Shown one piece after another: positions 1-63,840 of a stretch of 63,840 bases of DNA. The position numbers were made by a program, and so were the translations under genes. Source of the stretch: an uncultured Bacteroidales bacterium. Its GTDB lineage: Bacteria > Bacteroidota > Bacteroidia > Bacteroidales > Paludibacteraceae. A model generated the notes under the pieces. The model searched no databases, was not told the DNA's origin, and saw only the letters and a list, made by a program, of their open reading frames with translations. Within the stretch, counting starts at the first letter, position 1. Each line of letters opens with the position of its first letter. Location: assembly GCA_900316995.1 (NCBI GenBank), contig ONEZ01000021.1, positions 1 through 63,840 on the forward strand. Reading direction: 5' to 3'.

Positions 1-78
1 ATACGGGATTTCCACCCGTTCTGGCCGGCCGTCTTCTCCACGACGGAACCTAACCTTTGTTTTGACTACTTTTTGCAT
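1..78 (-). CDS. 5' end of an unidentified gene, cut by window edge
   Basis: On the minus strand an ATG at 76-78 opens a frame that runs to the window edge without a stop and encodes 26 residues beginning MQKVVKTKVRFRRG. The peptide is basic, with an arginine/lysine-rich N-terminus such as is seen in DNA-binding arms of recombinases, but it is too short to assign. An 8-bp inverted repeat lies immediately upstream, where the promoter or ribosome binding region should be. I do not recognise the family. Confidence 0.45.
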   Translation of the reverse strand, partial: MQKVVKTKVRFRRGEDGRPERVEIPY

Positions 79-81
79 TTT

Positions 82-109
82 CACTATACTTTTTTATTCC
101 CGTATAGTG
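82..109. promoter_or_regulatory. Inverted repeat upstream of the first gene
   Basis: CACTATAC (82-89) and GTATAGTG (102-109) form a perfect 8-bp inverted repeat with a 12-base spacer. It lies just upstream of the ATG at 78 on the minus strand. It could be an operator, or a hairpin at the 5' end of the mRNA. The function is inferred from position only. Confidence 0.4.
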
Positions 110-172
110 TCAACTTTTTTCAGGTTAAGTCAATGTCCTGTACCAGTTTGAGGATGTTCAGCAATCTCTTGC

Positions 173-490
173 TTAGTCAATCATTTTAATTATTTTGGCG
201 GGGTTGCCGGCAACTATTCCGCCTCTTGACATCATAAGGCAGTCTGGCATAATCATCACGTTGTTACCTACCTTCACTTTGTCAAAGCAAACGCCCTTGA
301 GCGGAGCCTGAACGGCGCTGCTATCTCCAAATTCACCAAAAAGTTTTTTAGGTATTGAGTTATACTCATCGGTGTATGGCATTGTGTGGTTAAACTTAAA
401 AAGTAGTTGTGCCTGATGCACATAGAAGTCTCTTTCTTCTGGGGTTGTTTTTCTTGGATCTACTTTTGTAAAAATTTGCTCTGTTGTCAT
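173..490 (-). pseudogene. Sugar O-acetyltransferase with internal deletion
   Basis: The 105-residue product has the start and the end of a maltose/galactoside-type O-acetyltransferase (LacA/Maa family, usually about 190-200 residues). The N-terminal part contains FNHTMPYTDEYN and the first left-handed beta-helix turns (PLKGVCFDKVKVGNNVMI). The sequence then jumps from MSRGGI directly to the C-terminal VAGNPAKIIKMID. About 70-80 residues are missing, including the hexapeptide coils and the catalytic NxH region, while the reading frame is kept. Acetyl-CoA binding and catalysis should be lost, so I call it a pseudogene by in-frame deletion. A short new function cannot be excluded. It lies between the truncated first gene and the AbiE module. 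Confidence 0.75.
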
Positions 491-501
491 TGCTAAAAAT
501 T

Positions 502-1542
502 TTATTCAATATGCCTTATACAATCTTGCAACTCAGCCATCTTCTGCATCAGCTCTTTGAAATCTAGTGATTGCCCATATATGAAACTCACCTTCATCTC
601 GTTGTAGTCCGCCTCATAAGCAGACGTCAGTTCTTCACTTGGCACAATCTGAATATTGGCAGGTAGTTCCTTGTCGTAATCTACATAACCAACATGATAG
701 AACTTGCGACGATGCTCCACAATCTCATGATAGAGAGTTATATCACCGAGAGCCTTTGCAGCGTATGGGGTTTGCATCAGTTTCTCCAAGTCATAGAAAT
801 GACGTGTCATTCTGTGCGTCCTCGGTTTGTCTTTTTGGAACTCTTCACACAAGAGGAAAACTTTTTCCAAGAAAGTCCTGGCGGGACTGACGGTGCGGAT
901 TGTCTGGACAAGGTCGGAATCCACATCTTCATCCTTGAACGTTTGTTCTATAAGTGATGAAATTCTTCTCATCTCGTAAGGTTCGGACATTGACAACACG
1001 CTAATCTCTACTTTAACTGTTGGTATTGCGTATGCGGCTTGGCTATCGTAGAGTGAGGGGTACTGAACGTAAAGCACAGAGGGGTCTTTGTCATGTGGAA
1101 CCTTTCTTGGCTCGCCATTTTCATTGGATATGTCATTGTCTGTGAGAACTGTAACTTCAAGCCCCAATTCGGCAAGTTTGGCAGTTAGCTCGTCCTTAAA
1201 CTCACCAAACAGGAAGTCTTGCCCTTTCTCTCGAAGATTATGTATTTGTGTATTACTGGTACAACTTGCACAAGATAGTTGCTTGACGTTCAGAAAATAG
1301 TCACGACTCAATGCTAAGTCAATATCTTCACTGAATCGGTTGATGATGTCCCAGCCTTTACTGAGACTCGTACCACCTTTGAACAATAGATATTCTGATA
1401 CACTGGTGTGAAACAGGGCATACAACACTGCCGTTATCCACCAGTCCTTCTCGGCCGCAGCTTCATCAATTTGCCGTGCCTCAACTACACCTTGTATCAT
1501 CGCCTTTCGCTCGTCGAGCGAGAAATCTATCCATCTACTCAT
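502..1542 (-). CDS. AbiEii-type nucleotidyltransferase toxin
   Basis: The protein belongs to the AbiEii/AbiGii nucleotidyltransferase family, the toxin part of type IV toxin-antitoxin and abortive-infection modules. The diagnostic motif is near residue 55-75: FKGGTSLSKGWDIINRFSED, a GG(T/S)S loop followed by the DxD of the nucleotidyltransferase fold. Such toxins transfer nucleotides to RNA (tRNA in studied relatives). A longer frame starts at 1578, but the ATG at 1540-1542 forms an ATGA overlap with the stop of the upstream antitoxin gene, which is the usual coupled arrangement, so I chose it (346 residues). It is transcribed with and after the DUF6088/AbiEi gene. Confidence 0.85.
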   Translation of the reverse strand: MSRWIDFSLDERKAMIQGVVEARQIDEAAAEKDWWITAVLYALFHTSVSEYLLFKGGTSLSKGWDIINRFSEDIDLALSRDYFLNVKQLSCASCTSNTQIHNLREKGQDFLFGEFKDELTAKLAELGLEVTVLTDNDISNENGEPRKVPHDKDPSVLYVQYPSLYDSQAAYAIPTVKVEISVLSMSEPYEMRRISSLIEQTFKDEDVDSDLVQTIRTVSPARTFLEKVFLLCEEFQKDKPRTHRMTRHFYDLEKLMQTPYAAKALGDITLYHEIVEHRRKFYHVGYVDYDKELPANIQIVPSEELTSAYEADYNEMKVSFIYGQSLDFKELMQKMAELQDCIRHIE

Positions 1543-2138
1543 TGCTTTATTCCTTTCTTTATAATTTGTCGCATCCATACAGGAGCCAACAACAAATCAT
1601 ATTCTATGGTGTCAGTCTCAGGAGTTTCCGAGAACAATTGTCCAATCCTCGCTTCAACATCCTGAGTGATGTTATGCTCACCAATGTTGCGTAATGCCTG
1701 TACCAGTTCTGGCATCAAACGTCCTCGGAATGCAAAGTTCTTAGGTGCCCCATGCTTCAGAGTCACTGTTCTATTCCCTAATTTCAATTTTCGCCCAGAC
1801 CCAGTAGTTAGAAAAATAGTATTCATGGGTACTTGCGTTGAGAATCCTAAGCGATTAGCAGCAGTGGCTCCCGTAGGTATAACTTTTGCCTTATCTCGTT
1901 TAGCAATCTCTTTCACTAATTCGTAAGCTGAAGGGTAAAGGATGCCAAAACGTGTTTTACGTGCCTTGACATACACACCTTTGGCTATTCGTGTAATCAA
2001 TCCTTCTTTCTCAAAAATGGCGAGCAGTTTGGTGACGTACTCGACATCATACTGGGGAAAAGAAGAAACAAAGAATATCTCGCCGAACTTACTGCGAGTA
2101 ATCCTTTTTCTAATCTGTTGTACTACTGCATTCTCCAT
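1539..2138 (-). CDS. AbiEi-like antitoxin, DUF6088 family
   Basis: This 199-residue protein matches the DUF6088/AbiEi type of antitoxin: an N-terminal winged-helix segment (residues ~1-60, with YVTKLLAIFEKEGLITRI and then GVYVK) followed by the conserved GATAANRLGFSTQVP block and a C-terminal domain. It should neutralise the AbiEii enzyme encoded downstream and repress the operon by binding DNA. The frame stays open to 2207, but the ATG at 2136-2138 gives the normal family N-terminus and lies downstream of the predicted promoter and operator. The genes overlap by four bases. Confidence 0.8.
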   Translation of the reverse strand: MENAVVQQIRKRITRSKFGEIFFVSSFPQYDVEYVTKLLAIFEKEGLITRIAKGVYVKARKTRFGILYPSAYELVKEIAKRDKAKVIPTGATAANRLGFSTQVPMNTIFLTTGSGRKLKLGNRTVTLKHGAPKNFAFRGRLMPELVQALRNIGEHNITQDVEARIGQLFSETPETDTIEYDLLLAPVWMRQIIKKGIKQ

Positions 2139-2157
2139 TGATTTTGTATATAAATTA

Positions 2158-2196
2158 TGGTCGGAATGATAACAAATATTTCCGACCACAAAAATA
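2158..2196 (-). promoter_or_regulatory. AbiE promoter with palindromic operator
   Basis: On the minus strand TATTTTTG (2189-2196) fits the Bacteroidetes -7 consensus TAnnTTTG. Immediately downstream, TGGTCGGAA (2158-2166) and TTCCGACCA (2180-2188) form a perfect 9-bp inverted repeat that would cover the transcription start. Autoregulation of AbiE operons by AbiEi binding to inverted repeats is known, so this is the expected operator. Binding is inferred. Confidence 0.65.
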
Positions 2197-2265
2197 CAAA
2201 AAAACAATCAATTTATTGCACACTTGTGTGCTATTAATCTACGTAATCACTTTTCTACCGTTTAA

Positions 2266-2421
2266 GGTGCAAGTAATGTTTTCTTTGCATACTCTGTTTT
2301 TGCTTTCTGCAAGAAATACTCATCCCGTATAGCTAATGAACGCTATCTTATTTACTCCAAAGATTACTTTAGAGAAGAGTCTGTTAAGTATCTTCCTGTT
2401 TATATGGCTTATTTCCTGTAA
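2266..2421 (+). other. Orphan open stretch, possible gene 3' remnant
   Basis: Between the AbiE promoter and the 3' end of rlmD, one plus-strand frame is open for 51 codons after a stop at 2263-2265. It ends at TAA 2419-2421 with the peptide YFREESVKYLPVYMAYFL. There is no start codon or ribosome binding site. The residue composition looks protein-like, so it may be the tail of a deleted gene, but I recognise no family and chance is a fair alternative. Confidence 0.2.
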
Positions 2422-2436
2422 TTAATAGGGAACTGA

Positions 2437-3849
2437 TCACTTAAACTCATTCCTACATAGCTTCACCACGTTTTCTACGTGTTGCGTGTGAGGGAACATG
2501 TCAACGGGTTGGATGGCTATGACCTTGTAGGCGGGGTCAAGGAGCTGCAAGTCACGGGCCTGAGTGGCTGGATTGCAGCTTACATACACAATTCGCTCTG
2601 GAGCGGCAAAGAGTATGGTTTTGATAACATCTTCATGCATACCGGCGCGAGGCGGGTCTGTGATGATGACATCGGGGCGGCCATGCTCATTTATAAATTG
2701 CTGGTTCAGAATATCCTTCATATCGCCAGCGTAGAATAGGGTGTTGCTCAGCTTGTTAAGCTCAGCGTTAACTTTGGCGTCTTCAATAGCCTCTGGCACA
2801 TACTCTATACCAATCACCTTTTTACATCTGCCTGCCACAAAATTTGCTATGGTACCAGTGCCTGTGTAGAGGTCATATACAAGTTCGTCTCCTTTAAGGT
2901 CAGCAAACTCACGTGCCACCTTGTAAAGCTCGTATGCTTGCAGTGTATTGGTCTGGTAAAATGATTTCGGACCCACCTTGAACTGCAGGTTCTCCATGGT
3001 CTCAATCATGTAGTCCTTGCCACGGTAGATGTGAACCTCCTGGTCTGAGATGGTGTCGTTACACTTCTGGTTTACAATGTAGAGCAGCGATGTTATCTGA
3101 GGGAACTTCTCCGCCAGATGCTGCATAACAGCCTTTATTACAGTCTCTTCTGGTTGGGCAAACACCACAATAAGCATCCACTCGCCAGTGGTTACTGAGT
3201 TACGCACAATTATGTTACGCATTATGCCTTCACGTGTGCGCAGATTGTAGAATGATATGCCTTTCTCTTTGCAGAAACTGTAGAGTGTGTTCCTAATCTG
3301 GTTTGAAAGGTCATCCTGCAGGTAGCACTTATCAATATGCAGAACCTTGTCAAACATACCGGGGATGTGAAACCCAAGAGCCTCATGCTGTTTCTCCTCA
3401 TCAGGTAGGCTCATCTGCTCAGAGGTGAGCCACGCCTTATCAGAGAATGTGAATTCAAGTTTGTTACGGTAGAACTGTGTTTTGGCAGAGCCTAATATAG
3501 GGCTAATCTCAGGAAGCTCAATCTTGGCAAGCCTTGTAAGATTATCCCAAACTTGCTGCTGCTTGTATCTGATTTGCTCAGAGTAGGGCAGATTCTGCCA
3601 TTTGCAGCCTCCGCACACACCAAAATGCTGGCAGAACGGAACCTCCCTAACCTTAGAATACTCCTTAAAGCGTATGGCGCGCCCCTCTCCGTAGCTCTTT
3701 TTCTTTTTGGTGAGTTGGATATCCACCACATCACCAGGAACCGCGTAAGGCACAAACACCACCATATCATTAACGCGCGCCAAGGCTTTACCCTCAGCCG
3801 CCACGTCAGTGATAAGGACGTCTTCTAATATAGGATAGGGTTTCTTCAT
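2437..3849 (-). CDS. rlmD: 23S rRNA (uracil-5-)-methyltransferase RlmD/RumA type
   Basis: This SAM-dependent enzyme makes 5-methyluridine in 23S rRNA (U1939 in E. coli). It has an N-terminal TRAM domain (~1-60), the four iron-sulfur cysteines in CQHFGVCGGCKW (~70-82) plus a later Cys, a SAM site DLYTGTGTIA, the motif DPPRAGMHEDV, and the catalytic cysteine in YVSCNPATQARDL. The length of 470 residues is normal. The open frame extends upstream to 3897, but those 16 residues are encoded by tandem heptamer repeats. The family N-terminus begins at the ATG 3847-3849 (MKKPYPILEDV). It follows prs on the same strand after a 73-base repeat-filled gap. Confidence 0.93.
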   Translation of the reverse strand: MKKPYPILEDVLITDVAAEGKALARVNDMVVFVPYAVPGDVVDIQLTKKKKSYGEGRAIRFKEYSKVREVPFCQHFGVCGGCKWQNLPYSEQIRYKQQQVWDNLTRLAKIELPEISPILGSAKTQFYRNKLEFTFSDKAWLTSEQMSLPDEEKQHEALGFHIPGMFDKVLHIDKCYLQDDLSNQIRNTLYSFCKEKGISFYNLRTREGIMRNIIVRNSVTTGEWMLIVVFAQPEETVIKAVMQHLAEKFPQITSLLYIVNQKCNDTISDQEVHIYRGKDYMIETMENLQFKVGPKSFYQTNTLQAYELYKVAREFADLKGDELVYDLYTGTGTIANFVAGRCKKVIGIEYVPEAIEDAKVNAELNKLSNTLFYAGDMKDILNQQFINEHGRPDVIITDPPRAGMHEDVIKTILFAAPERIVYVSCNPATQARDLQLLDPAYKVIAIQPVDMFPHTQHVENVVKLCRNEFK

Positions 3850-3922
3850 TTGACAGTTGATAGTTGATAATTGATAGTTAAAAGCAATAACTTTCAATTT
3901 TCAACTTTCAATTTTCAATTAT
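3850..3922. repeat. R1 heptamer repeat run
   Basis: The gap between prs and rlmD is made almost entirely of degenerate 7-base units of the type TTGATAG/TTGACAG and TTTCAAT/TTTCAAC. The same units recur at 45591-45627, 47401-47428 and, shorter, at other intergenic sites in this window. Read in frame they give the peptide QLSTINCQ in front of rlmD, which explains the spurious N-terminal extension. Confidence 0.8.
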
Positions 3923-4870
3923 TTAGTGAGACTTAATCAAATAGCTATCAGAAATTGACTCATTGCGGTTAGCCTTTATAATGCTGTCTGCAATGAGGTC
4001 TGCTGCACTGATAATCTTAATCTTATCACTCTGCTTGCGTAGAGGAATAGAATCAGTGAAGTATATCTCTGTAAGCTTAGAGTCATTAATACGCTCTGTG
4101 GCTGGGTCAGAAAGCACTGCATGAGGTGCAAAAGCACGTACAGAGAGCGCACCCTGCTCAATGAAGAGGTTGGCAGCCTTGGTAATTGTACCAGCTGTAT
4201 CAACCATGTCATCAAGAATGATTACGTTCTTGCCCTGTACATCGCCTATGACTTTCATCTCAGAAACCACGTTTGCCTTAGCACGCTGCTTGTGGCAGAG
4301 TACAAGGTCAGTGCCAAGATATTTAGCATAGCTTGCTGCACGTTTTGAACCGCCCACGTCAGGCGATGCCATTACCAGATTGTCAAGTTTCATTGACTGG
4401 ATGTATGGCAGGAATATTGATGAAGAGTAGAGGTGATCTACTGGTACATCAAAGAATCCTTGAATCTGGTCTGCATGCAGGTCCATGGTTATAAGACGGT
4501 CAATACCGGCAGCACTTAGCAAGTCTGCAATAAGTTTTGCGCCTATAGATACACGTGGCTTGTCTTTACGGTCCTGACGTGCCCATCCAAAGTAGGGTAT
4601 TACAGGTATAATCTTACGCGCCGATGCACGCTTTGCAGCGTCAATCATAAGAAGAAGCTCAAGCAGGTTGTCAGCATTTGGGAATGTTGACTGAACCAGA
4701 TACACTTCACATCCGCGGATAGATTCCTCGTATGATACAACAAACTCGCCATCAGCAAAATACTGAATGTTCATTTCACCAAGAGGGCAGCCAATGTGCT
4801 TGCATATTTGCTCTGCCATGTAACGGGACTTGGTTCCCGAAAAAATCTTGAAAGGAGCTATTTGAGGCAT
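3923..4870 (-). CDS. prs: Ribose-phosphate pyrophosphokinase
   Basis: PRPP synthetase converts ribose 5-phosphate and ATP to PRPP for purine, pyrimidine, histidine and tryptophan synthesis. At 315 residues it is the usual length. It shows the ATP-binding/flexible-loop region PVIPYFGWARQDRKDK (~90-105), the motif DLHADQIQGFFD (~130-142), and the PRPP-binding loop VIILDDMVDTAGT (~215-228). It lies downstream of glyA with a 103-base gap holding an R2 palindrome, and upstream of rlmD. Confidence 0.96.
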   Translation of the reverse strand: MPQIAPFKIFSGTKSRYMAEQICKHIGCPLGEMNIQYFADGEFVVSYEESIRGCEVYLVQSTFPNADNLLELLLMIDAAKRASARKIIPVIPYFGWARQDRKDKPRVSIGAKLIADLLSAAGIDRLITMDLHADQIQGFFDVPVDHLYSSSIFLPYIQSMKLDNLVMASPDVGGSKRAASYAKYLGTDLVLCHKQRAKANVVSEMKVIGDVQGKNVIILDDMVDTAGTITKAANLFIEQGALSVRAFAPHAVLSDPATERINDSKLTEIYFTDSIPLRKQSDKIKIISAADLIADSIIKANRNESISDSYLIKSH

Positions 4871-4896
4871 TTTTTTAATTGAAATTTGAGAGTTAA

Positions 4897-4966
4897 CGTC
4901 ATTCTGAGCGTAGCGAAGAATCTCAAAATGGTTATGAGATGCTTCGGCAAAGCCTCAGCATGACGT
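4897..4966. repeat. R2 palindromic element, copy 1
   Basis: This 70-base imperfect palindrome begins CGTCATTCTGAG and ends CTCAGCATGACG, with internal short hairpins (GAATCTC/GAGAT). It is one of a family of intergenic elements with the conserved ends CGTCATNCTGAG and CTCAGNATGACG. It lies between glyA and prs, where it may act as an mRNA-stabilising or attenuating hairpin. Other copies: 11148-11242, 11997-12066, 19559-19636, 56970-57058, and a half copy inside ugd. Confidence 0.85.
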
Positions 4967-4973
4967 GGTAATT

Positions 4974-6254
4974 TTAATAAGCAAACAAAGGATAAGCCTT
5001 CATGGTCTCATTTACGCGTGCGCGCACCTTAGCTATAACTGCTTCATCTTCTGGAGCGTTTAGCACCTCTTCAATCATCTCTGCTATCTGTACCATAAGG
5101 TCTTCTTTAGCACCACGGGTTGTGATGGCTGGTGTGCCAAGACGGATACCTGATGTCTGGAATGCTGAACGGGAGTCAAATGGAACCATGTTCTTATTAA
5201 CCGTAATATCAGCAGCCACAAGTGCCTTCTCAGCCACTTTACCTGTAAGGTCTGGATATTTTGTGCGCAGGTCAACCAGCATAGAGTGGTTGTCTGTACC
5301 GCCAGATATAATCTTAAAGCCACGCTTGATAAGCTCTTCTGCAAGACGTGCAGCGTTTTTCTGAACCTGTTTCTGGTACTCTTTGTACTCTGGTTGCAGG
5401 CACTCTCCAAATGCTACGGCCTTGGCTGCAATAACATGCTCAAGCGGACCGCCCTGAATACCAGGGAATACAGCTGAGTCAAGGCATGCAGACATCATCT
5501 TAACCTCTCCCTTAGGAGTCTTAACGCCCTTAGGGTTAGGGAAGTCACCACGCATCATAATGATACCGCCACGTGGCCCGCGCAGTGTCTTGTGGGTTGT
5601 AGATGTTACAATGTGAGCGTACTCAAGTGGGTTGTTAAGAAGGCCTGCAGCAATAAGACCTGCTGGGTGAGCCATATCCACCATAAGAATAGCGCCAACC
5701 TTATCTGCTATCTCACGCATACGCTTGTAGTCCCACTCACGTGAATATGCTGAACCACCGCCAATAATCATTTTTGGTTTCTCACGCAGTGCTATCTCTT
5801 CCATCTGGTCATAATCCACACGTCCAGTCTCCTCATTAAGGTTATACTCGCATGGAGTGTATATTATACCTGATGTATTTACAAGTGAGCCGTGTGAAAG
5901 GTGACCACCGTGTGCAAGGTTAAGACCCATGAACTTGTCGCCAGGGTTCAGAACTGCAAGGAATACAGCTGCGTTTGCCTGTGCGCCAGAGTGGGGCTGT
6001 ACGTTTGCCCATGTAGCACCAAAAATCTCTTTCAAGCGGTCAATGGCAAGCTGCTCGCTTTCATCAACTACTTGGCAACCACCATAGTAACGCTTGCCAG
6101 GATACCCTTCAGCGTACTTGTTTGTGAGGCATGAACCCATAGCTTCCATAACCTGGTCGCTAACAAAGTTCTCAGATGCAATCAGCTCAATACCTTTAAG
6201 CTGACGTTCCCTTTCACGGGCGATGATGTCAAAAATAACGTTGTCGCGTTTCAT
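4974..6254 (-). CDS. glyA: Serine hydroxymethyltransferase
   Basis: This PLP enzyme interconverts serine and glycine and feeds one-carbon units to tetrahydrofolate. The 426-residue length is typical. It carries the N-terminal [10 protein letters not shown] motif, [13 protein letters not shown] (~48-60), the PLP-contacting [13 protein letters not shown], and the PLP lysine in [13 protein letters not shown]. It begins 22 bases after ftsK ends on the same strand, so the two are probably co-transcribed, with prs and rlmD perhaps in the same message. Confidence 0.97.
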
Positions 6255-6276
6255 AATATAAATAATATAGTGTGTA

Positions 6277-8811
6277 TTATAAATTGTTTATTAGATTCTC
6301 TAAGTCAAATTCTGTGGCCACATAGATGTCTCTCTTCTTGCTCCCCTTGGCAGGGCCTACAATGCCTGCAGCCTCCAGCTGGTCCATAAGGCGTCCTGCA
6401 CGGTTAAATCCAATGCTGAACTTACGCTGAATCATACTGGTTGAAGCGTCTTGGTTAAGCACTATCATACGCGCCGCCTCTGCAAAGAACGGGTCACGGT
6501 CTTTATTAAGATCCACACCTTTCATGTTAGTATCTCCGCCATTATCTGAATATTCAATCTCAGGCAGGGCATACACATCGGGGTAGCCTTGCTGGTTCAT
6601 AATGAATTTGCAAACATTCTCCACCTCTGGTGTGTCAACAAAAGCACATTGTACACGGGTAATCTCACTGCCTGTGAGGAACAGCATATCACCACGGCCT
6701 ATAAGCTGGTTGGCGCCTGTTGTATCAAGAATGGTGCGTGAGTCAATCTGCGATGCCACCTTAAATGCCATACGTGCAGGGAAGTTAGCCTTTATCAGAC
6801 CTGTAACCACATTTGCTGACGGACGCTGTGTGGCTATAACCATGTGGATACCAGCTGCACGTGCCACAGCCGCAATACGGGCTATAGGGGTCTCAACCTC
6901 TTTGCCTGCGGTAATGATAAGGTCGCCGTACTCATCTATGATTACAACCATGTAGGGTAGGTAGCGGTGTCCGTGCTCCGGGTTCAGCTCACGGCGCACA
7001 AACTTGGCGTTGTACTCCTTAATATTACGCACGTGTGCTTTCTTAAGCAGGTCATTACGGTCATCCATCTCCTTGCACACAGACTGTAGGGTGTGAATCA
7101 CCTTATCCACATCTGTAATAACGGCATCGTCATTTTCAGAGAGCTTTGCAAGGAAGTGCTTGTCTATGTCACTATAGATGCTGAACTCTGTTTTCTTAGG
7201 GTCAACAAGTACTATTTTAAGCTGCGACGGGTGCTTTTTGTAAAGCAAAGATGTTATAATCGCATTGAGTCCAACGGACTTTCCTTGTCCTGTGGCACCT
7301 GCCACAAGAAGGTGAGGCAGTTTGCAGAGATCCACCATAAACACCTCATCAGTAATGGTCTTTCCAAGTGCTATTGGAAGGTCAAAAGTGGTCTCCTGGA
7401 ATTTCTTGGATGCCAGAACAGATTGCATAGAAACCGTTTGGGCGTTCTTGTTTGGCACCTCTATACCTATGGTTCCCTTACCTGGCATAGGGGCTATGAT
7501 ACGTATTCCTTTGGCTGCTATGCTCATGGCAATGTCATCTCCAAGGTTCCTAATCTTAGAAATCTTGGTGCCTTCAACCGGCACTATCTCATAAAGGGTG
7601 ATGGTAGGGCCAATGGTTGCCTTTATATCCTTAATAAATACGTGGTAGCTCTTGAGAGCCTCTATAATGCGGTTCTTGTTCTTTTCCTGCTCATCTGCGT
7701 CAATAGACACCACCTTGCCGTAATCCTTAAGCAAATCGTATGTTGGAAGTTTGTAGTGGGGCAGTTCAAGTGTGGGGTCATACTCGCCGTACTTCTCCAC
7801 AAGGCTCATGCTGGTGTTTTGCTCAACCATTTCTGATTCTGAGTCCTTTGCCACCTCTGCCACAAATTCAACCTTCTCATCTGTGCTTGTACCTTCAGCG
7901 TCATCAGGGTCTTCAAGGTCAGGGTGTACGCCTACAACCGGCGCTGTAACTTCTGTTGTATATGGTGTTTCTGGATTCTCTGGATTAGGATTTTCTGAAT
8001 CAGTTTGCTTCCCATCATCTGTAATCTCCACCTCTGTAATTATTAGGTCAGGATTCTCTGCATCTATGTTCTCAACGTCAGTGTTTTCAGCATCGGTGTT
8101 TTCAGTATTGGCGTTCTCCACCTCCGGATTCTCCACCTCAGGTTTGTCCGCTTCATTCTCGTCGCTCTTTTTCCAGTTGCTAATGTTAAGCCATGACTGT
8201 ACCTTGGGTACGAACGATGCAAACATTAGTGCGCAGAAAATTATCATGCTCACTGCCAGTATGATAGACAGGCCTATTGGTCCTACCGCCAAGTTCAGGT
8301 AGTTAGCGGCTATGATGCCGTGCAAACCGCCCGGGATAATAAAATCAAGGACAGATGACGTGGGCAGTACAGCGCCTAAAAGCACTGATGTCCAAATCAT
8401 TATAAAGAAACAGAATATAAAGTGCCTTAGAAGGGAGTATTTGGTGTCAGGGTTGCAGAGGCGGTGCCCAACTGATAGCAGAAACAGGGAAACGAGTATT
8501 GACGGTATGCCAAACCAGTTGTTTATCATTGCGTTAGCAATGTTTGCTCCAAGTGCGCTACATACATTTGAGAAGTGGCGTGTCTCCTCCTGTAGAGTGC
8601 TCATATCCTTCATAAGCAGGTTGTAGTCCTCTCTTCCGCTTAGAAGGAATGATATTTCTGATACAAAAATGAATAAGCCTATAGAGAAAAATATAACACC
8701 TGTAATGAATCTTACAGTTTCATCTGTGCAGAACGCCTTAACCTTCTCAAGAAAACTCTTGGATGGCTCCGCTGATGCAGTTTTAGAAGCTGATTTATTG
8801 TTCTTTGGCAT
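6277..8811 (-). CDS. ftsK: DNA translocase FtsK/SpoIIIE
   Basis: FtsK pumps DNA through the closing septum and aids chromosome dimer resolution. The 844-residue protein has four N-terminal membrane segments within residues ~30-200, then a low-complexity acidic linker (~215-330) built of repeated ENTDAENTD-like units. The motor follows, with Walker [11 protein letters not shown] and Walker [12 protein letters not shown], and a C-terminal gamma winged helix ([19 protein letters not shown]). The frame is open to 8844. I chose the ATG at 8809-8811 (MPKNNKS) because the predicted -7 box at 8854-8861 would leave almost no leader for the earlier ATG. The linker repeat is slightly unusual but linkers are poorly conserved. 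Confidence 0.94.
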
Positions 8812-8853
8812 TATACTGTGATAAGTGGGGCTTTTTTCCCTCAAAATTTAGTG

Positions 8854-8861
8854 CAAAGGTA
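8854..8861 (-). promoter_or_regulatory. ftsK promoter -7 box
   Basis: TACCTTTG on the minus strand matches TAnnTTTG. A TTG lies 18 bases further upstream (in TTTTGCGGAGG). Transcription would start near 8849, giving a leader of about 38 bases to the chosen start at 8811. Confidence 0.6.
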
Positions 8862-8889
8862 GTGAAAAAAAATCCTCCGCAAAAGTTTT

Positions 8890-9690
8890 TTACCAACAAA
8901 GCACATATAAATCTCCACGTGGATTTATACACATTACAGGGGTGGTTGCAGCACGTAATACGTGAAGTTCCTTAGGACCGAATATTATATCGTCAAGCCC
9001 ATAGTCCCTCGATGTTGAAATAACCACCATTCCGGCACCTGTCTCATCAGCCATGTAGGCTGCCTCTTTCTCCACCTTAAAGCTGTCTTTCTTTGCCTTC
9101 ACTACGGTGTATTTTAGAGAGAATTTATCATATAGGGTGGTGATTGCCTGTACGTTAGCCGGTGTCTTGCTACCATAGTCATTAGCCTCAAGCACCACTA
9201 TCTCTGAGCCAAGAAAACGTCCCATGTTTGATGTGTATGGGGCTTTCTCCTTCTCCTCTGTAAGGTAGCACACTGGTACTATTATTTTTGAGAAATCTCT
9301 GACATCGGCGTCCATTTTTACTATTACAAAAGGGATACGCAGCTCACGCAGCCCCTTGAAAACTGTCATTGGGTCTTGGAACTTGTCATGATGGCCTGTT
9401 TCAAAAAACATCATGGGGGTCTCAGTACGCTCGCTCATGCGGCATACATCATTGAGGTTCCCGAAGGCTATGTAATAGCAGAACTTAACATCTTGGTTTT
9501 CTGCCTCCCAAAGCCTCTCTTTCTCTGCAAATTCATCTGTAACGGTCTCAGTAAGAGCCAGTAGGCACAGTCCTTTGTCATAGCCACGTGCAAACTGCAC
9601 AGCAGCCGCCATAGCCTTTGACGGGAACTTAACACCGTCGGTCACCACCAAGAAGTAACGTGAGTATTCTATGTTATTAACATTCATCAT
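8890..9690 (-). CDS. Universal stress protein family, two-domain
   Basis: The product (about 266 residues) resembles the tandem universal-stress (UspA) proteins of Bacteroidetes, with two nucleotide-binding alpha/beta halves (~10-135 and ~140-266) and a C-terminal PVMCINPRGDLYVLC tail. The second half retains GMVVISTSRDYGL and GPKELHVLRAATTPVM, the usual place of the Gx9G(S/T) phosphate loop, though the canonical loop is degraded. The cytoplasmic stress function is unknown. The frame is open to 9702, but that ATG lies inside the predicted -7 box, so one of the ATGs at 9688-9690 or 9685-9687 is the likely start with a very short leader. It is divergent from hisS. Confidence 0.75.
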   Translation of the reverse strand: MMNVNNIEYSRYFLVVTDGVKFPSKAMAAAVQFARGYDKGLCLLALTETVTDEFAEKERLWEAENQDVKFCYYIAFGNLNDVCRMSERTETPMMFFETGHHDKFQDPMTVFKGLRELRIPFVIVKMDADVRDFSKIIVPVCYLTEEKEKAPYTSNMGRFLGSEIVVLEANDYGSKTPANVQAITTLYDKFSLKYTVVKAKKDSFKVEKEAAYMADETGAGMVVISTSRDYGLDDIIFGPKELHVLRAATTPVMCINPRGDLYVLCW

Positions 9691-9699
9691 AACAATCTG

Positions 9700-9727
9700 C
9701 AAATTTAATAAAATATTCGTAACTTCG
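9700..9727. promoter_or_regulatory. Divergent -7 boxes for stress protein and hisS
   Basis: TAAATTTG on the minus strand (9700-9707) precedes the stress-protein gene by about ten bases. TAACTTCG on the plus strand (9720-9727) is a one-mismatch -7 box for hisS, 26 bases before its ATG. The two promoters overlap back to back in a 63-base gap. Confidence 0.5.
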
Positions 9728-9753
9728 CACCCTGAATTTTTTTAGAAGCAATT

Positions 9754-11118
9754 ATGGCTACAAAACCTTCAATTCCAAAGGGAACTCGTGATTTTCTGCC
9801 TGAGGAGATGGCTCGCAGAAACTATATTTTTGACACTATAAAGAGTGTTTATACACTGTATGGCTTTCAGCAGATAGAGACTCCTGCCATGGAGAACCTC
9901 TCCACGCTTATGGGCAAGTATGGTGAAGAGGGAGATAAACTTCTTTTCAAGATACTTAACTCAGGTGATTTTATGAACGGTCTTGCTGATGATGAGCTGC
10001 TTGGCCGCAATAGTGTGAAACTCACATCTAAGCTCTCAGAAAAGGGTCTGCGATATGACCTTACGGTTCCATTCGCCCGTTTTGTGGTGCAGTACCGTGA
10101 CCAGATTAAGTTTCCGTTCCGTCGTTTCCAGATTCAGCCAGTGTGGCGTGCAGACCGCCCGCAGAAGGGTAGGTACCGTGAGTTTTACCAGTGCGATGCT
10201 GACATCGTGGGTTCAAACTCTCTGCTTAATGAGCTGGAGCTTATCCAGATTATAGATGAGGTGTTCCACCGTTTTGGTATGCGTGTGGCAATAAAACTCA
10301 ATAACCGTAAGATATTAGCTGGAATTGCTGAAATAATAGGAGCGCCGGATAAAATAGTGGATATTACTGTGGCTATTGACAAGCTTGACAAGATTGGTCT
10401 TGACAATGTTAATGCAGAACTACGTGAGAAAGGGCTTACAGAAGAGGCTATATCAAAACTTCAACCTGTACTTGCAATGGAGGGCTCTAACGCTGATAAA
10501 ATCAATGAGTTGGCTTCTATACTTTCTGCTTCTGAAACTGGCATGAAGGGTGTGGAGGAGATGCGTACGCTATTCTCTCTTATTGATACTGTGAACATAC
10601 GCTGTGCTGTGGAGGCTGACCTTACTCTTGCCCGTGGCCTAAACTATTACACTGGCACTATTATTGAGGTTAAAGCGCTTGATTACCAGATAGGTAGCAT
10701 TACAGGTGGTGGCCGATATGATAATCTTACAGGTGTGTTTGGCATGGATGGCGTTTCAGGTGTGGGCATATCCTTTGGCGCAGACCGCATTTATGACGTT
10801 TTGAACGGTCTGAACCTATATCCAGAGGCCACCACACGCAAGACTCAGGTCATATTCCTTAACATGGGCGATGCTGAAACCGCATTTGTTCTGCCATTGC
10901 TTAAACGGCTACGTGAGGCTGGTGTTCCAGCTGAGATTTACGCCGATGCCGCCAAGTTCAAAAAACAGATGAGTTATGCTAATGACCGTGCCATACCGTA
11001 TGTGGCTATTGTGGGGGAGAGCGAGCTCCAGAATGGTGTCATTGCCCTCAAGGACATGACTTCCGGTGAGCAGCAGAACCTTACGCCAGATGAACTTATT
11101 TCCAAGTTTGTAAAATAA
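9754..11118 (+). CDS. hisS: Histidyl-tRNA synthetase
   Basis: This class II aminoacyl-tRNA synthetase charges tRNA-His. The 454-residue protein has motif 1 around [15 protein letters not shown], motif 2 [27 protein letters not shown], the histidine-A boxes [12 protein letters not shown] and the motif 3 region GGRYDNL...[13 protein letters not shown], and a C-terminal anticodon-binding domain (~360-454). The start ([14 protein letters not shown]) gives the family N-terminus. An R2 palindrome follows 30 bases after the stop. Confidence 0.97.
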
Positions 11119-11147
11119 ATTTATATACATTACGTTATGGATATATA

Positions 11148-11242
11148 CGTCATGCTGAACGTAGTGAAGCATCTCATAAACATTATTAGATCCTTATTCG
11201 GGACGAGCCCTCATCAACTCGTCGTTTCACTCAGGATGACGT
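11148..11242. repeat. R2 palindromic element, copy 2
   Basis: This is the longest R2 copy (about 95 bases), from CGTCATGCTGAAC to CACTCAGGATGACG. It carries an extra insert (GGGACGAGCCCTCATC) that is shared with the copy at 56970-57058. It ends 17 bases before the CTG start proposed for the barrel gene. Confidence 0.85.
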
Positions 11243-11259
11243 AACTAATTAATTTTCAA

Positions 11260-11982
11260 CTGAAACGCTTCTTCCTCATATTAACCCTTGCTCTATGCGT
11301 CTCCGCCGCAGCTCACGCACAGTATGACCGCAATATAGTGCAGCGCCTTACCAAGGTTGACTACAACCGCTGGCACTTTGGCTTTATCCTTGGTCTTGGA
11401 TTTAATGACTATAGAACTGTTCCAAACAACTACGTGGATGAGGATGGTAACCGCTGGTATGCAGCATCGGGTGGGTTAAAACCCTCTTTTGTTGTGGGTA
11501 TGATTGTGGATTTGCGCCTTGTGGAGTATTTGAATCTAAGGTTTACGCCGTGTCTTGGGTTAGGGCAGAGACAGTTCCAGTATTCAGCGTTTAACGCTGC
11601 CGGTGAGGTGGTTGACCGCATTAACACGGCTGTTAGCTGCGTTACTATGGATACTCCTATCTTCTTGAAATACAGCGCAAAACGTTACGGCAACGTGCGC
11701 CCTTACATAATTGTGGGTGCTGGTCCGCTCTTCAATATGAATCTTGACCGTGACAAGCCCATTCTTCTAAAACCAGTGGATGTTGAGATTGCTTTTGGTA
11801 TTGGGTTTAATATCTACTTGGAGTACTTCAAATTATGCCCGGAGATAAAGTTTGGATTTGGACTGCTTGATGAGCTTAACCGTAATCACCCGGAAGCTGA
11901 AGGCACACGTGAATTTATCTGCACTCAGTCAACCAAGCGCCTCACCGCCAGAATGTTGACTATCACGTTCAATTTTGAGTAA
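11260..11982 (+). CDS. PorT-like outer membrane beta-barrel protein, CTG start
   Basis: The 240-residue product is a small outer-membrane barrel of the PorT/OMP_b-brl type. It has a signal peptide with h-region FFLILTLALCV and cleavage after AHA-Q, followed by alternating strands ending in the aromatic C-terminus (TITFNFE). No ATG, GTG or TTG is available before the signal peptide. The frame opens after TAA at 11242-11244 and the only sensible initiator is CTG at 11260-11262, read as Met-Lys-Arg. Starting at the GTG at 11338 would remove the signal peptide. The region just upstream is R2 plus an R1-like TTTTCAACT, so the original ATG may have been replaced. Confidence 0.75.
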   Translation: MKRFFLILTLALCVSAAAHAQYDRNIVQRLTKVDYNRWHFGFILGLGFNDYRTVPNNYVDEDGNRWYAASGGLKPSFVVGMIVDLRLVEYLNLRFTPCLGLGQRQFQYSAFNAAGEVVDRINTAVSCVTMDTPIFLKYSAKRYGNVRPYIIVGAGPLFNMNLDRDKPILLKPVDVEIAFGIGFNIYLEYFKLCPEIKFGFGLLDELNRNHPEAEGTREFICTQSTKRLTARMLTITFNFE

Positions 11983-11996
11983 TAGTTAAAAATTAT

Positions 11997-12066
11997 CGTC
12001 ACTCTGAGTGAAACGACGAGTCTCATGATCATTATGAGATCCTTCGGCGTTGCCTCAGGATGACGT
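11997..12066. repeat. R2 palindromic element, copy 3
   Basis: This copy (CGTCACTCTGAG to CCTCAGGATGACG) fills the gap between the convergent barrel gene and cca. Its right end abuts the cca stop codon at 12066-12068. Its self-complementary ends could serve as a bidirectional terminator for the two genes. Confidence 0.85.
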
Positions 12067-13469
12067 TAACTCTTCACTGTTAACTGCTTGTACGTCTCGT
12101 GCATCAGTGCCTTAGCCGCTTCGTACTCATTAGGGATTTTGCCGTCAAGAATGGCGTCTTTTATTACATTCTTAATATCACCAACAAGGCGGCACGGAGG
12201 CAGATTGAATGTGCTCATTATCTCCTCGCCTGAAATTGGCGGCTGGAAATTGCGTATGTGATCCTTCTCTTCAATCTCTTTCATCTTTTGCTTTACAAGC
12301 TCCAGATTTTCAAGGTGTTTCTTTACCTTTGCCTCATTACGCGATGTTATGTCAGAGTGGCATAGCGTCATTAGGTCATCAATGTCATCACCAGCTTCAA
12401 AGAGCAGGCGGCGCACTGCACTGTCTGTCACTACATCTTCTACAAGAGCAATAGGGCGCATGTGCAGTTCCACCATCTTCTGTATGTATTTCATGCGCTC
12501 GTTAAGTGGAAACTTTATACGCTTGAATATTCCTGGAATCATCTTCATTCCCACATAGTTGTGGTTCTTGAATGTCCAGCCCACACGCTCGTCAAAGTGT
12601 TTTGTTGGAATCTTGCCCACGTCGTGGAAAAGGGCGGCGTAGCGTAGGTCAAGCGAGCCTCCTGCGGCAGCCACATTGTCAACCACCTGTAGTGTGTGGT
12701 AGAATATGTCTTTGTGCCCTTTGCCGTTAATTACGCTCACGCCTTTCATGTTGCTTATCTCAGGAAGTATGAGGCGTAGCAGACCTGTGTCTTCAAGCAT
12801 AATGAACCCTTTTGATGGCTTAGGGCTCATCATAATCTTGTCAAGCTCTGTTACTATTCGCTCCTTTGACACTATGTTGAGCCTCTCTTTGTTGCGTGAC
12901 AGTGCATCGTATGTCTTTTGCTCCACATAGAAGTCAAGCTGTGTTGCGAATCGTATGCATCGCATCATTCGTAGAGGGTCGTCGCTAAATGTGACATCGG
13001 GATTTTGCGGTGTGCGGATAATTTTGTTTTTGAGGTCTGTCTGGCCATTAAACGGGTCAAGAAGAGTGCCGTATTTTGAACTGTTAAGGCATATTGCCAT
13101 GGCGTTAATGGTAAAGTCTCGGCGGTTCTGGTCATCTTCAAGTGTGCCGTCTTCTACAATGGGTTTACGGGATTCACGGTGATATGACTCTTTACGCGCC
13201 CCCACAAACTCCAGCTCTATGTCATTGTATTTTATTTGGGCGGTGCCAAAGTTTTTGAATACGCTCAGGTAGGCTCTTTTGCCAAGTGTATGCTGTATTT
13301 TCTCCGCCAATGCTATACCGCTTCCTACAGTAACTATATCTATGTCATTTGACGCTCTTCCTAACATAAGGTCTCTCACATAACCGCCAATAACGTAGCA
13401 CTCTGCGCCAAGTTCATCAGCGCAAGCGGATATTGTCTTGAATATAGGGTGCTCCCAGTTCTTAATCAT
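12066..13469 (-). CDS. cca: CCA tRNA nucleotidyltransferase with HD domain
   Basis: This polymerase-beta-superfamily enzyme adds or repairs the 3' CCA end of tRNAs. The N-terminal head has YVIGGYVRDLMLGRASNDID (G-G-x-VRD and the DxD metal site, ~25-45), a RRDFTINAMA motif (~125), and the neck region DPLRMMRCIRFATQ (~165). An HD phosphohydrolase domain follows (LFHDVGK, ~270). The open frame reaches 13523, but the -7 box at 13474-13481 places transcription at or next to the ATG at 13467-13469, implying a leaderless message and a 467-residue protein. Confidence 0.93.
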   Translation of the reverse strand: MIKNWEHPIFKTISACADELGAECYVIGGYVRDLMLGRASNDIDIVTVGSGIALAEKIQHTLGKRAYLSVFKNFGTAQIKYNDIELEFVGARKESYHRESRKPIVEDGTLEDDQNRRDFTINAMAICLNSSKYGTLLDPFNGQTDLKNKIIRTPQNPDVTFSDDPLRMMRCIRFATQLDFYVEQKTYDALSRNKERLNIVSKERIVTELDKIMMSPKPSKGFIMLEDTGLLRLILPEISNMKGVSVINGKGHKDIFYHTLQVVDNVAAAGGSLDLRYAALFHDVGKIPTKHFDERVGWTFKNHNYVGMKMIPGIFKRIKFPLNERMKYIQKMVELHMRPIALVEDVVTDSAVRRLLFEAGDDIDDLMTLCHSDITSRNEAKVKKHLENLELVKQKMKEIEEKDHIRNFQPPISGEEIMSTFNLPPCRLVGDIKNVIKDAILDGKIPNEYEAAKALMHETYKQLTVKS

Positions 13470-13473
13470 ACGG

Positions 13474-13531
13474 CAAAGATAGATATTTTTTTCTATTTTT
13501 TTGCTTTTACACTTGGTTTGCACTACCTTTG
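13474..13531. promoter_or_regulatory. Divergent promoters, cca and lipoprotein operon
   Basis: The minus-strand box TATCTTTG (13474-13481) ends five bases before the cca ATG. On the plus strand TTG (13501-13503), 20 bases, then TACCTTTG (13524-13531) form a good Bacteroidetes promoter for the gene starting at 13549. Confidence 0.65.
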
Positions 13532-13548
13532 TACCTTATTTATAGGAA

Positions 13549-14361
13549 ATGAAGAATTATTTTATCATATCGGCTCTTCTTATGCTTCTTTTAGCATCGT
13601 GTACAGATACTAAAGAGGAGGACAATGGTGCTGAGAATCTTTACATCGAGGCTGAGAAATGCTTTTCTGAAGGCAACTACAGCAGAAGTAAGGTGCTTAT
13701 TGACAGCATCAATACTTCTTATCGCCGTAACGTTGAGGTAAGAAAAAAGGCGTCATCTCTTATGACAGAGATTATTTCAGCAGAGCAGGAGCGTACCCGC
13801 CGCTATGCTGACAGTGTAAGGCCTATACGCCAGGCGGAGTTTGACGCTCTTATTAAAAATTTTGCATTGTCGCCTGATACTGCATATTTTGATTACAAAA
13901 AGTACATTCACAAGACCACTTTGTCAAAGGGACCTCGCATAACTATTATGGCAGAGGTTAAGGATGACGGTGAGCTCCAGCTCATTAGCGTTTATATGGG
14001 TAAAAAGCTTGACCACACTAAGGTGAGGGTGTCAACTAAGGATAATTTTTTTGTAGAGTCCGGTCATATTTCACTTGACAGTCCTTACAATAACCGCTTT
14101 GATGATTTTGGAACCCATTGGGAGTATCTTACCATTTCTAAAGAGAATTTAGGAGATATCCCCACTTTTATAGCAGACAATGAAAGCAAGCCTTTACGTG
14201 TTACACTTATTGCAGATTCTGTGGTGAACTCTAAGGGTGTGAAAAAGGCTGATACCTACAGTTATTCATTGGAACCTGCTGACCGCAAGGCCATTAAGCA
14301 GTCTGTTCAGCTCTCAACTCTTGCAAAGGATTTGAAAGAGCTTGATAAAATACTCAAATAA
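13549..14361 (+). CDS. Lipoprotein of unknown function
   Basis: The 270-residue protein starts with a lipoprotein signal (MLLLASC, acylated Cys ~18). An acidic helical stretch that looks like a TPR-type repeat follows (LYIEAEKCFSEGNYSRSKVLIDSI, residues ~30-55), then a charged helix, and a beta-rich C-terminal half. Helix-turn pairs of this sort often mediate protein contacts. I do not recognise a named family. It is the first gene of a plus-strand run with a thioredoxin-like protein and yidC, which suggests an envelope role. Confidence 0.7.
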   Translation: MKNYFIISALLMLLLASCTDTKEEDNGAENLYIEAEKCFSEGNYSRSKVLIDSINTSYRRNVEVRKKASSLMTEIISAEQERTRRYADSVRPIRQAEFDALIKNFALSPDTAYFDYKKYIHKTTLSKGPRITIMAEVKDDGELQLISVYMGKKLDHTKVRVSTKDNFFVESGHISLDSPYNNRFDDFGTHWEYLTISKENLGDIPTFIADNESKPLRVTLIADSVVNSKGVKKADTYSYSLEPADRKAIKQSVQLSTLAKDLKELDKILK

Positions 14362-14377
14362 TTTTTTTTGCGCGGAT

Positions 14378-14794
14378 ATGAGAAAGATATTTGTATTTAT
14401 AAGCCTTATGGCATTGGGGCTTAGTGCAGTAGCCCAGGAGTATATTAACACTAAGGATTTTGCTAATAAGGTATGGGACTATAGAAAAGACAGCAAGTCT
14501 ATTGTTCTAAAGTCAAAACTTCCTATTGTGCTTGATTTTTATGCAGACTGGTGCCGTCCTTGTAAAATGGTGGCTCCTGAGCTCACTCAGTTGCAGAAAG
14601 ACTACAAGGGGAAAATCCTGGTCTATAAGATAAACATTGATCAGGAGAAGGAACTTGCACAGGTGTTTGGCATACAGTCTATTCCAACCATATTCTTTAT
14701 TCGCCAGGATGGTAAATATACTGGTCTTATGGGGTATAGGACAAACTATGAGTTAAAACAGGTAGTAGATTCATTTTTCTTTAATATTAAATAA
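14378..14794 (+). CDS. Secreted thioredoxin-like protein
   Basis: The 138-residue protein has an N-terminal signal peptide (MRKIFVFISLMALGLSAVAQ) and a thioredoxin fold with the redox motif WCRPC (FYADWCRPCKM, ~62-72) and the cis-proline SIPTIFFI. It probably reduces or shuffles disulfides in the periplasm. I chose the ATG at 14378 since it starts the signal peptide; the frame is open from 14342. Its stop codon overlaps the yidC ATG by one base (TAATG), so translation is coupled. Confidence 0.87.
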   Translation: MRKIFVFISLMALGLSAVAQEYINTKDFANKVWDYRKDSKSIVLKSKLPIVLDFYADWCRPCKMVAPELTQLQKDYKGKILVYKINIDQEKELAQVFGIQSIPTIFFIRQDGKYTGLMGYRTNYELKQVVDSFFFNIK

Positions 14795-16689
14795 TGGATA
14801 AGAACACACTTATTGGATTTCTTCTGATTCTTGGTATTATGGTAGGTTTCTCCTATCTGAACCGTCCTTCAGAAGAGGAGTTAGAGAGACAGAGGGTAGT
14901 GCAGGATTCATTGCAACGTGTTGCCATGCAGGAGCAGGCGATGCGCGAGGCTGACTATATGGCTGCACAAGAATTAAAAGAGCAGACTAATGATAGCGTC
15001 AAGGCTTCACTTGCAGCAAGTCTTTATGGTGAGTTTGCTCAGTTCACTACTGGTGAGGAAAAGGAGTATGTTATTGAGAACGAACTTGTTAAAGTTAAAA
15101 TTTCAAATAAAGGCGGTCACGTTTCAAGTGTGGAGCTAAAGAATTACACCACAAATGACGGGCGCCCTTTAGTGCTTTTTGACAGTTCAGACGCTCAGCA
15201 GAATCTAACATTTGTTACTGCAAATAACAGAGTTGTGGATACCAAAGAGCTCTATTTCAAGGCCACTTGCAAGGGTGACAGCATCGTGGAGATGGCGTTG
15301 CCAATAGGGAATGGCGCTCTGAAATTCACTTACAAGCTCTCTGCCGGCTCATATTTGGTTGATTATGACATTCAGGCTGTAAATATGGCAGGCTACATAA
15401 GCCAGCGTGACAATGGCATGGATATGGAGTGGAACCTCAAACTCCGTCAGCAGGAGCGTGGACAGAAGTTTGAGAACCGCTACTCAGCTCTTTACTATAA
15501 ATTCAAAGGTGATGATGTTGAGAATCTGGAGGCTGAAAGCAATGACAGTGAGAAGATAAGCAACCGCTTGCAGTGGATTGGATTCAAGGACCAGTTCTTC
15601 TCATCGGTGATTATTGCCAAGGGTGATGATAACTTCACCGATGCCTCCCTCTCATCTACACTTACAAACGGTGAGCGTAGCGGCGGCTTTAACTATCTAA
15701 AGCAGTATGACAGTAAGATGGTGGTAAGTTTTGACCCTAAAGGAGAGCATACTACACATCTCCAGTACTTCTTTGGTCCGAACCAGTATAAGGTTCTGCG
15801 TGACCTTGACAGCAATCTTGACGGTGATGATGAACTTCATCTTGATAAGATGCTGCCTCTTGGATGGGGTATATTCGGCTGGGTGAACAAGTATCTTATA
15901 ATACCTATATTTAACTGGCTTGGTTCATACTTTGTAAGCTATGGTTTAATAATATTCCTGCTTACCATTATAATAAAGCTCATTCTGCTGCCGTTCACTT
16001 TCAAGTCTTATATGTCAACAGTAAAGATGAGGGTTCTGCGTCCGCAGATAGAGGAGATTAACGCCCGCATCCCTGAGGATAAGGCAATGGAGCGTCAGCA
16101 GGCTACAATGGCGCTTTACCGCAGCTCTGGTGTAAGCCCTATGGGTGGCTGCCTTCCAATGCTGCTTCAGATGCCTATTCTGTTTGCAATGTTCACATTC
16201 TTCCCGTCGTGTATAGAGCTGCGCCAGCAGGCGTTCCTCTGGGCTGATGACCTCTCTGCCTACGATAGCATCCTTAGCTGGGACACATACATACCTATCA
16301 TATCTTCAATATATGGCAATCATGTGTCACTATTCTGTTTGCTTATGTGCATAACAAACATCATATACACCTATATCAATATGAAGGATCAGCCGGGCAA
16401 TAACCAAATGCCTATGATGAAATATATGATGTACTTTATGCCTATTATGTTCCTATTCATATTCAATGACTATGCGGCAGGTCTTAGCTACTACTATCTG
16501 GTATCGCTACTTATAACTATTGGCCAGACATTCCTGTTCCGCCTGTTTGTTGATGACGAGAAACTATTGCAGAAGATAGAGGCTAACAAGAAGAAACCTC
16601 AAAAGAAATCAGGGTTTATGGCACGCCTTGAAAAGATGCAGCGTGAGCAGCTCGCTATGCAGCGTGAACAGGCAAAGAAAAGAAAATAA
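14794..16689 (+). CDS. yidC: Membrane protein insertase YidC
   Basis: YidC inserts and folds inner-membrane proteins, alone or with SecYEG. The 631-residue protein has an N-terminal anchor (LIGFLLILGIMVGFSYL), a large periplasmic beta-sandwich (~60-350), and the C-terminal Oxa1 core with the remaining transmembrane helices (from FVSYGLIIFLLTIIIKLIL). Other conserved parts are MGGCLPMLLQMPILFAMF and the basic tail KKPQKKSGFMARLEKMQ. The length fits the Bacteroidetes form. It overlaps the thioredoxin gene. Confidence 0.95.
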   Translation: MDKNTLIGFLLILGIMVGFSYLNRPSEEELERQRVVQDSLQRVAMQEQAMREADYMAAQELKEQTNDSVKASLAASLYGEFAQFTTGEEKEYVIENELVKVKISNKGGHVSSVELKNYTTNDGRPLVLFDSSDAQQNLTFVTANNRVVDTKELYFKATCKGDSIVEMALPIGNGALKFTYKLSAGSYLVDYDIQAVNMAGYISQRDNGMDMEWNLKLRQQERGQKFENRYSALYYKFKGDDVENLEAESNDSEKISNRLQWIGFKDQFFSSVIIAKGDDNFTDASLSSTLTNGERSGGFNYLKQYDSKMVVSFDPKGEHTTHLQYFFGPNQYKVLRDLDSNLDGDDELHLDKMLPLGWGIFGWVNKYLIIPIFNWLGSYFVSYGLIIFLLTIIIKLILLPFTFKSYMSTVKMRVLRPQIEEINARIPEDKAMERQQATMALYRSSGVSPMGGCLPMLLQMPILFAMFTFFPSCIELRQQAFLWADDLSAYDSILSWDTYIPIISSIYGNHVSLFCLLMCITNIIYTYINMKDQPGNNQMPMMKYMMYFMPIMFLFIFNDYAAGLSYYYLVSLLITIGQTFLFRLFVDDEKLLQKIEANKKKPQKKSGFMARLEKMQREQLAMQREQAKKRK

Positions 16690-16759
16690 CTGACATTTTT
16701 TGCAAATTATGAAGTTTGGCAAGCTTTTTGCATGGAAAGGTGTAAAAAATAAAAAAGTT

Positions 16760-17335
16760 ATGGAAAAAGAGGAAAATAAGTTAAATGAAGAAGAGTTGAA
16801 AGACACTCAGGAAACTATAGAGGAGAATGCTCCTGAAGTTGAAGAAAACACTAATGAGGCGCAGAGCGATGAAGAGCAGGAGAGTGTTGAAAAAGAGCTT
16901 GAGGCTGTTAAGAAGCAGCTTAATGAAACTAAAGATTCATATCTGCGTCTTATGGCGGATTTTGACAATTACAAGAAGCATACGCTTAAAGATAAGTCAG
17001 ACCTGATTAAATACGGGGGAGAGGGCATAATTAGGAACATGCTCCCAATTATTGATGATTTTGAGCGTGCTATGGCTCACATGCCAGAAGAGGACTCACC
17101 TATAAAAGAAGGTGTTGAACTTATTTACAAAAAGTTCATTGATTTCCTTACCAAGAACAATGTTAAGGAGATACCAACCAAGGATGTGGAATTTAGTACT
17201 GATTTTCATGAGGCTACCGCTGTTTTCCCTGCCGCCGATGAAAACCAGAAGAATAAAATTATTGATTGCATTCAAAAGGGCTACACATACAATGACAAAG
17301 TAATACGCTGTTCAAAAGTTGTAGTGGCTCAATAA
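16760..17335 (+). CDS. grpE: Nucleotide exchange factor GrpE
   Basis: GrpE releases ADP from DnaK. The 191-residue protein has an acidic disordered N-terminus (~1-55), a long coiled coil (VEKELEAVKKQLNETKDSYLRLMADFDNYKKH) and the C-terminal four-helix/beta-wing domain with VEFSTDFHEATAVFP. The frame is open from 16700, but MEKEENK at 16760 is the family-like start. dnaJ follows 17 bases later. dnaK is not in the window. Confidence 0.93.
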   Translation: MEKEENKLNEEELKDTQETIEENAPEVEENTNEAQSDEEQESVEKELEAVKKQLNETKDSYLRLMADFDNYKKHTLKDKSDLIKYGGEGIIRNMLPIIDDFERAMAHMPEEDSPIKEGVELIYKKFIDFLTKNNVKEIPTKDVEFSTDFHEATAVFPAADENQKNKIIDCIQKGYTYNDKVIRCSKVVVAQ

Positions 17336-17352
17336 CAAATTGAGAGTTGAGA

Positions 17353-18486
17353 ATGGAAAAGAGAGATTATTATGAAGTGCTTGGCGTTAGTAAAAACGCT
17401 ACGGCAGAAGAAATAAAGAAAGCCTACAAGAAGAAGGCATTGGAGAATCACCCAGACAGGAATCCGGGTGACAAGGCTGCTGAAGAGAGGTTTAAGGAGG
17501 CTGCTGAAGCATATTCCGTACTATCTGACCCGCAGAAGCGTCAGCGTTATGACCAGTTTGGCCATGCAGGCGTGAACGGAGCAGGTGCCGGCGGATTTGG
17601 CGCAGGCGGCTTTACTATGGATGATATTTTCTCTCAGTTTGGAGATTTGTTTGGCGGTCACTTCAGCTCATTTTTTGGAGGCGGTGATTTTGGCGGTGGT
17701 AGCGGAACACGCCAGCGCAGAGGCACAGATCAGCGTATCCACGTTAATATGACGCTTCAGGAGATAGCCAAAGGATGTGAAAAGAAGATTAAAATTAAGC
17801 ACTATGTGGCTTGTCCTGACTGTGGCGGCAAGGGTGCCAAGAGTGACTCTGACATAAAGACATGTGACCACTGTCATGGAACTGGAAAGGTTGTTAAAAC
17901 AGTTAACTCCATATTTGGAGCCATGCAGACTCAGACTCCGTGTCCTAAGTGCGGTGGTACAGGTAAGATGATAATGAACAAATGCCCTAAATGCAATGGA
18001 GAGGGCGTTGTAGTGGCTGAAGAGATTATTACCATAAACATACCGGCAGGCGTACAAGACGGAATGTCAGTCCCTGTACGCGGCAAGGGTAATGCGGCTC
18101 CACACGGAGGAGTTCCGGGTGATTTGTTTGTGGTTATCAGAGAGGTTTCAGATGAGAGGTTCATACGTGATGAGGATGACCTTATCTATAATCTGATGCT
18201 ACCTCTTACCACAGCTGTTTTGGGCGGCGATGTAGAGATTCCAACCGTTGACGGCAAGGTTAAGATAAAGATTGAACCAGGCACACAGACAGGTAAAGTG
18301 CTACGTCTGAGGGGTAAAGGCTTGCCAAACGTGAACCGTTACGGTACAGGAGACTTGCTTGTTAATATAGCGGTTTATGTACCAGAGAAACTTACCCGTG
18401 AAGAGCGTGAGTTCTTTGAGAAGGTAAAGGATTCTGATTCATTTAAGCCTACACAGAGAGCGCATAATAACTATTTTAGAAATTAA
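17353..18486 (+). CDS. dnaJ: Chaperone DnaJ (type I Hsp40)
   Basis: DnaJ delivers clients to DnaK and stimulates its ATPase. The 377-residue protein has a J-domain with the HPD triad ([14 protein letters not shown], ~25-40), a Gly/Phe-rich linker (~75-115), and four zinc-binding CxxCxGxG repeats ([32 protein letters not shown]; ~145-215). A C-terminal client-binding domain completes it. The ATG at 17353 follows a short R1-like TTGAGAGTTGAG. An upstream in-frame TTG at 17347 is not needed. Confidence 0.97.
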
Positions 18487-18489
18487 GAC

Positions 18490-19569
18490 TTGGAGATTGC
18501 AGCATTAGTATCCGGAGGAGTTGACAGTTCCGTAGTGGTTCATCAGCTTGTGGAGAGTGGTTACAAACCCACCATCTTCTACATACGCATAGGTATGGAG
18601 GATGAAACCGGATACATGGGTTGCAGCGCCGAGGAAGATATTGAGATAACCTCCTTCATAGCTCAGAAGTATGGGCTAAAGATGGAGGTTGTTTCACTTC
18701 AAAAAGAGTATTGGGACACGGTGGTGGCATATACGCTCCGTACTGTTAAAGAGGGGCTGACTCCTAACCCCGATGTCATGTGTAACCGTCTTATTAAGTT
18801 TGGTGCGTTTATTGACAAGTGGGGAAAGGACTTTGACAAGGTGGCAACAGGCCATTATGCTCAGAATATTTTTGAGAATGGAAAATACTGGCTTGGCACA
18901 GCCACAGACCGTGTAAAAGACCAAACGGATTTTTTAGCGCAAATATCATACGAGCAGCTATCTAAAATTTTATTCCCCATAGGTACGCTCCCTAAGAGTG
19001 AAGTTCGCGCCATAGCAGAAAAGGCAGCGCTCCCAAGCGCCAAACGTAAAGACAGCCAAGGCATCTGCTTTCTTGGAAAAATAAATTACAATGACTTTAT
19101 CCGCAAATATTTAGGAGAGAAGCAGGGTAGGATAGTGGAGCTTGAAACCGGCAAGGTTTTAGGCACACATAACGGTTTCTGGTTTCACACCATTGGACAG
19201 CGTAAGGGTCTGGGTCTTAGTGGCGGACCGTGGTACGTAGTAGGTAAGAGTGCGGCTGAGAATGTGGTGTATGTGTCTCAAGGCTATGATACAGAAAAAC
19301 AGTATGGCAATGAAATTCCACTTGAAGGAATACACTATATCACAGAGTGCCCTTGGACAGAGATTCCAGAGAGTGGGGTGGATATAACTTTTAAGATACG
19401 TCATACACCAGAGTTCACCCGTGGCACACTGCTACGCTGCGGAGAAGGCTATAAAATAAAATCCGAGAGCATGATTCAAGGAATCGCTCCCGGACAATAC
19501 GGTGTTATCTACGATAAAAATAGCAGAATCTGCTATGGTAGTGGGGTGATAACCATCCCGTCATCCTGA
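18490..19569 (+). CDS. mnmA: tRNA-specific 2-thiouridylase, TTG start
   Basis: MnmA thiolates uridine 34 of the Lys, Glu and Gln tRNAs. It shows the PP-loop [11 protein letters not shown] (~6-16), the catalytic cysteines in NPDVMCNR (~98) and GICFLGK (~190), and the C-terminal barrel. The frame has no ATG near the motif. TTG at 18490 (Met-Glu-Ile-Ala-Ala) gives the exact family N-terminus, three bases after dnaJ. The last codons and the TGA stop (CCG TCA TCC TGA) lie within the R2 palindrome at 19559-19636. The 359-residue length is normal. Confidence 0.92.
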
Positions 19570-19636
19570 GTGAGATGTAGTGTAACGAAGGATCTCATAA
19601 TGATTGCGAGATGCTTCGTTTCACTCAGCATGACGT
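19559..19636. repeat. R2 palindromic element, copy 4, supplying two stop codons
   Basis: This R2 copy occupies the junction of convergent mnmA and the oxidoreductase gamma-subunit gene. Its two ends (CGTCATCCTGA on the plus strand, CGTCATGCTGA on the minus strand) encode the last residues and the TGA stops of both genes (PSS-stop and TSC-stop). Confidence 0.85.
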
Positions 19637-20173
19637 ATTAGTGATTATTTCCATTCCCTTCTTGATGGCCTCCTCATTCTGCGGAAGCAGATTGTGGTGA
19701 CGCTCAGGAAGTGACTTTTTAAGACCAAGCATTACATGCTCCAAATCCACAATAGGGCACAGCTTAAGGAATCCGCCAAGAATGAACATGTTGAATGATT
19801 TGGCAGCATTAAGCTCCATAGCAGTGTCCATAGCTGCAGTGCTGTAAACGTTAATATCCTTACGCTTAGGTGCGTTTGTGATTCCGTATGGATCATATAT
19901 TAACATTCCGCCTGGCTTAACCTTTGACTCAAATTTGTCAAGTGACTGCTGGTTAAGTATAATGGCCACATCGTATGTGTTAAGAATAGGAGAGCTTATT
20001 TGTTCATCGCTGATGATGACAGTAACATTGGCAGTACCGCCACGCTGCTCCGGACCGTATGCAGGAAGCCATGTAACCTCCTTGCCTTGCATCAAACCAG
20101 AGTAGGCAAGTATCTTACCCATTGAGAGCACTCCTTGCCCGCCAAAACCTGCTATTATAATTTCTGTTTTCAT
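19625..20173 (-). CDS. 2-oxoacid:ferredoxin oxidoreductase, gamma subunit
   Basis: This 182-residue gamma subunit belongs to the complex that decarboxylates a 2-oxoacid with CoA and ferredoxin. It shows the family N-terminus IIIAGFGGQGVLSMGKILAYSG and the PAYGPEQRGGTANVTVIIS block. It is the last gene of the D-A-B-C operon, separated from the beta subunit by an 87-base gap that contains an R3 hairpin string. The C-terminal three residues are encoded by an R2 element. The substrate (2-oxoglutarate or branched-chain 2-oxoacids) cannot be told from sequence. Confidence 0.9.
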   Translation of the reverse strand: MKTEIIIAGFGGQGVLSMGKILAYSGLMQGKEVTWLPAYGPEQRGGTANVTVIISDEQISSPILNTYDVAIILNQQSLDKFESKVKPGGMLIYDPYGITNAPKRKDINVYSTAAMDTAMELNAAKSFNMFILGGFLKLCPIVDLEHVMLGLKKSLPERHHNLLPQNEEAIKKGMEIITNTSC

Positions 20174-20205
20174 AAAATTTTATGCTTAAACATTTAATAT
20201 TCTAA

Positions 20206-20252
20206 TTTCGTGCTTCGCACTGAGCACAGAAGTGCTCTTGTTGCTACGCTCC
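20206..20252. repeat. R3 hairpin string, copy 1
   Basis: On the minus strand this reads GGAGCGTAGC, a spacer, then GAGCAC-TTCT-GTGCTC and GTGC-GAA-GCAC followed by GAAA. It is inside the oxidoreductase operon between the beta and gamma subunit genes and may adjust their relative expression. Related copies at 50107-50169 and 56898-56958 have different but still complementary stems. Confidence 0.75.
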
Positions 20253-20260
20253 AGATCTAA

Positions 20261-21028
20261 TTATATGTTCTTTAGGTCTCCTATTGGGTAAGCCTTAAAC
20301 ATATTCTCAGTCATCCACTGGTTAGCATCCACAGGACTCATCTTCCAGCCAGAGTTGCAGGTTGAAACTATCTCAACAAATGAAGCTCCCTTTTTGGTTG
20401 GCTCCATACAGTTTTGGAACGCTTTCTTAATGGCGGCCTTAGCCTTGCGTACAGCTGCTGCTGTGTGAACACTCTGACGTGTTACATAGCGTGCGCCTTC
20501 AAGCTGGGCAATAAGGTTTGTGATAGGCAGGTGATAACCGTTGAGAATAACACTACGGCCGTATGGGGTGGTAGATGTCTTCATACCCTCAAGTGTGGTA
20601 GGTGCCATCTGACCGCCAGTCATACCGTAGATAGCGTTGTTAATGAAGATAATAGCAATATTCTCACCACGGTTGCAGGCGTGAATTGTCTCACCTGTAC
20701 CAATGGCAGCCAAGTCACCGTCGCCCTGGTATGTGAATACAAGACGGTCTGGTAGCAGACGCTTTATAGCTGTGGCCATGGCTGGTGCACGTCCGTGTGC
20801 AGCCTCCTGCCAGTCAATGTCAATGTAGTTATATGCAAAAACCGCACAACCTACTGGAGATACGCCTATGGCTTTCTCTTCAAGGCCAAGCTCCTCTATA
20901 ACCTCTGCAATAAGTTTGTGAACCACACCGTGACTACAGCCTGGGCAGTAGTGCATAGTGTTGTCATTCATCAGAGTAGGTTTTTTGTAAACCAAATTCT
21001 CCGGCTTAATTATATCTTGTGTTGTCAT
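20261..21028 (-). CDS. 2-oxoacid:ferredoxin oxidoreductase, beta subunit (TPP-binding)
   Basis: The 255-residue beta subunit binds thiamine pyrophosphate and one [4Fe-4S] cluster. It has the N-terminal MHYCPGCSHGVVH, and the TPP/Mg motif in FTYQGDGDLAAIGTGETIHA...NNAIYGMTGGQMAPT. A cysteine-containing STCNSGWKMSP region lies near the C-terminus. The gene starts two bases after the alpha subunit ends, so they are co-translated. The enzyme supports anaerobic carbon metabolism in the cytoplasm. Confidence 0.93.
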   Translation of the reverse strand: MTTQDIIKPENLVYKKPTLMNDNTMHYCPGCSHGVVHKLIAEVIEELGLEEKAIGVSPVGCAVFAYNYIDIDWQEAAHGRAPAMATAIKRLLPDRLVFTYQGDGDLAAIGTGETIHACNRGENIAIIFINNAIYGMTGGQMAPTTLEGMKTSTTPYGRSVILNGYHLPITNLIAQLEGARYVTRQSVHTAAAVRKAKAAIKKAFQNCMEPTKKGASFVEIVSTCNSGWKMSPVDANQWMTENMFKAYPIGDLKNI

Positions 21029-21030
21029 GA

Positions 21031-22116
21031 TTATTTACCTATGATTTTAGTTTTAAGCGCATCAACAACCTCCTCTGGAGTAGGAACAATACCACCCAGA
21101 CGGCCAAAGTGGTCAACAGGAACATTGCTGTTTACTGCAAGTTTTATGTCCTCAATCATCTGTCCTGCGTTATACTCCACAGAAAGAATACCTTTAACAT
21201 GAGACAGGTGCTCTTGTATTCTCTTGTAAGGGAATGGGAACAGAGTGATAGGGCGGAGCAGGCCAACTTTAATGCCTTCTGCTCTTGCTATCTCCACAGC
21301 CTTCTGACAAATACGGGCTGCAGAACCAAATGCCATGAACAGATATTCGGCATCGTCTGCCATAAATTCATCATATCTAACCTCATTCTTTTCAATAAGA
21401 GCGTATTTCTCCTGAAGTGCGTTGTTACGTGCCTCCATTGGTTCAGGCTCAAGCTCAAGCGATGTTATCACATTGCGCTTTCTGTCTGGAGTCTTGCCAA
21501 GTGAAGCCCATGGACATTCCTTGCGTATTTGCTCCTCAGTTCTGCGAGGCTTGTATGGTGGAAGCACCACCTTCTCCATCATCTGGCCTATAAGACCGTC
21601 AGCAAGAATGATTGTAAGGATATTATATTTGAATGCAAGTTCAAAACCAAGATCCACAAAATCAGCCATCTCCTGAACAGATGCAGGTGCAAGTGTAATC
21701 TGGCGGTAGTCACCATGGCCGCCACCTTTAACAGTCTGGAAATAGTCTGCCTGGCTTGGCTGAATGGTTCCAAGACCCGGACCGCCACGCATTACATTAA
21801 CTACAAGCGCAGGTATGTCTGCACCAGCTATGAATGACACTCCCTCCTGCATGAGAGAGAAACCTGGTGATGATGTAGAGGTCATGACTCTCTTGCCGCA
21901 GCCGGCTCCGGCATACACCATGTTAATTGATGCAACCTCACTTTCAGCCTGAAGCACTGTCATACCTGTGGTCTCCCAAGGCTTTAACTTCATTAAAGTC
22001 TCAAGAACTTCTGATTGAGGGGTGATAGGGTAACCAAAGTAGCCGTCACATCCGCAGCGGATGGCAGCCTCGGCAAGAGCCTCATTACCCTTCATTAGTC
22101 TTACTTCTTCACTCAT
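21031..22116 (-). CDS. vorB: 2-oxoacid:ferredoxin oxidoreductase, alpha subunit (VorB-like)
   Basis: The 361-residue alpha subunit carries the pyrimidine-binding and transketolase C-terminal domains. Its start MKGNEALAEAAIRCGCDGYFGYPITPQSEVLE, VMTSTSSPGFSLMQE and the tail domain (AEGIKVGLLRPITLFPFP...SVEYNAGQMIED) match proteins commonly annotated as 3-methyl-2-oxobutanoate dehydrogenase subunit VorB in Bacteroidales. Substrate specificity is not proven. Gaps of two bases on both sides show tight operon packing with the ferredoxin-like and beta subunits. Confidence 0.92.
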   Translation of the reverse strand: MSEEVRLMKGNEALAEAAIRCGCDGYFGYPITPQSEVLETLMKLKPWETTGMTVLQAESEVASINMVYAGAGCGKRVMTSTSSPGFSLMQEGVSFIAGADIPALVVNVMRGGPGLGTIQPSQADYFQTVKGGGHGDYRQITLAPASVQEMADFVDLGFELAFKYNILTIILADGLIGQMMEKVVLPPYKPRRTEEQIRKECPWASLGKTPDRKRNVITSLELEPEPMEARNNALQEKYALIEKNEVRYDEFMADDAEYLFMAFGSAARICQKAVEIARAEGIKVGLLRPITLFPFPYKRIQEHLSHVKGILSVEYNAGQMIEDIKLAVNSNVPVDHFGRLGGIVPTPEEVVDALKTKIIGK

Positions 22117-22118
22117 AA

Positions 22119-22349
22119 TTATTGCTCTATTTTTACTTTATACACTGAAATACAGCCGTCAGGACATACAATACCACAGCTGGCGCAGCCGATGCAGGCA
22201 TCGGGGTTCTCCATGTAGGCGTAGTTATAACCCTTGGCGTTTACTTGTTTTGACATTGCAAGAACCTTTGACGGGCAGGCTACAACACATAGTCTGCAAC
22301 CCTTGCAACGATTGGTGTTAACCTCAACAGCTCCTTTGATTTTTGCCAT
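22119..22349 (-). CDS. 2-oxoacid:ferredoxin oxidoreductase, delta (ferredoxin) subunit
   Basis: This 76-residue protein has two [4Fe-4S] ligand sets, CKGCRLCVVACP and CIGCASCGIVCP, typical of the delta subunit that carries electrons from the TPP-bound intermediate to ferredoxin. It is the first gene of the operon and lies about 76 bases downstream of the predicted transcription start. Confidence 0.93.
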   Translation of the reverse strand: MAKIKGAVEVNTNRCKGCRLCVVACPSKVLAMSKQVNAKGYNYAYMENPDACIGCASCGIVCPDGCISVYKVKIEQ

Positions 22350-22429
22350 TTTGAATATATTGATTTTAGTTTGAAATGCCTAACTTTCAGTATTTTAATA
22401 CTTTACGTAGAATGCTTGTTTTCGGAGTG

Positions 22430-22499
22430 CAAAATTACAAAATCTTTTTAAATAATTAAGGTATTTTTATAAGATTATTAGGGATTTTTCCTATCTTTA
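22430..22499. promoter_or_regulatory. Divergent promoters, oxidoreductase operon and stress protein
   Basis: TAATTTTG on the minus strand (22430-22437) serves the oxidoreductase operon. TATCTTTA on the plus strand (22492-22499) is a one-mismatch -7 box for the universal stress gene at 22520. The 170-base gap holds nothing else that I can see. Confidence 0.55.
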
Positions 22500-22519
22500 C
22501 ACAGCAAATATTATATTAT

Positions 22520-23368
22520 ATGGAACCTAAAAAGCAGATACTTCTTCCTGTTGATTTTGAAAAGGTGAGTGAAAGTATGATAAAGCTCGGCTTTTCTATT
22601 GCTAAAGTTACTGATAGTGAGGTGGTTATTCTTAATGTCGCAGATATTAAAAACCTCTCTGAAATCAATTTTGCGCCTTTCTCAGACCGCATCGAGGAGA
22701 TGAAAAAAGAGGGTAGTCTGCCAAATATCAAATATCAGATTGTTCTAAAAAAGGGTATTCCTGAGAATGAAATCCTTGAATTTGCAGAGAAAAACAATGT
22801 TTTGCTGGTTGTAATGGACACTCGTGTTAAAGAGGAGAAGCAACAAGACCTTATAGGCAGTGTGGCTGCGGAGGTTATTGATTCCTGCTGTGTTCCTGTG
22901 ATGGCCATTCCACGTAATGTTAAGATTGACAATTTCACATATTTTGATTCAATAAGCGTGGCGTCTGCTCTTGATGTACTTGATATGGAGCCGTTTAAGC
23001 GTATTATGTTTATGTTTGCTGACTACAGGTATAACCTAAATATTGTACACATTCTTGAGAAAAAAGAGAAAGCGTCTGATTATCAAGAAATCCTTAAAGA
23101 TATAGATGCTTATATAAAGGAACATTTTCCTAAAATTAATGTTACGTATTCCATAGTTCCAATTGAAAAAACTGTATCTACAGATCTTGTGAACTATTTT
23201 TTGACATCGGCGTTTAAGCTTATGGTAATTAAGAACAATAACAAGCGTTCAATTCTAAACCGCTTATTCCACACATCGCTGCCCAAGAAACTGGTATATC
23301 ACGCTAAAGCTCCGCTCCTTGTCCTCCCAATAAATGAAAGCTTCTGGGAGAAGTATAGGATACACTAA
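22520..23368 (+). CDS. Universal stress protein, tandem UspA domains
   Basis: The 282-residue protein has two UspA-like halves. The first (~1-140) begins KQILLPVDFEKVSESMIKLGFSIA and ends DLIGSVAAEVIDSCCVPVMAIP, keeping the G(S)V-A phosphate-loop region. The second (~145-282) ends with LPKKLVYHAKAPLLVLP. It probably acts as a cytoplasmic nucleotide-binding stress protein. It is transcribed on its own, away from the oxidoreductase operon. Confidence 0.85.
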   Translation: MEPKKQILLPVDFEKVSESMIKLGFSIAKVTDSEVVILNVADIKNLSEINFAPFSDRIEEMKKEGSLPNIKYQIVLKKGIPENEILEFAEKNNVLLVVMDTRVKEEKQQDLIGSVAAEVIDSCCVPVMAIPRNVKIDNFTYFDSISVASALDVLDMEPFKRIMFMFADYRYNLNIVHILEKKEKASDYQEILKDIDAYIKEHFPKINVTYSIVPIEKTVSTDLVNYFLTSAFKLMVIKNNNKRSILNRLFHTSLPKKLVYHAKAPLLVLPINESFWEKYRIH

Positions 23369-23389
23369 CTTTTAATAACGTTCATAGTA

Positions 23390-23518
23390 ATGGAATTAAT
23401 AATTCACCGCGGATTAGAACAGATTGGTGGGTGCATAACAGAAATTAGAACTGCTACATCACGTGTATTTATTGATATGGGGCAGAACTTGCCCGGATGC
23501 GGTTCCACTAACCTTTAA
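23390..23518 (+). pseudogene. N-terminal fragment of an MBL-fold hydrolase
   Basis: ATG at 23390 opens a 42-residue frame with MELIIHRGLEQIGGC and VFIDMGQNLPG. This matches the N-terminus of metallo-beta-lactamase-fold hydrolases of the RNase J/ElaC-like group, which begin with a strand, an IGG turn and an (L/I)D(M/F)G motif. The rest of the enzyme, including the HxHxDH metal site, is missing, and a stop follows at 23516-23518. The adjacent DNA belongs to an accessory island, so the gene was probably broken by its insertion. Confidence 0.65.
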
Positions 23519-23565
23519 TTTGATTCAAATAGATGCTTGAAGAAAAATATCAAGAAACTCTAACT

Positions 23566-23784
23566 TTATCCATTCTCCTGTAATTCTTCCATAAGTGCAA
23601 CAGGACCAAGATGCCACAACTTTGTTGATTCTGTTTCAAGTTTTTTGTATGTGTTGGATGCGTAGATTGTTTTTATGGCGTCAGTGATGCTGATGTTTTT
23701 CTCAGAGGCAAGCATCGCAGCCATCCAACTTATTTTAGATGGTAAAAACAGATGTAAATTTTGCTGTGTTACGTTTAGGTTCAT
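23566..23784 (-). CDS. Small protein of the DUF3990 module
   Basis: This 72-residue mainly helical protein ([37 protein letters not shown]) overlaps the DUF3990 gene by four bases (ATGA). It ends with [16 protein letters not shown], a feature common in small partner proteins of DUF3990 genes. I infer it is an antitoxin-like or accessory partner, but no function is proven. It is the last gene of a three-gene unit. Confidence 0.65.
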
Positions 23785-24266
23785 AATGAAATTTCCTTGT
23801 AATCAACAAATGATATCGCTTTTAGCGAGTCTATAGTATGGAATAAATACTGGTCAACCAGTTTGTAAGTTTTCAACTCAGCTATGAGTTCTTGCTTGTT
23901 TAATACGCCTCCTTCAAATAAAGCAAATGCAGCATAGACACGGTCATTGGCTACTGGCCCGTAAACAATATCGTAGTTATGATTGAAGTCTTTTTGTGTC
24001 CTGTTCTTCATTACAAAGTCAACCCACTCATCAGTCGGTTTGTCAAAAATCAGACAGTTTAGATTCTCTGTTTGTTTTTGGTCAAGTTCGTAGATGTTTA
24101 CGTATCCTGTCTTAACTTTGTTTTCCTTAATCCTTCTAATTACCCAGTCTTTTGCTTGGTCAAAGGATGTAGTAGTATAAAAACCACTTCCATAGTCTAA
24201 TGTCCGATTGGGTTTTCTTATTTCTGGAATTTTTACTATTTCTAGACCGCCGTGATATATTTTCAT
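23781..24266 (-). CDS. DUF3990 protein, probable ADP-ribosyltransferase-fold toxin
   Basis: The 161-residue protein fits the DUF3990 family: an N-terminal YHGGLEIV strand, then [22 protein letters not shown] (~28-50), and the C-terminal [13 protein letters not shown] and [16 protein letters not shown] blocks. The HG and GxGFYxT elements are arranged like the NAD-binding motifs of ADP-ribosyltransferases, to which I believe this family is related. Catalysis and targets are inference. It sits between two small genes with 4-base and 8-base junctions, as expected for a toxin-antitoxin-like operon. Confidence 0.75.
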
Positions 24267-24274
24267 GATTATGT

Positions 24275-24490
24275 TTAGCTCCTGCGTAAATTAATAAATT
24301 CATCTATATCCTCAAGAATCCATTGACGACTCTGTGTGTGTAGTGGCTCAAAGTTAGACTCAAGGTATTCAATTACACCATATTTTTGAAGTTCTGCTAA
24401 AGCTTGTTCTCCGTTAAGGTTTTTGCTGGTTTTATATTGTTCTATGCAGAATGATACAAAGTATGCTATGTCAAGATTTTGTTTGCTCAT
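24275..24490 (-). CDS. DUF3791 protein
   Basis: This 71-residue protein ([47 protein letters not shown]) fits DUF3791, a small helical family often encoded just ahead of DUF3990. The helices with the LxxYGVxxYLxxxYxxLHTQ pattern are diagnostic. It probably is the first partner or antitoxin of the module. It has its own promoter 20 bases upstream. Confidence 0.8.
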
Positions 24491-24509
24491 GATTTTATTG
24501 CGTCTTTTG

Positions 24510-24539
24510 CAAAATTAAACATTTTTTTTCATTTCGCAA
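24510..24539 (-). promoter_or_regulatory. Promoter of the DUF3791-DUF3990 unit
   Basis: On the minus strand TTG (24537-24539), 19 bases, then TAATTTTG (24510-24517) match the Bacteroidetes -33/-7 promoter. It lies 20 bases upstream of the DUF3791 ATG. Confidence 0.65.
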
Positions 24540-24581
24540 TTTTTTTTATTCTTGACGTCAACCTCAATGTTAAATAAGTAC

Positions 24582-24989
24582 TTAGTAGAGTGCTTTGATT
24601 TTCTTCACAAAACGATGTTCACTTTTAGTTCCCCATTGTACTTGCCATGTCCTTCCATTATGCTGGTCTAACATAATGAACGTGTACATATTTTGTGTTG
24701 GATATAATATATATCTTCCTGCTTTTGCATCTGATATTATAGGGTAGTCTGCATAATTTTGATTTGAGGTTGATAATGGGATCTCAAATGTATCTTTAAA
24801 ATCTTCTACACTATATTGTACTATCCAAATCATCCCTGTTGAAGTGTCTAATTTCAAGAATGTCCACATATTAGTTGTTGGATATAATTGATACTCCGCA
24901 TTATTATTGTATGGATATACGTTTGGTATTTCACAGAAAGCTAATGATGAACATAAAATAAATAGAGTAGTGAGTAATAATTTTTTCAT
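24582..24989 (-). CDS. Small secreted protein with two internal repeats
   Basis: The 135-residue protein has a signal peptide (LLLTTLFILCSSLAFC) and then two copies of a ~30-residue unit. The first is YQLYPTTNMWTFLKLDTSTG (starting ~33), and the second is YILYPTQNMYTFIMLDQHNG (starting ~93), each followed by xxWxVQ. The repeat, strand-turn-strand with a LD-x-x-x-G-x-x-W-x-V-Q core, resembles a beta-propeller-like or WG-like blade pair, but I recognise no family. It stands alone in the accessory island. Confidence 0.7.
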   Translation of the reverse strand: MKKLLLTTLFILCSSLAFCEIPNVYPYNNNAEYQLYPTTNMWTFLKLDTSTGMIWIVQYSVEDFKDTFEIPLSTSNQNYADYPIISDAKAGRYILYPTQNMYTFIMLDQHNGRTWQVQWGTKSEHRFVKKIKALY

Positions 24990-25013
24990 AGTGCTATTTT
25001 TATAAAATTGGTT

Positions 25014-25739
25014 CTAAAATCTTTCCCTCCCTTTGAAATACCATCTACCTCTTCTTGACCAAACTAAATCATATTGATGATGATTCCGATTGATTAATTT
25101 TGTTGTGTTTGTTGTTGGATTAGTTTCTTTAATGGTAATTGGGTAATTAACCCACCTTCTACAAAAGGGATTAAAATCGTGCAATAAATACTTAGTTAAT
25201 GTTTCTTTACTAAATTTGTCATTGTTGAATTGGTTTACATCTATTTCAATGCAGTATATTTTCTTGTCTTGCAGATACTTATGTTTAATCTCATCAACAG
25301 AATGTGTATTATTGATTTCAATCCATATCTCGACATCAATATCGTTTTTATTGATATAATGTCCTATACAATCTGGGCGTAGATTGCTTTGGTCATCTTT
25401 TCTTTCTATTTCAACTTTTGCAAATTGCAAAATACGAGCTTGAAATATTATTTTACCGTCCATTATATAATCTGGTGTAGCGATCGCCTTCTGTTCATAA
25501 ATGATTTCTTTGCTCAAAATATGAATCATTGATTCAAATGCTTTATGTGGGTTACATTGAGAGTCTTTTGAATGAGCAAATGACCACGTGTTATGTTTCC
25601 CTTGACGAGCAATCAAAGGTTCTTTACATTCTGGACAGATACAATTACATGATTCGCCATTGGGCACATCTTTTACGCTAACTAAATGTCCTGTCGCTTT
25701 ATCAATTGCGTATATTAATGAAGGTTCTGAATTTTTCAT
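25014..25739 (-). CDS. CoiA-like zinc-finger/PD-(D/E)XK nuclease
   Basis: The product (241 residues) has an N-terminal zinc-binding block CICPECKEPLIARQGK...SFAHSKDSQC (~30-60) and a nuclease-like core RPDCIGHYIN...IDVEIWIEINNTHSVDEIKHKYL (~120-165). That is the D-x(n)-E-x-(N/K) pattern of the CoiA competence family with its SFAH zinc motif. It could act on incoming DNA or serve in defence. The frame opens at 25748, but that ATG lies in the predicted -7 box (25746-25753), so I chose ATG 25739. The gene is AT-rich compared with housekeeping neighbours. Confidence 0.75.
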   Translation of the reverse strand: MKNSEPSLIYAIDKATGHLVSVKDVPNGESCNCICPECKEPLIARQGKHNTWSFAHSKDSQCNPHKAFESMIHILSKEIIYEQKAIATPDYIMDGKIIFQARILQFAKVEIERKDDQSNLRPDCIGHYINKNDIDVEIWIEINNTHSVDEIKHKYLQDKKIYCIEIDVNQFNNDKFSKETLTKYLLHDFNPFCRRWVNYPITIKETNPTTNTTKLINRNHHQYDLVWSRRGRWYFKGRERF

Positions 25740-25745
25740 AGTCAA

Positions 25746-25753
25746 CAAATTTA
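25746..25753 (-). promoter_or_regulatory. Promoter -7 box of the CoiA-like gene
   Basis: TAAATTTG on the minus strand ends seven bases before the chosen ATG at 25739, implying a leaderless or nearly leaderless mRNA. The remaining 100 bases to the ESQAD-repeat gene hold nothing recognisable. Confidence 0.5.
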
Positions 25754-25857
25754 CGAATAATTTTTGAATTTGTTGTTATACGTATGTCTGTTTTATAATT
25801 TATATTATGTTAAATAGGTATTTTACAGTTATCCCCTAATCTTTATTTGGATGAATA

Positions 25858-26205
25858 CTAATACATCAAATGTTGTTTGGATTTATTGCGCCAACCTGCC
25901 TGGCTTTTGTATTTTACAAAAAATATTTTGAGATCTGCCTGGGATTCATAGTCCACAAAGAAAATTTTCTTTTCAGCCTGAGATTCATAATTTACAAAGT
26001 ACCAGCATCCGTCATTCTTTCCGGCCTGTGACTCATAATCTACTTTATAAACGCATAAATCAGCCTGACTCTCATATTTCACCACAAAAACTTTAACCTT
26101 GGCTTGTGATGAATATTTTACGCTGTAAACCTTTTGGCCGAATAAAATTTGTGGTGTTACAATGAGAAATACAACAGCACACAGAATTTTGTAGAAAAAT
26201 TTCAT
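25858..26205 (-). CDS. Exported ESQAD-repeat protein (DUF6150-like)
   Basis: The 115-residue protein has a signal peptide (ILCAVVFLIVTPQILFGQ) and then six consecutive ~12-16-residue repeats of the form (V/I)(Y/F)xVxYxSQAxxK: KYSSQAK, KYESQAD, DYESQAG, NYESQAE, DYESQAD, KYKSQAG. The repeats predict short beta strands separated by SQA turns, as in a small solenoid or propeller. I believe it belongs to the DUF6150 type of periplasmic protein. Its function is unknown. It lies 21 bases after the Smr gene on the same strand. Confidence 0.75.
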   Translation of the reverse strand: MKFFYKILCAVVFLIVTPQILFGQKVYSVKYSSQAKVKVFVVKYESQADLCVYKVDYESQAGKNDGCWYFVNYESQAEKKIFFVDYESQADLKIFFVKYKSQAGWRNKSKQHLMY

Positions 26206-26226
26206 AGTATTATGAGATTGTAGATT

Positions 26227-26769
26227 TTATTGAATTGTAACTTCAGTGGCACCATACATACCATATTTGGTAAAGGAGGCATCGCTGAAGGAAAATGTTG
26301 GAAACTCTTTCATTATTAGCTTAATAAGTTGAAGACGCAAGGTCCCGTCTCCTTTACCGTGGATGAACACAACTTTAAGACCTTTCTGTTTTCTGTGCTC
26401 GTTTAATGTTCTACGGCATTTATCTAACTGTGTGTTGATATAATTGTTTGTATTTGAAGCGCTTATATGTAAGTCAACCTCCAATATACCAGTTTCCGCG
26501 CTGGTTTTCAGCTCTTTAGGCTTTGGCTTAGGCAAAACTCCATTATCAGCGGCTTTTTTAACCCCTACGCCACCAACATAGTGCATTTTCATGTTTTTTG
26601 CCATGCCTTCTACTCCACTCACAACTACACATTCGCTGCGCTCAACCGGAATTTCCATTCCAATATTGTTGTCCAATACAAGAATTTTCCCATCCGGAGT
26701 AAATCCAGTAACAATACCTCCACCTTGTGAGTTTAGATATCTGATTATGTCTCCTTTTGAAATATCCAT
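26227..26769 (-). CDS. Smr-domain protein with DUF2027-type N-terminus, shortened
   Basis: The 180-residue product starts like the Bacteroidetes DUF2027 proteins (GDIIRYLNSQGGGIVTGF, then GMEIPVERSECVVV) and ends in an Smr domain (~95-180: LEVDLHI, then VVFIHGKGDGTLRL). Smr domains bind or cleave nucleic acids, and the LDxH (here VDLH) and HGxG motifs are present. Family members normally have ~330-400 residues with a middle DUF2027 domain, which is missing here, leaving a short linker (KPKPKELKTS). Frame and promoter are intact, so it is probably functional. Confidence 0.8.
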   Translation of the reverse strand: MDISKGDIIRYLNSQGGGIVTGFTPDGKILVLDNNIGMEIPVERSECVVVSGVEGMAKNMKMHYVGGVGVKKAADNGVLPKPKPKELKTSAETGILEVDLHISASNTNNYINTQLDKCRRTLNEHRKQKGLKVVFIHGKGDGTLRLQLIKLIMKEFPTFSFSDASFTKYGMYGATEVTIQ

Positions 26770-26807
26770 TATTTACTCGCTAATAATATAACCTTCATAA
26801 CTTATCA

Positions 26808-26815
26808 CAAAGTTA
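26808..26815 (-). promoter_or_regulatory. Promoter -7 box of the Smr gene
   Basis: TAACTTTG on the minus strand, about 34 bases upstream of the ATG at 26769 after the predicted start of transcription. Confidence 0.55.
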
Positions 26816-26871
26816 CAAATAATTTGTATCATCACCCTCAAATTTCATTGAAAGACATGCTAAAAAGGTGA

Positions 26872-27537
26872 TTATTCCTGCAGTAAATTTAAAATTTCTG
26901 AGGGATTTGAAATAATATGAACCGCCCCATTCTCAATTAGTTCATCCTTAGTGCGGAAACCCCATAGTACGCCGATGCTCTCAACGCCGGCGTTCCTTGC
27001 TGTTTGCATATCTATTCCTGTATCTCCTACATATAACGCCTCCGATGCCGTGGCACCAGCCTCTGAAAGAATATCATACACAATCTGAGGGTTTGGCTTT
27101 ACCGGCACACCTTCACGCTGGCCTAACACTGATGTGAAGTTGACATCGGGGAAGAAATTTTTAACAAGAGCCTGTGTGCCGTCAATAAATTTATTAGATG
27201 CCACTGCTATCTTAACACCGTGCTTTTCAAGCGCTTGCAGAAGCTCTGGTATGCCATCGTACGGTCTGGTATAATCACACTTATGCTCTATGTAGTAAGG
27301 CATAAAATCAGCCAAGACCTCTTCCTGTAGTTTTGTGTCTGCATCGTGGCCTAAAGAGGCTCGTAAGGCTCTCTCTATCAATTTCCTTACGCCATTGCCT
27401 ACAAAATATCTGTACTCCCCCATTGTATGTGTCACAAGTCCACGTAGCTGTAGCGCATGGTTTACCGCTCTGCCCAAATCCTCTACAGAGTTAAGCAGCG
27501 TCCCGTCTAAATCAAAGATAATCAGCTTAGTTTTCAT
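26872..27537 (-). CDS. gph: Phosphoglycolate phosphatase-type HAD hydrolase
   Basis: The 221-residue HAD-superfamily phosphatase has motif I FDLDGTLLNS (~8-17), motif II in VASNKF (~118), and motifs III/IV KPNPQIVYDIL and YVGDTGIDMQTARNAG (~155-185), with a helical cap after motif I. The Gph group removes phosphate from 2-phosphoglycolate or similar small phosphates. Substrate is inferred. The open frame starts at 27573, but ATG 27537 (MKTKLIIFDLDG) is the natural start downstream of the -7 box at 27562-27569. Confidence 0.88.
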   Translation of the reverse strand: MKTKLIIFDLDGTLLNSVEDLGRAVNHALQLRGLVTHTMGEYRYFVGNGVRKLIERALRASLGHDADTKLQEEVLADFMPYYIEHKCDYTRPYDGIPELLQALEKHGVKIAVASNKFIDGTQALVKNFFPDVNFTSVLGQREGVPVKPNPQIVYDILSEAGATASEALYVGDTGIDMQTARNAGVESIGVLWGFRTKDELIENGAVHIISNPSEILNLLQE

Positions 27538-27558
27538 GCTCAAAAGTGTATTTCTTTT

Positions 27559-27590
27559 TTGCAAAAATACCAATAAATTTTGTAATTTTG
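27559..27590. promoter_or_regulatory. Divergent promoters, gph and TetR regulator
   Basis: On the minus strand TATTTTTG (27562-27569) precedes gph. On the plus strand TTG (27559-27561), 21 bases, then TAATTTTG (27583-27590) precede the TetR gene, with a leader of about 39 bases. The two boxes overlap, so transcription in the two directions may compete. Confidence 0.6.
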
Positions 27591-27633
27591 CATAATTAGC
27601 ATTAAGTTATAGATATTCAAATAGTCTAAATTT

Positions 27634-28254
27634 ATGATTGGTGATAAGAAAAAGAGACAACTCAGGTACGAAAATATTTTACGCAAGGCTGTGGAGCTTT
27701 TTGCAATACAAGGGTATGATAATACAACCATATCAGATTTACAAGAAGAACTTGACATGGGGCGCGGAACCATGTATTTTCATTTTAAGAACAAAGAAGA
27801 TCTTTTAAAGAGTGTTATGAATCATTATTTTCTTGAGCCTAAAGAGAATATATTGCTTAACATGTCTGATAACATAGAAGTGCCAGATATGATTAACTCG
27901 CTTCTAACTTACCTTGATAGTTTAAAAGAGGCGTTGGAAACCCTTGAATATAAGGATATTATTAACACTTCTAATGTTATGATGCTTATGTATTCAGCCT
28001 ACAGCAGATTTGATGATATGGCAAGAAAGGCAAAGCGTTTATATATGATTGAATATGGCTTATGGAAAAGAGCCATTGAGAACAGTATCAAAAAAGGTGA
28101 TGTACGCAGCGATGTCCCAATTGAGATAGTGGCAAATATGTTTACACACTTAAAAGACAGTTATGATCCCGGCCTGCATAGCCGTAAGATGGATTTCTCC
28201 TCATTCCCTATTGCCTATAACTGCTTGTTTGATATGATTAAAGTGAGGAAGTAA
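27634..28254 (+). CDS. TetR/AcrR family transcriptional regulator
   Basis: The 206-residue repressor has an N-terminal helix-turn-helix (residues ~12-55: ILRKAVELFAIQGYDNTTISDLQEELDMGRGTMYFHFKNKEDLL) in the classical TetR pattern, and a helical ligand-binding domain. It ends 70 bases from the end of a convergent long-chain acyl-CoA ligase gene. A TGAAC-N4-GTTCA palindrome in the ligase promoter is its best candidate operator. I infer that it senses a fatty acid or acyl-CoA, as FadR-type TetR proteins do. Confidence 0.88.
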   Translation: MIGDKKKRQLRYENILRKAVELFAIQGYDNTTISDLQEELDMGRGTMYFHFKNKEDLLKSVMNHYFLEPKENILLNMSDNIEVPDMINSLLTYLDSLKEALETLEYKDIINTSNVMMLMYSAYSRFDDMARKAKRLYMIEYGLWKRAIENSIKKGDVRSDVPIEIVANMFTHLKDSYDPGLHSRKMDFSSFPIAYNCLFDMIKVRK

Positions 28255-28256
28255 AT

Positions 28257-28300
28257 AAAAAAGAGGGTGACCTAAAAGTCCTTAGTCACTCCCCTTTCTC
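28257..28300. terminator. Bidirectional terminator-like hairpin
   Basis: AAAAAA, then GAGGGTGAC (28263-28271) and GTCACTCCC (28285-28293) with one bulged base, then CTTTCTC. It lies between the convergent TetR and ligase genes. The same AAAAA-GAGGGTGA type of stem occurs as a cleaner terminator at 42635-42664. Confidence 0.55.
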
Positions 28301-28323
28301 AAACTTATATCAATTAACTAAAC

Positions 28324-29982
28324 TTAAACATACAAGAAACGCTTAATACTGCGTTTTGGTGTTTTCTCAAACTCTTTGTCCATAAGCTTAAAGGTGGAAA
28401 CCTTACAGAATGGAGGCATAATCTTGTTTATGTGATTAAGGTTGCTCTCCATCTGAGCGTTTATTTCCTCCTCGCTCTTCTTCTGTTCTTTGGCGGCTTG
28501 CATGTCAGGAACAATCAAGGCTACCAACCTGCCATCCTGTTCTGTTACAAGAGACTCAAGTACAAGTGGTTGTGCATTAAGCTTATCTTCTATCTCCTCA
28601 GGGTAGATGTTCTGGCCGTCTGGACGCAGAATCATATTCTTGCTTCTGCCTCTGAGCACAAGATTGCCTCTAAGATCAAGGTAGCCAAGGTCTCCTGTAC
28701 GTAACCAGCCGTCTTCTGTGAATGAGCTCTTGGTGGCGTCCTCATTTTTATAGTACCCCATCATTACACATTCACCTTTTACCTCTACTTCACCTTCACG
28801 GTTAAGGAAGTCGCCGTCTTTCTTCTTTATACGTATCTGCATTGAATCAATAGCCTTACCGCAGCTACGTGGCTTGAAATTCCACCAATCTTCGTATGTG
28901 ATAAGCGGTGCGCACTCTGTCATGCCGTAACCTACTGTGTATGGGAATTTGATTTGGCGTAAGCATCTCTCCACTTCTTTGTTAAATGCAGCACCACCAA
29001 TTATAAGATGGCGCAACTTGCCGCCAAATGCCTGTAATAAACTCTCTTTAACTTTATTTCTGATGATGATATTTATACCAGGTGTGTACCAAAGTACTTT
29101 CATCAGCGGTGTTTTAATTTTTGGGAATACGGCTTTACGTACAATTTTTTCAATAACAAGAGGAACTGTAAGAATCATAAATGGTTGTACATCCTTCAGA
29201 CTCTTAAGCAGTGTGGTTGGCGACGGAGCTTTGGTTAGGAAGAATATGTGCGCCCCATCACAAATCTGATAAAGGAACTCGTACATCAGACCAAACATGT
29301 GACCTATTGGCAACATTGAGATAGCCCTGTCACCTAGTTTGTGTGGAATGCGGGTTGCTCCAAAATCAACATTGGCGCTAAGATTTCTGTTAGAAAGCAT
29401 AACACCCTTTGGAGAACTTGTGGTACCTGACGTATAGTTAATCATGGCCAGATCTTCAATGTTATCTGTAGGATATGAAATCTTGTCTTTAGGGAATCCG
29501 TTAGGATACTGTGACTTGTAGTCTTCTGCCGCCTTATCAAACACACTAATGCTCTTTTCTTCTTTGGCTGAATACATTGCAAATTCATCCATAAACACTA
29601 TGCCGATGAGATTTGTCATGGCAGAAGGATCAATTTTAGCCTTTACGTTTGGACCTACAAAGAGCAATTTTGCATCAGAGTGGTTTACCATATTGTGAAT
29701 ATTCTCACTTGTAAAGTCATGCAGGATACTCACCGCTACCGCTTTATATGTGGATATTGCAAGGAATGTGATAGCCCATGCGGCGCAGTTACGTCCGCAA
29801 AGTGCAATTTTGTCACCCTCATTTAGTCCTAATGCTTTGAACTGAGCATGCATCTTCTCTATTTCATTTGCAACCTGCCCATAGGTGTAATGTGCTGTGC
29901 CGTCGATGTCGGTCATTGCATCTTCATTCCATTGGTTCACCACAGTGGTTTGAAGCCTGCTTAAGAAGTGTTTTGTTTCCAT
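28324..29982 (-). CDS. Long-chain acyl-CoA ligase (AMP-binding)
   Basis: This 552-residue adenylate-forming enzyme activates fatty acids to acyl-CoA. It has the P-loop YTSGTTSSPKGVMLSN (~180-195), the A5 motif VGYGMTECAPL (~340-350), GWLRTGDLGYLD (~420-432), and the C-terminal catalytic lysine region KTPKRSIKRFLY. The gene is convergent with a TetR regulator and has a palindrome over its -33 region, so induction by fatty acids is plausible. Membrane association is likely. Confidence 0.92.
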   Translation of the reverse strand: METKHFLSRLQTTVVNQWNEDAMTDIDGTAHYTYGQVANEIEKMHAQFKALGLNEGDKIALCGRNCAAWAITFLAISTYKAVAVSILHDFTSENIHNMVNHSDAKLLFVGPNVKAKIDPSAMTNLIGIVFMDEFAMYSAKEEKSISVFDKAAEDYKSQYPNGFPKDKISYPTDNIEDLAMINYTSGTTSSPKGVMLSNRNLSANVDFGATRIPHKLGDRAISMLPIGHMFGLMYEFLYQICDGAHIFFLTKAPSPTTLLKSLKDVQPFMILTVPLVIEKIVRKAVFPKIKTPLMKVLWYTPGINIIIRNKVKESLLQAFGGKLRHLIIGGAAFNKEVERCLRQIKFPYTVGYGMTECAPLITYEDWWNFKPRSCGKAIDSMQIRIKKKDGDFLNREGEVEVKGECVMMGYYKNEDATKSSFTEDGWLRTGDLGYLDLRGNLVLRGRSKNMILRPDGQNIYPEEIEDKLNAQPLVLESLVTEQDGRLVALIVPDMQAAKEQKKSEEEINAQMESNLNHINKIMPPFCKVSTFKLMDKEFEKTPKRSIKRFLYV

Positions 29983-30023
29983 ATTATGTTATATATTTTA
30001 TATGTCTTTTTTCAAAATCCTTG

Positions 30024-30057
30024 CAAAGTTACAAAATAAAAACTGAACAGGCGTTCA
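30024..30057 (-). promoter_or_regulatory. Ligase promoter with candidate TetR operator
   Basis: TAACTTTG on the minus strand (30024-30031) is the -7 box, about 42 bases upstream of the ligase ATG. TGAACAGGCGTTCA (30044-30057) contains a perfect 5-bp inverted repeat (TGAAC/GTTCA, spacer 4) exactly over the expected -33 element. Repressor binding there would block the promoter. The link to the nearby TetR protein is inferred. Confidence 0.6.
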
Positions 30058-30075
30058 ATTCTACTATAAAAAATT

Positions 30076-30108
30076 AGCGTCATACTAAGCGGAGCAAAGT
30101 ATGACGCT
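30076..30108. repeat. Short R2-related hairpin
   Basis: AGCGTCATAC (30076-30085) and GTATGACGCT (30099-30108) form a perfect 10-bp stem around TAAGCGGAGCAAA. The core resembles a collapsed R2 palindrome (GTCAT...GCGGAGC...ATGAC). It lies downstream of clpB and could end its transcript, although no clear T-run follows. Confidence 0.6.
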
Positions 30109-30176
30109 ATTATTATGAGATGCTTTATATCCCTTAACGGTTATCAGCACGTAGGGGGCAAGCCCTCAACAAATTA

Positions 30177-32327
30177 TCAATTGTCCATTTTCAGCTGTCC
30201 ATCAGCAAAGTCCACCGTGATTGGCTTGCTTCTGTCAACCTTGCCAGCAATAATCTGCTCTGACAGCTCGTTTAGTACAAGGTTCTGAAGTGCTCGTTTA
30301 ACAGGACGTGCGCCAAACTGCGGGTCATAACCTGCTGTGGCTATGTAGTCAATGGCCGCATCGGTGAGTTTGAGCTCTATACCATTATTTTGTAACAATT
30401 TTGCAATAGAGCCAACCTGAAGCTTTACAATCTTACGTATCTCTTCTTTATTAAGAGGTGTGAACATAATAAGGTCATCTATACGGTTCAGGAACTCTGG
30501 CTTTATGACTTGCTTAAGCATGGTGAACACTTCACTACGGGTCTTTTCAAGCACTTCTGCCCTATTGCCGTCATTTATGCTCTCCATCTTCTCACGTATA
30601 AGTTGTGAGCCAAGATTAGAGGTCATGATTATAATGGTGTTCTTGAAATTAACTGTACGTCCCTTGTTATCGGTCAGACGGCCGTCATCAAGCACCTGTA
30701 ACAGCACATTGAACACATCGGGGTGAGCCTTCTCTATCTCATCAAAGAGCACTACAGAGTAAGGTTTGCGCCTGATAGCCTCTGTAAGCTGACCACCTTC
30801 ATCATAACCTACGTATCCAGGAGGCGCTCCTATAAGACGTGTGGCTGAGAACTTCTCCTGATACTCACTCATGTCTATACGGGTTATCATGTTCTCATCG
30901 TTGAAGAGGAAGTCTGCCAAAGCCTTTGCAAGCTCTGTCTTACCCACGCCTGTGGTGCCTAAGAATATGAATGAGCCTATAGGACGTTTAGGGTCATTAA
31001 GCCCGGCACGGCTACGTCGTATGGCGTTTGAAACGCTGCTTATAGCCTCGTCCTGCCCTACTACACGTTTGTGAAGCTCCTCCTCAAGGTGCAGCAGCTT
31101 ATCTTGCTCACTCTGGTTCATCTTGCTTACCGGTATGCCTGTCCAGCGGCTTACTATCTCAGCGATGTCCTCATCGCTAACCTCCTCTCGTATGTATGGT
31201 TCACCATCAAGAGCCTCTAAATCTTTTTGCAGTTTGGCTATCTCATCCTCTTTTTGTTTGATACGGCCGTATCTCAGTTCTGCCACCTTACCGTAGTCTC
31301 CGTTACGCTCAGCACGGTCTGCCTCAAACTTAAGGTTCTCAATGTCAATTTTGTTCTGCTGTATTCGCTCTATATAGCTCTTCTCTGTCTGCCACTTTGC
31401 CTTGCCCTCTGACTCCTTTTTCTTTAGCTCGTCAATTTCATTTGAGAGCTGCTTGTAGCGGGCATCGTTGTGTTCACGTTTAATAGCCTCTCGTTCAATT
31501 TCCAGCTGCTTGATGTTACGCTCTATAGTATCAAGCTCCTCTGGCAGTGAGTCCATCTCAAGCCTAAGACGTGCAGCCGCCTCATCTATAAGGTCAATAG
31601 CCTTGTCAGGCAGGAAACGGTCTGATATATAACGACTTGACAACTCCACGGCAGCTATAATGGCGTCATCCTTGATACGCACCTTGTGGTGGTTCTCATA
31701 ACGCTCCTTCAGTCCACGCAGAATTGAAATGGTTGAAGCCTCATCTGGCTCATTAACCATTACTATCTGGAACCTACGCTCCAAAGCCTTGTCTTTCTCA
31801 AAGTATTTTTGGTACTCGTTAAGGGTGGTTGCGCCTATTGCCTTAAGCTCTCCACGTGCTAATGCAGGCTTTAGTATGTTTGCTGCGTCCATAGCTCCGT
31901 TACCGCCTCCTGCACCCACAAGGGTGTGAATCTCATCAATGAACAGTATAATCTGCCCGTTTGATTTGATTACCTCATTGATAACGGCTTTAAGCCTCTC
32001 CTCAAACTCTCCTTGGTACTTTGCTCCGGCGATAAGAGCTCCCATATCAAGTGAGAATAGTATTTTTTGCTTTAGATTTTCTGGCACGTCGCCACGTATT
32101 ATACGGTGGGCAAGGCCTTCCGCTATGGCGGTCTTACCAACACCTGGTTCTCCTATAAGAATAGGGTTATTCTTAGTTCTACGGCTAAGGATCTGGAGCA
32201 CTCGCCTTATCTCCTCATCCCTGCCAATAACTGGATCAAGCTTGCCGCTTTTTGCACGCTCATTAAGGTTAATGGCGTATTTGCTTAGAGCCTGATACTG
32301 GTTCTGATTCTGATTGTTGTTTTCCAT
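30177..32327 (-). CDS. clpB: ClpB disaggregase lacking the N-terminal domain
   Basis: ClpB is the Hsp100 AAA+ disaggregase that works with DnaK-DnaJ-GrpE. This 716-residue form has the first AAA module (Walker [14 protein letters not shown], Walker [15 protein letters not shown]), the coiled-coil middle domain (~255-390), and the second AAA module ([28 protein letters not shown]) with a C-terminal [10 protein letters not shown] helix. The N-domain (about 145 residues) is absent: the protein starts after 15 Asn/Gln-rich residues directly at [20 protein letters not shown]. Other species make a similar short form from an internal start, but here no N-domain coding sequence precedes it. The ATG at 32327 has a purine-rich AAGGAG nine bases upstream, unusual for this group. 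An R4 element lies just ahead. Confidence 0.92.
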
Positions 32328-32361
32328 ATATTGTTTCTCCTTAATATTTTTCAATTGTTCA

Positions 32362-32500
32362 CTTTGGTTTTATAGTGTTTCATGGACTCAGCCCTTTTGT
32401 AAAGGGCTTCGGCCCTCCCATACAGGTCTATGACCTTATGGGCCCCTCCCGCTATACGTCTCCGCGGGTGGAGACGCCATTCAACACTATCAAACCAAAG
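32362..32500. repeat. R4 structured element, copy A
   Basis: A 139-base unit between clpB and the radical-SAM gene. Its 24-base ends (32362-32385 and 32477-32500) pair with three mismatches. Inside are GCCCTTT-TGT-AAAGGGC (32391-32407), CCCATA-c-AGGTC-TAT-GACCT-TATGGG (32417-32442) and GTCTCC-GCGGGT-GGAGAC (32458-32475). The loop GCGGG of the last hairpin can pair with CCCGC at 32448-32452, a possible pseudoknot. Copies B (35532-35741) and C (54620-54767) share the core but have different end sequences. Confidence 0.8.
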
Positions 32501-32586
32501 TATCTACACAATGGTATGACAAAACATGTACCAAAAGAAACATATACTGAAAATCAAATCAAAACTGACAGAATGGCAGAAGGGAA

Positions 32587-33597
32587 TCAGTCTATGAGAG
32601 GGTCTGTGGCGGAGGGAGAACCGTTTAGAATGTGCGCCACTTCACGGCAGCCGGCGTCGCAGTCTTGCACCTGCGGGCATGAAGCGCATTTTAACGGCTT
32701 GTATGTAGAGTTTATAAAAGTGTTCCAGTAGGCTGTGTCTGTTATCTCTGGTGTGGAGAATATATGTCCTATCACTCTTGGAGAGTGGTTGCAGACTCTT
32801 ATACTGCCGTTAGGACTGATTACAAAGAAACTTTTGGCTGCGCTGCAATGTGTTCCTATCTTCAGGTGCTTGTAGTGGTCTATACCCTTTTTGATTATAC
32901 ATTTAGGAAACTCTGTGCCCGTGAAACCGTAGCGGTCTGCATAGCTTAGGACCTCTTCTGCAGTGTCAAGCATACCGTTTATCTGCTCTTTTGTGAGCTC
33001 AAGTGTCTGGCGGTATTGCAAGCCTCTGCCTCCAGGCAGAAAACGGTTAAGGAGTACTGTGTTAGCCCCTGCTATAAGGGCAAGAGACATGGTCTTGAAA
33101 AGCTCATCATAGTTAAGTTTTGTAACTGTGATATTGGCGGTTGTGCGCAGTCCTGCATCATGAGATTTTTTTATCCAGCTTAGAACGCCTTCTGCATTGT
33201 CCACAGCCGTATGCTCCTTGAATGTCTTGTACCCTGGCAGACTGAGGCTTAACTGCACGTTATTTTGCCTGAAACACTCTAAAAGTTCATCAGTGAGTGA
33301 CCTGCCATTAGATATAAGCACAATCCTTGACGACATTTCTCTTTTGTGAAAAGCCATCGATGCGTAGTTTATAATTTCTTTAATATCAGTGCGTAATATG
33401 GCTTCACCTCCAGTAAAGGTTATGGTTAGCGAGCCGTTGCTGAGCACCTTGTCTATTACCTGAAACCACTGCTCTGTAGTTAGCTCTCCGCCCTTTTCAA
33501 AACCACCAGAGGGGTTCTCCCATGGGCATGAACAAAACTTGCACAAGTGGTTGCACCTGTACGTAAGCTCTAATACCGCTGATTGCGGAAACTTCAT
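32587..33597 (-). CDS. Radical SAM/SPASM protein
   Basis: The 336-residue enzyme has the radical-SAM cluster motif CNHLCKFC (CxxxCxxC, ~14-21), a GGE motif in TFTGGEAILR (~62), and a C-terminal SPASM domain with cysteines in GTHCSAAKSFF, IRVCNHSP and CASCPQVQDCDAGC. Such enzymes modify peptides or proteins (for example RiPP precursors or sulfatase maturation). Its ATG overlaps the stop of the upstream zinc-ribbon lipoprotein gene by four bases, so that protein is the natural candidate substrate or partner. The type of modification is not evident. Confidence 0.85.
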   Translation of the reverse strand: MKFPQSAVLELTYRCNHLCKFCSCPWENPSGGFEKGGELTTEQWFQVIDKVLSNGSLTITFTGGEAILRTDIKEIINYASMAFHKREMSSRIVLISNGRSLTDELLECFRQNNVQLSLSLPGYKTFKEHTAVDNAEGVLSWIKKSHDAGLRTTANITVTKLNYDELFKTMSLALIAGANTVLLNRFLPGGRGLQYRQTLELTKEQINGMLDTAEEVLSYADRYGFTGTEFPKCIIKKGIDHYKHLKIGTHCSAAKSFFVISPNGSIRVCNHSPRVIGHIFSTPEITDTAYWNTFINSTYKPLKCASCPQVQDCDAGCREVAHILNGSPSATDPLID

Positions 33598-34154
33598 CTC
33601 CCAAGCATGTTTTTCAAAGCGTCAGCCTTCTCAGAAAGTGGAATGGAATCTCCCCATATAACAAATTGGTTATCTCCGTTTAAGGCAGCCTCCAGAGCAT
33701 AGAAATCAACTATATTAGTAGAATATGCTATATGGTATTCCTTGGCATCTGGGGCTTTGTAAGAGAATTTGAAGGTAATATCATTGTCATAACTCTCTTT
33801 AGGTATTAGACCTGCGCATTTCTTACAGATGCGCTCCACCTTGACATCGTGGCTTTTGGCTTTAAGACGCTCTATAATGGTTTTAATCTCATCAAACCTA
33901 TCATCCCACACATATATCAATTCTCCACATTGCGGGCAGGTGAACTCCTCTCTGGGCTGTGCCGGCACGTCATAACACATTGCCATCTCAGGCATGACGG
34001 TCTTTGCCCCTTTACCCGCAAGACCTTTGAGTTTTTCTATTAGACTTTGTTTCTCCATATCATTATTATCATTTTCGGCGCTGTTACAAGATACTCCAGA
34101 AACACTTAAAGCAGCAGCTGTAGCTAAAATTTTTATTTTTTCATTCTTGCTCAT
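33594..34154 (-). CDS. Zinc-ribbon lipoprotein-like partner of the radical SAM enzyme
   Basis: The 186-residue protein begins with a short lipoprotein-like leader (KILATAAALSVSGVSCNS). A linker with KLKGLAGKGAKTVMPEMAMCYDVPAQPR follows, then two cysteine pairs CPQC (~74) and CKKC (~110) that can form a zinc ribbon, and a C-terminal domain with DFYALEAALNGDNQFVIWGD. I recognise no family. The four-base overlap with a SPASM enzyme gene indicates joint function. The leader may be a genuine lipobox or a peptide-like N-terminus; either way it is an untested pair. Confidence 0.65.
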   Translation of the reverse strand: MSKNEKIKILATAAALSVSGVSCNSAENDNNDMEKQSLIEKLKGLAGKGAKTVMPEMAMCYDVPAQPREEFTCPQCGELIYVWDDRFDEIKTIIERLKAKSHDVKVERICKKCAGLIPKESYDNDITFKFSYKAPDAKEYHIAYSTNIVDFYALEAALNGDNQFVIWGDSIPLSEKADALKNMLGR

Positions 34155-34180
34155 AGATACGCTTTTTGCCCATCATTTTA

Positions 34181-34281
34181 CAAAGATAATTCAAATTACC
34201 TTCAATAGCAATAATTTAAATGCTTTTTCGTTATTTTTTAGTGATAAATGTTTGAATATCTAATAAATATCATTACATTTA
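34181..34281. promoter_or_regulatory. Divergent promoters, radical SAM pair and exported plus-strand gene
   Basis: On the minus strand TATCTTTG (34181-34188), with TTG 20 bases upstream, drives the lipoprotein/radical-SAM pair. On the plus strand TTTG (34251-34254), 19 bases, then TACATTTA (34274-34281, one mismatch) drive the gene at 34304. Confidence 0.6.
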
Positions 34282-34303
34282 CAAACAAACTCAATTTTAT
34301 TTT

Positions 34304-35530
34304 ATGAAACGTACGCTTTTTTCTGCATTATTTACACTGTTTGCAATATGTTCAAATGCCTTCACTATAAATGGCAAGGTTACTGACGCAGGCGTACCTG
34401 TACCATACACCAGTATTTATGTAAAGGAAAATCCTCAAAACGGCACAATATCAGACCTAAAAGGTGTGTTTTCTCTTGATGATGTTAATGCAGGGCAAAC
34501 CTTAGTGGTATCATTTATTGGTTATAAAACCATGGATATTAAACTTAAAAAGGCGCCTAAAGACACGTTACGTATTGGACTTGTGGAGCAACCTATTCTT
34601 CTACAGGAGGCGTCAGTGAACTCCAAAAATAAAAAACTCAGCCATAAAAAACAGATGAAACTTATGATTGCTGATGTGCGCCGGCAAATGGAGCGTGATT
34701 TTCCAGACAGCACAAACGTACGTTATAATGTTAACTCTGATTATGGCGTGTATAACTCAGATGAAGTGGTGGCTATTGAAGATTTAGGTGGTGACATAGT
34801 GGAGATGACCGGGCGAGGCAAAGACAAGAAAGATATTATTCAGATGCGTATTAATTGGATTACACGTTATCGCGACGCCCACACTCAGCGTAACTATGAG
34901 CGTCTTGACTCCACACTCAAGAAAAGCACTAACGCTAAATTAGTACATTATGCCGATTCCAGCCGATGGGTGCACAAATTCCTTTGGGGCAGTGGCATTA
35001 AATCCGGCTTTGACCGATTTTCAGACCACCCTAACCGCTGGGATGTTGAGGAACGTGATTCTGTAGTTGTTTTCTCCTACACAGAAAGCCGTAATTACAT
35101 TGGCATTGTGAAGGGAAACCTTGTGCTATCTTTCTTTCTTGACCCAATTACATATCGTGTCTTAAAGCAGTCTCAGCAGCTACAGGTTGACGTTAATATT
35201 CCATTTGGTTATAAGCTAACTAAAGAGCAGATTCAGATGCTGAATACAATTGTGATAGGAGTGCAGTTTGATAAATATAGGGTAAAACGTGCTCATGTTG
35301 ACATCAAACGTAATATCCTATACACCTCCTACCCCGATGACCGTTATGGTGTTAAAGAGAAGAATGTTATTACAAACATTCACATAGAGGATCGTCGCCG
35401 CAAAAAGCCTATTGACTTTAAACAGACAGGCTCCATTAAGGTTAATTCCGCCCAGTTTGGAGTGAGGCCATTCCCCAAGGCTGAAGAGATGGCTCGCTAC
35501 CCTCTCACCCTCAAACCCAAACCGGAATAA
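34304..35530 (+). CDS. Exported protein with carboxypeptidase-like regulatory domain
   Basis: The 408-residue protein has a signal peptide (MKRTLFSALFTLFAICSNAF), then a CarboxypepD_reg-like beta-sandwich (INGKVTDAGVPVPYTSIYVKE...GTISDLKGVFSLDDV...VVSFIGYKT, ~22-95), the type found before SusC plugs. The remaining ~300 residues are mixed alpha/beta without recognisable motifs and are typical of Bacteroidetes surface-associated proteins. Location is probably periplasm or outer membrane. The stop is directly followed by R4 copy B. Confidence 0.8.
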   Translation: MKRTLFSALFTLFAICSNAFTINGKVTDAGVPVPYTSIYVKENPQNGTISDLKGVFSLDDVNAGQTLVVSFIGYKTMDIKLKKAPKDTLRIGLVEQPILLQEASVNSKNKKLSHKKQMKLMIADVRRQMERDFPDSTNVRYNVNSDYGVYNSDEVVAIEDLGGDIVEMTGRGKDKKDIIQMRINWITRYRDAHTQRNYERLDSTLKKSTNAKLVHYADSSRWVHKFLWGSGIKSGFDRFSDHPNRWDVEERDSVVVFSYTESRNYIGIVKGNLVLSFFLDPITYRVLKQSQQLQVDVNIPFGYKLTKEQIQMLNTIVIGVQFDKYRVKRAHVDIKRNILYTSYPDDRYGVKEKNVITNIHIEDRRRKKPIDFKQTGSIKVNSAQFGVRPFPKAEEMARYPLTLKPKPE

Positions 35531-35531
35531 A

Positions 35532-35741
35532 TTACAGTGAGCCCCTTGTACAGTGCCCATTCTCAGGCTCAGCCCTTTTGTAAAGGGCACTACCTACGGT
35601 GATTACTCGCTGCATTCGGCATAATCAAAACAAGTTTTGCTTCTGCTCTCATTTGCTGAGTAACATAACGGGCCCCTCCCGCTATATGTCTCCGCGGGTG
35701 GAGACGCTTCGTATGGGCACTGTACAAGGGGCTCACTGTAA
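35532..35741. repeat. R4 structured element, copy B, with 29-bp perfect terminal repeats
   Basis: The 29 bases at 35532-35560 (starting TTACAGTGAGCCCC) are the exact reverse complement of 35713-35741. Inside, GCCCTTT-TGT-AAAGGGC (35572-35588) and GTCTCC-GCGGGT-GGAGAC (35688-35705) are the same as in copy A. The middle hairpin is replaced by another fold, with TTACTC (35603-35608) pairing GAGTAA (35658-35663) and an AAAAC-AA-GTTTT tip (35627-35638). It begins one base after a stop codon. Confidence 0.85.
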
Positions 35742-35880
35742 CTTCTGTTTAAAAAACATTATCAAAAGCCCAAAATTCATATATTATTATTATCTTTGGC
35801 ACAAAATTGATAGATATACAATAGCCTATAGCAAAAAACTATTAGACACTATAAATATTAACTAAGCATTACTATCGTTT

Positions 35881-36054
35881 CACGTTCACCCGAAAGGCCT
35901 AGGAAACTTATTTGGAATAGAACATACAGAAACGAGAAAAGATGTAGTCTGGATTTGACACATTGATTTTCAACGATAGGAATCACCGCATTATATGCGT
36001 GTGTTTTCTTCGGAAAATCAAAGGTTCCAATCCTAGGCTGCCTTGGTGAACGTG
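35881..36054. ncRNA. Candidate long-stem structured RNA or inverted-repeat element
   Basis: Five stacked complementary blocks close a 174-base segment: CACGTTCACC (35881-35890) with GGTGAACGTG (36045-36054), AAGG (35894-35897) with CCTT (36041-36044), CCTAGGA (35898-35904) with TCCTAGG (36031-36037), and TTGGAA (35912-35917) with TTCCAA (36025-36030). Inside are TTGATTTTC (35963-35971) with GAAAATCAA (36013-36021) and a CGCAT-TAT-ATGCG tip (35987-35999). It is single copy here and has no matching family that I know. It may be a small RNA, a mRNA leader structure or a relic mobile element. The strand is unknown. Confidence 0.45.
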
Positions 36055-36091
36055 CGAGAAAACCACGCATTTCTTTTGTACGTACACCGAC

Positions 36092-36123
36092 GTGAATTGA
36101 TAGAACTGCTACAATCAATTCAC
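36092..36123 (+). promoter_or_regulatory. Perfect 10-bp inverted repeat just before the sulfatase ATG
   Basis: GTGAATTGAT (36092-36101) and ATCAATTCAC (36114-36123) flank a 12-base loop and end four bases before the ATG at 36128. It could hide the start region in mRNA or be a repressor operator. No Bacteroidetes -7 box is clear nearby. Confidence 0.5.
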
Positions 36124-36127
36124 ATTT

Positions 36128-37924
36128 ATGAACAAATTTATCCAGTTTCGGGACAAATGTAGAGAGTCAAAGTACGTTTCGTTAATCATCTTCTGTTTTC
36201 TTGCAATTAATTTATTTCTTCAGTGTGTTATAAGTCATTGTCAGATTTTTAATTCGATACTAATATCGTCAATAATAAGTCAGCCTGTAGTAGCATTGTC
36301 GTTTTATGCCCCAAAACTGATAATTTCATTATCACTTGCAAGCTTTGTTTTCCTGTTCAAAGATAAACGGTGGTCTGTAATTATTTCAATTATTGTAAAT
36401 GTTTGGATATATGCTGAGTTGATGTACTTCAGAGCAAATCATCTTACACTTGATTCATATACAATGATAATGGTGAGCAATATGGAAGGCTTTTGGTCGA
36501 GTTTACTATTGCTTATTAATCCAATAGATGTTATATATTTCATATTATCATTGGTGTTTCTTGCCCTAACATGCATTTTTAATAATAATAAATTTGAATG
36601 GAAAACATTTCTTGTTGTATTTGTAGTTTGTCTTATGGCGAATACAATTGATTGCTTCGTTAAATGGAAAAAAATTGATAATGAACATTCCAAAATGTTG
36701 ATTGAATTAATAGGAGAATCAGGTGATGAAATTTTTCCTCCAGGTGCAAATGGTCAGCGTGTTGATTTATTTCTTCATCCATTTTCTTTTGATATGGTTG
36801 GTCAACTATATGGAACAAATGACAAATATCTATATGATTACTCCATTATACATGCATTGTTGTATAATTTGAAAGAACTTATATCAATGAAAAGTGATAA
36901 AACTGAGTTAGATAATATAAACTTAGATTTATTAAATCATGGAAGTATTGAAGTTAGTCATGATGGTAAATTATTAATATGTTTAATTGAAAGCCTTGAA
37001 AACTGGGTAATTACTCCTGATTATACTCCTAACCTTTTCAAATTATCTAAAATGAGTAATATATTGTATTGTAACAAAATTACCTCACAGGCACGTAGAG
37101 GTACATCTGCCGATGGTCAAATGATAGCCGTAACAGGTATGTTACCTATAAGGGGTGGAGCTGTGTGTTTTAGGTACCCTCATAATAGATTTCCCTCAGT
37201 TTTTGAAATTTACAAGAAAGAGCCTAATTGTGCATTCTTCCCACACAACTTAACAGTTTGGAATCAAGAAGAGATGAGTAAAGCATATATGATTGATACA
37301 AATTACGTGGTGCCTGAGTATGATAACGTGTTATTTAGAACAGTTTGTGATTCTGCAAGATATTATTCAAACATGCTATTTATTACATCTTCCACTCATT
37401 CTCCATTCACAAAACAATCAGATAGCTCAAGACTATCAGTGCTAGATGATATGCCAAAGTTTATGAAAGCATACATAAAGAGCTGCAATTATATGGATGA
37501 GTCTGTTAAAATTTTAATTGATCATATTGAAAATGATCCTGTTTTTTCTGATTATACTATTGTAATAACAGGTGATCATACTATATTTCAAGATGAGAAA
37601 CGAGATGAATTCGTACAATATTGTAAAGAAAAGAAGTTGGAACTTTCAGTAGAAGAAGCCTATTGCCCATTGATAGTATATTCTCCAAAAATCAATGGTA
37701 ATATCAATATTACTGATATCGCTTATCAAATGGACATATACCCTACAATCCTTCACTTAATAGGATGTGAAGATTATTATTGGAAGGGATTTGGTGTAAA
37801 TCTGCTTGATTCTGTTGCCAGAAAGAATCGCCCCATCACTGAGGATGAGGCGTTTGAACTTTCAGATAAAATTATAAGAGCTGATTATTTCAGGACATAC
37901 CTTGACTCTTTACATAATTACTAA
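36128..37924 (+). CDS. LTA synthase/phosphoethanolamine transferase-like membrane sulfatase
   Basis: The 598-residue protein has about five N-terminal transmembrane segments (~18-40, 45-70, 78-100, 130-155, 160-180) and a periplasmic alkaline-phosphatase-fold domain (~270-580). The expected catalytic threonine is in ARRGTSADGQ (~335), with metal-binding HSPF, ITGDHT (~490) and DIYPTILHL. Relatives add phosphoethanolamine or glycerol phosphate to lipid A, glycans or teichoic acids. The substrate is unknown. The gene is distinctly AT-rich relative to its neighbours, suggesting later acquisition. Confidence 0.82.
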   Translation: MNKFIQFRDKCRESKYVSLIIFCFLAINLFLQCVISHCQIFNSILISSIISQPVVALSFYAPKLIISLSLASFVFLFKDKRWSVIISIIVNVWIYAELMYFRANHLTLDSYTMIMVSNMEGFWSSLLLLINPIDVIYFILSLVFLALTCIFNNNKFEWKTFLVVFVVCLMANTIDCFVKWKKIDNEHSKMLIELIGESGDEIFPPGANGQRVDLFLHPFSFDMVGQLYGTNDKYLYDYSIIHALLYNLKELISMKSDKTELDNINLDLLNHGSIEVSHDGKLLICLIESLENWVITPDYTPNLFKLSKMSNILYCNKITSQARRGTSADGQMIAVTGMLPIRGGAVCFRYPHNRFPSVFEIYKKEPNCAFFPHNLTVWNQEEMSKAYMIDTNYVVPEYDNVLFRTVCDSARYYSNMLFITSSTHSPFTKQSDSSRLSVLDDMPKFMKAYIKSCNYMDESVKILIDHIENDPVFSDYTIVITGDHTIFQDEKRDEFVQYCKEKKLELSVEEAYCPLIVYSPKINGNINITDIAYQMDIYPTILHLIGCEDYYWKGFGVNLLDSVARKNRPITEDEAFELSDKIIRADYFRTYLDSLHNY

Positions 37925-37934
37925 GTTGAGCAAG

Positions 37935-38132
37935 TTATTCAGTCGTTGGCTCTCCAACACTGAAATGTTCGTCACAATAATCGGTTACAAGGTCTGAGTA
38001 GTGTTTGAGCTCGGATTCGAGTTCATCTATTTTAGACGTAAAGCTAGGATCTGTTTCATCAAGCTGTTTTAGGAGGATTTCTACTCTTTCAACAGCCTGA
38101 TTATATTCCTCAATTGTTTCAATCTTTTTCAT
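37935..38132 (-). CDS. Small acidic protein following hipA
   Basis: This 65-residue, strongly acidic helical protein (MKKIETIEEYNQAVERVEILLKQL...ELKHYSDLVTDYCDEHFSV) resembles the N-terminal helical domain often found before HTH domains in HigA-type regulators. The ATG at 38130-38132 begins one base after the hipA stop (TAATATG), so it is co-translated; a start at 38147 would be inside hipA. It may modulate the toxin-antitoxin module. I found no firm family. Confidence 0.65.
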   Translation of the reverse strand: MKKIETIEEYNQAVERVEILLKQLDETDPSFTSKIDELESELKHYSDLVTDYCDEHFSVGEPTTE

Positions 38133-38133
38133 A

Positions 38134-39423
38134 TTATAGTTTCCCAACTCTAAGGTTTGACTTTACTCTTTTTACTGTGCTTTCTGGAATATCTGGTTCC
38201 AAGTAGTTGTCAATATTTTTGAAAACATCTTCAATCTCACTTATAATGGATTGAGCTTTTGATGTTTTAATTGAGGCGTTCTCTGCAACAGCAAGTAAGT
38301 CTTCTCGCTTTATGTTATCTCTTTTGCCGTTTATGCTCATTTGGTGCATGTTTGTGTAATCCCCATCTGGTTTGTAGGCGTATGTCATATCATACGCAGG
38401 GGATAGTTTCCATACATTATCTGTATCTAAAAGGAATGAAAAGTTTTTTGTGTGGTCATCTTGATTACGACCTATAACATTAAACACCATTCTCCTGAAT
38501 ACCTGCTCCATCTCCGCACTTGTTAAATGCATTTGGCGCATAACGCCCAAAAGATATTCGTATGCAAATGCGCCTGGGGTGTTGAAATCGCTGTGAGCCA
38601 AACCGCAAAGTGTTACCATGTGGACTCGATGTTTGCCACCTACTCTGTCAAAACGTTTTGTCATAAAGTGTTTTCGCTTCCTGTCTGGCAACAAGAAGCT
38701 CTCTGTCATCTCAATTCCACAGTCTAATGCAATCTTATAATATGAGTATTCCAAACAACCATAATAAGCCGGATCTCCAAGGTTTCCGTTTGTTACACCA
38801 TCCATTTTCAGCAGGTAGTGCTCAAAATCATCTGGCGCATCAACTTGACCAGATAAAATCTGACCAGTGCTTTTATTATATGCAACTACAGCTTTGGCTC
38901 TTGATCCTCCTGCAGATGTGCCTATTCTTATAATTGTTTGCAGAGCTTTTTCATTATCAGAAATATTAGTGTCAAGAGTTTTTTTGAATTGTAGTGCTTG
39001 TAATGCTATGTCAACAAGTGTATTCAGCTCAATTTCAACTGACTTGTTTAGTGTGGTGGATGTTTCTGGCTCGAAACATAGTGCTCCCATTGCTCTAGAA
39101 CCTTGAAATAGGAGACGCTCTATGGTGTTGTATGTCTCAGGGTCTCTACCCTGCTTGGCAAGCCATGTGTTTATTAGGTAATTACCGAATGTGTCTGGCA
39201 GGCTGTCAGCAATAAAGCCAGGTAGTCCTCTGTATGTATTGTAATTCAATTCGTTGAAATTATATACAACTCCCTTTTTTACAGGGACAAACAATGGTGA
39301 TGGCTCAATTCCTTTTTTTGAAAACTCAGGATCATATTCAAAGAATATATTACCACTCTGCTCATCTCTTGCTAATGAGCCTACCTTTTGATTCCATAAT
39401 GTTACTTTTGCAATATTGACCAT
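38134..39423 (-). CDS. hipA: HipA-type serine/threonine kinase toxin
   Basis: HipA kinases phosphorylate aminoacyl-tRNA synthetases (GltX in E. coli) and cause growth arrest. The 429-residue protein has the N-subdomain (~1-110, with FVPVKKGVVYNFN and GLPGFIADSLPDTFG), a glycine-rich loop IGTSAGGSRAKAVVAY (~165-180) whose serine is the usual autophosphorylation site, the catalytic loop NVIGRNQDDHTKNFSFL (~305-320), and the DFG-like SPAYDMTYAY. The HipB-type gene lies three bases upstream. This is a complete, single-chain HipA. Confidence 0.92.
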   Translation of the reverse strand: MVNIAKVTLWNQKVGSLARDEQSGNIFFEYDPEFSKKGIEPSPLFVPVKKGVVYNFNELNYNTYRGLPGFIADSLPDTFGNYLINTWLAKQGRDPETYNTIERLLFQGSRAMGALCFEPETSTTLNKSVEIELNTLVDIALQALQFKKTLDTNISDNEKALQTIIRIGTSAGGSRAKAVVAYNKSTGQILSGQVDAPDDFEHYLLKMDGVTNGNLGDPAYYGCLEYSYYKIALDCGIEMTESFLLPDRKRKHFMTKRFDRVGGKHRVHMVTLCGLAHSDFNTPGAFAYEYLLGVMRQMHLTSAEMEQVFRRMVFNVIGRNQDDHTKNFSFLLDTDNVWKLSPAYDMTYAYKPDGDYTNMHQMSINGKRDNIKREDLLAVAENASIKTSKAQSIISEIEDVFKNIDNYLEPDIPESTVKRVKSNLRVGKL

Positions 39424-39426
39424 AGG

Positions 39427-39717
39427 TTAATTCTTTTTGTTTCGTACTCTGGTTATTATGTAGGGTGCAGCCTCCTCCATTGCAATAGGGCTGATTGGTG
39501 CGTTTGTTTCAAAAGCGTCAAGAATGTTAAGCTTTTGCAAATGCCTGAGGATGGTTATTAGTGAATCAATTGTACCTCCCTTACCGTTCTCAAAATTTGT
39601 GATGGTGGCACGGGCTATACCAGCCTTTTCCGCCAGCTCCTGCTGACTGATACGTGCATTGATTCTCATTTGCTTGATGTGCCGGCCAAGTTCTTCTCTA
39701 ATGGCCTTGTCACTCAT
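39427..39717 (-). CDS. hipB: HipB-type HTH antitoxin
   Basis: This 96-residue protein has an XRE helix-turn-helix at residues ~10-65 (IKQMRINARISQQELAEKAGIARATITNFENGKGGTIDSL) and a C-terminal tail (ISPIAMEEAAPYIITRVRNKKN). It should bind the HipA kinase and repress the operon. The frame starts at 39732, and ATG 39717 (MSDKAIREELG) is equally possible; I chose it because it begins right before the first HTH helix. A -7 box is at 39761-39768. Confidence 0.85.
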   Translation of the reverse strand: MSDKAIREELGRHIKQMRINARISQQELAEKAGIARATITNFENGKGGTIDSLITILRHLQKLNILDAFETNAPISPIAMEEAAPYIITRVRNKKN

Positions 39718-39760
39718 GAAATAGTTTACCATTGCTATGGGATGCTTATTGTTTACAATG

Positions 39761-39768
39761 CAAAGATA
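39761..39768 (-). promoter_or_regulatory. hipBA promoter with possible operator
   Basis: TATCTTTG on the minus strand is the -7 box. AAAGAT (39763-39768 region) and ATCTTT downstream in the plus direction form a 6-bp inverted repeat over it, which may be the HipB site, but the arms are short. Confidence 0.5.
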
Positions 39769-39802
39769 AACTTTTTAATCTTTATATCCAAATATAACGC
39801 AT

Positions 39803-39843
39803 AAAAAAATAGTCATAAAGTGCTATTATGGCACTTTATGACT
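39803..39843 (-). terminator. Rho-independent terminator
   Basis: A perfect 13-bp stem, AGTCATAAAGTGC (39811-39823) with GCACTTTATGACT (39831-39843), is followed on the minus strand by ATTTTTTTAT. It lies just downstream of the transporter remnant at 39867-39985 and probably was its terminator. It now separates the two toxin systems. Confidence 0.8.
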
Positions 39844-39866
39844 AAATGTTTATGCAGAGAAGGGTC

Positions 39867-39985
39867 TCAGTTCTCAACTATCAGCTCAGACCGTCTGCTG
39901 TAGATGCGGGCCATGATGCCGCCGCTGATGTTGTGCCATACGCTGAACACCGAGCCAGAAATGGCTGCAAGCGGATACTCCTTGG
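39867..39985 (-). pseudogene. C-terminal remnant of a bile acid:sodium symporter gene
   Basis: The minus strand encodes YPLAAISGSVFSVWHNISGG followed by IMARIYSRRS and a stop at 39867-39869. This is the C-terminus of the SLC10-type transporter found complete at 41705-42631 (YPLAAIPGAIFSVWHNISGG, IMARIYSRK), with obvious base-level similarity over ~85 bases but many differences. The upstream frame is not recognisable as transporter. So a second, decayed copy of the 3' end lies on the far side of the HipBST module. Confidence 0.75.
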
Positions 39986-40109
39986 GCTCTTCAACTTGTC
40001 TACTTCTTATTTCGCCTGTATTTTTGTTGTACTGTTGAAAGCGATGTGGCTGATATCTTTGTTACACCCCCAAGATTTTAGCTTAGCTATAAGAAAAAAC
40101 TGCCAGTCG

Positions 40110-41075
40110 TCACGGTATAAGTTTCCCTACCCTTTCAGTAATTAAGGCTTTGTAGTTTGCCTTGAGGTCAGGGGTAAGGAAGGAGATGTCGATGCGCTCA
40201 AACCATTTGTCTTTGTTAAGTGTCATATTGTGAATCAGCTTGTTTGCAACGGATTCCTTTATGCCAGATAAAACCATTGCCTCAACAAAATTGCACTTGC
40301 TGAAGCCTTCAATAATTTCATTATTCATTTTTCCAGCACCAATAAGAGGCATGGCCAGCTCATCGTGATCTTTGTCTAATACCAGTCTGACAGATATCAG
40401 ATCATAAGCAGGAGAAAGCCTATAGCCAATATTGGAATTCAACAAGGAAAAGTTTTTGCAATGCATATCTGAATTGCCTGTTATCCATGAAAACAGAACA
40501 ATCTCCCAGAAACGTTGTACATCTAACATCGATGACACAGAATATTTCTTAATTGTATCCGCTAACTGAAGATATGACCCCATATACTTGTGCTCTGTCA
40601 ACCTGTTTGACAATTGACACATGTCAAGCATAGAGCGTTTTTCTCCATTTTCGCCACGGTCAACTCTGCGCGTTATATAGGCAAGTTCACCATCATTCAT
40701 GCGTATTAGACCATGCTTAACTGTCTCTATACCGCATATCTCAGCCAAACTCATTGTAAGGTCCTCAACTTCAGGCATACAATTGTATGATGAGCTTTGC
40801 GGTTTAAGAATGTAGTTTCCCCATAGTCCCACGATGGTAAGCTTGTCAGGCTCATTTTTTCCTCCTCTGTTAATATCCAGAGCAATTTTAGGCTGGACAC
40901 CAGTAATAGAAGTGCTCCTTTCAATTATTTTAAGAGCCAAATCTTCTATATTGCTTCTGTTGTATGGCAAAAATGGAGCTTTTCTACTGCCAAATAATTT
41001 GGCGGCACAACCAGGATGATAATTTAATTCATCATTTTCAAGTTCCTTATAACAACACAGGCATCTATTCTTCAT
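40110..41075 (-). CDS. hipT: HipT-like kinase toxin of a split HipBST system
   Basis: This 321-residue protein corresponds to the kinase body of HipA without the N-subdomain. It starts with a cysteine cluster (CLCC...HPGC, ~5-23) that may bind zinc, then the Gly-rich loop STSITGVQPKIAL (~54-66) with two Ser/Thr positions for autophosphorylation. The catalytic WITGNSDMHCKNFSLL (~210-226) and SPAYDLISVRL follow. In the E. coli HipBST system HipT targets TrpS and is inhibited by HipS. It overlaps hipS by 11 bases. Confidence 0.88.
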   Translation of the reverse strand: MKNRCLCCYKELENDELNYHPGCAAKLFGSRKAPFLPYNRSNIEDLALKIIERSTSITGVQPKIALDINRGGKNEPDKLTIVGLWGNYILKPQSSSYNCMPEVEDLTMSLAEICGIETVKHGLIRMNDGELAYITRRVDRGENGEKRSMLDMCQLSNRLTEHKYMGSYLQLADTIKKYSVSSMLDVQRFWEIVLFSWITGNSDMHCKNFSLLNSNIGYRLSPAYDLISVRLVLDKDHDELAMPLIGAGKMNNEIIEGFSKCNFVEAMVLSGIKESVANKLIHNMTLNKDKWFERIDISFLTPDLKANYKALITERVGKLIP

Positions 41076-41385
41076 AATTGCTAACAGTTATATTCCCGAT
41101 GCAGTCTTTACAGCATAAAAGAAGCAGTTTCATTCTGTCTCGTGGATTTATTTTCCAGTTCTTGTCAACTATATCAAGCAACCATCCCTCAGGTATAAGT
41201 CCGTCAAATACAGGGAACATGAATTCCTTTTCAAAGACTTCTTCCTGTAAAGGCATAGTGGGACTCAAAGGAACGGCATCTTCCCGTTTCAGATATTCAG
41301 CGTCGTATTTAAAAAAATATCCGTCTGAATTTTCAACCAAAACACCACAAAATTGGTTGTTTATGTAAATCTTAGCCTTGCTCAT
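41065..41385 (-). CDS. hipS: HipS-like antitoxin (HipA N-subdomain)
   Basis: The 106-residue protein is the separate equivalent of the HipA N-terminal subdomain (couple_hipA): residues with GYFFKYDAEYLKREDAVPLSPTMPLQEE and FPVFDGLIPEGWLLDIV. In studied HipBST systems this small protein, not HipB, is the antitoxin that blocks the kinase. The gene overlaps hipB by 14 bases and hipT by 11, consistent with a co-translated three-gene unit. A CCKDC motif near the end is a species feature. Confidence 0.87.
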   Translation of the reverse strand: MSKAKIYINNQFCGVLVENSDGYFFKYDAEYLKREDAVPLSPTMPLQEEVFEKEFMFPVFDGLIPEGWLLDIVDKNWKINPRDRMKLLLLCCKDCIGNITVSNYEE

Positions 41386-41575
41386 TTATCTTGGTTGGAT
41401 ATAGGGATTCTCCAAAAAGTTCTAAAACCTGGTTTACTTTATTAAGTTGTACAGTAGCCTTCCCTCGCTCTAATTCCCTTACAAAACGTAATCCTACCCC
41501 GCTACGTTCAGCAAGTTCTACCTGTGTCAGCTTAAATAACTTACGTTTTTCTTTAATGTACTTTCCTAATTCCAT
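41372..41575 (-). CDS. hipB: HipB-type HTH regulator of HipBST
   Basis: A 67-residue XRE helix-turn-helix protein (MELGKYIKEKRKLFKLTQVELAERSGVGLRFVRELERGKATVQ) lacking any long tail. It represses and supports the downstream HipS/HipT pair. The ATG at 41573-41575 begins the HTH; the frame opens at 41587. Three similar ACCCG-containing sites in the promoter are its expected operators. Confidence 0.85.
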   Translation of the reverse strand: MELGKYIKEKRKLFKLTQVELAERSGVGLRFVRELERGKATVQLNKVNQVLELFGESLYPTKINEQG

Positions 41576-41583
41576 AATAGAAT

Positions 41584-41678
41584 ACACCCGTTAGGGTATA
41601 GTAAATAATTAAAACGTGAAAAATGATACCTATCGGGTACAAAGATAGTAATTTTTTTTAATTTTATACCCGATAGGT
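41584..41678 (-). promoter_or_regulatory. HipBST promoter with three operator-like sites
   Basis: The minus-strand -7 box TATCTTTG (41640-41647) is bracketed by ACCTATCGGGTA (41628-41639, at the start of transcription) and its exact reverse complement TACCCGATAGGT (41667-41678, at the -33 position). A third related site, ACCCGTTAGGGTA (about 41586-41598), is next to the start codon. Each site has TACC...GGTA-like symmetry, comparable to the HipB operators of E. coli. Confidence 0.75.
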
Positions 41679-41704
41679 GCTATTTTTATTAAACAAAATA
41701 TTCA

Positions 41705-42631
41705 TCATGCCGTTTTGCGGGAGTAGATGCGTGCCATGATGCCGCCGCTGATGTTATGCCATACGCTGAAGATAGCACCGGGAATGGCGGCAAGCGGATA
41801 CATGGCAAAGTGAATGGTGGCAAGAGCGGTTGCAAGGCCTGAATTCTGCATGCCCACCTCAATACTTAGCGCAATATACTTAGGGCGGGACAGTCTCACA
41901 AGCCTGCCAATACCATATCCAAGCCCAAGACCACAGAGGTTATGCAGTATGACCACGGCGATGATAAGCGCACCGCCAGTCAATATTTTCTCTGCGTTAT
42001 GCCCTACCACTATGCAAACCACAAATGTAATCATAAGAGTGGAGAAAGCAGGCAGATAATCCTTAACCTTTACAGTGAAAGCAGGCAGAAAGCGCTGGCA
42101 TATAAGACCTGCCAGAATAGGCAGAATCACCACATAAACTATGCTCATAAACATACCCAAAGCATCAACATTAACCATAGTACCAGCCAAAAGATACACA
42201 AGCGCAGGCGTTAAAAGCGGAGCCACAAGTGTAGAGACAGTAGTAATACCCACAGACAGCGCAGTGTCACCCTTAGAGAGATAGGTTATAACATTTGAAG
42301 CAGTGCCTCCAGGGCAGCAGCCAACCAATATTACACCAATGGCAAGCTCAGTAGGCAGAGCAAATATCTTTGTTAGCAGCCATGCAAGAGCAGGCATAAC
42401 TATAAACTGCGCCAGTTCACCCACAATAATATCCTTAGGGCGAGTAAACACCACCTTAAAGTCATTTGATGAAATGGTAAGCCCCATACCAAACATTATT
42501 AGCCCTAAACACGGATTGATAAGGCTTGTGGGTATGGCGTTAAAAGGTGCTGGAAACGCCATAGAAATGATGGCTGCCACTAATACAAATACAGCCACCC
42601 ATCTTGCAATGAAATTACAAACATTCTTCAT
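41705..42631 (-). CDS. Bile acid:sodium symporter family transporter
   Basis: The 308-residue membrane protein has nine to ten transmembrane segments. It carries SLC10/BASS family signatures: GLIMFGMGLTIS (~42-55), GCCPGGTASNVITYLSKGDTALSVGITT (~100-130), and in the C-terminal repeat SIEVGMQNSGLATALATIHF (~265). It imports an organic anion with sodium; bacterial members also move pantoate or other acids. It is preceded by the terminator of wbpB and followed by the HipBST promoter. Confidence 0.9.
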   Translation of the reverse strand: MKNVCNFIARWVAVFVLVAAIISMAFPAPFNAIPTSLINPCLGLIMFGMGLTISSNDFKVVFTRPKDIIVGELAQFIVMPALAWLLTKIFALPTELAIGVILVGCCPGGTASNVITYLSKGDTALSVGITTVSTLVAPLLTPALVYLLAGTMVNVDALGMFMSIVYVVILPILAGLICQRFLPAFTVKVKDYLPAFSTLMITFVVCIVVGHNAEKILTGGALIIAVVILHNLCGLGLGYGIGRLVRLSRPKYIALSIEVGMQNSGLATALATIHFAMYPLAAIPGAIFSVWHNISGGIMARIYSRKTA

Positions 42632-42634
42632 ATA

Positions 42635-42664
42635 AAAAATGGAGGGTGATATTTCTCACCCTCC
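42635..42664 (-). terminator. Rho-independent terminator of the wbpB gene
   Basis: GGAGGGTGA (42641-42649) and TCACCCTCC (42656-42664) form a perfect 9-bp stem with a 6-base loop, followed on the minus strand by ATTTTTTAT. It ends transcription of the polysaccharide gene at 42680 and insulates the symporter. Confidence 0.85.
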
Positions 42665-42679
42665 TTATTAATCAGTTAC

Positions 42680-43690
42680 TTATTTAAAGTTGCGGTCTCG
42701 TTCCTGATAGATTCGCTCTATAATGTCAACCACCTTCATGCCTTCAAGCAGATTGGTAGCTATGGCGCCTTTGGAGTTCAGAGTCTGTATAACATTCTCA
42801 ATCACAAAACCGTGGTTCTGAGCAGCACCCTTGTATGCGCCAAAGTCATTATCATGAGTAGGCTCCTTTAGTTCAGGCATCTCATAGTTCTCCACATGGC
42901 AGTGAACCACAGTATCCATGTATTGGCCAGCCACCTTAACGGTACCCTTTGAACCTATAATTGTAACAGAACTCTCAAGGTTCTTGTCCCACACAGATGT
43001 TGAGTAGTTCAAGCTACCCATGCCACCGTTAATAAAGTCAAAGTTCACGCATCCAGTATCTTCAAACTCAATGAGGTCCCCGTGAGAGAAGTTGGCAAAC
43101 TTGCCACGAATGTTAGTAATATCACCAAAGAGCCAGTAAAGCATATCCACATAGTGGCTGAACTGAGTAAAGAGCGTGCCACCGTCAAGTGCATTGGTTC
43201 CGTGCCAGCTGCCTTTCTGATAGTATTTCCCATCACGGTTCCAGAAAGCGTCAACCTTTACAAAGTATATATCACCAAGTGTCTTGTTCTCAATAAGCTC
43301 CTTAAGCCAAACCATTGGTGGTGAGTAACGATTCTGCATAACACAGAATACAGAGCGTGACATCTCAAGTGACTTGAAAACTATCTTCTCTGCATCTGCC
43401 TTGGTTAGTGCTATTGGTTTCTCAAGCACCACATGTTTGCGTGCTTCAAGCGCCTTGATGGCATACTCTGCATGGTAACCGTTAAGGTTGCAGATATTCA
43501 CTACGTCTATGTCTTCACGTTTAAGAAGCTCATCATAGTTATTATAGTAATCCTCTTTAATTTCTGGGTCTATCTTCTCTTTTGGAAGAACATCACAAAC
43601 GGCTACAAGCTCTGCATTGGGATTACGGCGAATCATCTCCGCATGTCTTTTCCCGATGTGACCAAGTCCTACAACTGCAAATTTTATCAT
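42680..43690 (-). CDS. wbpB: UDP-N-acetylglucosaminuronate 3-dehydrogenase (WbpB/WlbA-like)
   Basis: This 336-residue Gfo/Idh/MocA oxidoreductase has the Rossmann start KFAVVGLGHIGKRHAEM (~2-18), the EKPIAL motif (~95) and the sugar-site H in YHAEYA/SHYVDMLYW. With adjacent WbpD- and WbpE-like genes it would oxidise C3 of UDP-GlcNAcA in synthesis of UDP-2,3-diacetamido-uronic acid. The ATG at 43690 (MIKFAVVG) is the natural start. The open frame extends to 43714, into the wbpD end. Confidence 0.85.
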   Translation of the reverse strand: MIKFAVVGLGHIGKRHAEMIRRNPNAELVAVCDVLPKEKIDPEIKEDYYNNYDELLKREDIDVVNICNLNGYHAEYAIKALEARKHVVLEKPIALTKADAEKIVFKSLEMSRSVFCVMQNRYSPPMVWLKELIENKTLGDIYFVKVDAFWNRDGKYYQKGSWHGTNALDGGTLFTQFSHYVDMLYWLFGDITNIRGKFANFSHGDLIEFEDTGCVNFDFINGGMGSLNYSTSVWDKNLESSVTIIGSKGTVKVAGQYMDTVVHCHVENYEMPELKEPTHDNDFGAYKGAAQNHGFVIENVIQTLNSKGAIATNLLEGMKVVDIIERIYQERDRNFK

Positions 43691-43710
43691 AATTTTCTTT
43701 ATACTAATTG

Positions 43711-44286
43711 TCAACTAACTCTTGTAACGTTCCCATTCTCAAGCTTATAGACTTGTCCTGTGGCGGAGCAAGTGGCAAGGCCGTCTGCGCCAAAGTGAAG
43801 TTTCTGGCCGTTCTCGCTAACCCAGCCAAGCTGACGGGCAGGGTTCCCTACCATAAGCGCAAATGGCTTAACGTCTTTTGTTACTACGGTGCCTGCTCCT
43901 ATAAGAGCATACTCCCCTATTGTGTGGCCGCAAACTATAGTGGCGTTAGCGCCTACGCTGCAGCCTTTCTTTAGCAGGGTTTGCTTGTACTCGTCCTTGC
44001 GGCTTACGTGGCTGCGTGGGTTAATAACGTTAGTGAATACCATAGACGGACCCATGAAAACGTCATCTTCAGCTATTACACCTGTATATACTGATACGTT
44101 GTTCTGAATCTTAACGTTATTGCCAAGGATTACATCGGGCGATATTACCACATTCTGTCCTATGTTGCAGTTCTTTCCCATCTTGCAACCGCTCATTATA
44201 TGGCTGAAGTGCCATATTTTAGTGCCTTCTCCTATGATGCAGCCGTCATCTACGTAAGATGACTCATGCTTGAAATAATTTTCCAT
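43711..44286 (-). CDS. wbpD: UDP-3-amino-uronate N-acetyltransferase (WbpD/WlbB-like)
   Basis: The 191-residue left-handed beta-helix acetyltransferase has repeated hexapeptides ([51 protein letters not shown]) and the family marker [31 protein letters not shown]. It acetylates the 3-amino group made by WbpE. The start was taken at ATG 44286 ([13 protein letters not shown]); upstream codons come from a TAATAATAATTATTATTATT tract. It lies between wbpE and wbpB. Confidence 0.9.
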
Positions 44287-44333
44287 AATAATAATTATTA
44301 TTATTGAATGAAAACTCTCAATTATCAATTATT

Positions 44334-44365
44334 CACACTTCGTGTTCATCAACACGTCTCAATTC
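44334..44365. repeat. R5 hairpin unit, copy 1
   Basis: CACACTTCGTGTTCATCAACACGTCTCAATT contains CGTGTT-CATC-AACACG. The reverse orientation of the same unit flanks the FemAB-like gene at 49072-49115 and 50038-50085. It sits between wbpD and wbpE, bordered by R1-like ATTATCAATT/TTCTCAACTC. Confidence 0.7.
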
Positions 44366-44370
44366 TCAAC

Positions 44371-45498
44371 TCATTTCGTAAATTCATTCACCGCCTCTGT
44401 AATGTATTTGAGCTGCTCCTCGTCAAGCTCTGTGTGCATTGGCAGTGAGAGAACGCAGTCCATAAGACGCTCTGCAACAGGGAAATCTCCCTTCTTGTAG
44501 CGTGGGTCTTGGTAGGCTTTTTGCAGGTGCAATGGCACTGGATAATATATCATGGCTGGTATGCCCTTCTCCTTGAGTGCAGCTTGGAGTGCGTTTCTAT
44601 CAACATCCACCAGTTTAAGTGTATATTGGTGGAACACGTGGTTTGTGAACTTCTCACATACTGGTGTAATGATGTGCTTGTTACCGGCAAACGCCTTATT
44701 ATAGTAGTCAGCAGCCTTCTGGCGTGCTGCAATATACTCGTCAAGGTGTGGAAGTTTTGCAAGCAGTACAGCTGCCTGAATGCTATCCAAACGGCTGTTT
44801 ACACCAATAAGATCATGGTGGTAGCGTACAACCATACCGTGGTTTGCAATGGCGCGCATACGAGCTGCAAGTTCGTCATCGTTGGTAAAAATAGCGCCAC
44901 CGTCACCATAGCATCCAAGGTTCTTAGAAGGGAAGAATGATGTACAGCCTATATTGCCTATGCAGCCTGATTTAAGTTTTTTACCATCAGAGAATGTATA
45001 TTCAGCACCTATTGACTGGCAGGCGTCTTCAACTATGTAAAGATTATGCTCCTTGGCAAGTTTAAGCAGCTCCTCCATATTGGCGTTCTGGCCAAAAAGG
45101 TGTACTGGAACTATTGCCTTGGTTTTAGGTGTGATAGCCTTCTTAACTGCATCGATGCTCATATTGAAGGTGTCAAAATCAACATCAACAACTACTGGAG
45201 TGAGTCCAAGCAGTGCAACAACCTCTGCGGTTGCAATAAAGGTGAAAGTTGGTGTAATGACTTCATCGCCAGGTTTAAGGCCCAGACCCATAAGTGCAAT
45301 TTGCAGGGCGTCGGTTCCATTTCCTGTAGGAATTACGTGTTTTACACCAAGATACTTTTCAAGCTCTGCCTGAAACTCCACCACTTTTCCGCCTTTCACA
45401 AACGATGTGGTGTCAATGACCTCCTGAATGCCAGCGTTAACCTCCTCACGGATTTTCTCATACTGGCTTTTAAGGTCAACCATTTGAATTTTTTTCAT
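44371..45498 (-). CDS. wbpE: UDP-3-oxo-uronate aminotransferase (WbpE/WlbC-like)
   Basis: The 375-residue DegT/DnrJ/EryC1 PLP aminotransferase shows FVKGGKVVEFQAELEKYLGVKHVIPTGNGTDALQIAL (~32-68), the VHLFGQNANMEEL region and VEDACQSIGAEY, and the PLP lysine in SFFPSKNLGCYGDGGAIFT (~190). It transfers an amino group to C3 of the WbpB product. WbpE, D and B are adjacent and transcribed together from a promoter at 45583-45590. Confidence 0.9.
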   Translation of the reverse strand: MKKIQMVDLKSQYEKIREEVNAGIQEVIDTTSFVKGGKVVEFQAELEKYLGVKHVIPTGNGTDALQIALMGLGLKPGDEVITPTFTFIATAEVVALLGLTPVVVDVDFDTFNMSIDAVKKAITPKTKAIVPVHLFGQNANMEELLKLAKEHNLYIVEDACQSIGAEYTFSDGKKLKSGCIGNIGCTSFFPSKNLGCYGDGGAIFTNDDELAARMRAIANHGMVVRYHHDLIGVNSRLDSIQAAVLLAKLPHLDEYIAARQKAADYYNKAFAGNKHIITPVCEKFTNHVFHQYTLKLVDVDRNALQAALKEKGIPAMIYYPVPLHLQKAYQDPRYKKGDFPVAERLMDCVLSLPMHTELDEEQLKYITEAVNEFTK

Positions 45499-45513
45499 AA
45501 CTTTTGTTAGTTT

Positions 45514-45546
45514 TTCGCTTCGCAGCCGGCAGAAACCGGCACGGTT
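45514..45546. repeat. R3 hairpin string, degenerate copy
   Basis: On the minus strand this reads GCCGG-TTTCT-GCCGGC, then TGCGAAGCGAAAAA, which matches the middle of R3 copies. It lies in the 5' leader of wbpE. Confidence 0.55.
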
Positions 45547-45582
45547 ACATAATTTTTATGAGTGTTTGATTACAATAATGTG

Positions 45583-45590
45583 CAAATATA
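45583..45590 (-). promoter_or_regulatory. Promoter -7 box of the wbpE-wbpD-wbpB unit
   Basis: TATATTTG on the minus strand, with a leader of about 80 bases that holds an R3 hairpin. R1 heptamers replace the region where a -33 element would be. Confidence 0.5.
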
Positions 45591-45627
45591 GTTGAAAATT
45601 GAAAATTGAAAGTTGAAAATTGAAAAA
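45591..45627. repeat. R1 heptamer repeat run
   Basis: About five units of TTGAAAA/TTGAAAG (GTTGAAAATTGAAAATTGAAAGTTGAAAA...) lie directly upstream of the wbpE -7 box and just after the stop of the Wzi-like gene. Confidence 0.8.
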
Positions 45628-45641
45628 ATTTATCAACACTA

Positions 45642-47444
45642 CTAGAAGCCAATTGAGAAGCCAACCATAAGAGAAATATTGCTGCCCTTGTAGAAATCAG
45701 GGGTATATTTGTTAAGGTAGCCGGTGGCGTCCATACGGTTCTCTCCCTCTATGGCGGCCGATGTTGGGTTATGCCCACGGGCGTAGTTCCAATCTACATT
45801 AAGCATTGCGTATGCGTTTGGCCAAACCTCATAGAGAGCCTTGAAAGATACAATGTCATTCTCCCAAACAATATCCTTCAGCACAGGCTGGCTTATAATC
45901 TGGCTGATATTGCGGCGCTCATAATTATAGTCATTTCCCTTCTGATCTTTTGTGTATGACAGATTCAGATTAAGGGAGCGTATAGGTTTATAGTTTATAA
46001 AGGCGTAGAACTGCTGAGAATTATCGCCCAAATAGTGGCCCAAATTATAGCTGTTGCTCGCCCAAGTCAGGCTCTGTATTGAGTGCTTGTAGCATATAAT
46101 GTTAGAACGGGTGTATTCAAAGCCCACCTGCACATTCTTGAGCGGCCAGTTGCTAACAGTGGCACCTAACTTAAATGACACTGGATTTTGCTGTGGATTG
46201 TCCTTCCTCCATCGGCTGATGCTAAACTCGTCTATGAACACAGAACCGTATATATGTGTGTGCGGAATATTTCGTGTGCTAATGTTGAAGAACACCTGTG
46301 AGTTCTGATTCTCTACGCCAGAGCCGCCAGCCGCCTTGGTCATAAGGTGGTCAAGTGACTTAAAGAATGCAAAAGGAATCAGGAATATTGGCTGGAAATC
46401 TCCAGAATATATTATTGAGTTACCAAACGCTATGTACAGACCCTTAACAGGCTTAAAAGTGAACATATTGGCTGCTATGTACTTGTTCATAGGCCTGTAG
46501 TGCTTTTTGCCACCCTCAGCATTGTAGTACTCCTCATAGTACCAGCGTGTGCTGTCTATAACATTGCTAATTAAAAAACCGTGTATATAGTTGAACTCAA
46601 ACCACTTGCATGGCGTTAGGTTAAGCGTTATCATCGGGAATGACGGCGCACGGCTTGATATAATGTTACTACAGTTATAGGTGTCGCCCCAGCTGATGTT
46701 ATCCTTCATAAAACCTATGCTGCCGAACCAGGCGTAAGCTCTTATACCGCCCCTAACATCGCTGTAGTCACCACCGTAATTAGCCTCCTTATAGGCACAG
46801 CCAGGCAGATTGTAAAGATAGTCAGGCTGTGACATCTTGGCGGCATGAATGCGTTTATACACATCAGTGTATATCTTCTTATTCAAAAAGTTGCCGTTAA
46901 AAGAGTTGTCCCTTATACTACCCCATATAGAAATATGGCTAATGATATCCATCTGTAGGTCAACGCCATACCAGCGTTTCATTATAAGACCGTTACTGTT
47001 ATAGTAGAGATCCATGCCTATTATGGGGCGAATCTGGGCCTTGAACTTTCTGTTGTTATAAAGAAACTGCGGCTGCAGCAGAGAGAGGTCAAATGTCTTT
47101 TTGTTAGTCCAGTGGACGTAAGCCTTAGGCATAGTGTCAAGTTCATTTGCAAACTCACTGATAAAGAAGTTCAAATCCTTTTTCTGACGCTTGAAAAGCA
47201 GGGAGTCTTTTTGCATTGCCTGCTTTAGCGCCGATGCTATGGTGTTGCGGTTATACGGCTTTATCGCTGAGTTTATATCTACTATGCCATCCATTGCCAG
47301 CTCATCCACAAAATCATATATGCGAGTGTAGGACACATGCTCCGGGATACTCTGAGCGTTAACATTAGTCAATGTAAATATGAAAATGGATAATATAATT
47401 GACAGTTGACAGTTGACAGTTGACAGTTGATATTTAATTCTCAT
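45642..47444 (-). CDS. Wzi-like capsule assembly outer membrane barrel
   Basis: The 600-residue protein is an outer-membrane beta-barrel of the capsule-assembly Wzi family: short N-terminal helical part (YTRIYDFVDELAMDGIVDI, ~35-60), long barrel with motifs WGDTYNCSNIISSRAPSFP and GLYIAFGNSIIYSGDFQP, and the C-terminal SLMVGFSIGF. It probably anchors or exports surface polysaccharide. The signal peptide is unusual: it begins MRIKYQLSTVNCQLS, encoded by four GACAGTT heptamers (R1), before the hydrophobic IILSIFIFTLTNVNAQ. No other ATG is available. Confidence 0.8.
   Translation of the reverse strand: MRIKYQLSTVNCQLSIILSIFIFTLTNVNAQSIPEHVSYTRIYDFVDELAMDGIVDINSAIKPYNRNTIASALKQAMQKDSLLFKRQKKDLNFFISEFANELDTMPKAYVHWTNKKTFDLSLLQPQFLYNNRKFKAQIRPIIGMDLYYNSNGLIMKRWYGVDLQMDIISHISIWGSIRDNSFNGNFLNKKIYTDVYKRIHAAKMSQPDYLYNLPGCAYKEANYGGDYSDVRGGIRAYAWFGSIGFMKDNISWGDTYNCSNIISSRAPSFPMITLNLTPCKWFEFNYIHGFLISNVIDSTRWYYEEYYNAEGGKKHYRPMNKYIAANMFTFKPVKGLYIAFGNSIIYSGDFQPIFLIPFAFFKSLDHLMTKAAGGSGVENQNSQVFFNISTRNIPHTHIYGSVFIDEFSISRWRKDNPQQNPVSFKLGATVSNWPLKNVQVGFEYTRSNIICYKHSIQSLTWASNSYNLGHYLGDNSQQFYAFINYKPIRSLNLNLSYTKDQKGNDYNYERRNISQIISQPVLKDIVWENDIVSFKALYEVWPNAYAMLNVDWNYARGHNPTSAAIEGENRMDATGYLNKYTPDFYKGSNISLMVGFSIGF
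47401..47428. repeat. R1 heptamers inside a signal-peptide coding sequence
   Basis: Four perfect GACAGTT units lie within the first 15 codons of the Wzi-like gene (minus strand, encoding QLSTVNCQLS). This is the same heptamer type as at 3850-3922. Confidence 0.85.
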
Positions 47445-47460
47445 ACAATTATATATTTTA

Positions 47461-47498
47461 AACTCCTTAACTCCTAAGCTCCTAAACTCCTAAACTTT
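47461..47498. repeat. Octamer tandem run
   Basis: The gap between the sugar transferase and the Wzi-like gene contains units of AACTCCTA (AACTCCTT, AACTCCTA, AGCTCCTA, AACTCCTA). Like R1 it is a simple tandem run, with period 8. Confidence 0.8.
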
Positions 47499-47501
47499 AA
47501 A

Positions 47502-49022
47502 TCATTTTGATCTTTTCCGTCTGAAAATAATGTTAAATAATATCATCCAAAAATACTTGAAGTCAGTTATAAACACTCCGTTCTTTTCACAAGCTTTCAA
47601 ATATTTCATCTCCGATGCCTGAATCTCATCAAGGGTTTTAGGCATATCAGCGTAGAAAGGAGGCATGAGGCCTGGTTTGAATTTTATTCTCAACTCCTGT
47701 AACTCAATGCAGTACAGGTTGAAATACTGGTTGCTGAGCGGGCGAACACCCACAAGCTTCATATCACCCTTGAACCAGTTAATAAGCATTGGAAGCTCAT
47801 CAAGCCAGCATCTTCTGGCAAATTTACCAAGTGTGCTAACCCTAATATCATGGTTAAACTTGCCACCCTCCTGCACTCCGCAGGTATCATAAATATACTG
47901 CTGTAAAAATTCAGAGTATGGATACATGGTGCGCAGTTTGTAGAACTTGAACACACGGCCGTTCTTGCCCACACGATTCAGGGCTATCAGCGGACCGTAG
48001 CGGCGCTTCTTATACATAGGCGGCTCCTGCTTACGGCGTGCTACAAAATAGGTGTAATGCTCTATCTTTTTCTCTGCAACTATCTCAAAACCACAATAAT
48101 ACAAACGCCCGAACACTTCAGTCTTAGAGAGCACGCGGCGTTTGCCGTTTGTTATATCATAGTAGAGGCGCTTTGTGAGGAACAATTTTGGTATGACACG
48201 CTTTAAAATGTAGTAGAACGTGTAAATTATCCAATTTATACCCCATGGGTACTTTGACAGTATTTGGTGTTTCTTTACACTCTTATCCTTAAACACACCC
48301 ACAATGAGACCGTTGTCTGGAAGTTTCTCATTTATGGTGGAGAACATACGGTTAATGCCTCTTATATTGTTCAGACTTCGTATGTTGACTATTGTGTCAA
48401 ACTTGTATGGTGTAATCTGCTCAAAATTAAACAGCTCTGTGGTGGCAAAAATATTAGTGTTAGAGCTGTGAATGTCTATCTGCCCGTCGAGCCATTCAAA
48501 AGCCTTCTCGCCCATCCATGCCAGCATGGCTTTTTTGCGTGACTCATACCCCTCATCTGTTATCCTCGATGCCGGCTTAATCACGCTCTTGGGCATACGC
48601 TTCTTTACAGGCTTGACATTCATCTCCGGATCAGAAGCGTAACGCAGTGCAAAATAGATTGATTGTATTATTGCCAAGAAAAGGAAAACGGTGACAGCAA
48701 TGGCTACAATAAGCAGTATTGAGTAGTTTGGGAAGTGACGGTACATTATGAAAGCACCAATTGCGAGTGTAATAAGCGTTGTGTTGAACGCCACACCCAT
48801 AGCCTTGCCGTAGCTTTGGTCTTTTAGTCGTCTCTTGTATCTACCATGCAACATTGCCACAATAATCCAGGCAATGGAGTATGGCAAATATATGTAGCTG
48901 TATTTTGTAAAAGGATCTACAGCATTCAGTGGCGTTATCCAAACCACAAGAAAGAATGACACTGATAGTGCCACCACGTCAAATAGTAGTTGACGAAATT
49001 CAAATGTGATTTTCTTTGCCAT
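47502..49022 (-). CDS. Membrane sugar transferase initiating or extending polysaccharide synthesis
   Basis: The 506-residue protein has four N-terminal membrane segments (~12-30, 42-60, 72-92, 100-125), then a variable middle domain with a methyltransferase-like NIRSLNNIRGINR stretch. A C-terminal bacterial sugar transferase domain follows (~340-500: VFKFYKLRTMYPYSE, RRCWLDELPMLINWFKGDMKLVGVRPLS). This domain transfers a sugar phosphate to undecaprenyl phosphate. Unlike WcaJ, the membrane helix usually preceding the catalytic domain is not obvious. The 49046-49053 -7 box drives it. Confidence 0.85.
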   Translation of the reverse strand: MAKKITFEFRQLLFDVVALSVSFFLVVWITPLNAVDPFTKYSYIYLPYSIAWIIVAMLHGRYKRRLKDQSYGKAMGVAFNTTLITLAIGAFIMYRHFPNYSILLIVAIAVTVFLFLAIIQSIYFALRYASDPEMNVKPVKKRMPKSVIKPASRITDEGYESRKKAMLAWMGEKAFEWLDGQIDIHSSNTNIFATTELFNFEQITPYKFDTIVNIRSLNNIRGINRMFSTINEKLPDNGLIVGVFKDKSVKKHQILSKYPWGINWIIYTFYYILKRVIPKLFLTKRLYYDITNGKRRVLSKTEVFGRLYYCGFEIVAEKKIEHYTYFVARRKQEPPMYKKRRYGPLIALNRVGKNGRVFKFYKLRTMYPYSEFLQQYIYDTCGVQEGGKFNHDIRVSTLGKFARRCWLDELPMLINWFKGDMKLVGVRPLSNQYFNLYCIELQELRIKFKPGLMPPFYADMPKTLDEIQASEMKYLKACEKNGVFITDFKYFWMILFNIIFRRKRSK

Positions 49023-49045
49023 AGTACTTTTCTTAGTTCAAGCTG

Positions 49046-49053
49046 CAAAGATA
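49046..49053 (-). promoter_or_regulatory. Promoter -7 box of the sugar transferase gene
   Basis: TATCTTTG on the minus strand, giving a leader of about 19 bases to ATG 49022. Confidence 0.6.
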
Positions 49054-49071
49054 GTTATTTTAATTGAAAAT

Positions 49072-49115
49072 TGAGACGTGTTGATGAACACGAAGTGTGA
49101 ATAATTGAAAGTTGA
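49072..49115. repeat. R5 hairpin unit, copy 2
   Basis: GAGACGTGTTGATGAACACGAAG (hairpin CGTGTT-GATG-AACACG) followed by TGTGAATAATTGAAAG. It borders the 3' end of the FemAB-like gene. A second direct copy borders the 5' end. Confidence 0.75.
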
Positions 49116-49119
49116 CGAG

Positions 49120-50031
49120 TTAATGAAGAAAATGAATAGATTTAATGCTGAAATATAACTTTCCTATTGAATATAGGTATGTGTTATTGATATGGAGATA
49201 ACGGCCGTGCTCCACCAGTTCTCCGCCAAAACGGAGTTTGAAGTCTCTTACGCCGTATGGTACGCCTGGTGTGCCTGCCCCCATTGTGTCAAATGTGGTT
49301 TGGGTTGAGCGTATTGCTCTAATGATTGTTTCCCAATAGAGAATTACAGAAGGGCTTTCTGCCGGATACTGAGCATCGAGGCCACAGGCATAGTAGTCAT
49401 AAACTGTTTCATGGTCAGAGACTTGAAGCATGCCGCCTATAACCCGGTCATTCTTAAAAGCAAGCAGGTATCTTCCATACCCCGATGCAAATATTTTCTC
49501 AAAAAACTCCCACTGGAACAGGGGTTTGCGAACCTTGGTCTTGTAGTGGTTGCATAGTAGCGTGTAGAAGGCACTCACTTCATCCAAGCTCCTGGCGTAG
49601 CGTACTTCCACTCCGCTTTCTACAGCTCGCTTAATCTGACGGCGACGGTTGGCGTCCATTCTGCTTAAACAGTCGGCTATGCTGTCACACGCTATCTTTA
49701 CGTTCAAATGTGGCTGGTATTCAAAACCACAGCGTTCAAATATATGCCTGTATGCTGAGTAATCCTGCTCACAACGTATCTCTGTGTAGATTGCATCCTT
49801 GGTAACTTTCCTTAACTTGCCTAAAAGTTCTTCCACCTCATCTTCTGTAGCGTTCTCCCCTATCACCGGCCCGCCTAATATGACTGCTCTACGTGAGAAC
49901 CAACCTTTCAGCCTGCCCTTTTCACGTTGCACATAACCCATTACATGCGTGTTGGGCGTGGCCACGTAAAAGGTCTTCACGCAGTTCAGGCTGCTGAAGA
50001 ACGTTAGGGCCGTGTTGGACTGAAAAAACAT
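49120..50031 (-). CDS. FemAB/GNAT-type acyltransferase-like protein
   Basis: The 303-residue protein fits the Bacteroidetes FemAB-like/GNAT group seen in polysaccharide loci. It has an N-terminal half with RAVILGGPVIGENATEDEVEELL (~48-75), MDANRRRQIKRAVESGVEV (~140), and a GNAT-like core (GRYLLAFKNDRVIGGMLQV, ~190-210), with the family tail TMGAGTPGVPYGVRDFKLRFGGE. It probably attaches an amino acid or acyl group to a sugar or lipid carrier. Substrate is unknown. Two R5 direct repeats flank it and it is transcribed with the polysaccharide genes. Confidence 0.75.
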   Translation of the reverse strand: MFFQSNTALTFFSSLNCVKTFYVATPNTHVMGYVQREKGRLKGWFSRRAVILGGPVIGENATEDEVEELLGKLRKVTKDAIYTEIRCEQDYSAYRHIFERCGFEYQPHLNVKIACDSIADCLSRMDANRRRQIKRAVESGVEVRYARSLDEVSAFYTLLCNHYKTKVRKPLFQWEFFEKIFASGYGRYLLAFKNDRVIGGMLQVSDHETVYDYYACGLDAQYPAESPSVILYWETIIRAIRSTQTTFDTMGAGTPGVPYGVRDFKLRFGGELVEHGRYLHINNTYLYSIGKLYFSIKSIHFLH

Positions 50032-50037
50032 GATTAA

Positions 50038-50085
50038 TTGAGAATTGAGACGTGTTGATGAACGTTAGTGAATAATTGAGGGTTA
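50038..50085. repeat. R5 hairpin unit, copy 3
   Basis: GAATTGAGACGTGTTGATGAACG, then TTAGTGAATAATTGAGGG. Same orientation as copy 2, immediately upstream of the FemAB-like gene. Confidence 0.7.
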
Positions 50086-50106
50086 AAAGTTTATATAAAC
50101 GATTAC

Positions 50107-50169
50107 GGAGCGTAGCGACAAGCAGGCTTCTGCCTGCCGTGCGGAGCACGAAAAGGCATCGAAGATGCC
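50107..50169. repeat. R3 hairpin string, copy 2
   Basis: GGAGCGTAGCGACAAG, then stems GCAGGC-TTCT-GCCTGC, CGTGC-GGA-GCACG, AAAA and GGCATC-GAA-GATGCC. Compared with 56898-56958, every stem changed on both arms while staying complementary. It is in the gap between the porin and FemAB-like genes. Confidence 0.8.
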
Positions 50170-50201
50170 AAAAACAAGGAAAATGTTTCAGTATTCATGG
50201 T

Positions 50202-51572
50202 TCACCATGAATACTGAAACAGTGCAAGTATTCTGTGATTACCTACCCAGTGCAGGTTGTTCTCCACTATGCCGTTTGTAAGGTTACGGGTGGTGGCATC
50301 GCCGTACTGAGCGGCTGTGTAATGATATTCTACACCCACCATAAACTTGCCAAGACGTACCTTAAAACTTGGAATAATTCTCCAATACTGGTTTATTCCT
50401 GGGCTGCTCTGCCCGTTAACATACACGTGCTCGGCATCGCAGATAGGTTCATACGTACCCAAATTCTTGAAATATCCGCCAAACACAGAGCCTATGTACT
50501 TGCTTCCATACTGAATGAACATCCAAGTGGAGCTGCTGTGTAGCGGTGTGTATTCCCACGTGCCGTCAGCACGCATTTTTGTTACTGCATAACCGCTTAT
50601 CAGGTTTATGTGCTCGCCTGCCTCTGCGTATGAGGTCTTGGCATTGATTAAGAAATCCTTGTGGCGATACTCCATAAACAGGTACGGGGTGAACGATGTC
50701 ACCCGGTCTTTTACCAGAACTTCAACTCCGTTTGCGTCAATGCCTGTCTTTCTGGGTTTTATGCTCAACACATCAACACCTATTCTTGTGGTAAAACCTT
50801 TGTCTGAGTATGTAAATGCAAGCAAGGCTTCCGGAATCAGACCATAACGCTGATATGCAGAACTTGCCCCCTCCGGTCCTGTTGACACATATTGCATCTG
50901 TGCCACCAGCGATGCTGTGAGGGTAAAGCGATTGTCAAATGTTGCGTCCATAGTGATTTGCGGTGAGCGGTTTGATACATCAAACGGCGAGCCTGTGTCA
51001 AAACTCAGGGTCTCACAGTTGCCTCGTGAAATAGGATGCCATGTCTGTCCAAAGAGCATCTGCACTTTGGCTGTTTTGTTATTTGCTATTGGAAGGTCTT
51101 TCCACATCATTGTAAAGTATGCATGTCTGAGCCTCAGCGCCACTGCAAATGTGCCGTTGGCTGAAAAGGCGAAGTCTGCCTCTATCTTGGCTCCAAAGTG
51201 CGTGCTTTTATATTTGTAGTCCTTTACGTCAAGCCCTAAACGGCTGGTTATGCTCAAGTACCTGAACTCTGGTGTGGCGTTCAAATCCTGTCCGTACTCG
51301 TTTAGATTAACGTCTTTAGGCACAAAATAGTATAGGCCGCTTATAGGCGCAAAGCCCTGACGTGTGTCGTATGTGAGGTAGCTGCGGGCGAATCCGTAAA
51401 AATTAAAGTGGGCTTTCCACTCTTTTTTTGCTTTCTCCTTTCGCAAGGCTTTCTTTTCTGCCTTGGTAAGGGTCTTGACGGTGTCTGCAGCGTTGGCGGT
51501 TTCTTGTTCTGCTCCGTACCCCGATGTTATCATTGCAGTAATTGCAATTAAGATTAGTAGTAGTTTCTTCAT
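50202..51572 (-). CDS. Porin-like outer membrane protein
   Basis: The 456-residue protein has a signal peptide (MKKLLLILIAITAMITSGYGA) and a lysine-rich segment (TLTKAEKKALRKEKAKKEWKAH, ~32-55). A large antiparallel barrel follows, with FYGFARSYLTYDTRQGF, FEFYLS-type aromatic strands, QTWHPISRGNCETLSFDTGSPFDVSNRSPQI, and a C-terminal RILALFQYSW. It resembles DcaP/alginate-type or Bacteroidetes porins and could pass small glycans across the outer membrane. Its place beside the deacetylase and polysaccharide genes supports an export or uptake role. Confidence 0.78.
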   Translation of the reverse strand: MKKLLLILIAITAMITSGYGAEQETANAADTVKTLTKAEKKALRKEKAKKEWKAHFNFYGFARSYLTYDTRQGFAPISGLYYFVPKDVNLNEYGQDLNATPEFRYLSITSRLGLDVKDYKYKSTHFGAKIEADFAFSANGTFAVALRLRHAYFTMMWKDLPIANNKTAKVQMLFGQTWHPISRGNCETLSFDTGSPFDVSNRSPQITMDATFDNRFTLTASLVAQMQYVSTGPEGASSAYQRYGLIPEALLAFTYSDKGFTTRIGVDVLSIKPRKTGIDANGVEVLVKDRVTSFTPYLFMEYRHKDFLINAKTSYAEAGEHINLISGYAVTKMRADGTWEYTPLHSSSTWMFIQYGSKYIGSVFGGYFKNLGTYEPICDAEHVYVNGQSSPGINQYWRIIPSFKVRLGKFMVGVEYHYTAAQYGDATTRNLTNGIVENNLHWVGNHRILALFQYSW

Positions 51573-51590
51573 AAATTATAATTTCAATTC

Positions 51591-52382
51591 TCAACTCTTT
51601 GATATCAATCTCCTTTTAATAACATTCTTAATGTTTTGCACCACAAACTCAATAGCCCAATGGATGGGGTCGTTGGTCCAGCGCTGGGGATGGGTGGTTA
51701 TCATAAGGCGTGGCGGCAGTTTGGATTTGTTTATGGCGTTTATTACATCTCCTGTAGTGTGATATACCAGACCTGCTTTGACCCACTCATCCTGATACTG
51801 TGGTATTTTGTCTCTTACGCTCACTTTGTATCCGTCCCACATTCTGCCTGTGTCTGTGAGGTAGAACATTTCACTGAAGTCTATATCAAAGTACGGCTCT
51901 CCTATTACTCCGCAGTTACGGTAGTCATATTTTTTCCATAAGTCTTTGCCGTCATATTTGCTTGTGGGTGCTCCGTGCATACATATTGTCTTTACGGGAT
52001 AGAAGTTACGGAAATACTTAAGCCATTGCAGAAAGTGCTGGTATGCCTTCTCTGTGTTGCCGTGGCAGATGCTCATATCTTCATAATGATACCCTATCTC
52101 ATGCCCCATTTCTGCAATTGCTTTAATAACAGCCGGTTTGTTGCTTTCTGGTACCACTCTAAAGTAATATGAGGCTTTAACTCCTTGCGAATGTTCTATT
52201 GCTGCAATTTGTTCTGAATTCTTCGCTTGTAAGTCAACATCGTGGCGGAGTATTACAAGGCGCTCAGGCTTGGCATCGCCGCTGGCATTGAGACTACAGT
52301 ACTCTTCAAAGGTCAGGAACTTATACCCCGCCGCTTTTAAGGCTGTAATAAGCTCTGTATATTTTTTTAATGTGAAATCCAT
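51591..52382 (-). CDS. Polysaccharide deacetylase-like protein
   Basis: The 263-residue protein fits the NodB-like carbohydrate esterase 4 fold as found in surface-polysaccharide loci: LVILRHDVDLQAKNS (~42-56, metal-binding HDxD), GHEIGYHYEDMS (~95, H-x3-H), and TTHPQRWTND (~230). The HDVD motif differs from the HDDG of classical chitin deacetylases but matches this subfamily. It would deacetylate a sugar unit. No signal peptide is seen, so cytoplasmic. Confidence 0.82.
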   Translation of the reverse strand: MDFTLKKYTELITALKAAGYKFLTFEEYCSLNASGDAKPERLVILRHDVDLQAKNSEQIAAIEHSQGVKASYYFRVVPESNKPAVIKAIAEMGHEIGYHYEDMSICHGNTEKAYQHFLQWLKYFRNFYPVKTICMHGAPTSKYDGKDLWKKYDYRNCGVIGEPYFDIDFSEMFYLTDTGRMWDGYKVSVRDKIPQYQDEWVKAGLVYHTTGDVINAINKSKLPPRLMITTHPQRWTNDPIHWAIEFVVQNIKNVIKRRLISKS

Positions 52383-52397
52383 AGCTTTTTGTATTCA

Positions 52398-53297
52398 TTA
52401 CCACGGTTTTATATCATCACGACCGTATATAAGTTCATACTCAGTTTTAGGTCCGTTGTATGTAAACTTGTATTCTGTTACTTTATTTATACCTCCATCC
52501 AAGCTGGCTATAATTATATAGCATATCATGCCTTTTTCAAGTATATGTTCATCATTGTCATTATCAACGTCAATGCCCATACTGGCAAAATTGGCAGTTA
52601 AGTCAATGGGTTCTTCATCTTCATTTCCATAAATCCAACGCTTTAAGAATTTATTGGGGTCTTTTTGATACATCTCTTCAAACATCTGCTCATCAATATA
52701 ACTCCATACGTATGGAGAGTAATCAATCACCTTACCCTTTTCATCAAGCGGATAAATATAAAACCAGTTTCCACTCACACGTGCGTTAAAGTGTATGTTG
52801 ACAGCCTGATGTGTAAGAGTCTCTACTTCAAGTGTATATAAATCTCCGATGGGCTTGTTTGAAGAAGGATCCACCGCAAATGCGAATATATGATACTTTG
52901 CCCCCTCTTTCAAATCCTGAAAAAACTTTTTCACTGGCCCGTATCTGAGTGAGTGTGAAGCAAAGTCCGCCACAGTAGTAACTCCAGACTTGAGGAATGA
53001 GTATCGCCATTCTACATACTCCACGTATGCACTGTCAATCATAAGACTCATAAACTGTTTTGGGTTTTTACGCATGAGGTTTACATACTCAGTGTTAGAG
53101 TCTGGCAGTATGTTCATATAGTAATAAGCCTCTTTATTGGTGGTGAACTCCGCCTCCACGTAGCTTAGAGACTTACGTTTCTGTTCTATCTTTATAGATA
53201 CTTTCTTTGTGTAGTATTTAGCATCAGGGTCACACGATGTTAAACACAGCACTGTCAGCAAACTTGCCAAATATAATATTATATATGACTTTCTCAT
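52398..53297 (-). CDS. Lipoprotein of unknown function
   Basis: The 299-residue product has a lipoprotein signal (LASLLTVLCLTSCDPD, Cys ~22) and two beta-rich halves of similar look, one around VSIKIEQKRKSLSYVEAEFTTNKEAYYYMNILPD (~35-70) and one around QAVNIHFNARVSGNWFYIYPLDEKGKVIDY (~165-195), each followed by DxxYVEYVEW- or YIDEQMFEEMYQKDPNKF-type helices. It may be a fibronectin-III-like pair. I recognise no family. It is two bases after the lipase-like gene, so they are co-transcribed. Confidence 0.65.
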   Translation of the reverse strand: MRKSYIILYLASLLTVLCLTSCDPDAKYYTKKVSIKIEQKRKSLSYVEAEFTTNKEAYYYMNILPDSNTEYVNLMRKNPKQFMSLMIDSAYVEYVEWRYSFLKSGVTTVADFASHSLRYGPVKKFFQDLKEGAKYHIFAFAVDPSSNKPIGDLYTLEVETLTHQAVNIHFNARVSGNWFYIYPLDEKGKVIDYSPYVWSYIDEQMFEEMYQKDPNKFLKRWIYGNEDEEPIDLTANFASMGIDVDNDNDEHILEKGMICYIIIASLDGGINKVTEYKFTYNGPKTEYELIYGRDDIKPW

Positions 53298-53299
53298 AC

Positions 53300-54610
53300 T
53301 TAATCCTCCTCCCTCTTTAGTAGTGTGCTCACGCTGTAAATAAAGCGTATGGCAGTATAAGTGTGTGAACCGTAGTGCCCAAAATTATATTTGATGTTAG
53401 ACATGTCCCACTTGTTCTTGGCATTCTGTGCGTTAATATATGGAACGGTCTCATCATCCATAGAGTGAACCATATACACGGGTGCCTTAGGTTCAAAGTC
53501 AATACTAAGTATTGAGTTGTTTTTCATGGCTTTATACAGCACTGCCACGTAACTGCTTGTACGGTCCTGTCCTACAGATGAAAGTATCTGATTAACGTCT
53601 TTGGTGCCAATTAGTTTATTTATCTCAACCGTAGTGTATTTTTTACTGTTAATCCACTCGTCAATGTTGTTTGCCACATGCGGGGTTAGCAGTACTTTTA
53701 TATCCAAACCAAGTTTGTCACTCTGGTTCATACCTTGTATAACTAGCGGTACTGCGCATGGATAGCTGACTTGACCTCCTGTCACATAGCTGTCATACGT
53801 GGCCACAATGTCATACGGACCTCCGCCCACAAATACACTCTTAATCTTATCCGGGATATAATGTAATTCCTCTATAGCATACTGTACTGCCATAGTTGCT
53901 GCACCTCCTTGTGAGTAGCCCATGAGGTAAATATCATCATGTAGCGGCTTTCTGCCTATTGCCTCCATATATGGTTTCACTGCCTTGAACATATCCAGCA
54001 CATTCTTTGCGGTGAGTTTCAATGAGAGGTACGGATGTATCCTGTTACTTGTAACTCCATAGCCAAGGTAGTCTGGGAATATCATTGCATACCCCTTTGA
54101 TGCAAGCACTGCCTCAAGTGGAAAACAGTTTGACGGTGCTTCTGCATTTGAACCTATTGTATAGTGTGACACCAGTATATAGCGTTCAATCGGGCCCTTG
54201 ATAGGCATCACTATCTTGCCCGACAGGGTTACAGGCTGGTTATTCTCATCCACTGAATTATAGGTGCCCACCACTTGTATCACGTCATCGCCGTTATAAT
54301 AGTCAATAAGGTTCTGTAATATGGTAGCCATGCTTGTGGATGTGGTCCTGAGTTCTCCTTCTGCGGTTCCTGTATTACTAATTGTGCCTGCCGCCACTCC
54401 GTCTGAGTACTCTCTCATTGTCATACCTCCCGGCAGATAGGTGTTACCTGGCAGCTCGGCTTCCACGCTTGTGTTTCCTATGCTGTACGGTTGAAAGCAG
54501 TCTGCTCCCGCCGTTACTTTATACTTCTCAAAATCCACAAATTCTGGTTTGCGGAACTGACACGATGTCAATATTAGTGCAATTGATAATATGTATATAG
54601 TTCTTTTCAT
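53300..54610 (-). CDS. Lipoprotein alpha/beta hydrolase, secretory lipase-like
   Basis: The 436-residue protein has a lipoprotein signal (SIALILTSCQ) and an alpha/beta hydrolase domain with the nucleophile elbow GYSQGGAATM (~225), DYLGYGVTSNRIHPYLSL (~180), MVHSMDDETVPY (Asp/active-site region, ~385), and a likely catalytic His in FGHYGSHTYTA. It resembles secretory lipase/esterase proteins. It may cleave esters on a surface polymer. Position in the polysaccharide region is suggestive only. Confidence 0.78.
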   Translation of the reverse strand: MKRTIYILSIALILTSCQFRKPEFVDFEKYKVTAGADCFQPYSIGNTSVEAELPGNTYLPGGMTMREYSDGVAAGTISNTGTAEGELRTTSTSMATILQNLIDYYNGDDVIQVVGTYNSVDENNQPVTLSGKIVMPIKGPIERYILVSHYTIGSNAEAPSNCFPLEAVLASKGYAMIFPDYLGYGVTSNRIHPYLSLKLTAKNVLDMFKAVKPYMEAIGRKPLHDDIYLMGYSQGGAATMAVQYAIEELHYIPDKIKSVFVGGGPYDIVATYDSYVTGGQVSYPCAVPLVIQGMNQSDKLGLDIKVLLTPHVANNIDEWINSKKYTTVEINKLIGTKDVNQILSSVGQDRTSSYVAVLYKAMKNNSILSIDFEPKAPVYMVHSMDDETVPYINAQNAKNKWDMSNIKYNFGHYGSHTYTAIRFIYSVSTLLKREED

Positions 54611-54619
54611 ACTTTTCTC

Positions 54620-54767
54620 ATAGTGATTTCATTGATTATATCTCAAGACTCAACCCCTCTGTGAGGGGTTTCGGCCTTCCCATACGGGTCTGTGACCCTA
54701 TGGGTCCCACCCGCTATATGTCTCCGCGGGTGGAGACACTTTCGATATTAATCAATGAACTCACTAT
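54620..54767. repeat. R4 structured element, copy C
   Basis: Basal stem ATAGTGA-t-TTCATTGATTA (54620-54638) pairs with TAATCAATGAA-c-TCACTAT (54749-54767). Inside: ACCCCTC-TGT-GAGGGGT (54653-54669), CCCATA-c-GGGTC-TGT-GACCC-TATGGG (54679-54704), GTCTCC-GCGGGT-GGAGAC (54720-54737), and ACCCGC (54709-54714) able to pair with the last loop. The first two hairpins differ from copy A by compensatory changes on both arms. Confidence 0.85.
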
Positions 54768-54778
54768 AAAACATTATT

Positions 54779-54826
54779 AAATATCCATTATTCATTATTC
54801 ACTTTCGTTCATCAATTCGTCTCCAT
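54779..54826. repeat. R5 hairpin unit, copy 4
   Basis: Reverse-oriented, degenerate R5: ATTATTCACTTTCGTTCATCAATTCGTCTCC. It fills the end of the gap, directly abutting the end of the OmpW-like gene. Confidence 0.55.
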
Positions 54827-55476
54827 TAAAAACGTGCACCGATTGCTGCTCTGAAAATTTTTGATGACGCCATAAACACTACATTCTGGCCCTTCATTGA
54901 GTATAGGCCTCCAAGGTCAAATGAGCCGTACCAGTGGCCATGCCCCACTGTAACGCCTATATAGGTTATATCCACTGCAAGTGCGTATACTGTGTAATTT
55001 CCATTTATATCCCGCTCTGAGCCACCGTTAATATTAAGACCTACTCCAATACCAGAATGTAATGACACATACTCGTTATAGAGGTATGTGAACTGAACAG
55101 TTGGCATTATAACCAGATTATAGAAGTCATGGTTTGAGTCTTTGCGCATGAAATTCCCATTACGGTCATACAGATTGCTTCGCCATGTTACGCCACTGCC
55201 GTCAAACATACCGCCCAAGCTGAACCACTTGTTGAATCTGTACTGATACTCTGCAAATATGTGCTGGCTGTATCTGTAGTTTTCATTGCGTACAAAGGCG
55301 GAGCCGTCTGGAAGGAGTGTTCCTGGCGGGTTCTGGTTCCTCCACACCAATGTCTCAAACAACTGGTCTCCCCAGCCCACACGCACCTCATGTTTGAGGG
55401 TATCGCGGGCAGCGCGGCTTTCGGCCATCGTCACCAATGGCGCGAGTGTTAATATTAATAGTAAGAATTTTTTCAT
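54826..55476 (-). CDS. Small outer membrane beta-barrel protein
   Basis: The 216-residue product has a signal peptide (MKKFLLLILTLAPLVTMAE) and an eight-stranded-type barrel (EVRVGWGDQLFETLVW, YRFNKWFSLGGMFDG, PTVQFTYLYNEYVSLHSGIGVGLN, final IFRAAIGARF). This is an OmpW/OprF-like small barrel of Bacteroidetes. The frame opens with a TTG at 55485 overlapping the ugd stop; ATG 55476 is the proper start at the signal peptide. Confidence 0.8.
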   Translation of the reverse strand: MKKFLLLILTLAPLVTMAESRAARDTLKHEVRVGWGDQLFETLVWRNQNPPGTLLPDGSAFVRNENYRYSQHIFAEYQYRFNKWFSLGGMFDGSGVTWRSNLYDRNGNFMRKDSNHDFYNLVIMPTVQFTYLYNEYVSLHSGIGVGLNINGGSERDINGNYTVYALAVDITYIGVTVGHGHWYGSFDLGGLYSMKGQNVVFMASSKIFRAAIGARF

Positions 55477-55481
55477 AATTT

Positions 55482-56822
55482 TCAACTAACGCCGATACCT
55501 TCATATAGGAAGCCGAGGTCGCGGAGCTCTTTCGGGTCATAGATGTTACGGCCGTCTATGATTACTGGGTGTTTCATGCTCTGTTTGATTATCTGCCAGT
55601 TTGGCAACCTGAACTCCTGCCACTCGGTTACAAGGCAGAGGGCGTCTGCACCAAAGGTGGCATCGTAGGCGTCTTTTGCAAAGTAAAGGTTCTCACTTTC
55701 AATGCCTAAGAATTTTGGCAGGCTCTTAACCACTGGGTCAAAGACACGAACTTTACATCCTGCCTCTAACAGCTGACGTATTAGCACAAGCGATGTGGCC
55801 TCTCGTAAATCGTCGGTGTTTGGCTTAAACGCCAAGCCCCAGATAGCAACTACCACCTCGTCACTCTGAGCGGAGCGAAGAGTCTCGCATTTAATGTGCT
55901 TATTTATTTTTTTGAACAGAACTTTCTTCTGATTCTCATTCACTCCCTCAACAGCTTCAAGTAATTGCAATGTATATCCGTTCTCTTTGGCGGTATGTAT
56001 CAGGGCCTTGACATCTTTTGGGAAGCAACTGCCGCCATAACCGCAGCCTGCATAGAGGAACTTGCTGCCAATTCTTGCATCGGCGCCTATGCCTCGGCGA
56101 ACTTGATTGATGTCCGCGCCTACTAAATCACAGAGGTTTGCCATATCGTTCATGAAACTGATACGGGTGGCAAGCATTGAGTTAGCGGCATATTTTGTCA
56201 TCTCTGCACTTGGTATGTCCATAAAGAGTACTCGGAAGTTATTGAGCAGGAACGGACGGTACAGCTTGGTCATCAGCTCTTTAGCATGCTCACTCTCTAC
56301 GCCTATAACTACCCTGTCCGGGCTCATAAAGTCCTTGATGGCGGCTCCTTCTTTTAGGAACTCAGGGTTGGATGCCACGTCAAACTCTATGTCTGCGCCT
56401 CTCTTGTCAAGTTCTGCCTGAATAGCGGCGCGAACCTTCTTGGCTGTGCCCACAGGAACGGTGCTCTTTGTTACAAGTACAATGTAATGGTTCATGTACT
56501 GCCCTACAGTTTTTGCAACCTCAAGTACGTATCTAAGGTCAGCACTGCCGTCTTCATCAGGAGGCGTGCCTACTGCGCTGAACACCACTTCCACATCGTT
56601 AATTACATCTTTAAGTTCTGTGGTAAAATGCAGACGGCCTGCCTTCACGTTACGGTCAACCATGTCTTCAAGTCCTGGCTCGTAGATTGGTATAACTCCG
56701 TTCTTCAGACTCTCTATCTTCTCCTTGTTTACATCTACGCATGTTACGTCTGTTCCTATCTCTGCAAAACATACGCCTGAAACTAAACCAACGTATCCTG
56801 TTCCTACAATAGCTATTTTCAT
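55482..56822 (-). CDS. ugd: UDP-glucose 6-dehydrogenase, with in-frame R2 insertion
   Basis: This NAD-dependent enzyme makes a UDP-hexuronic acid (UDP-GlcA, or UDP-GlcNAcA for WbpA relatives). It has the Rossmann start MKIAIVGTGYVGLVSGVCFAE, the catalytic cysteine in GCGYGGSCFPKDVKAL (~260) and AIWGLAFKPNTDDLREA (~325). Between the helix VLFKKINKHIK and AIWGLAFKP an extra peptide CETLRSAQSDEVV is encoded by a half R2 palindrome (55858-55890). It sits on a surface loop and the frame is kept, so the enzyme is probably active. The 446-residue length is slightly above the usual size. It could feed the wbpB/D/E pathway. Confidence 0.92.
   Translation of the reverse strand: MKIAIVGTGYVGLVSGVCFAEIGTDVTCVDVNKEKIESLKNGVIPIYEPGLEDMVDRNVKAGRLHFTTELKDVINDVEVVFSAVGTPPDEDGSADLRYVLEVAKTVGQYMNHYIVLVTKSTVPVGTAKKVRAAIQAELDKRGADIEFDVASNPEFLKEGAAIKDFMSPDRVVIGVESEHAKELMTKLYRPFLLNNFRVLFMDIPSAEMTKYAANSMLATRISFMNDMANLCDLVGADINQVRRGIGADARIGSKFLYAGCGYGGSCFPKDVKALIHTAKENGYTLQLLEAVEGVNENQKKVLFKKINKHIKCETLRSAQSDEVVVAIWGLAFKPNTDDLREATSLVLIRQLLEAGCKVRVFDPVVKSLPKFLGIESENLYFAKDAYDATFGADALCLVTEWQEFRLPNWQIIKQSMKHPVIIDGRNIYDPKELRDLGFLYEGIGVS
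55858..55890. repeat. R2 half element inside ugd
   Basis: TCGTCACTCTGAGCGGAGCG and then AAGAGTCTCGCA match the left half of R2 copy 3 (11997-12066) almost exactly. It encodes CETLRSAQSDE within ugd and has no separate gene effect. Confidence 0.85.
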
Positions 56823-56897
56823 AAATTTTTTTGTTTAAATTTTTAATATTATGCTTTGTTTCAAGAAAAAATTTATGAAAATTCTTCCTTGTTTTAT

Positions 56898-56958
56898 GAG
56901 GCTTCGCCTCTTTTCGTGCTTCGCACGGAGCGCAGAAGCGCTCTTGTCGCTACGCTCC
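56898..56958. repeat. R3 hairpin string, copy 3
   Basis: GAGGC-TTC-GCCTC, TTTT, CGTGC-TTC-GCACG, GAGCGC-AGAA-GCGCTC, then TTGTCGCTACGCTCC. On the minus strand it is the GGAGCGTAGC form of R3. It is in the ugd leader, directly next to an R2 element. Confidence 0.8.
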
Positions 56959-56969
56959 GTTAACCGTCC

Positions 56970-57058
56970 TCGTCATGCTGAGCAATGCGACGAGTTGATG
57001 AGGGCTCGTCCCGAACAATCAATGCGAGATCCTTCGGACTGAGTCCTCAGGATGACGT
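56970..57058. repeat. R2 palindromic element, copy 5
   Basis: CGTCATGCTGAGC to CCTCAGGATGACG with the GATGAGGGCTCGTCCC insert shared with copy 2. With the R3 copy next to it, it fills the 250-base gap between manC and ugd; no other feature was found there. Confidence 0.85.
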
Positions 57059-57072
57059 GCTTTTATTAACTG

Positions 57073-58434
57073 TCAAAGTTTCACTCTGCTCCAGTCAAAT
57101 TCAAAGCGCTCAATATCATCCTCCACAAGCGGGCCGCCTTGCTGAACCTCTATGAATGTGAGATTGGTAAGGGCTTTTACTGCGTGGAAATGCTCGGCTG
57201 GAATGTTTACAACATCGCCTCTTCTCACACGCTGCATCTTGCCGTCAAGCACAAAAATGCCCTCGCCGTCAACAAAAGTCCACACTTCACTGCGGTGATG
57301 ATGTATCTGGTAACTTATGTTTTTGCCCTTCTTCAAAGTGATGGTTTTGGTCAGAGCCTTAAAACCATCACCAAAATCCTGGCTGTTAAGAACCTGGTAT
57401 GTACCCCATCGGCGTTCTTCATACATAGGGCGGTCAATCAGTTTATCCACATAGTCCTTTATGGTCTCCGATGTGTTTTTTGCGCACACCAATATGCCGT
57501 CAGGGCCGGCTGACACCACCACATCTTTTAGTCCGTCACAAAATATTGGCGCACCTAACTCATTTATAATGTGAGTGTTATAGCATTTGTTGCCCAGTAT
57601 GCCGTTACCAATAATATTTGATGGCAGCTCCTCTGTGAGCGTATTCCATGTGCCAAGGTCTTTCCATGCTCCGTTGTATGGAACCATGGCAACGCTGTTG
57701 GCCTTTTCTGCCACCTCATAGTCAAAACTTATCTTTGGAAACTCAGAGTATTTACGCTGCAGTTCTTTAAAGCAGCCTGCTGTCACGTACTTCTCAGCTA
57801 TGGCTGTCATATATCCCAAACGAAATGCGAATACACCACCATTCCAGCATGCGTTCTGCTTTAGCAGTTTCTCCGCCTCGGCGATGGTAGGTTTCTCAGT
57901 AAAGCGGGAGACATTAAGGGGAGAATCGGTGAATCGGTGAATCGGTGAATCGGGAACTATGTAGCCGTATTTGGGACTGGCGTAGGTGGGTTTGATGCCC
58001 ATAAGAACCAACTCTGCGGCGTTCTGCTCCACTGCTTGCACCATCTTTCCTATGGATTCAAAATAGCCAGCCTCTGTGTATGGGTCACATGGCATTACCA
58101 CTACTATTTCATCATCGGGGCAGCCCTTCTCCATCTTAAGATACTCAGAGGCAAGCGCAATGGCAGGAAATGTGTCTCTGCGCTCTGGCTCTGTAACTAC
58201 GCCAACGTTCTCTCCAAGCTGATTTTCAATAACGTCACGCTGCTTGGCGTTTGTGGCTATTGTTATGTTACGAGTGATGTCTGCCTCTCTTATCTGGCGT
58301 ACAACACGCTGCACCATGCTCTCCATAGTGCCATCAGGTGATTTCAGGAGTTGAAGGAATTGCTTACTCCGTGCATCGTTGCTTAGTGGCCATAGCCTTT
58401 TACCCGAACCGCCCGAAAGAAGAATTAGTTGCAT
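57073..58434 (-). CDS. manC: Mannose-1-phosphate guanylyltransferase, type II-like with cupin domain
   Basis: The 453-residue bifunctional-size enzyme makes GDP-mannose. N-terminal nucleotidyltransferase with LSGGSGKRLWPLSNDARSKQFLQL (~6-29), EPERRDTFPAIALAS (~82) and FTEKPTIAEAEKLL; C-terminal mannose-6-phosphate-isomerase cupin with YQIHHHRSEVWTFVDGEGIF and IPAEHFHAVKALTNLTFIEVQ. Its loop IVPDSPIHRFTDSPLNV contains four 8-base units (57923-57954) not seen in relatives. GDP-mannose would be used by the surface-polysaccharide genes. Confidence 0.92.
   Translation of the reverse strand: MQLILLSGGSGKRLWPLSNDARSKQFLQLLKSPDGTMESMVQRVVRQIREADITRNITIATNAKQRDVIENQLGENVGVVTEPERRDTFPAIALASEYLKMEKGCPDDEIVVVMPCDPYTEAGYFESIGKMVQAVEQNAAELVLMGIKPTYASPKYGYIVPDSPIHRFTDSPLNVSRFTEKPTIAEAEKLLKQNACWNGGVFAFRLGYMTAIAEKYVTAGCFKELQRKYSEFPKISFDYEVAEKANSVAMVPYNGAWKDLGTWNTLTEELPSNIIGNGILGNKCYNTHIINELGAPIFCDGLKDVVVSAGPDGILVCAKNTSETIKDYVDKLIDRPMYEERRWGTYQVLNSQDFGDGFKALTKTITLKKGKNISYQIHHHRSEVWTFVDGEGIFVLDGKMQRVRRGDVVNIPAEHFHAVKALTNLTFIEVQQGGPLVEDDIERFEFDWSRVKL
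57923..57954. repeat. Four 8-base tandem repeats inside manC
   Basis: GAATCGGT three times and GAATCGGG once, coding SPIHRFTDS on the minus strand. This is a tandem run of the R1/octamer kind located in a coding loop. Confidence 0.85.
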
Positions 58435-58467
58435 AACCTTTGTGATTTTAATAAATTATACAAACCA

Positions 58468-58475
58468 CAAAGATA
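58468..58475 (-). promoter_or_regulatory. manC promoter -7 box
   Basis: TATCTTTG on the minus strand about 34 bases before the manC ATG. Confidence 0.6.
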
Positions 58476-58527
58476 TAAAAATTGTAGAAAAAAGTATGTG
58501 TGAAGTGCCTATATTTTGTAAACAGGC

Positions 58528-58863
58528 CTACATAAAGAAGATTACCACCCCTAACATTATCACAATAATGGCTATAATCTTACGGGCGTTGAGGTGCTCT
58601 TTAAGTATTAGCATTGATAGCATCGGGACAAAGAAGTAACTCAAAGACTCCAGAATTGAGACCTCTTTAAGCAAGACTCCATGGCTCATGGCAAAAATGT
58701 TTATGGCAAGGCATACGGTCAGTACAAAGTATCCGCCCACAACTTTTACGTTAAGGTATTGTCGTATAAAATTGCTATGCTGCATGCCTGCGCTCTTTTT
58801 CAGAAGTATCTGAACGCATGCGCTCATAAAAACGGCTAATATGACTATAACAATGTAAATCAA
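58528..58863 (-). CDS. Half-size EamA-type membrane transporter, second subunit
   Basis: The 111-residue protein has four hydrophobic helices (MIYIVIVILAVFMSACVQILL, VVGGYFVLTVCLAINIFAM, ESLSYFFVPMLSMLIL, IIAIIVIMLGVVIFFM). It matches the small EamA/SMR-like halves such as ArnE/ArnF, which flip lipid-linked sugars. Its ATG overlaps the stop of the preceding half-size gene, so the two likely form a heterodimer. Located directly upstream of manC. Confidence 0.78.
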   Translation of the reverse strand: MIYIVIVILAVFMSACVQILLKKSAGMQHSNFIRQYLNVKVVGGYFVLTVCLAINIFAMSHGVLLKEVSILESLSYFFVPMLSMLILKEHLNARKIIAIIVIMLGVVIFFM

Positions 58864-59207
58864 TTCTTTGCGTATAAGACTATGCCTGTAATTATTATTG
58901 CGGAACCTACGAGGTTTTGAATTGTTATAGGCTCACCAAACAGAAAGTGAACAATAATTAGCATGTAGATTATGTTCACGCCTTTGAACATAAATGCTGT
59001 TGAAAGCTCAACATGGCGTAGCACCTGCTGCCATGCTATTGCAAATATGCCCATAACGGCGATGGACGCGGCAAAATAACCAAAGTATGCCGGTGACAGA
59101 AACTCCTGCATGGAGGCATACTTGGTACAAATGCCAGAAAAGGAGTATATCAAATATACTCCCAATAGTGATAAAATTTGTAAAAATGTGATCTTACTGC
59201 TGCTCAT
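58860..59207 (-). CDS. Half-size EamA-type membrane transporter, first subunit
   Basis: The 115-residue protein also has four helices (LSLLGVYLIYSFSGICTKYAS, SPAYFGYFAASIAVMGIFAIAW, VELSTAFMFKGVNIIYMLIIVHFLFGEPIT, NLVGSAIIITGIVLYAKN). LFGEPIT is a typical EamA motif before the last helix. It overlaps the second half gene by 4 bases and the sod gene by 14 bases. Confidence 0.78.
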   Translation of the reverse strand: MSSSKITFLQILSLLGVYLIYSFSGICTKYASMQEFLSPAYFGYFAASIAVMGIFAIAWQQVLRHVELSTAFMFKGVNIIYMLIIVHFLFGEPITIQNLVGSAIIITGIVLYAKN

Positions 59208-59784
59208 AGCGCATCTCTATGACTCTCCAGTCAACAATCTGCCACAACTCTGAGATGTGAGCAGCTCTGCGGTTCTGGTAATCAAGATAGTAGGCGTGCT
59301 CCCACACGTCAAATGTAAGAAGAGGCTTCAGCCCTTTAGCCACTGGATTAGAGGCACCGAACTCTTGTGTGATAATCAGTTTGCCATCGGCGTCCTTAGA
59401 TAGCCATACCCAGCCGGAGCCAAACAGGCCTGTGCCTTTAGCCTCAAACTCTGCCTTAAACGCATCTATGCTGCCCCACTGCGCCTTAATCTGCTCTGCA
59501 AGCGCACCTGTAGGTTCTTTCTTAGCCTTGTCTGGTGCGTTGAACTGCAAGAAATATAGCTCGTGGTTCAGAATCTGCCCAGCATTGTTAAACACCGCAC
59601 CGGCAGGAGCTTTCTTTACAATATCTTCAAGAGCCATGCTCTCATACTCACTGCTAATTATGAGTTTATTAAGATTGTCAACGTATGTCTGCAAATGCTT
59701 CCCGTGGTGGAAAGCTATAGTCTCCTTGCTTATCACCGGCTCCAATGCATCCTGGGCGTACGGCAAATTAATCAGTGTGAACAT
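59194..59784 (-). CDS. sodB: Superoxide dismutase, Fe/Mn family
   Basis: The 196-residue enzyme removes superoxide in the cytoplasm. Metal ligands are His in FHHGKHLQTYVDNLN (~26), His in ILNHELYFLQF (~77), Asp and His in FDVWEHAYYLDYQNRR (~155-159). The metal cannot be told from sequence. The first start (59805) gives a hydrophobic extension; ATG 59784 (MFTLINLPYAQDALEP) is the family-standard start. Its end overlaps the first EamA half by 14 bases, which is unusual for a house-keeping gene and suggests a rearranged join. Confidence 0.92.
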   Translation of the reverse strand: MFTLINLPYAQDALEPVISKETIAFHHGKHLQTYVDNLNKLIISSEYESMALEDIVKKAPAGAVFNNAGQILNHELYFLQFNAPDKAKKEPTGALAEQIKAQWGSIDAFKAEFEAKGTGLFGSGWVWLSKDADGKLIITQEFGASNPVAKGLKPLLTFDVWEHAYYLDYQNRRAAHISELWQIVDWRVIEMRYEQQ

Positions 59785-59873
59785 AATAATTACTGCTGTT
59801 TTCATTTGATAAAAAATTTAATTAATCTCTACTCCGCCAGCTCTTAGCCCCAAGGCTCAAGACCCAACTTTTG

Positions 59874-59881
59874 CAAAGATA
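59874..59881 (-). promoter_or_regulatory. sod promoter -7 box
   Basis: TATCTTTG on the minus strand. The leader of about 85 bases contains an AGCC...GGCT hairpin (around 59845-59858) of possible regulatory meaning. Confidence 0.55.
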
Positions 59882-59904
59882 ATCAAAAATTTTTAATATG
59901 CAAA

Positions 59905-60546
59905 TTATTTTCCCTGATGCCTCATCACCTCCACCCATTCATTCCGTCTGATATCCCCCTCAATAAACCTCAGATGAGGCATAAAGCCGCATTTGAACAC
60001 ACACGGCATCAGGCTCACCTGGTCACGGAGGCAGCCATTCAAATATTCCTGCCACCAAAGTTCCATCAGTTCTACAACCCTTGGATTGTTATGCCTGCGT
60101 ATTAAAATCCCATTCTCAGTAACCCCGATGTCATCCCTGAAGCCCCACTCCAGATACCTCTGCCATTGGTTTTCAACAACAGCCTGCTCCACCACTCTAC
60201 GCTTTATCAAATCTTCTATCTCTGACCGTACTGATGTGCAGTAGCTGTGTCTGAACGCAGCCATCAACACATTGACATTTAGCAGTTCAAAAAGTTTACT
60301 CAGATTAGCCTTAATCATCATATCCGCATCCAAGTAGATACTCCATTCATACCCCGATGGCAAATATCTGTGTGCTAACATCTTAACCCGCCTTGAAAGC
60401 AGAACGTTATTATTGTGGTCATTGTCATAGGCAATGGATTTATTTTTAATCTCAAGTCCAGGCCTCTCAGCAGTTAATTCATCTTCATCCAGATACATAA
60501 CCCTCCACACCCCAGCATCAGTAATAGCATGATTATTAGTAAACAA
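59905..60546 (-). pseudogene. Glycosyltransferase-like gene missing its 5' end
   Basis: The 213-residue frame is closely related to the protein at 62999-63724 throughout (SIYLDADMMIKANLSKLFELL, ENQWQRYLEWGFRDDIGVTENGILIRRHN, WWQEYLNGCLRDQVSLMPC). These are DUF616-type glycosyltransferase motifs with a DxD (DAD) near residue 72. The region upstream still encodes KQPQVITPGADYYLFTNNHA, but no start exists before an in-frame TAA near 60592, so the first ~20 residues (the strand AIYTVITGDYD) are lost. It may be inactive or translated from ATG 60546. Confidence 0.7.
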
Positions 60547-60609
60547 ATAGTAGTCAGCCCCAGGCGTAATAACCTGAGGCTGCTTTGTGGTTGATTATTC
60601 TCACCTACA

Positions 60610-62193
60610 TTATTTCAAAACATAGGATTCTATTTTGCAGGAATGTTTCTTGCTTGCCTTGTCATAATTTACACCAACCAAAACAACCTCACCAGTATAT
60701 TTTGCTAGTGATTTGACATAACCCTTTTGCTTGATTTGGTTTATAGCCGTATCTGCAGACTCATTCCATTTAAGCTCAATGATTATTGCAGGTTTATCAA
60801 TATTCTGTTTTGGTACAAGAACTACATCTGCAAAACCCTTTCCAGTTGGAAACTCTCTAACAAAAACGTATTGGTTCTGAGCCATGTAATACGCAATTGT
60901 AATCACACAACTTAAGCTATTCTCATTGTTGTATTGCAGCACACTGGTAAATTCTTCATGCACAGCCTCAATAGCTTGAGCCACCGCATTCTCATCACCT
61001 TCCAATGTCTGATTGAGCAAGGCTTCAGATTGCTCTAACGCATCTGTAACACTCTTCCAATCCGTATCTCTCACTGATTTTTCGAACTCCTGCTTGACTT
61101 CATAATTAGGGATTGAACAAGTCTTTTTCTGCCTGTCATAACTCAAGTAGCCAAGATGAATGAGTGTTGTGAGAGCATCATCTCTACTTATTATCTTTTG
61201 CAGATTGTTTGAGAATCTTAAAACATTGACGTTCACCTCATTGCCAGACAGCAACTCTATAACAGACTCACGCAAGCCGTCAAAGTTGAGCATAATATAT
61301 TTCCTCAGGCTCTCGTACGCTCCTGTTGTTGCCCAATAACTCTCAATACTATGTTTGCGTATGGCAGACATAACAGAATATGGATTGTAAATATGCTGAG
61401 TTTCTCCAAGTTGATATCCATCATACCACGATGTCATCTGTTCTATGTCCAGCCCATATTTATCACACAAATATGCAACCTCATCTTTTGTGAAACCAAA
61501 ATAACCAGCCAGTGCACCCGGACTAATCATCGTGAGTTCCTCAAAGTTGTTGAGAGCAGATTGTGTGTCATATTGAATAATCGGCAAGATACCAGTCATA
61601 TAAACGCCAGCAAATACCCTATCGGTATTGCCGCCTTTGAACAATCGTCTTAGCCAATCCACATAACGTCTCATCACATCAGGGTTCTTATCTGCCTCCC
61701 TGCATATAGCATCCCACTCATCTATAATCATGATAAACTTCTTACCCGTGGATGTGGCTATGTTTAACAGACAAGACATCAAATCATCTGAAGCGTTAAA
61801 CTGCACATCAGGATACTCTTGTTCAACCTCCTGTATTATTGCACCCTGCATCACCTTCACAATATCACTCAGATAATCACTATACTGCGTAGTGAAATCA
61901 GTTAGGTCCAAGTAAATGACCGGATATTTATTCAAGTGAGTTTCAAAAGATGCATCTTGGGCAATGGCCAAGTCTTTAAAAAGTACTTTGGAATCACAGG
62001 ACTGGTCATAGTAAGCGCATAACATCTTAGCAGCCATGGATTTACCAAATCTACGAGCACGAGTTACACAAAGCATATTATGCTCCGTGTTCAAAGAGCG
62101 GTTCACGTATCCAATAAGTTTTGACTTATCCACGTACTCGCCATTCCTCGCTCTTTCAAATCCAGTATTTCCTATGTTAATGAATCTGCCCAT
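60610..62193 (-). CDS. AAA-ATPase with C-terminal PD-(D/E)XK nuclease-like domain (DUF1703 type)
   Basis: The 527-residue protein has an N-terminal AAA-ATPase-like domain (FGKSMAAKMLCAYYD, ~50; VIYLDLTDF; Walker B MIIDEWDAI, ~165) and a C-terminal PD-(D/E)XK-like segment (GKGFADVVLVPKQN...PAIIIELKWNESADTAINQIKQKGYV, ~470-510). This pair is common in Bacteroidetes and Firmicutes gut bacteria, often in many copies per genome; function is unknown but phage defence or mobile-element regulation is proposed. Start ATG 62193 fits the promoter at 62218-62225. It is flanked by two related glycosyltransferase copies. Confidence 0.87.
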   Translation of the reverse strand: MGRFINIGNTGFERARNGEYVDKSKLIGYVNRSLNTEHNMLCVTRARRFGKSMAAKMLCAYYDQSCDSKVLFKDLAIAQDASFETHLNKYPVIYLDLTDFTTQYSDYLSDIVKVMQGAIIQEVEQEYPDVQFNASDDLMSCLLNIATSTGKKFIMIIDEWDAICREADKNPDVMRRYVDWLRRLFKGGNTDRVFAGVYMTGILPIIQYDTQSALNNFEELTMISPGALAGYFGFTKDEVAYLCDKYGLDIEQMTSWYDGYQLGETQHIYNPYSVMSAIRKHSIESYWATTGAYESLRKYIMLNFDGLRESVIELLSGNEVNVNVLRFSNNLQKIISRDDALTTLIHLGYLSYDRQKKTCSIPNYEVKQEFEKSVRDTDWKSVTDALEQSEALLNQTLEGDENAVAQAIEAVHEEFTSVLQYNNENSLSCVITIAYYMAQNQYVFVREFPTGKGFADVVLVPKQNIDKPAIIIELKWNESADTAINQIKQKGYVKSLAKYTGEVVLVGVNYDKASKKHSCKIESYVLK

Positions 62194-62217
62194 GATTGCG
62201 TTTGCGTATAAACAATG

Positions 62218-62225
62218 CAAAGATA
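62218..62225 (-). promoter_or_regulatory. Promoter -7 box of the AAA-ATPase gene
   Basis: TATCTTTG on the minus strand, about 20 bases of leader to ATG 62193. Confidence 0.6.
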
Positions 62226-62312
62226 ATAAAATTTATGCGGAATGCAAGGGTTCTAATCCTCTCGTTTTCTGAAACCTTCACCAATGTAAAAATTATTGAC
62301 AGGCCAGTACAA

Positions 62313-62357
62313 TAAAAAAACATTGATGGCGACCACAAAGAGCATTGGGTCGCCATC
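62313..62357 (-). terminator. Rho-independent terminator
   Basis: GATGGCGACC (62325-62334) and GGTCGCCATC (62348-62357) form a perfect 10-bp stem, followed on the minus strand by AATGTTTTTTTATT. It ends transcription coming from 62.4-63.8 kb before the ATPase promoter. Confidence 0.85.
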
Positions 62358-62998
62358 ATCATATATAGTTTCGTTATTTTTGGGTGGAGGGGAATGACAT
62401 ACTCATTTTAGTTGAACTCAGTATTTATACTGAATCTCCATTTCCCTCAACTTCTTGAACAGTTTGGATGTGAACACAAAAAAACTTTCCACAATACCTA
62501 TGTTTTGCCTTCTAATCGTTACCATATTATTAACTTTTTTATTAAATTTATAGTGTTTAATTATTGTTCTCGATATCGCCGAGGCGACCTGAAGTCCAAC
62601 AGGTAAAACTGGTTCAACTATTTCAAGTAACGAGCATATCCGCTGATACATTCTCTTACTGTGCCGTCAAAAAGCGTGCCACAATGTATATATGACATTT
62701 TGACACATAAGGTGGTGTAACCTTCACTTTTTTATATGCTTCCTAGTAATGTTATTCAATTTACGGATCTACTTTTTCTAAAATTATTTTATTCGAACCG
62801 TATTAATTATGGGTGCAACAATTTTCCATACACCTCACTCAGCGTTTACAGATGTTTCTGGATGCTGAACTTCTGTCTGATTAAGGCAGCATTTTCCGTA
62901 GCTTGTTGCTCGTATGCAGCCCGGTTTTGCAGGAAATCATTAAATATGCGCAGCAGGTCTTATGGGCCCTTGGCATTGTAAAAATGCGACCAAAAATG
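62358..62998. other. Stretch without a confident gene
   Basis: About 640 bases between the terminator and the full-length glycosyltransferase. A minus-strand frame at 62418-62651 (77 residues, basic, MYQRICSLLEIVEPVLPVG...) is the longest, without recognisable motifs or clear promoter. A TCGCC-GA-GGCGA hairpin occurs near 62577-62590. No transposase, tRNA or repeat family was recognised. It may be decayed mobile DNA. Confidence 0.4.
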
Positions 62999-63724
62999 TC
63001 ACAGGTGTTGCATCACCTCCACCCACTCATTATGCCTTACATCACCTTCTATAAACTTTAGATGCGACATAAAGCCACACTTGTAAATGCATGGCATCAG
63101 ACTTACCTGGTCTCTAAGGCAACCATTCAGATATTCCTGCCACCAAAGCTCCATCAGTTCCACAACTTTTGGATGGTTATGCCGGCGTATTAAAATCCCA
63201 TTCTCCGTTACCCCGATGTCATCCCTGAAGCTCCACTTCAGATACCTCTGCCATTGGTTCTCAACAACATCCTGCTTCACCACTCCACGGCTTACTAAAT
63301 CATCAATCTCACCCTTAACAGAATCATTGTAACTACGCCTAAATGCAGCCATCAGCGCATCGCCGTTCAGCAAATCAAACAAACTGTTCAAATCACTCCT
63401 AATCAGCATATCGGCATCCAAGTATATACTCATATCATACCCTTTTGACAGATATTTATGAGCAAGCATTTTAACTTTTCTTGAAAGAAGGATGTTGTTA
63501 ATTCGCTCATGGTTAGATGCATTAGCTTCTTTTTTATTCACAGAGCCAGACCATGCTGCCGTTAACTCAGATTCATCCAAACAAACAACCTTCCACACCC
63601 CAGCATCCTCAAATCCATGATTATTCGTAAACAAAAAGTATTCAGCCCCAGGCGTAATAACCTGAGGCTGCTTTATGGTGTCATAATCACCAGTGATTAC
63701 GGTGTATATGGCGAGGTTAGACAT
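62999..63724 (-). CDS. DUF616-type glycosyltransferase-like protein
   Basis: The 241-residue protein begins MSNLAIYTVITGDYDTIKQP and has the donor-binding SIYLDADMLIRSDLNSLFD (DxD ~102), FRDDIGVTENGILIRRHNHPKVV, and WWQEYLNGCLRDQVSLMPCIYK. These are typical of glycosyltransferases of the DUF616/TOD1-MUCI70-like group. Probably adds sugars to a surface glycan. ATG 63724 starts the family N-terminus; a longer start at 63736 touches the preceding gene. It is the intact relative of the gene at 59905. Confidence 0.78.
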   Translation of the reverse strand: MSNLAIYTVITGDYDTIKQPQVITPGAEYFLFTNNHGFEDAGVWKVVCLDESELTAAWSGSVNKKEANASNHERINNILLSRKVKMLAHKYLSKGYDMSIYLDADMLIRSDLNSLFDLLNGDALMAAFRRSYNDSVKGEIDDLVSRGVVKQDVVENQWQRYLKWSFRDDIGVTENGILIRRHNHPKVVELMELWWQEYLNGCLRDQVSLMPCIYKCGFMSHLKFIEGDVRHNEWVEVMQHL

Positions 63725-63737
63725 GTTAATACACAAA

Positions 63738-63839
63738 TTATAAAAGTTGCAGATACTTTACTTGTTCCTCTCTCAAATTGCATTCAAATGAAAAATCCTT
63801 ATGATTACTAATCGCTTCTTCGCAGAGTTCCTTAAATTT
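63738..63839 (-). CDS. 3' end of an upstream gene, cut by window edge
   Basis: The minus strand is open from the window edge to TAA at 63738-63740, encoding 33 residues ending with CNLREEQVKYLQLL. The glycosyltransferase gene starts 1-13 bases later, so they form one operon. Too short to identify; a neighbouring glycosyltransferase is likely by context. Confidence 0.5.
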   Translation of the reverse strand, partial: KFKELCEEAISNHKDFSFECNLREEQVKYLQLL

Positions 63840-63840
63840 T

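Follow-up and report, generated by a model that had tools for sequence, protein, structure and literature searches.

What preserves the pairing of two arms whose letters differ from copy to copy? The question is raised by three intergenic copies of an element, R4, in the window (the whole stretch of DNA analysed, 63,840 nt of contig ONEZ01000021.1 from an uncultured Bacteroidales bacterium). A sequence-only reading had proposed a structured RNA or a hairpin-propagated element, with outer arms pairing over 24 nt with 3 mismatches in copy A, at 29 of 29 positions in copy B and at 18 of 19 in copy C. These pairings are as claimed, and the coordinates and hairpins of the three copies are as it described. 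The parts, given with the strand that folds, are:

32362..32500, minus strand (the folded strand): complete R4 copy A, matched by the model at G000:C32:32380-32482 with 118.1 bits
32362..32385, minus: copy A basal arm, 3′ in the folded strand; one side of the tandem G·A lies at TC 32380-32381
32391..32407, minus: copy A hairpin 1, last of the folded strand, with an ACA loop
32417..32442, minus: copy A middle hairpin, hairpin 2 plus its CCCATA/TATGGG base
32448..32452, minus: copy A CCCGC, which pairs with the hairpin 3 loop in the pseudoknot; CCCNC/GNGGG covariation with four pair types
32458..32475, minus: copy A hairpin 3, first of the folded strand, with the pseudoknot loop
32477..32500, minus: copy A basal arm, 5′ in the folded strand; the other tandem G·A side lies at TC 32481-32482
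35532..35741, minus: R4 copy B, whole element, broken by a second repeat; match G000:C32:35561-35712, 54.9 bits
35532..35560, minus: copy B basal arm, 29 nt, perfectly paired to 35713-35741
35589..35663, strand not assigned: second repeat inserted in copy B in place of the middle hairpin's 5′ half
35688..35705, minus: copy B hairpin 3 with the pseudoknot loop; partner CCCGC at 35678-35682
35713..35741, minus: copy B basal arm, partner of 35532-35560
54620..54767, minus: R4 copy C, whole element; match G000:C32:54642-54744, 114.7 bits
54620..54647, minus: copy C basal arm; one tandem G·A side lies at TC 54643-54644
54653..54669, minus: copy C hairpin 1
54679..54704, minus: copy C middle hairpin
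54720..54737, minus: copy C hairpin 3 with the pseudoknot loop; partner CCCGC at 54710-54714
54739..54767, minus: copy C basal arm; the other tandem G·A side lies at TC 54742-54743

For each copy, none of 200 dinucleotide shuffles folds as well as the copy itself (z of −6.8 in A, −10.0 in B and −8.3 in C). In an ungapped stem scan of the 35 window gaps of at least 40 nt, where the gap of copy B is cut by an ORF call, the top scores are those of A and C (both 16; shuffle maximum 9 and 8), and three further gaps likewise score above the threshold (11, 14 and 13 at best). Hairpin 2 of copy B had been taken for an alternative fold; its 5′ half has instead been swapped for the second repeat, which is also present in L003, L012 and L078.

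A covariance-model search of 16 genomes of the genus places the three window copies in a family of 87 matches, spread over 7 of those genomes. Copy number ranges from 0 to 24 per genome, with no match in 9 of the 16, and members are also found in other Bacteroidales families. A simpler pattern, the pseudoknot plus hairpin 3 with up to three mismatches, occurs at 15 sites in the element's own genome and at none in the reversed control. As the sequence-only reading had anticipated, relatives with compensatory changes are found in related genomes. The stems and the pseudoknot covary across the genus, with two-sided changes in 69 cells vs one-sided changes in 4 (24 sequences), which bears out both the hairpin covariation and the pairing of the hairpin 3 loop with its upstream partner. 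Hairpin 3, described as invariant, is so within the window; across the genus it covaries along with the pseudoknot. The folded strand runs from the basal stem through an H-type pseudoknot hairpin and a middle hairpin to a third hairpin, with G-rich linkers. A few pairs below its top, the basal stem is usually interrupted by a purine-purine internal loop, often tandem G·A: in 54 of 68 copies both sides of its first mismatch run consist of purines only, and in 24 the run is exactly GA/GA.

The strand that folds is the complement of the one that had been drawn. Among the 68 of 73 copies with an arm score of at least 12, the arm mismatches on the strand drawn earlier are A·C in 28 cases and G·U in 1, and on the minus strand they are accordingly G·U in 28 and A·C in 1. 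The asymmetry is 23:1 when counted by distinct context and 31:5 in the core stems of 65 unique copies. It holds in both gene settings, labelled for 52 of the 68 places (9:1 in the 20 sense and 14:0 in the 32 antisense places). In 17 copies outside the genus the counts are G·U 8, A·C 3 and other 26, an 8:3 ratio that is not significant. The 28:1 asymmetry indicates that selection acts on one folded single strand, so that a strand-symmetric cruciform or template switching alone is insufficient. Wobble asymmetry can thus reveal, from sequence alone, the folded and selected strand of a palindromic repeat.

The basal arms are paired but largely private. Of the 87 matches, 73 have sufficient flank and a core of 95-108 nt. 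The arms of 88% of these pair with each other (score at least 15), compared with 2% of 400 cross-copy pairings, and the median pairing score is 19.5 for own arms vs 2.0 across copies. Pairing, not sequence, is therefore what the basal stem preserves, as had been proposed, and this suggests that shape rather than letters is recognised by some cell component. The claim that arms differ in every copy holds within the window; elsewhere, some subfamilies have common arms, for example AATGGAATATCTGTTGCAACGTAAG. Near-identical cores can carry unrelated arms (in one pair, 98.9% core vs 33% arm identity). In the bins below 95% core identity, mean arm identity is 0.56-0.64; it rises to 0.68 where cores are 95-99% identical and to 0.78 at 100%, the shuffled null being 0.57. 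With so weak a link, the idea that arms and core diverge together was rejected. At orthologous loci, diverged columns number 5 of 288 in the arms vs 74 of 912 in the nearby flank. The difference (p 0.003 from four non-overlapping pairs) points to a function or to protection of the arms where they stand, leaving room for a local RNA role.

At orthologous sites R4 is present in some genomes and absent from others, and many loci are common to several species. The copies stand in opposite orientation at 9 of the 14 shared loci inspected, in some cases with related arms (groups 1, 12 and 14). Where the arms are related, the core may have been inverted between the palindromic arms; where they are unrelated, re-insertion or replacement could be responsible. 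Relative to codirectional genes, R4 copies lie in both orientations (38 and 24), in a count where 8 of the 87 matches are at contig edges and several copies fall inside spurious or real ORFs of a simple gene caller. Promoter- or terminator-like signals beside 75 copies show no clear enrichment.

Three empty sites were read by eye, with edges blurred by flank divergence and, for copy B, a right flank that is not collinear. Neither arm rises above shuffle level at any of the three, the 3′ arm of copy A being borderline (score 9; shuffles average 6.9, and 6% of them score as high). This argues against copying of the arms from the target site during insertion, and insertion into the loop of a pre-existing terminator hairpin was rejected on the same ground. 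No target-site duplication was recognised at these sites, given the blurred edges and the single usable flank of B. Capture of the arms from elsewhere was also considered: the limited DNA set searched contains 94 matches of at least 15 nt outside the element list, and nearly all of the 30 of these listed are the same copies or their subfamily. Second outer stems (score at least 10), which had prompted the idea of insertion into a terminator loop, are found in 9 of 76 copies vs 0.3% of 600 cross pairings. The search for a partner covered two protein families and identified no mobiliser. PF01797 (Y1, RAYT-type) is present in 2 of the 16 genus genomes (G005 and G009) and was not found in the six genomes with at least six copies, whose assemblies are 78-96% complete. 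PF00078 reverse transcriptase is present in 5 of the 16 and absent from G000, G003 and G010, and none lies near the listed R4 copies.

As far as our searches reach, R4 is an undescribed interspersed family of a gut-bacterial order. Rfam gives no match in the window at the gathering score, and E-value scans return only weak or off-element matches, none over the element (in scans of 14 and 6 loci, one off-element RAGATH-22 at E 0.22 and one tRNA). Like the candidate structured RNAs of Rfam, R4 has covarying stems, a pseudoknot and one-strand G·U tolerance; unlike them, it matches no family at the gathering score and has many scattered copies per genome. REP/REPIN sequences are described in PMC3733652 as short, intergenic, multicopy and palindromic, the palindrome carrying a GTAG tag at one end, and their recognition is proposed to be in the form of a folded single strand. 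R4 shares the first four properties, and the same mode of recognition is proposed for it here, but it is about 140-150 nt long, with several hairpins and a pseudoknot, and has no family-wide stem sequence; the six copy-rich genomes yielded no Y1 transposase. MITE-type repeats, in the same source, are 70-300 bp, non-coding and gene-adjacent, with terminal inverted repeats. R4 resembles ERIC, RUP and NEMIS in all of these respects, but its terminal repeats differ among many of the copies of one genome while pairing within each, and its fold is conserved on one strand only. The contrast with MITEs drawn earlier stands for the many private arms and is weaker than claimed where subfamilies have common terminal arms. 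The basal stem of retron msr-msd RNA is formed from its two ends, varies in sequence and encloses hairpins. R4 has such a stem, but is scattered and multicopy, and no reverse transcriptase was found in G000, G003 and G010 or near the listed copies. A repeat on Azospirillum plasmids (39 records, 305 places) has about 38 nt in common with R4 at 95-97%. The R4 model finds nothing in it with default filters and gives E 0.016 and 0.037 with filters off over 1.7 kb; in an alignment of 11 of its copies, no enclosing stem is seen.

The best reading is an ERIC/REPIN/MITE-like mobile repeat recognised as a folded strand. That R4 is a non-autonomous mobile intergenic family, with one functional folded single strand recognised in trans, seems to us evenly balanced between right and wrong. 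A putative trans-acting enzyme would recognise the folded strand, as RNA or single-stranded DNA, during propagation; recognition would need the basal stem only as a helix, leaving its sequence free to drift through G·U intermediates. Covariation, own-arm pairing, the strand asymmetry, the purine-only internal loop, the patchy copy number and the arms missing at the empty sites count for it. Against it stand the two protein families that yielded no mobiliser, the empty sites without a recognised duplication, the low divergence of orthologous arms, the weak strand support outside the genus, and copies whose cores are near-identical but whose arms are unrelated, which are unlike whole-parent copying unless cores are homogenised. 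In an improbable variant R4 would be a bacterial counterpart of SINEs, with the minus strand, folded as RNA or single-stranded DNA, serving as its own transposition intermediate; fold-back copying would re-make one arm from the other, so that new copies would keep a near-identical core and gain private paired arms.

Of the two forms proposed by the sequence-only reading, a structured RNA is plausible, with single-stranded DNA fitting the same data; templated propagation, if strand-symmetric, would not produce the strand asymmetry of the mismatches. A structured RNA with a local job, a minus-strand transcript of each copy acting in cis or as a small RNA and kept folded by selection in place, its spread occasional and mostly old, is possible although we lean against it. 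RNA-like covariation and wobble on one strand, the low arm divergence and the loci common to several species agree with it; the promoter- and terminator-like signals without clear enrichment, the mixed orientations both to genes and at shared loci, and the nine genomes without a match do not. Size, intergenic position and the subfamilies with common terminal arms recall a classical MITE, whose inverted repeats would be read as double-stranded DNA by an ordinary transposase and whose old copies would have decayed. This is quite unlikely, since many arms without recognisable common sequence still pair, double-strand recognition predicts no strand-specific wobble, and no target-site duplication was recognised at the three empty sites with their blurred edges. 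Palindrome correction by replication template switching, a mechanism described in PMC8794818, could keep arms paired and flip the core even if no folded strand were under selection; the excess of two-sided changes and the opposite orientations with related arms fit such a neutral process. As a full account it is very improbable, the strand asymmetry and the conserved purine-only loop being unexpected if the process is strand-symmetric, but it may contribute to inversions.

A mobiliser, if found, would show whether shape can be enough for a bacterial repeat to spread while the sequence of its stem is free. The many shared loci where cores have been inverted or replaced form a natural test set for the origin of compensatory change and palindrome inversion. 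The L071 locus, where G010 and G002 carry one other palindrome and G003 a different one, had raised the idea that intergenic gaps generally need some palindrome. As a general rule this was rejected, long stems not being general in the window gaps.

R4 is a real, structured family of interspersed repeats, most likely a non-autonomous mobile repeat that is recognised as a folded single strand and whose basal stem is free in sequence. The window is a complete contig (G000:C32) of a 2.15 Mb genome, 83% complete, and its three intergenic copies lie where the sequence-only reading had placed them:

32362-32500, drawn on the plus strand: copy A
35532-35741, drawn on the plus strand: copy B
54620-54767, drawn on the plus strand: copy C

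Each copy folds more stably than 200 of 200 shuffles. In an alignment of 24 copies, 93.1% of the cells at 35 pairs hold standard pairs, a value that falls to 36.5–57.4% when the partner is shifted by one to three columns. The compensatory hairpin changes that had been claimed are borne out by two-sided changes at 15 of the 35 pairs (69 cells, versus 4 one-sided cells), and all four Watson-Crick types occur at one pseudoknot pair. The private outer arms also pair as proposed, with a median self-pairing score of 19.5 (73 copies) versus 2.0 for 400 cross-copy pairings; the best 68 copies have 20–48 paired arm positions (median 31.5).

A pattern of pseudoknot plus hairpin 3 (three mismatches or fewer) matches 15 sites in the own genome and its reversed control none. 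The exact pattern occurs in nine stretches of the named genome collection, all from one assembly, uncultured Bacteroidales RUG163, and pattern scans of viral contigs gave no match. A model built from the 24-copy alignment (R1) gave 87 matches with E-values up to 0.01, spread over 7 of the 16 genomes of the genus: 21 in the own genome, 24 in G001, 13 in G012, 11 in G010, 10 in G003, 6 in G002 and 2 in G009. Under stricter filters, the 358 genomes of the family yielded a single weak match beyond the genus (G183, E 0.004); E-values of the R4 models are approximate, the calibration being short. With a second model, built from 71 matches, members turned up in 4 of the 393 genomes sampled across the order (the own genome, G563, G533 and G482); in the family of G563, 4 of the 13 genomes searched hold 14 matches between them. 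Searches of related Bacteroidales with models built from the copies have recovered relatives in the genus and in other families, and 15 of 17 copies from outside the genus have paired arms. One contig (G748:C44:87-425) carries three tandem R4-like copies at intervals of about 120 nt, of which two have no paired arms. No Rfam family reached its gathering score in the window, and E-value scans of R4 loci gave only weak matches or matches off the element. Searches of open-licence PMC papers on template switching, palindromic and interspersed repeats, ERIC-type units, hairpin inversions, structured RNAs and tandem-GA mobile RNAs turned up no description of the family.

The complement of the drawn strand is read as the folded one. 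Across 942 arm positions in 68 copies, mismatches on the drawn strand are A·C 28, G·T 1 and other 7, which on the complement become G·U 28 and A·C 1. The bias is 23:1 by distinct context. Because it is the same where the drawn core is sense (9:1, 20 places) and antisense (14:0, 32 places; neither, 5:0), it is not accounted for by a mutational bias linked to transcription of adjacent genes. The core stems of 65 unique copies point in the same direction (31:5 by cell, 12 versus 5 by column pair), 15 of the 31 favourable cells falling in two column pairs. Fold energies, compared for A and C, favour the complement: -64.5 versus -60.8 as drawn and -73.4 versus -68.6, respectively. The 17 copies from beyond the genus show the same direction without reaching significance, with G·U 8, A·C 3 and 26 other mismatches. 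Read on the complement, the first run of mismatches in the basal stem has purines alone on either side in 54 of 68 copies, 24 of them with exactly GA/GA; 5 copies have a single bulged A there and 9 something else. The pseudoknot of that strand has a first loop of one base and a third loop of four to five, the usual H-type arrangement.

A simple gene caller placed 79 of the 87 matches, 62 in codirectional gaps, 10 in divergent and 7 in convergent ones; within codirectional gaps the drawn core is antisense in 38 and sense in 24, which is not significant (p 0.10). Flank comparison revealed many loci common to several genomes, and 9 of the 14 inspected carry copies in opposite orientation. For groups 1, 12 and 14, relatedness of the arms across species suggests that the element was inverted in situ. 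Small inversions in the hairpin loops of chloroplast genomes are an analogue. A published mechanism exists for replication template switching at palindromes (PMC8794818). At other shared loci arms, core type and orientation differ together, in keeping with re-insertion or replacement. At one locus in G010 and G001 (L025 and L083) the arms are common and the core differs in blocks, the altered block matching another G001 copy (L082), a pattern consistent with core conversion.

Empty sites are found in the genus. Copy A is absent from G012, where the gap measures 55 versus 244 nt between flanks of 94% and 78% identity; copy B is absent there directly 3′ of a stop codon, with collinearity in the left flank only; and a G001 copy (L066) is absent from the window at 43690-43716 (25 versus 179 nt). 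No arm exceeded shuffle level at these three sites, the 3′ arm of A being borderline, and no clear orthologous site for C was seen in G012 or G001. The main rival reading takes R4 for a structured RNA that acts locally. Six orthologue comparisons bear on it: within the 24-nt arms 5 of 288 columns are changed, versus 74 of 912 in flanks 25–100 nt away, and in four non-overlapping pairs the values are 2/192 and 37/608 (p 0.003). Core differences are 0–6% in four comparisons and 14% in one, with an insertion in the sixth. Since the arms diverge less than their flanks, these alignments speak for some function or protection at the site itself and against a purely mobile-phase reading. Beside 75 copies, T-runs and a Bacteroidetes-type promoter motif showed no clear enrichment.

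As a mobile repeat, R4 resembles REPIN, ERIC and MITE-type repeats in its mode of working. It differs from REP/REPIN in that the defining Y1/RAYT transposase, present in 2 of the 16 genus genomes, was found in none of the six copy-rich ones, and from classical MITEs in that their defining termini are not common to the R4 copies as a whole. A reverse transcriptase is present in 5 of the 16 and was not found in G000, G003 or G010; the assemblies are incomplete.

Several other repeats adjoin or interrupt R4. A second repeat (GGTGATTACTCGCTGCATTCGGCATAATCAAAACAAGTTTTGCTTCTGC...) lies within 4 of the 21 own-genome matches (window 35589-35663, L003, L012 and L078), and further palindromic repeats interrupt the pseudoknot or middle-hairpin region in two sets of copies (L076, L005, L011 and L078; L087, L093, L096 and L109). 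Different palindromes occupy the L071 locus in three other species, and at the L100 locus the window (3840-3924) has a heptad-repeat hairpin (TTGATAG... / ...CTTTCAA) where G010 carries R4. An extra upstream stretch (TATAC..TGTCACACCTAGAACGGG) is common to five G001/G010 copies (L052, L053, L059, L060 and L083), with one further occurrence, near 3061 of L065, without R4 in view. The window also holds five copies of a 52-nt repeat starting near CGTCATNCTGAG (4893-4944, 11144-11195, 11993-12044, 19565-19616 and 30074-30125), which by eye looks like the CGTC-tagged palindromes of PMC3733652. Two 300-nt direct-repeat families at 59923-60540 and 63011-63628 (84% and 70% identity, spacing 3088 nt) are probably neighbouring paralogous genes. 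Azospirillum plasmids (L167, L168 and L180-L189) carry a high-copy mosaic palindrome (39 records, 305 places) with about 38 nt in common with the middle hairpin of R4, a candidate kinship.
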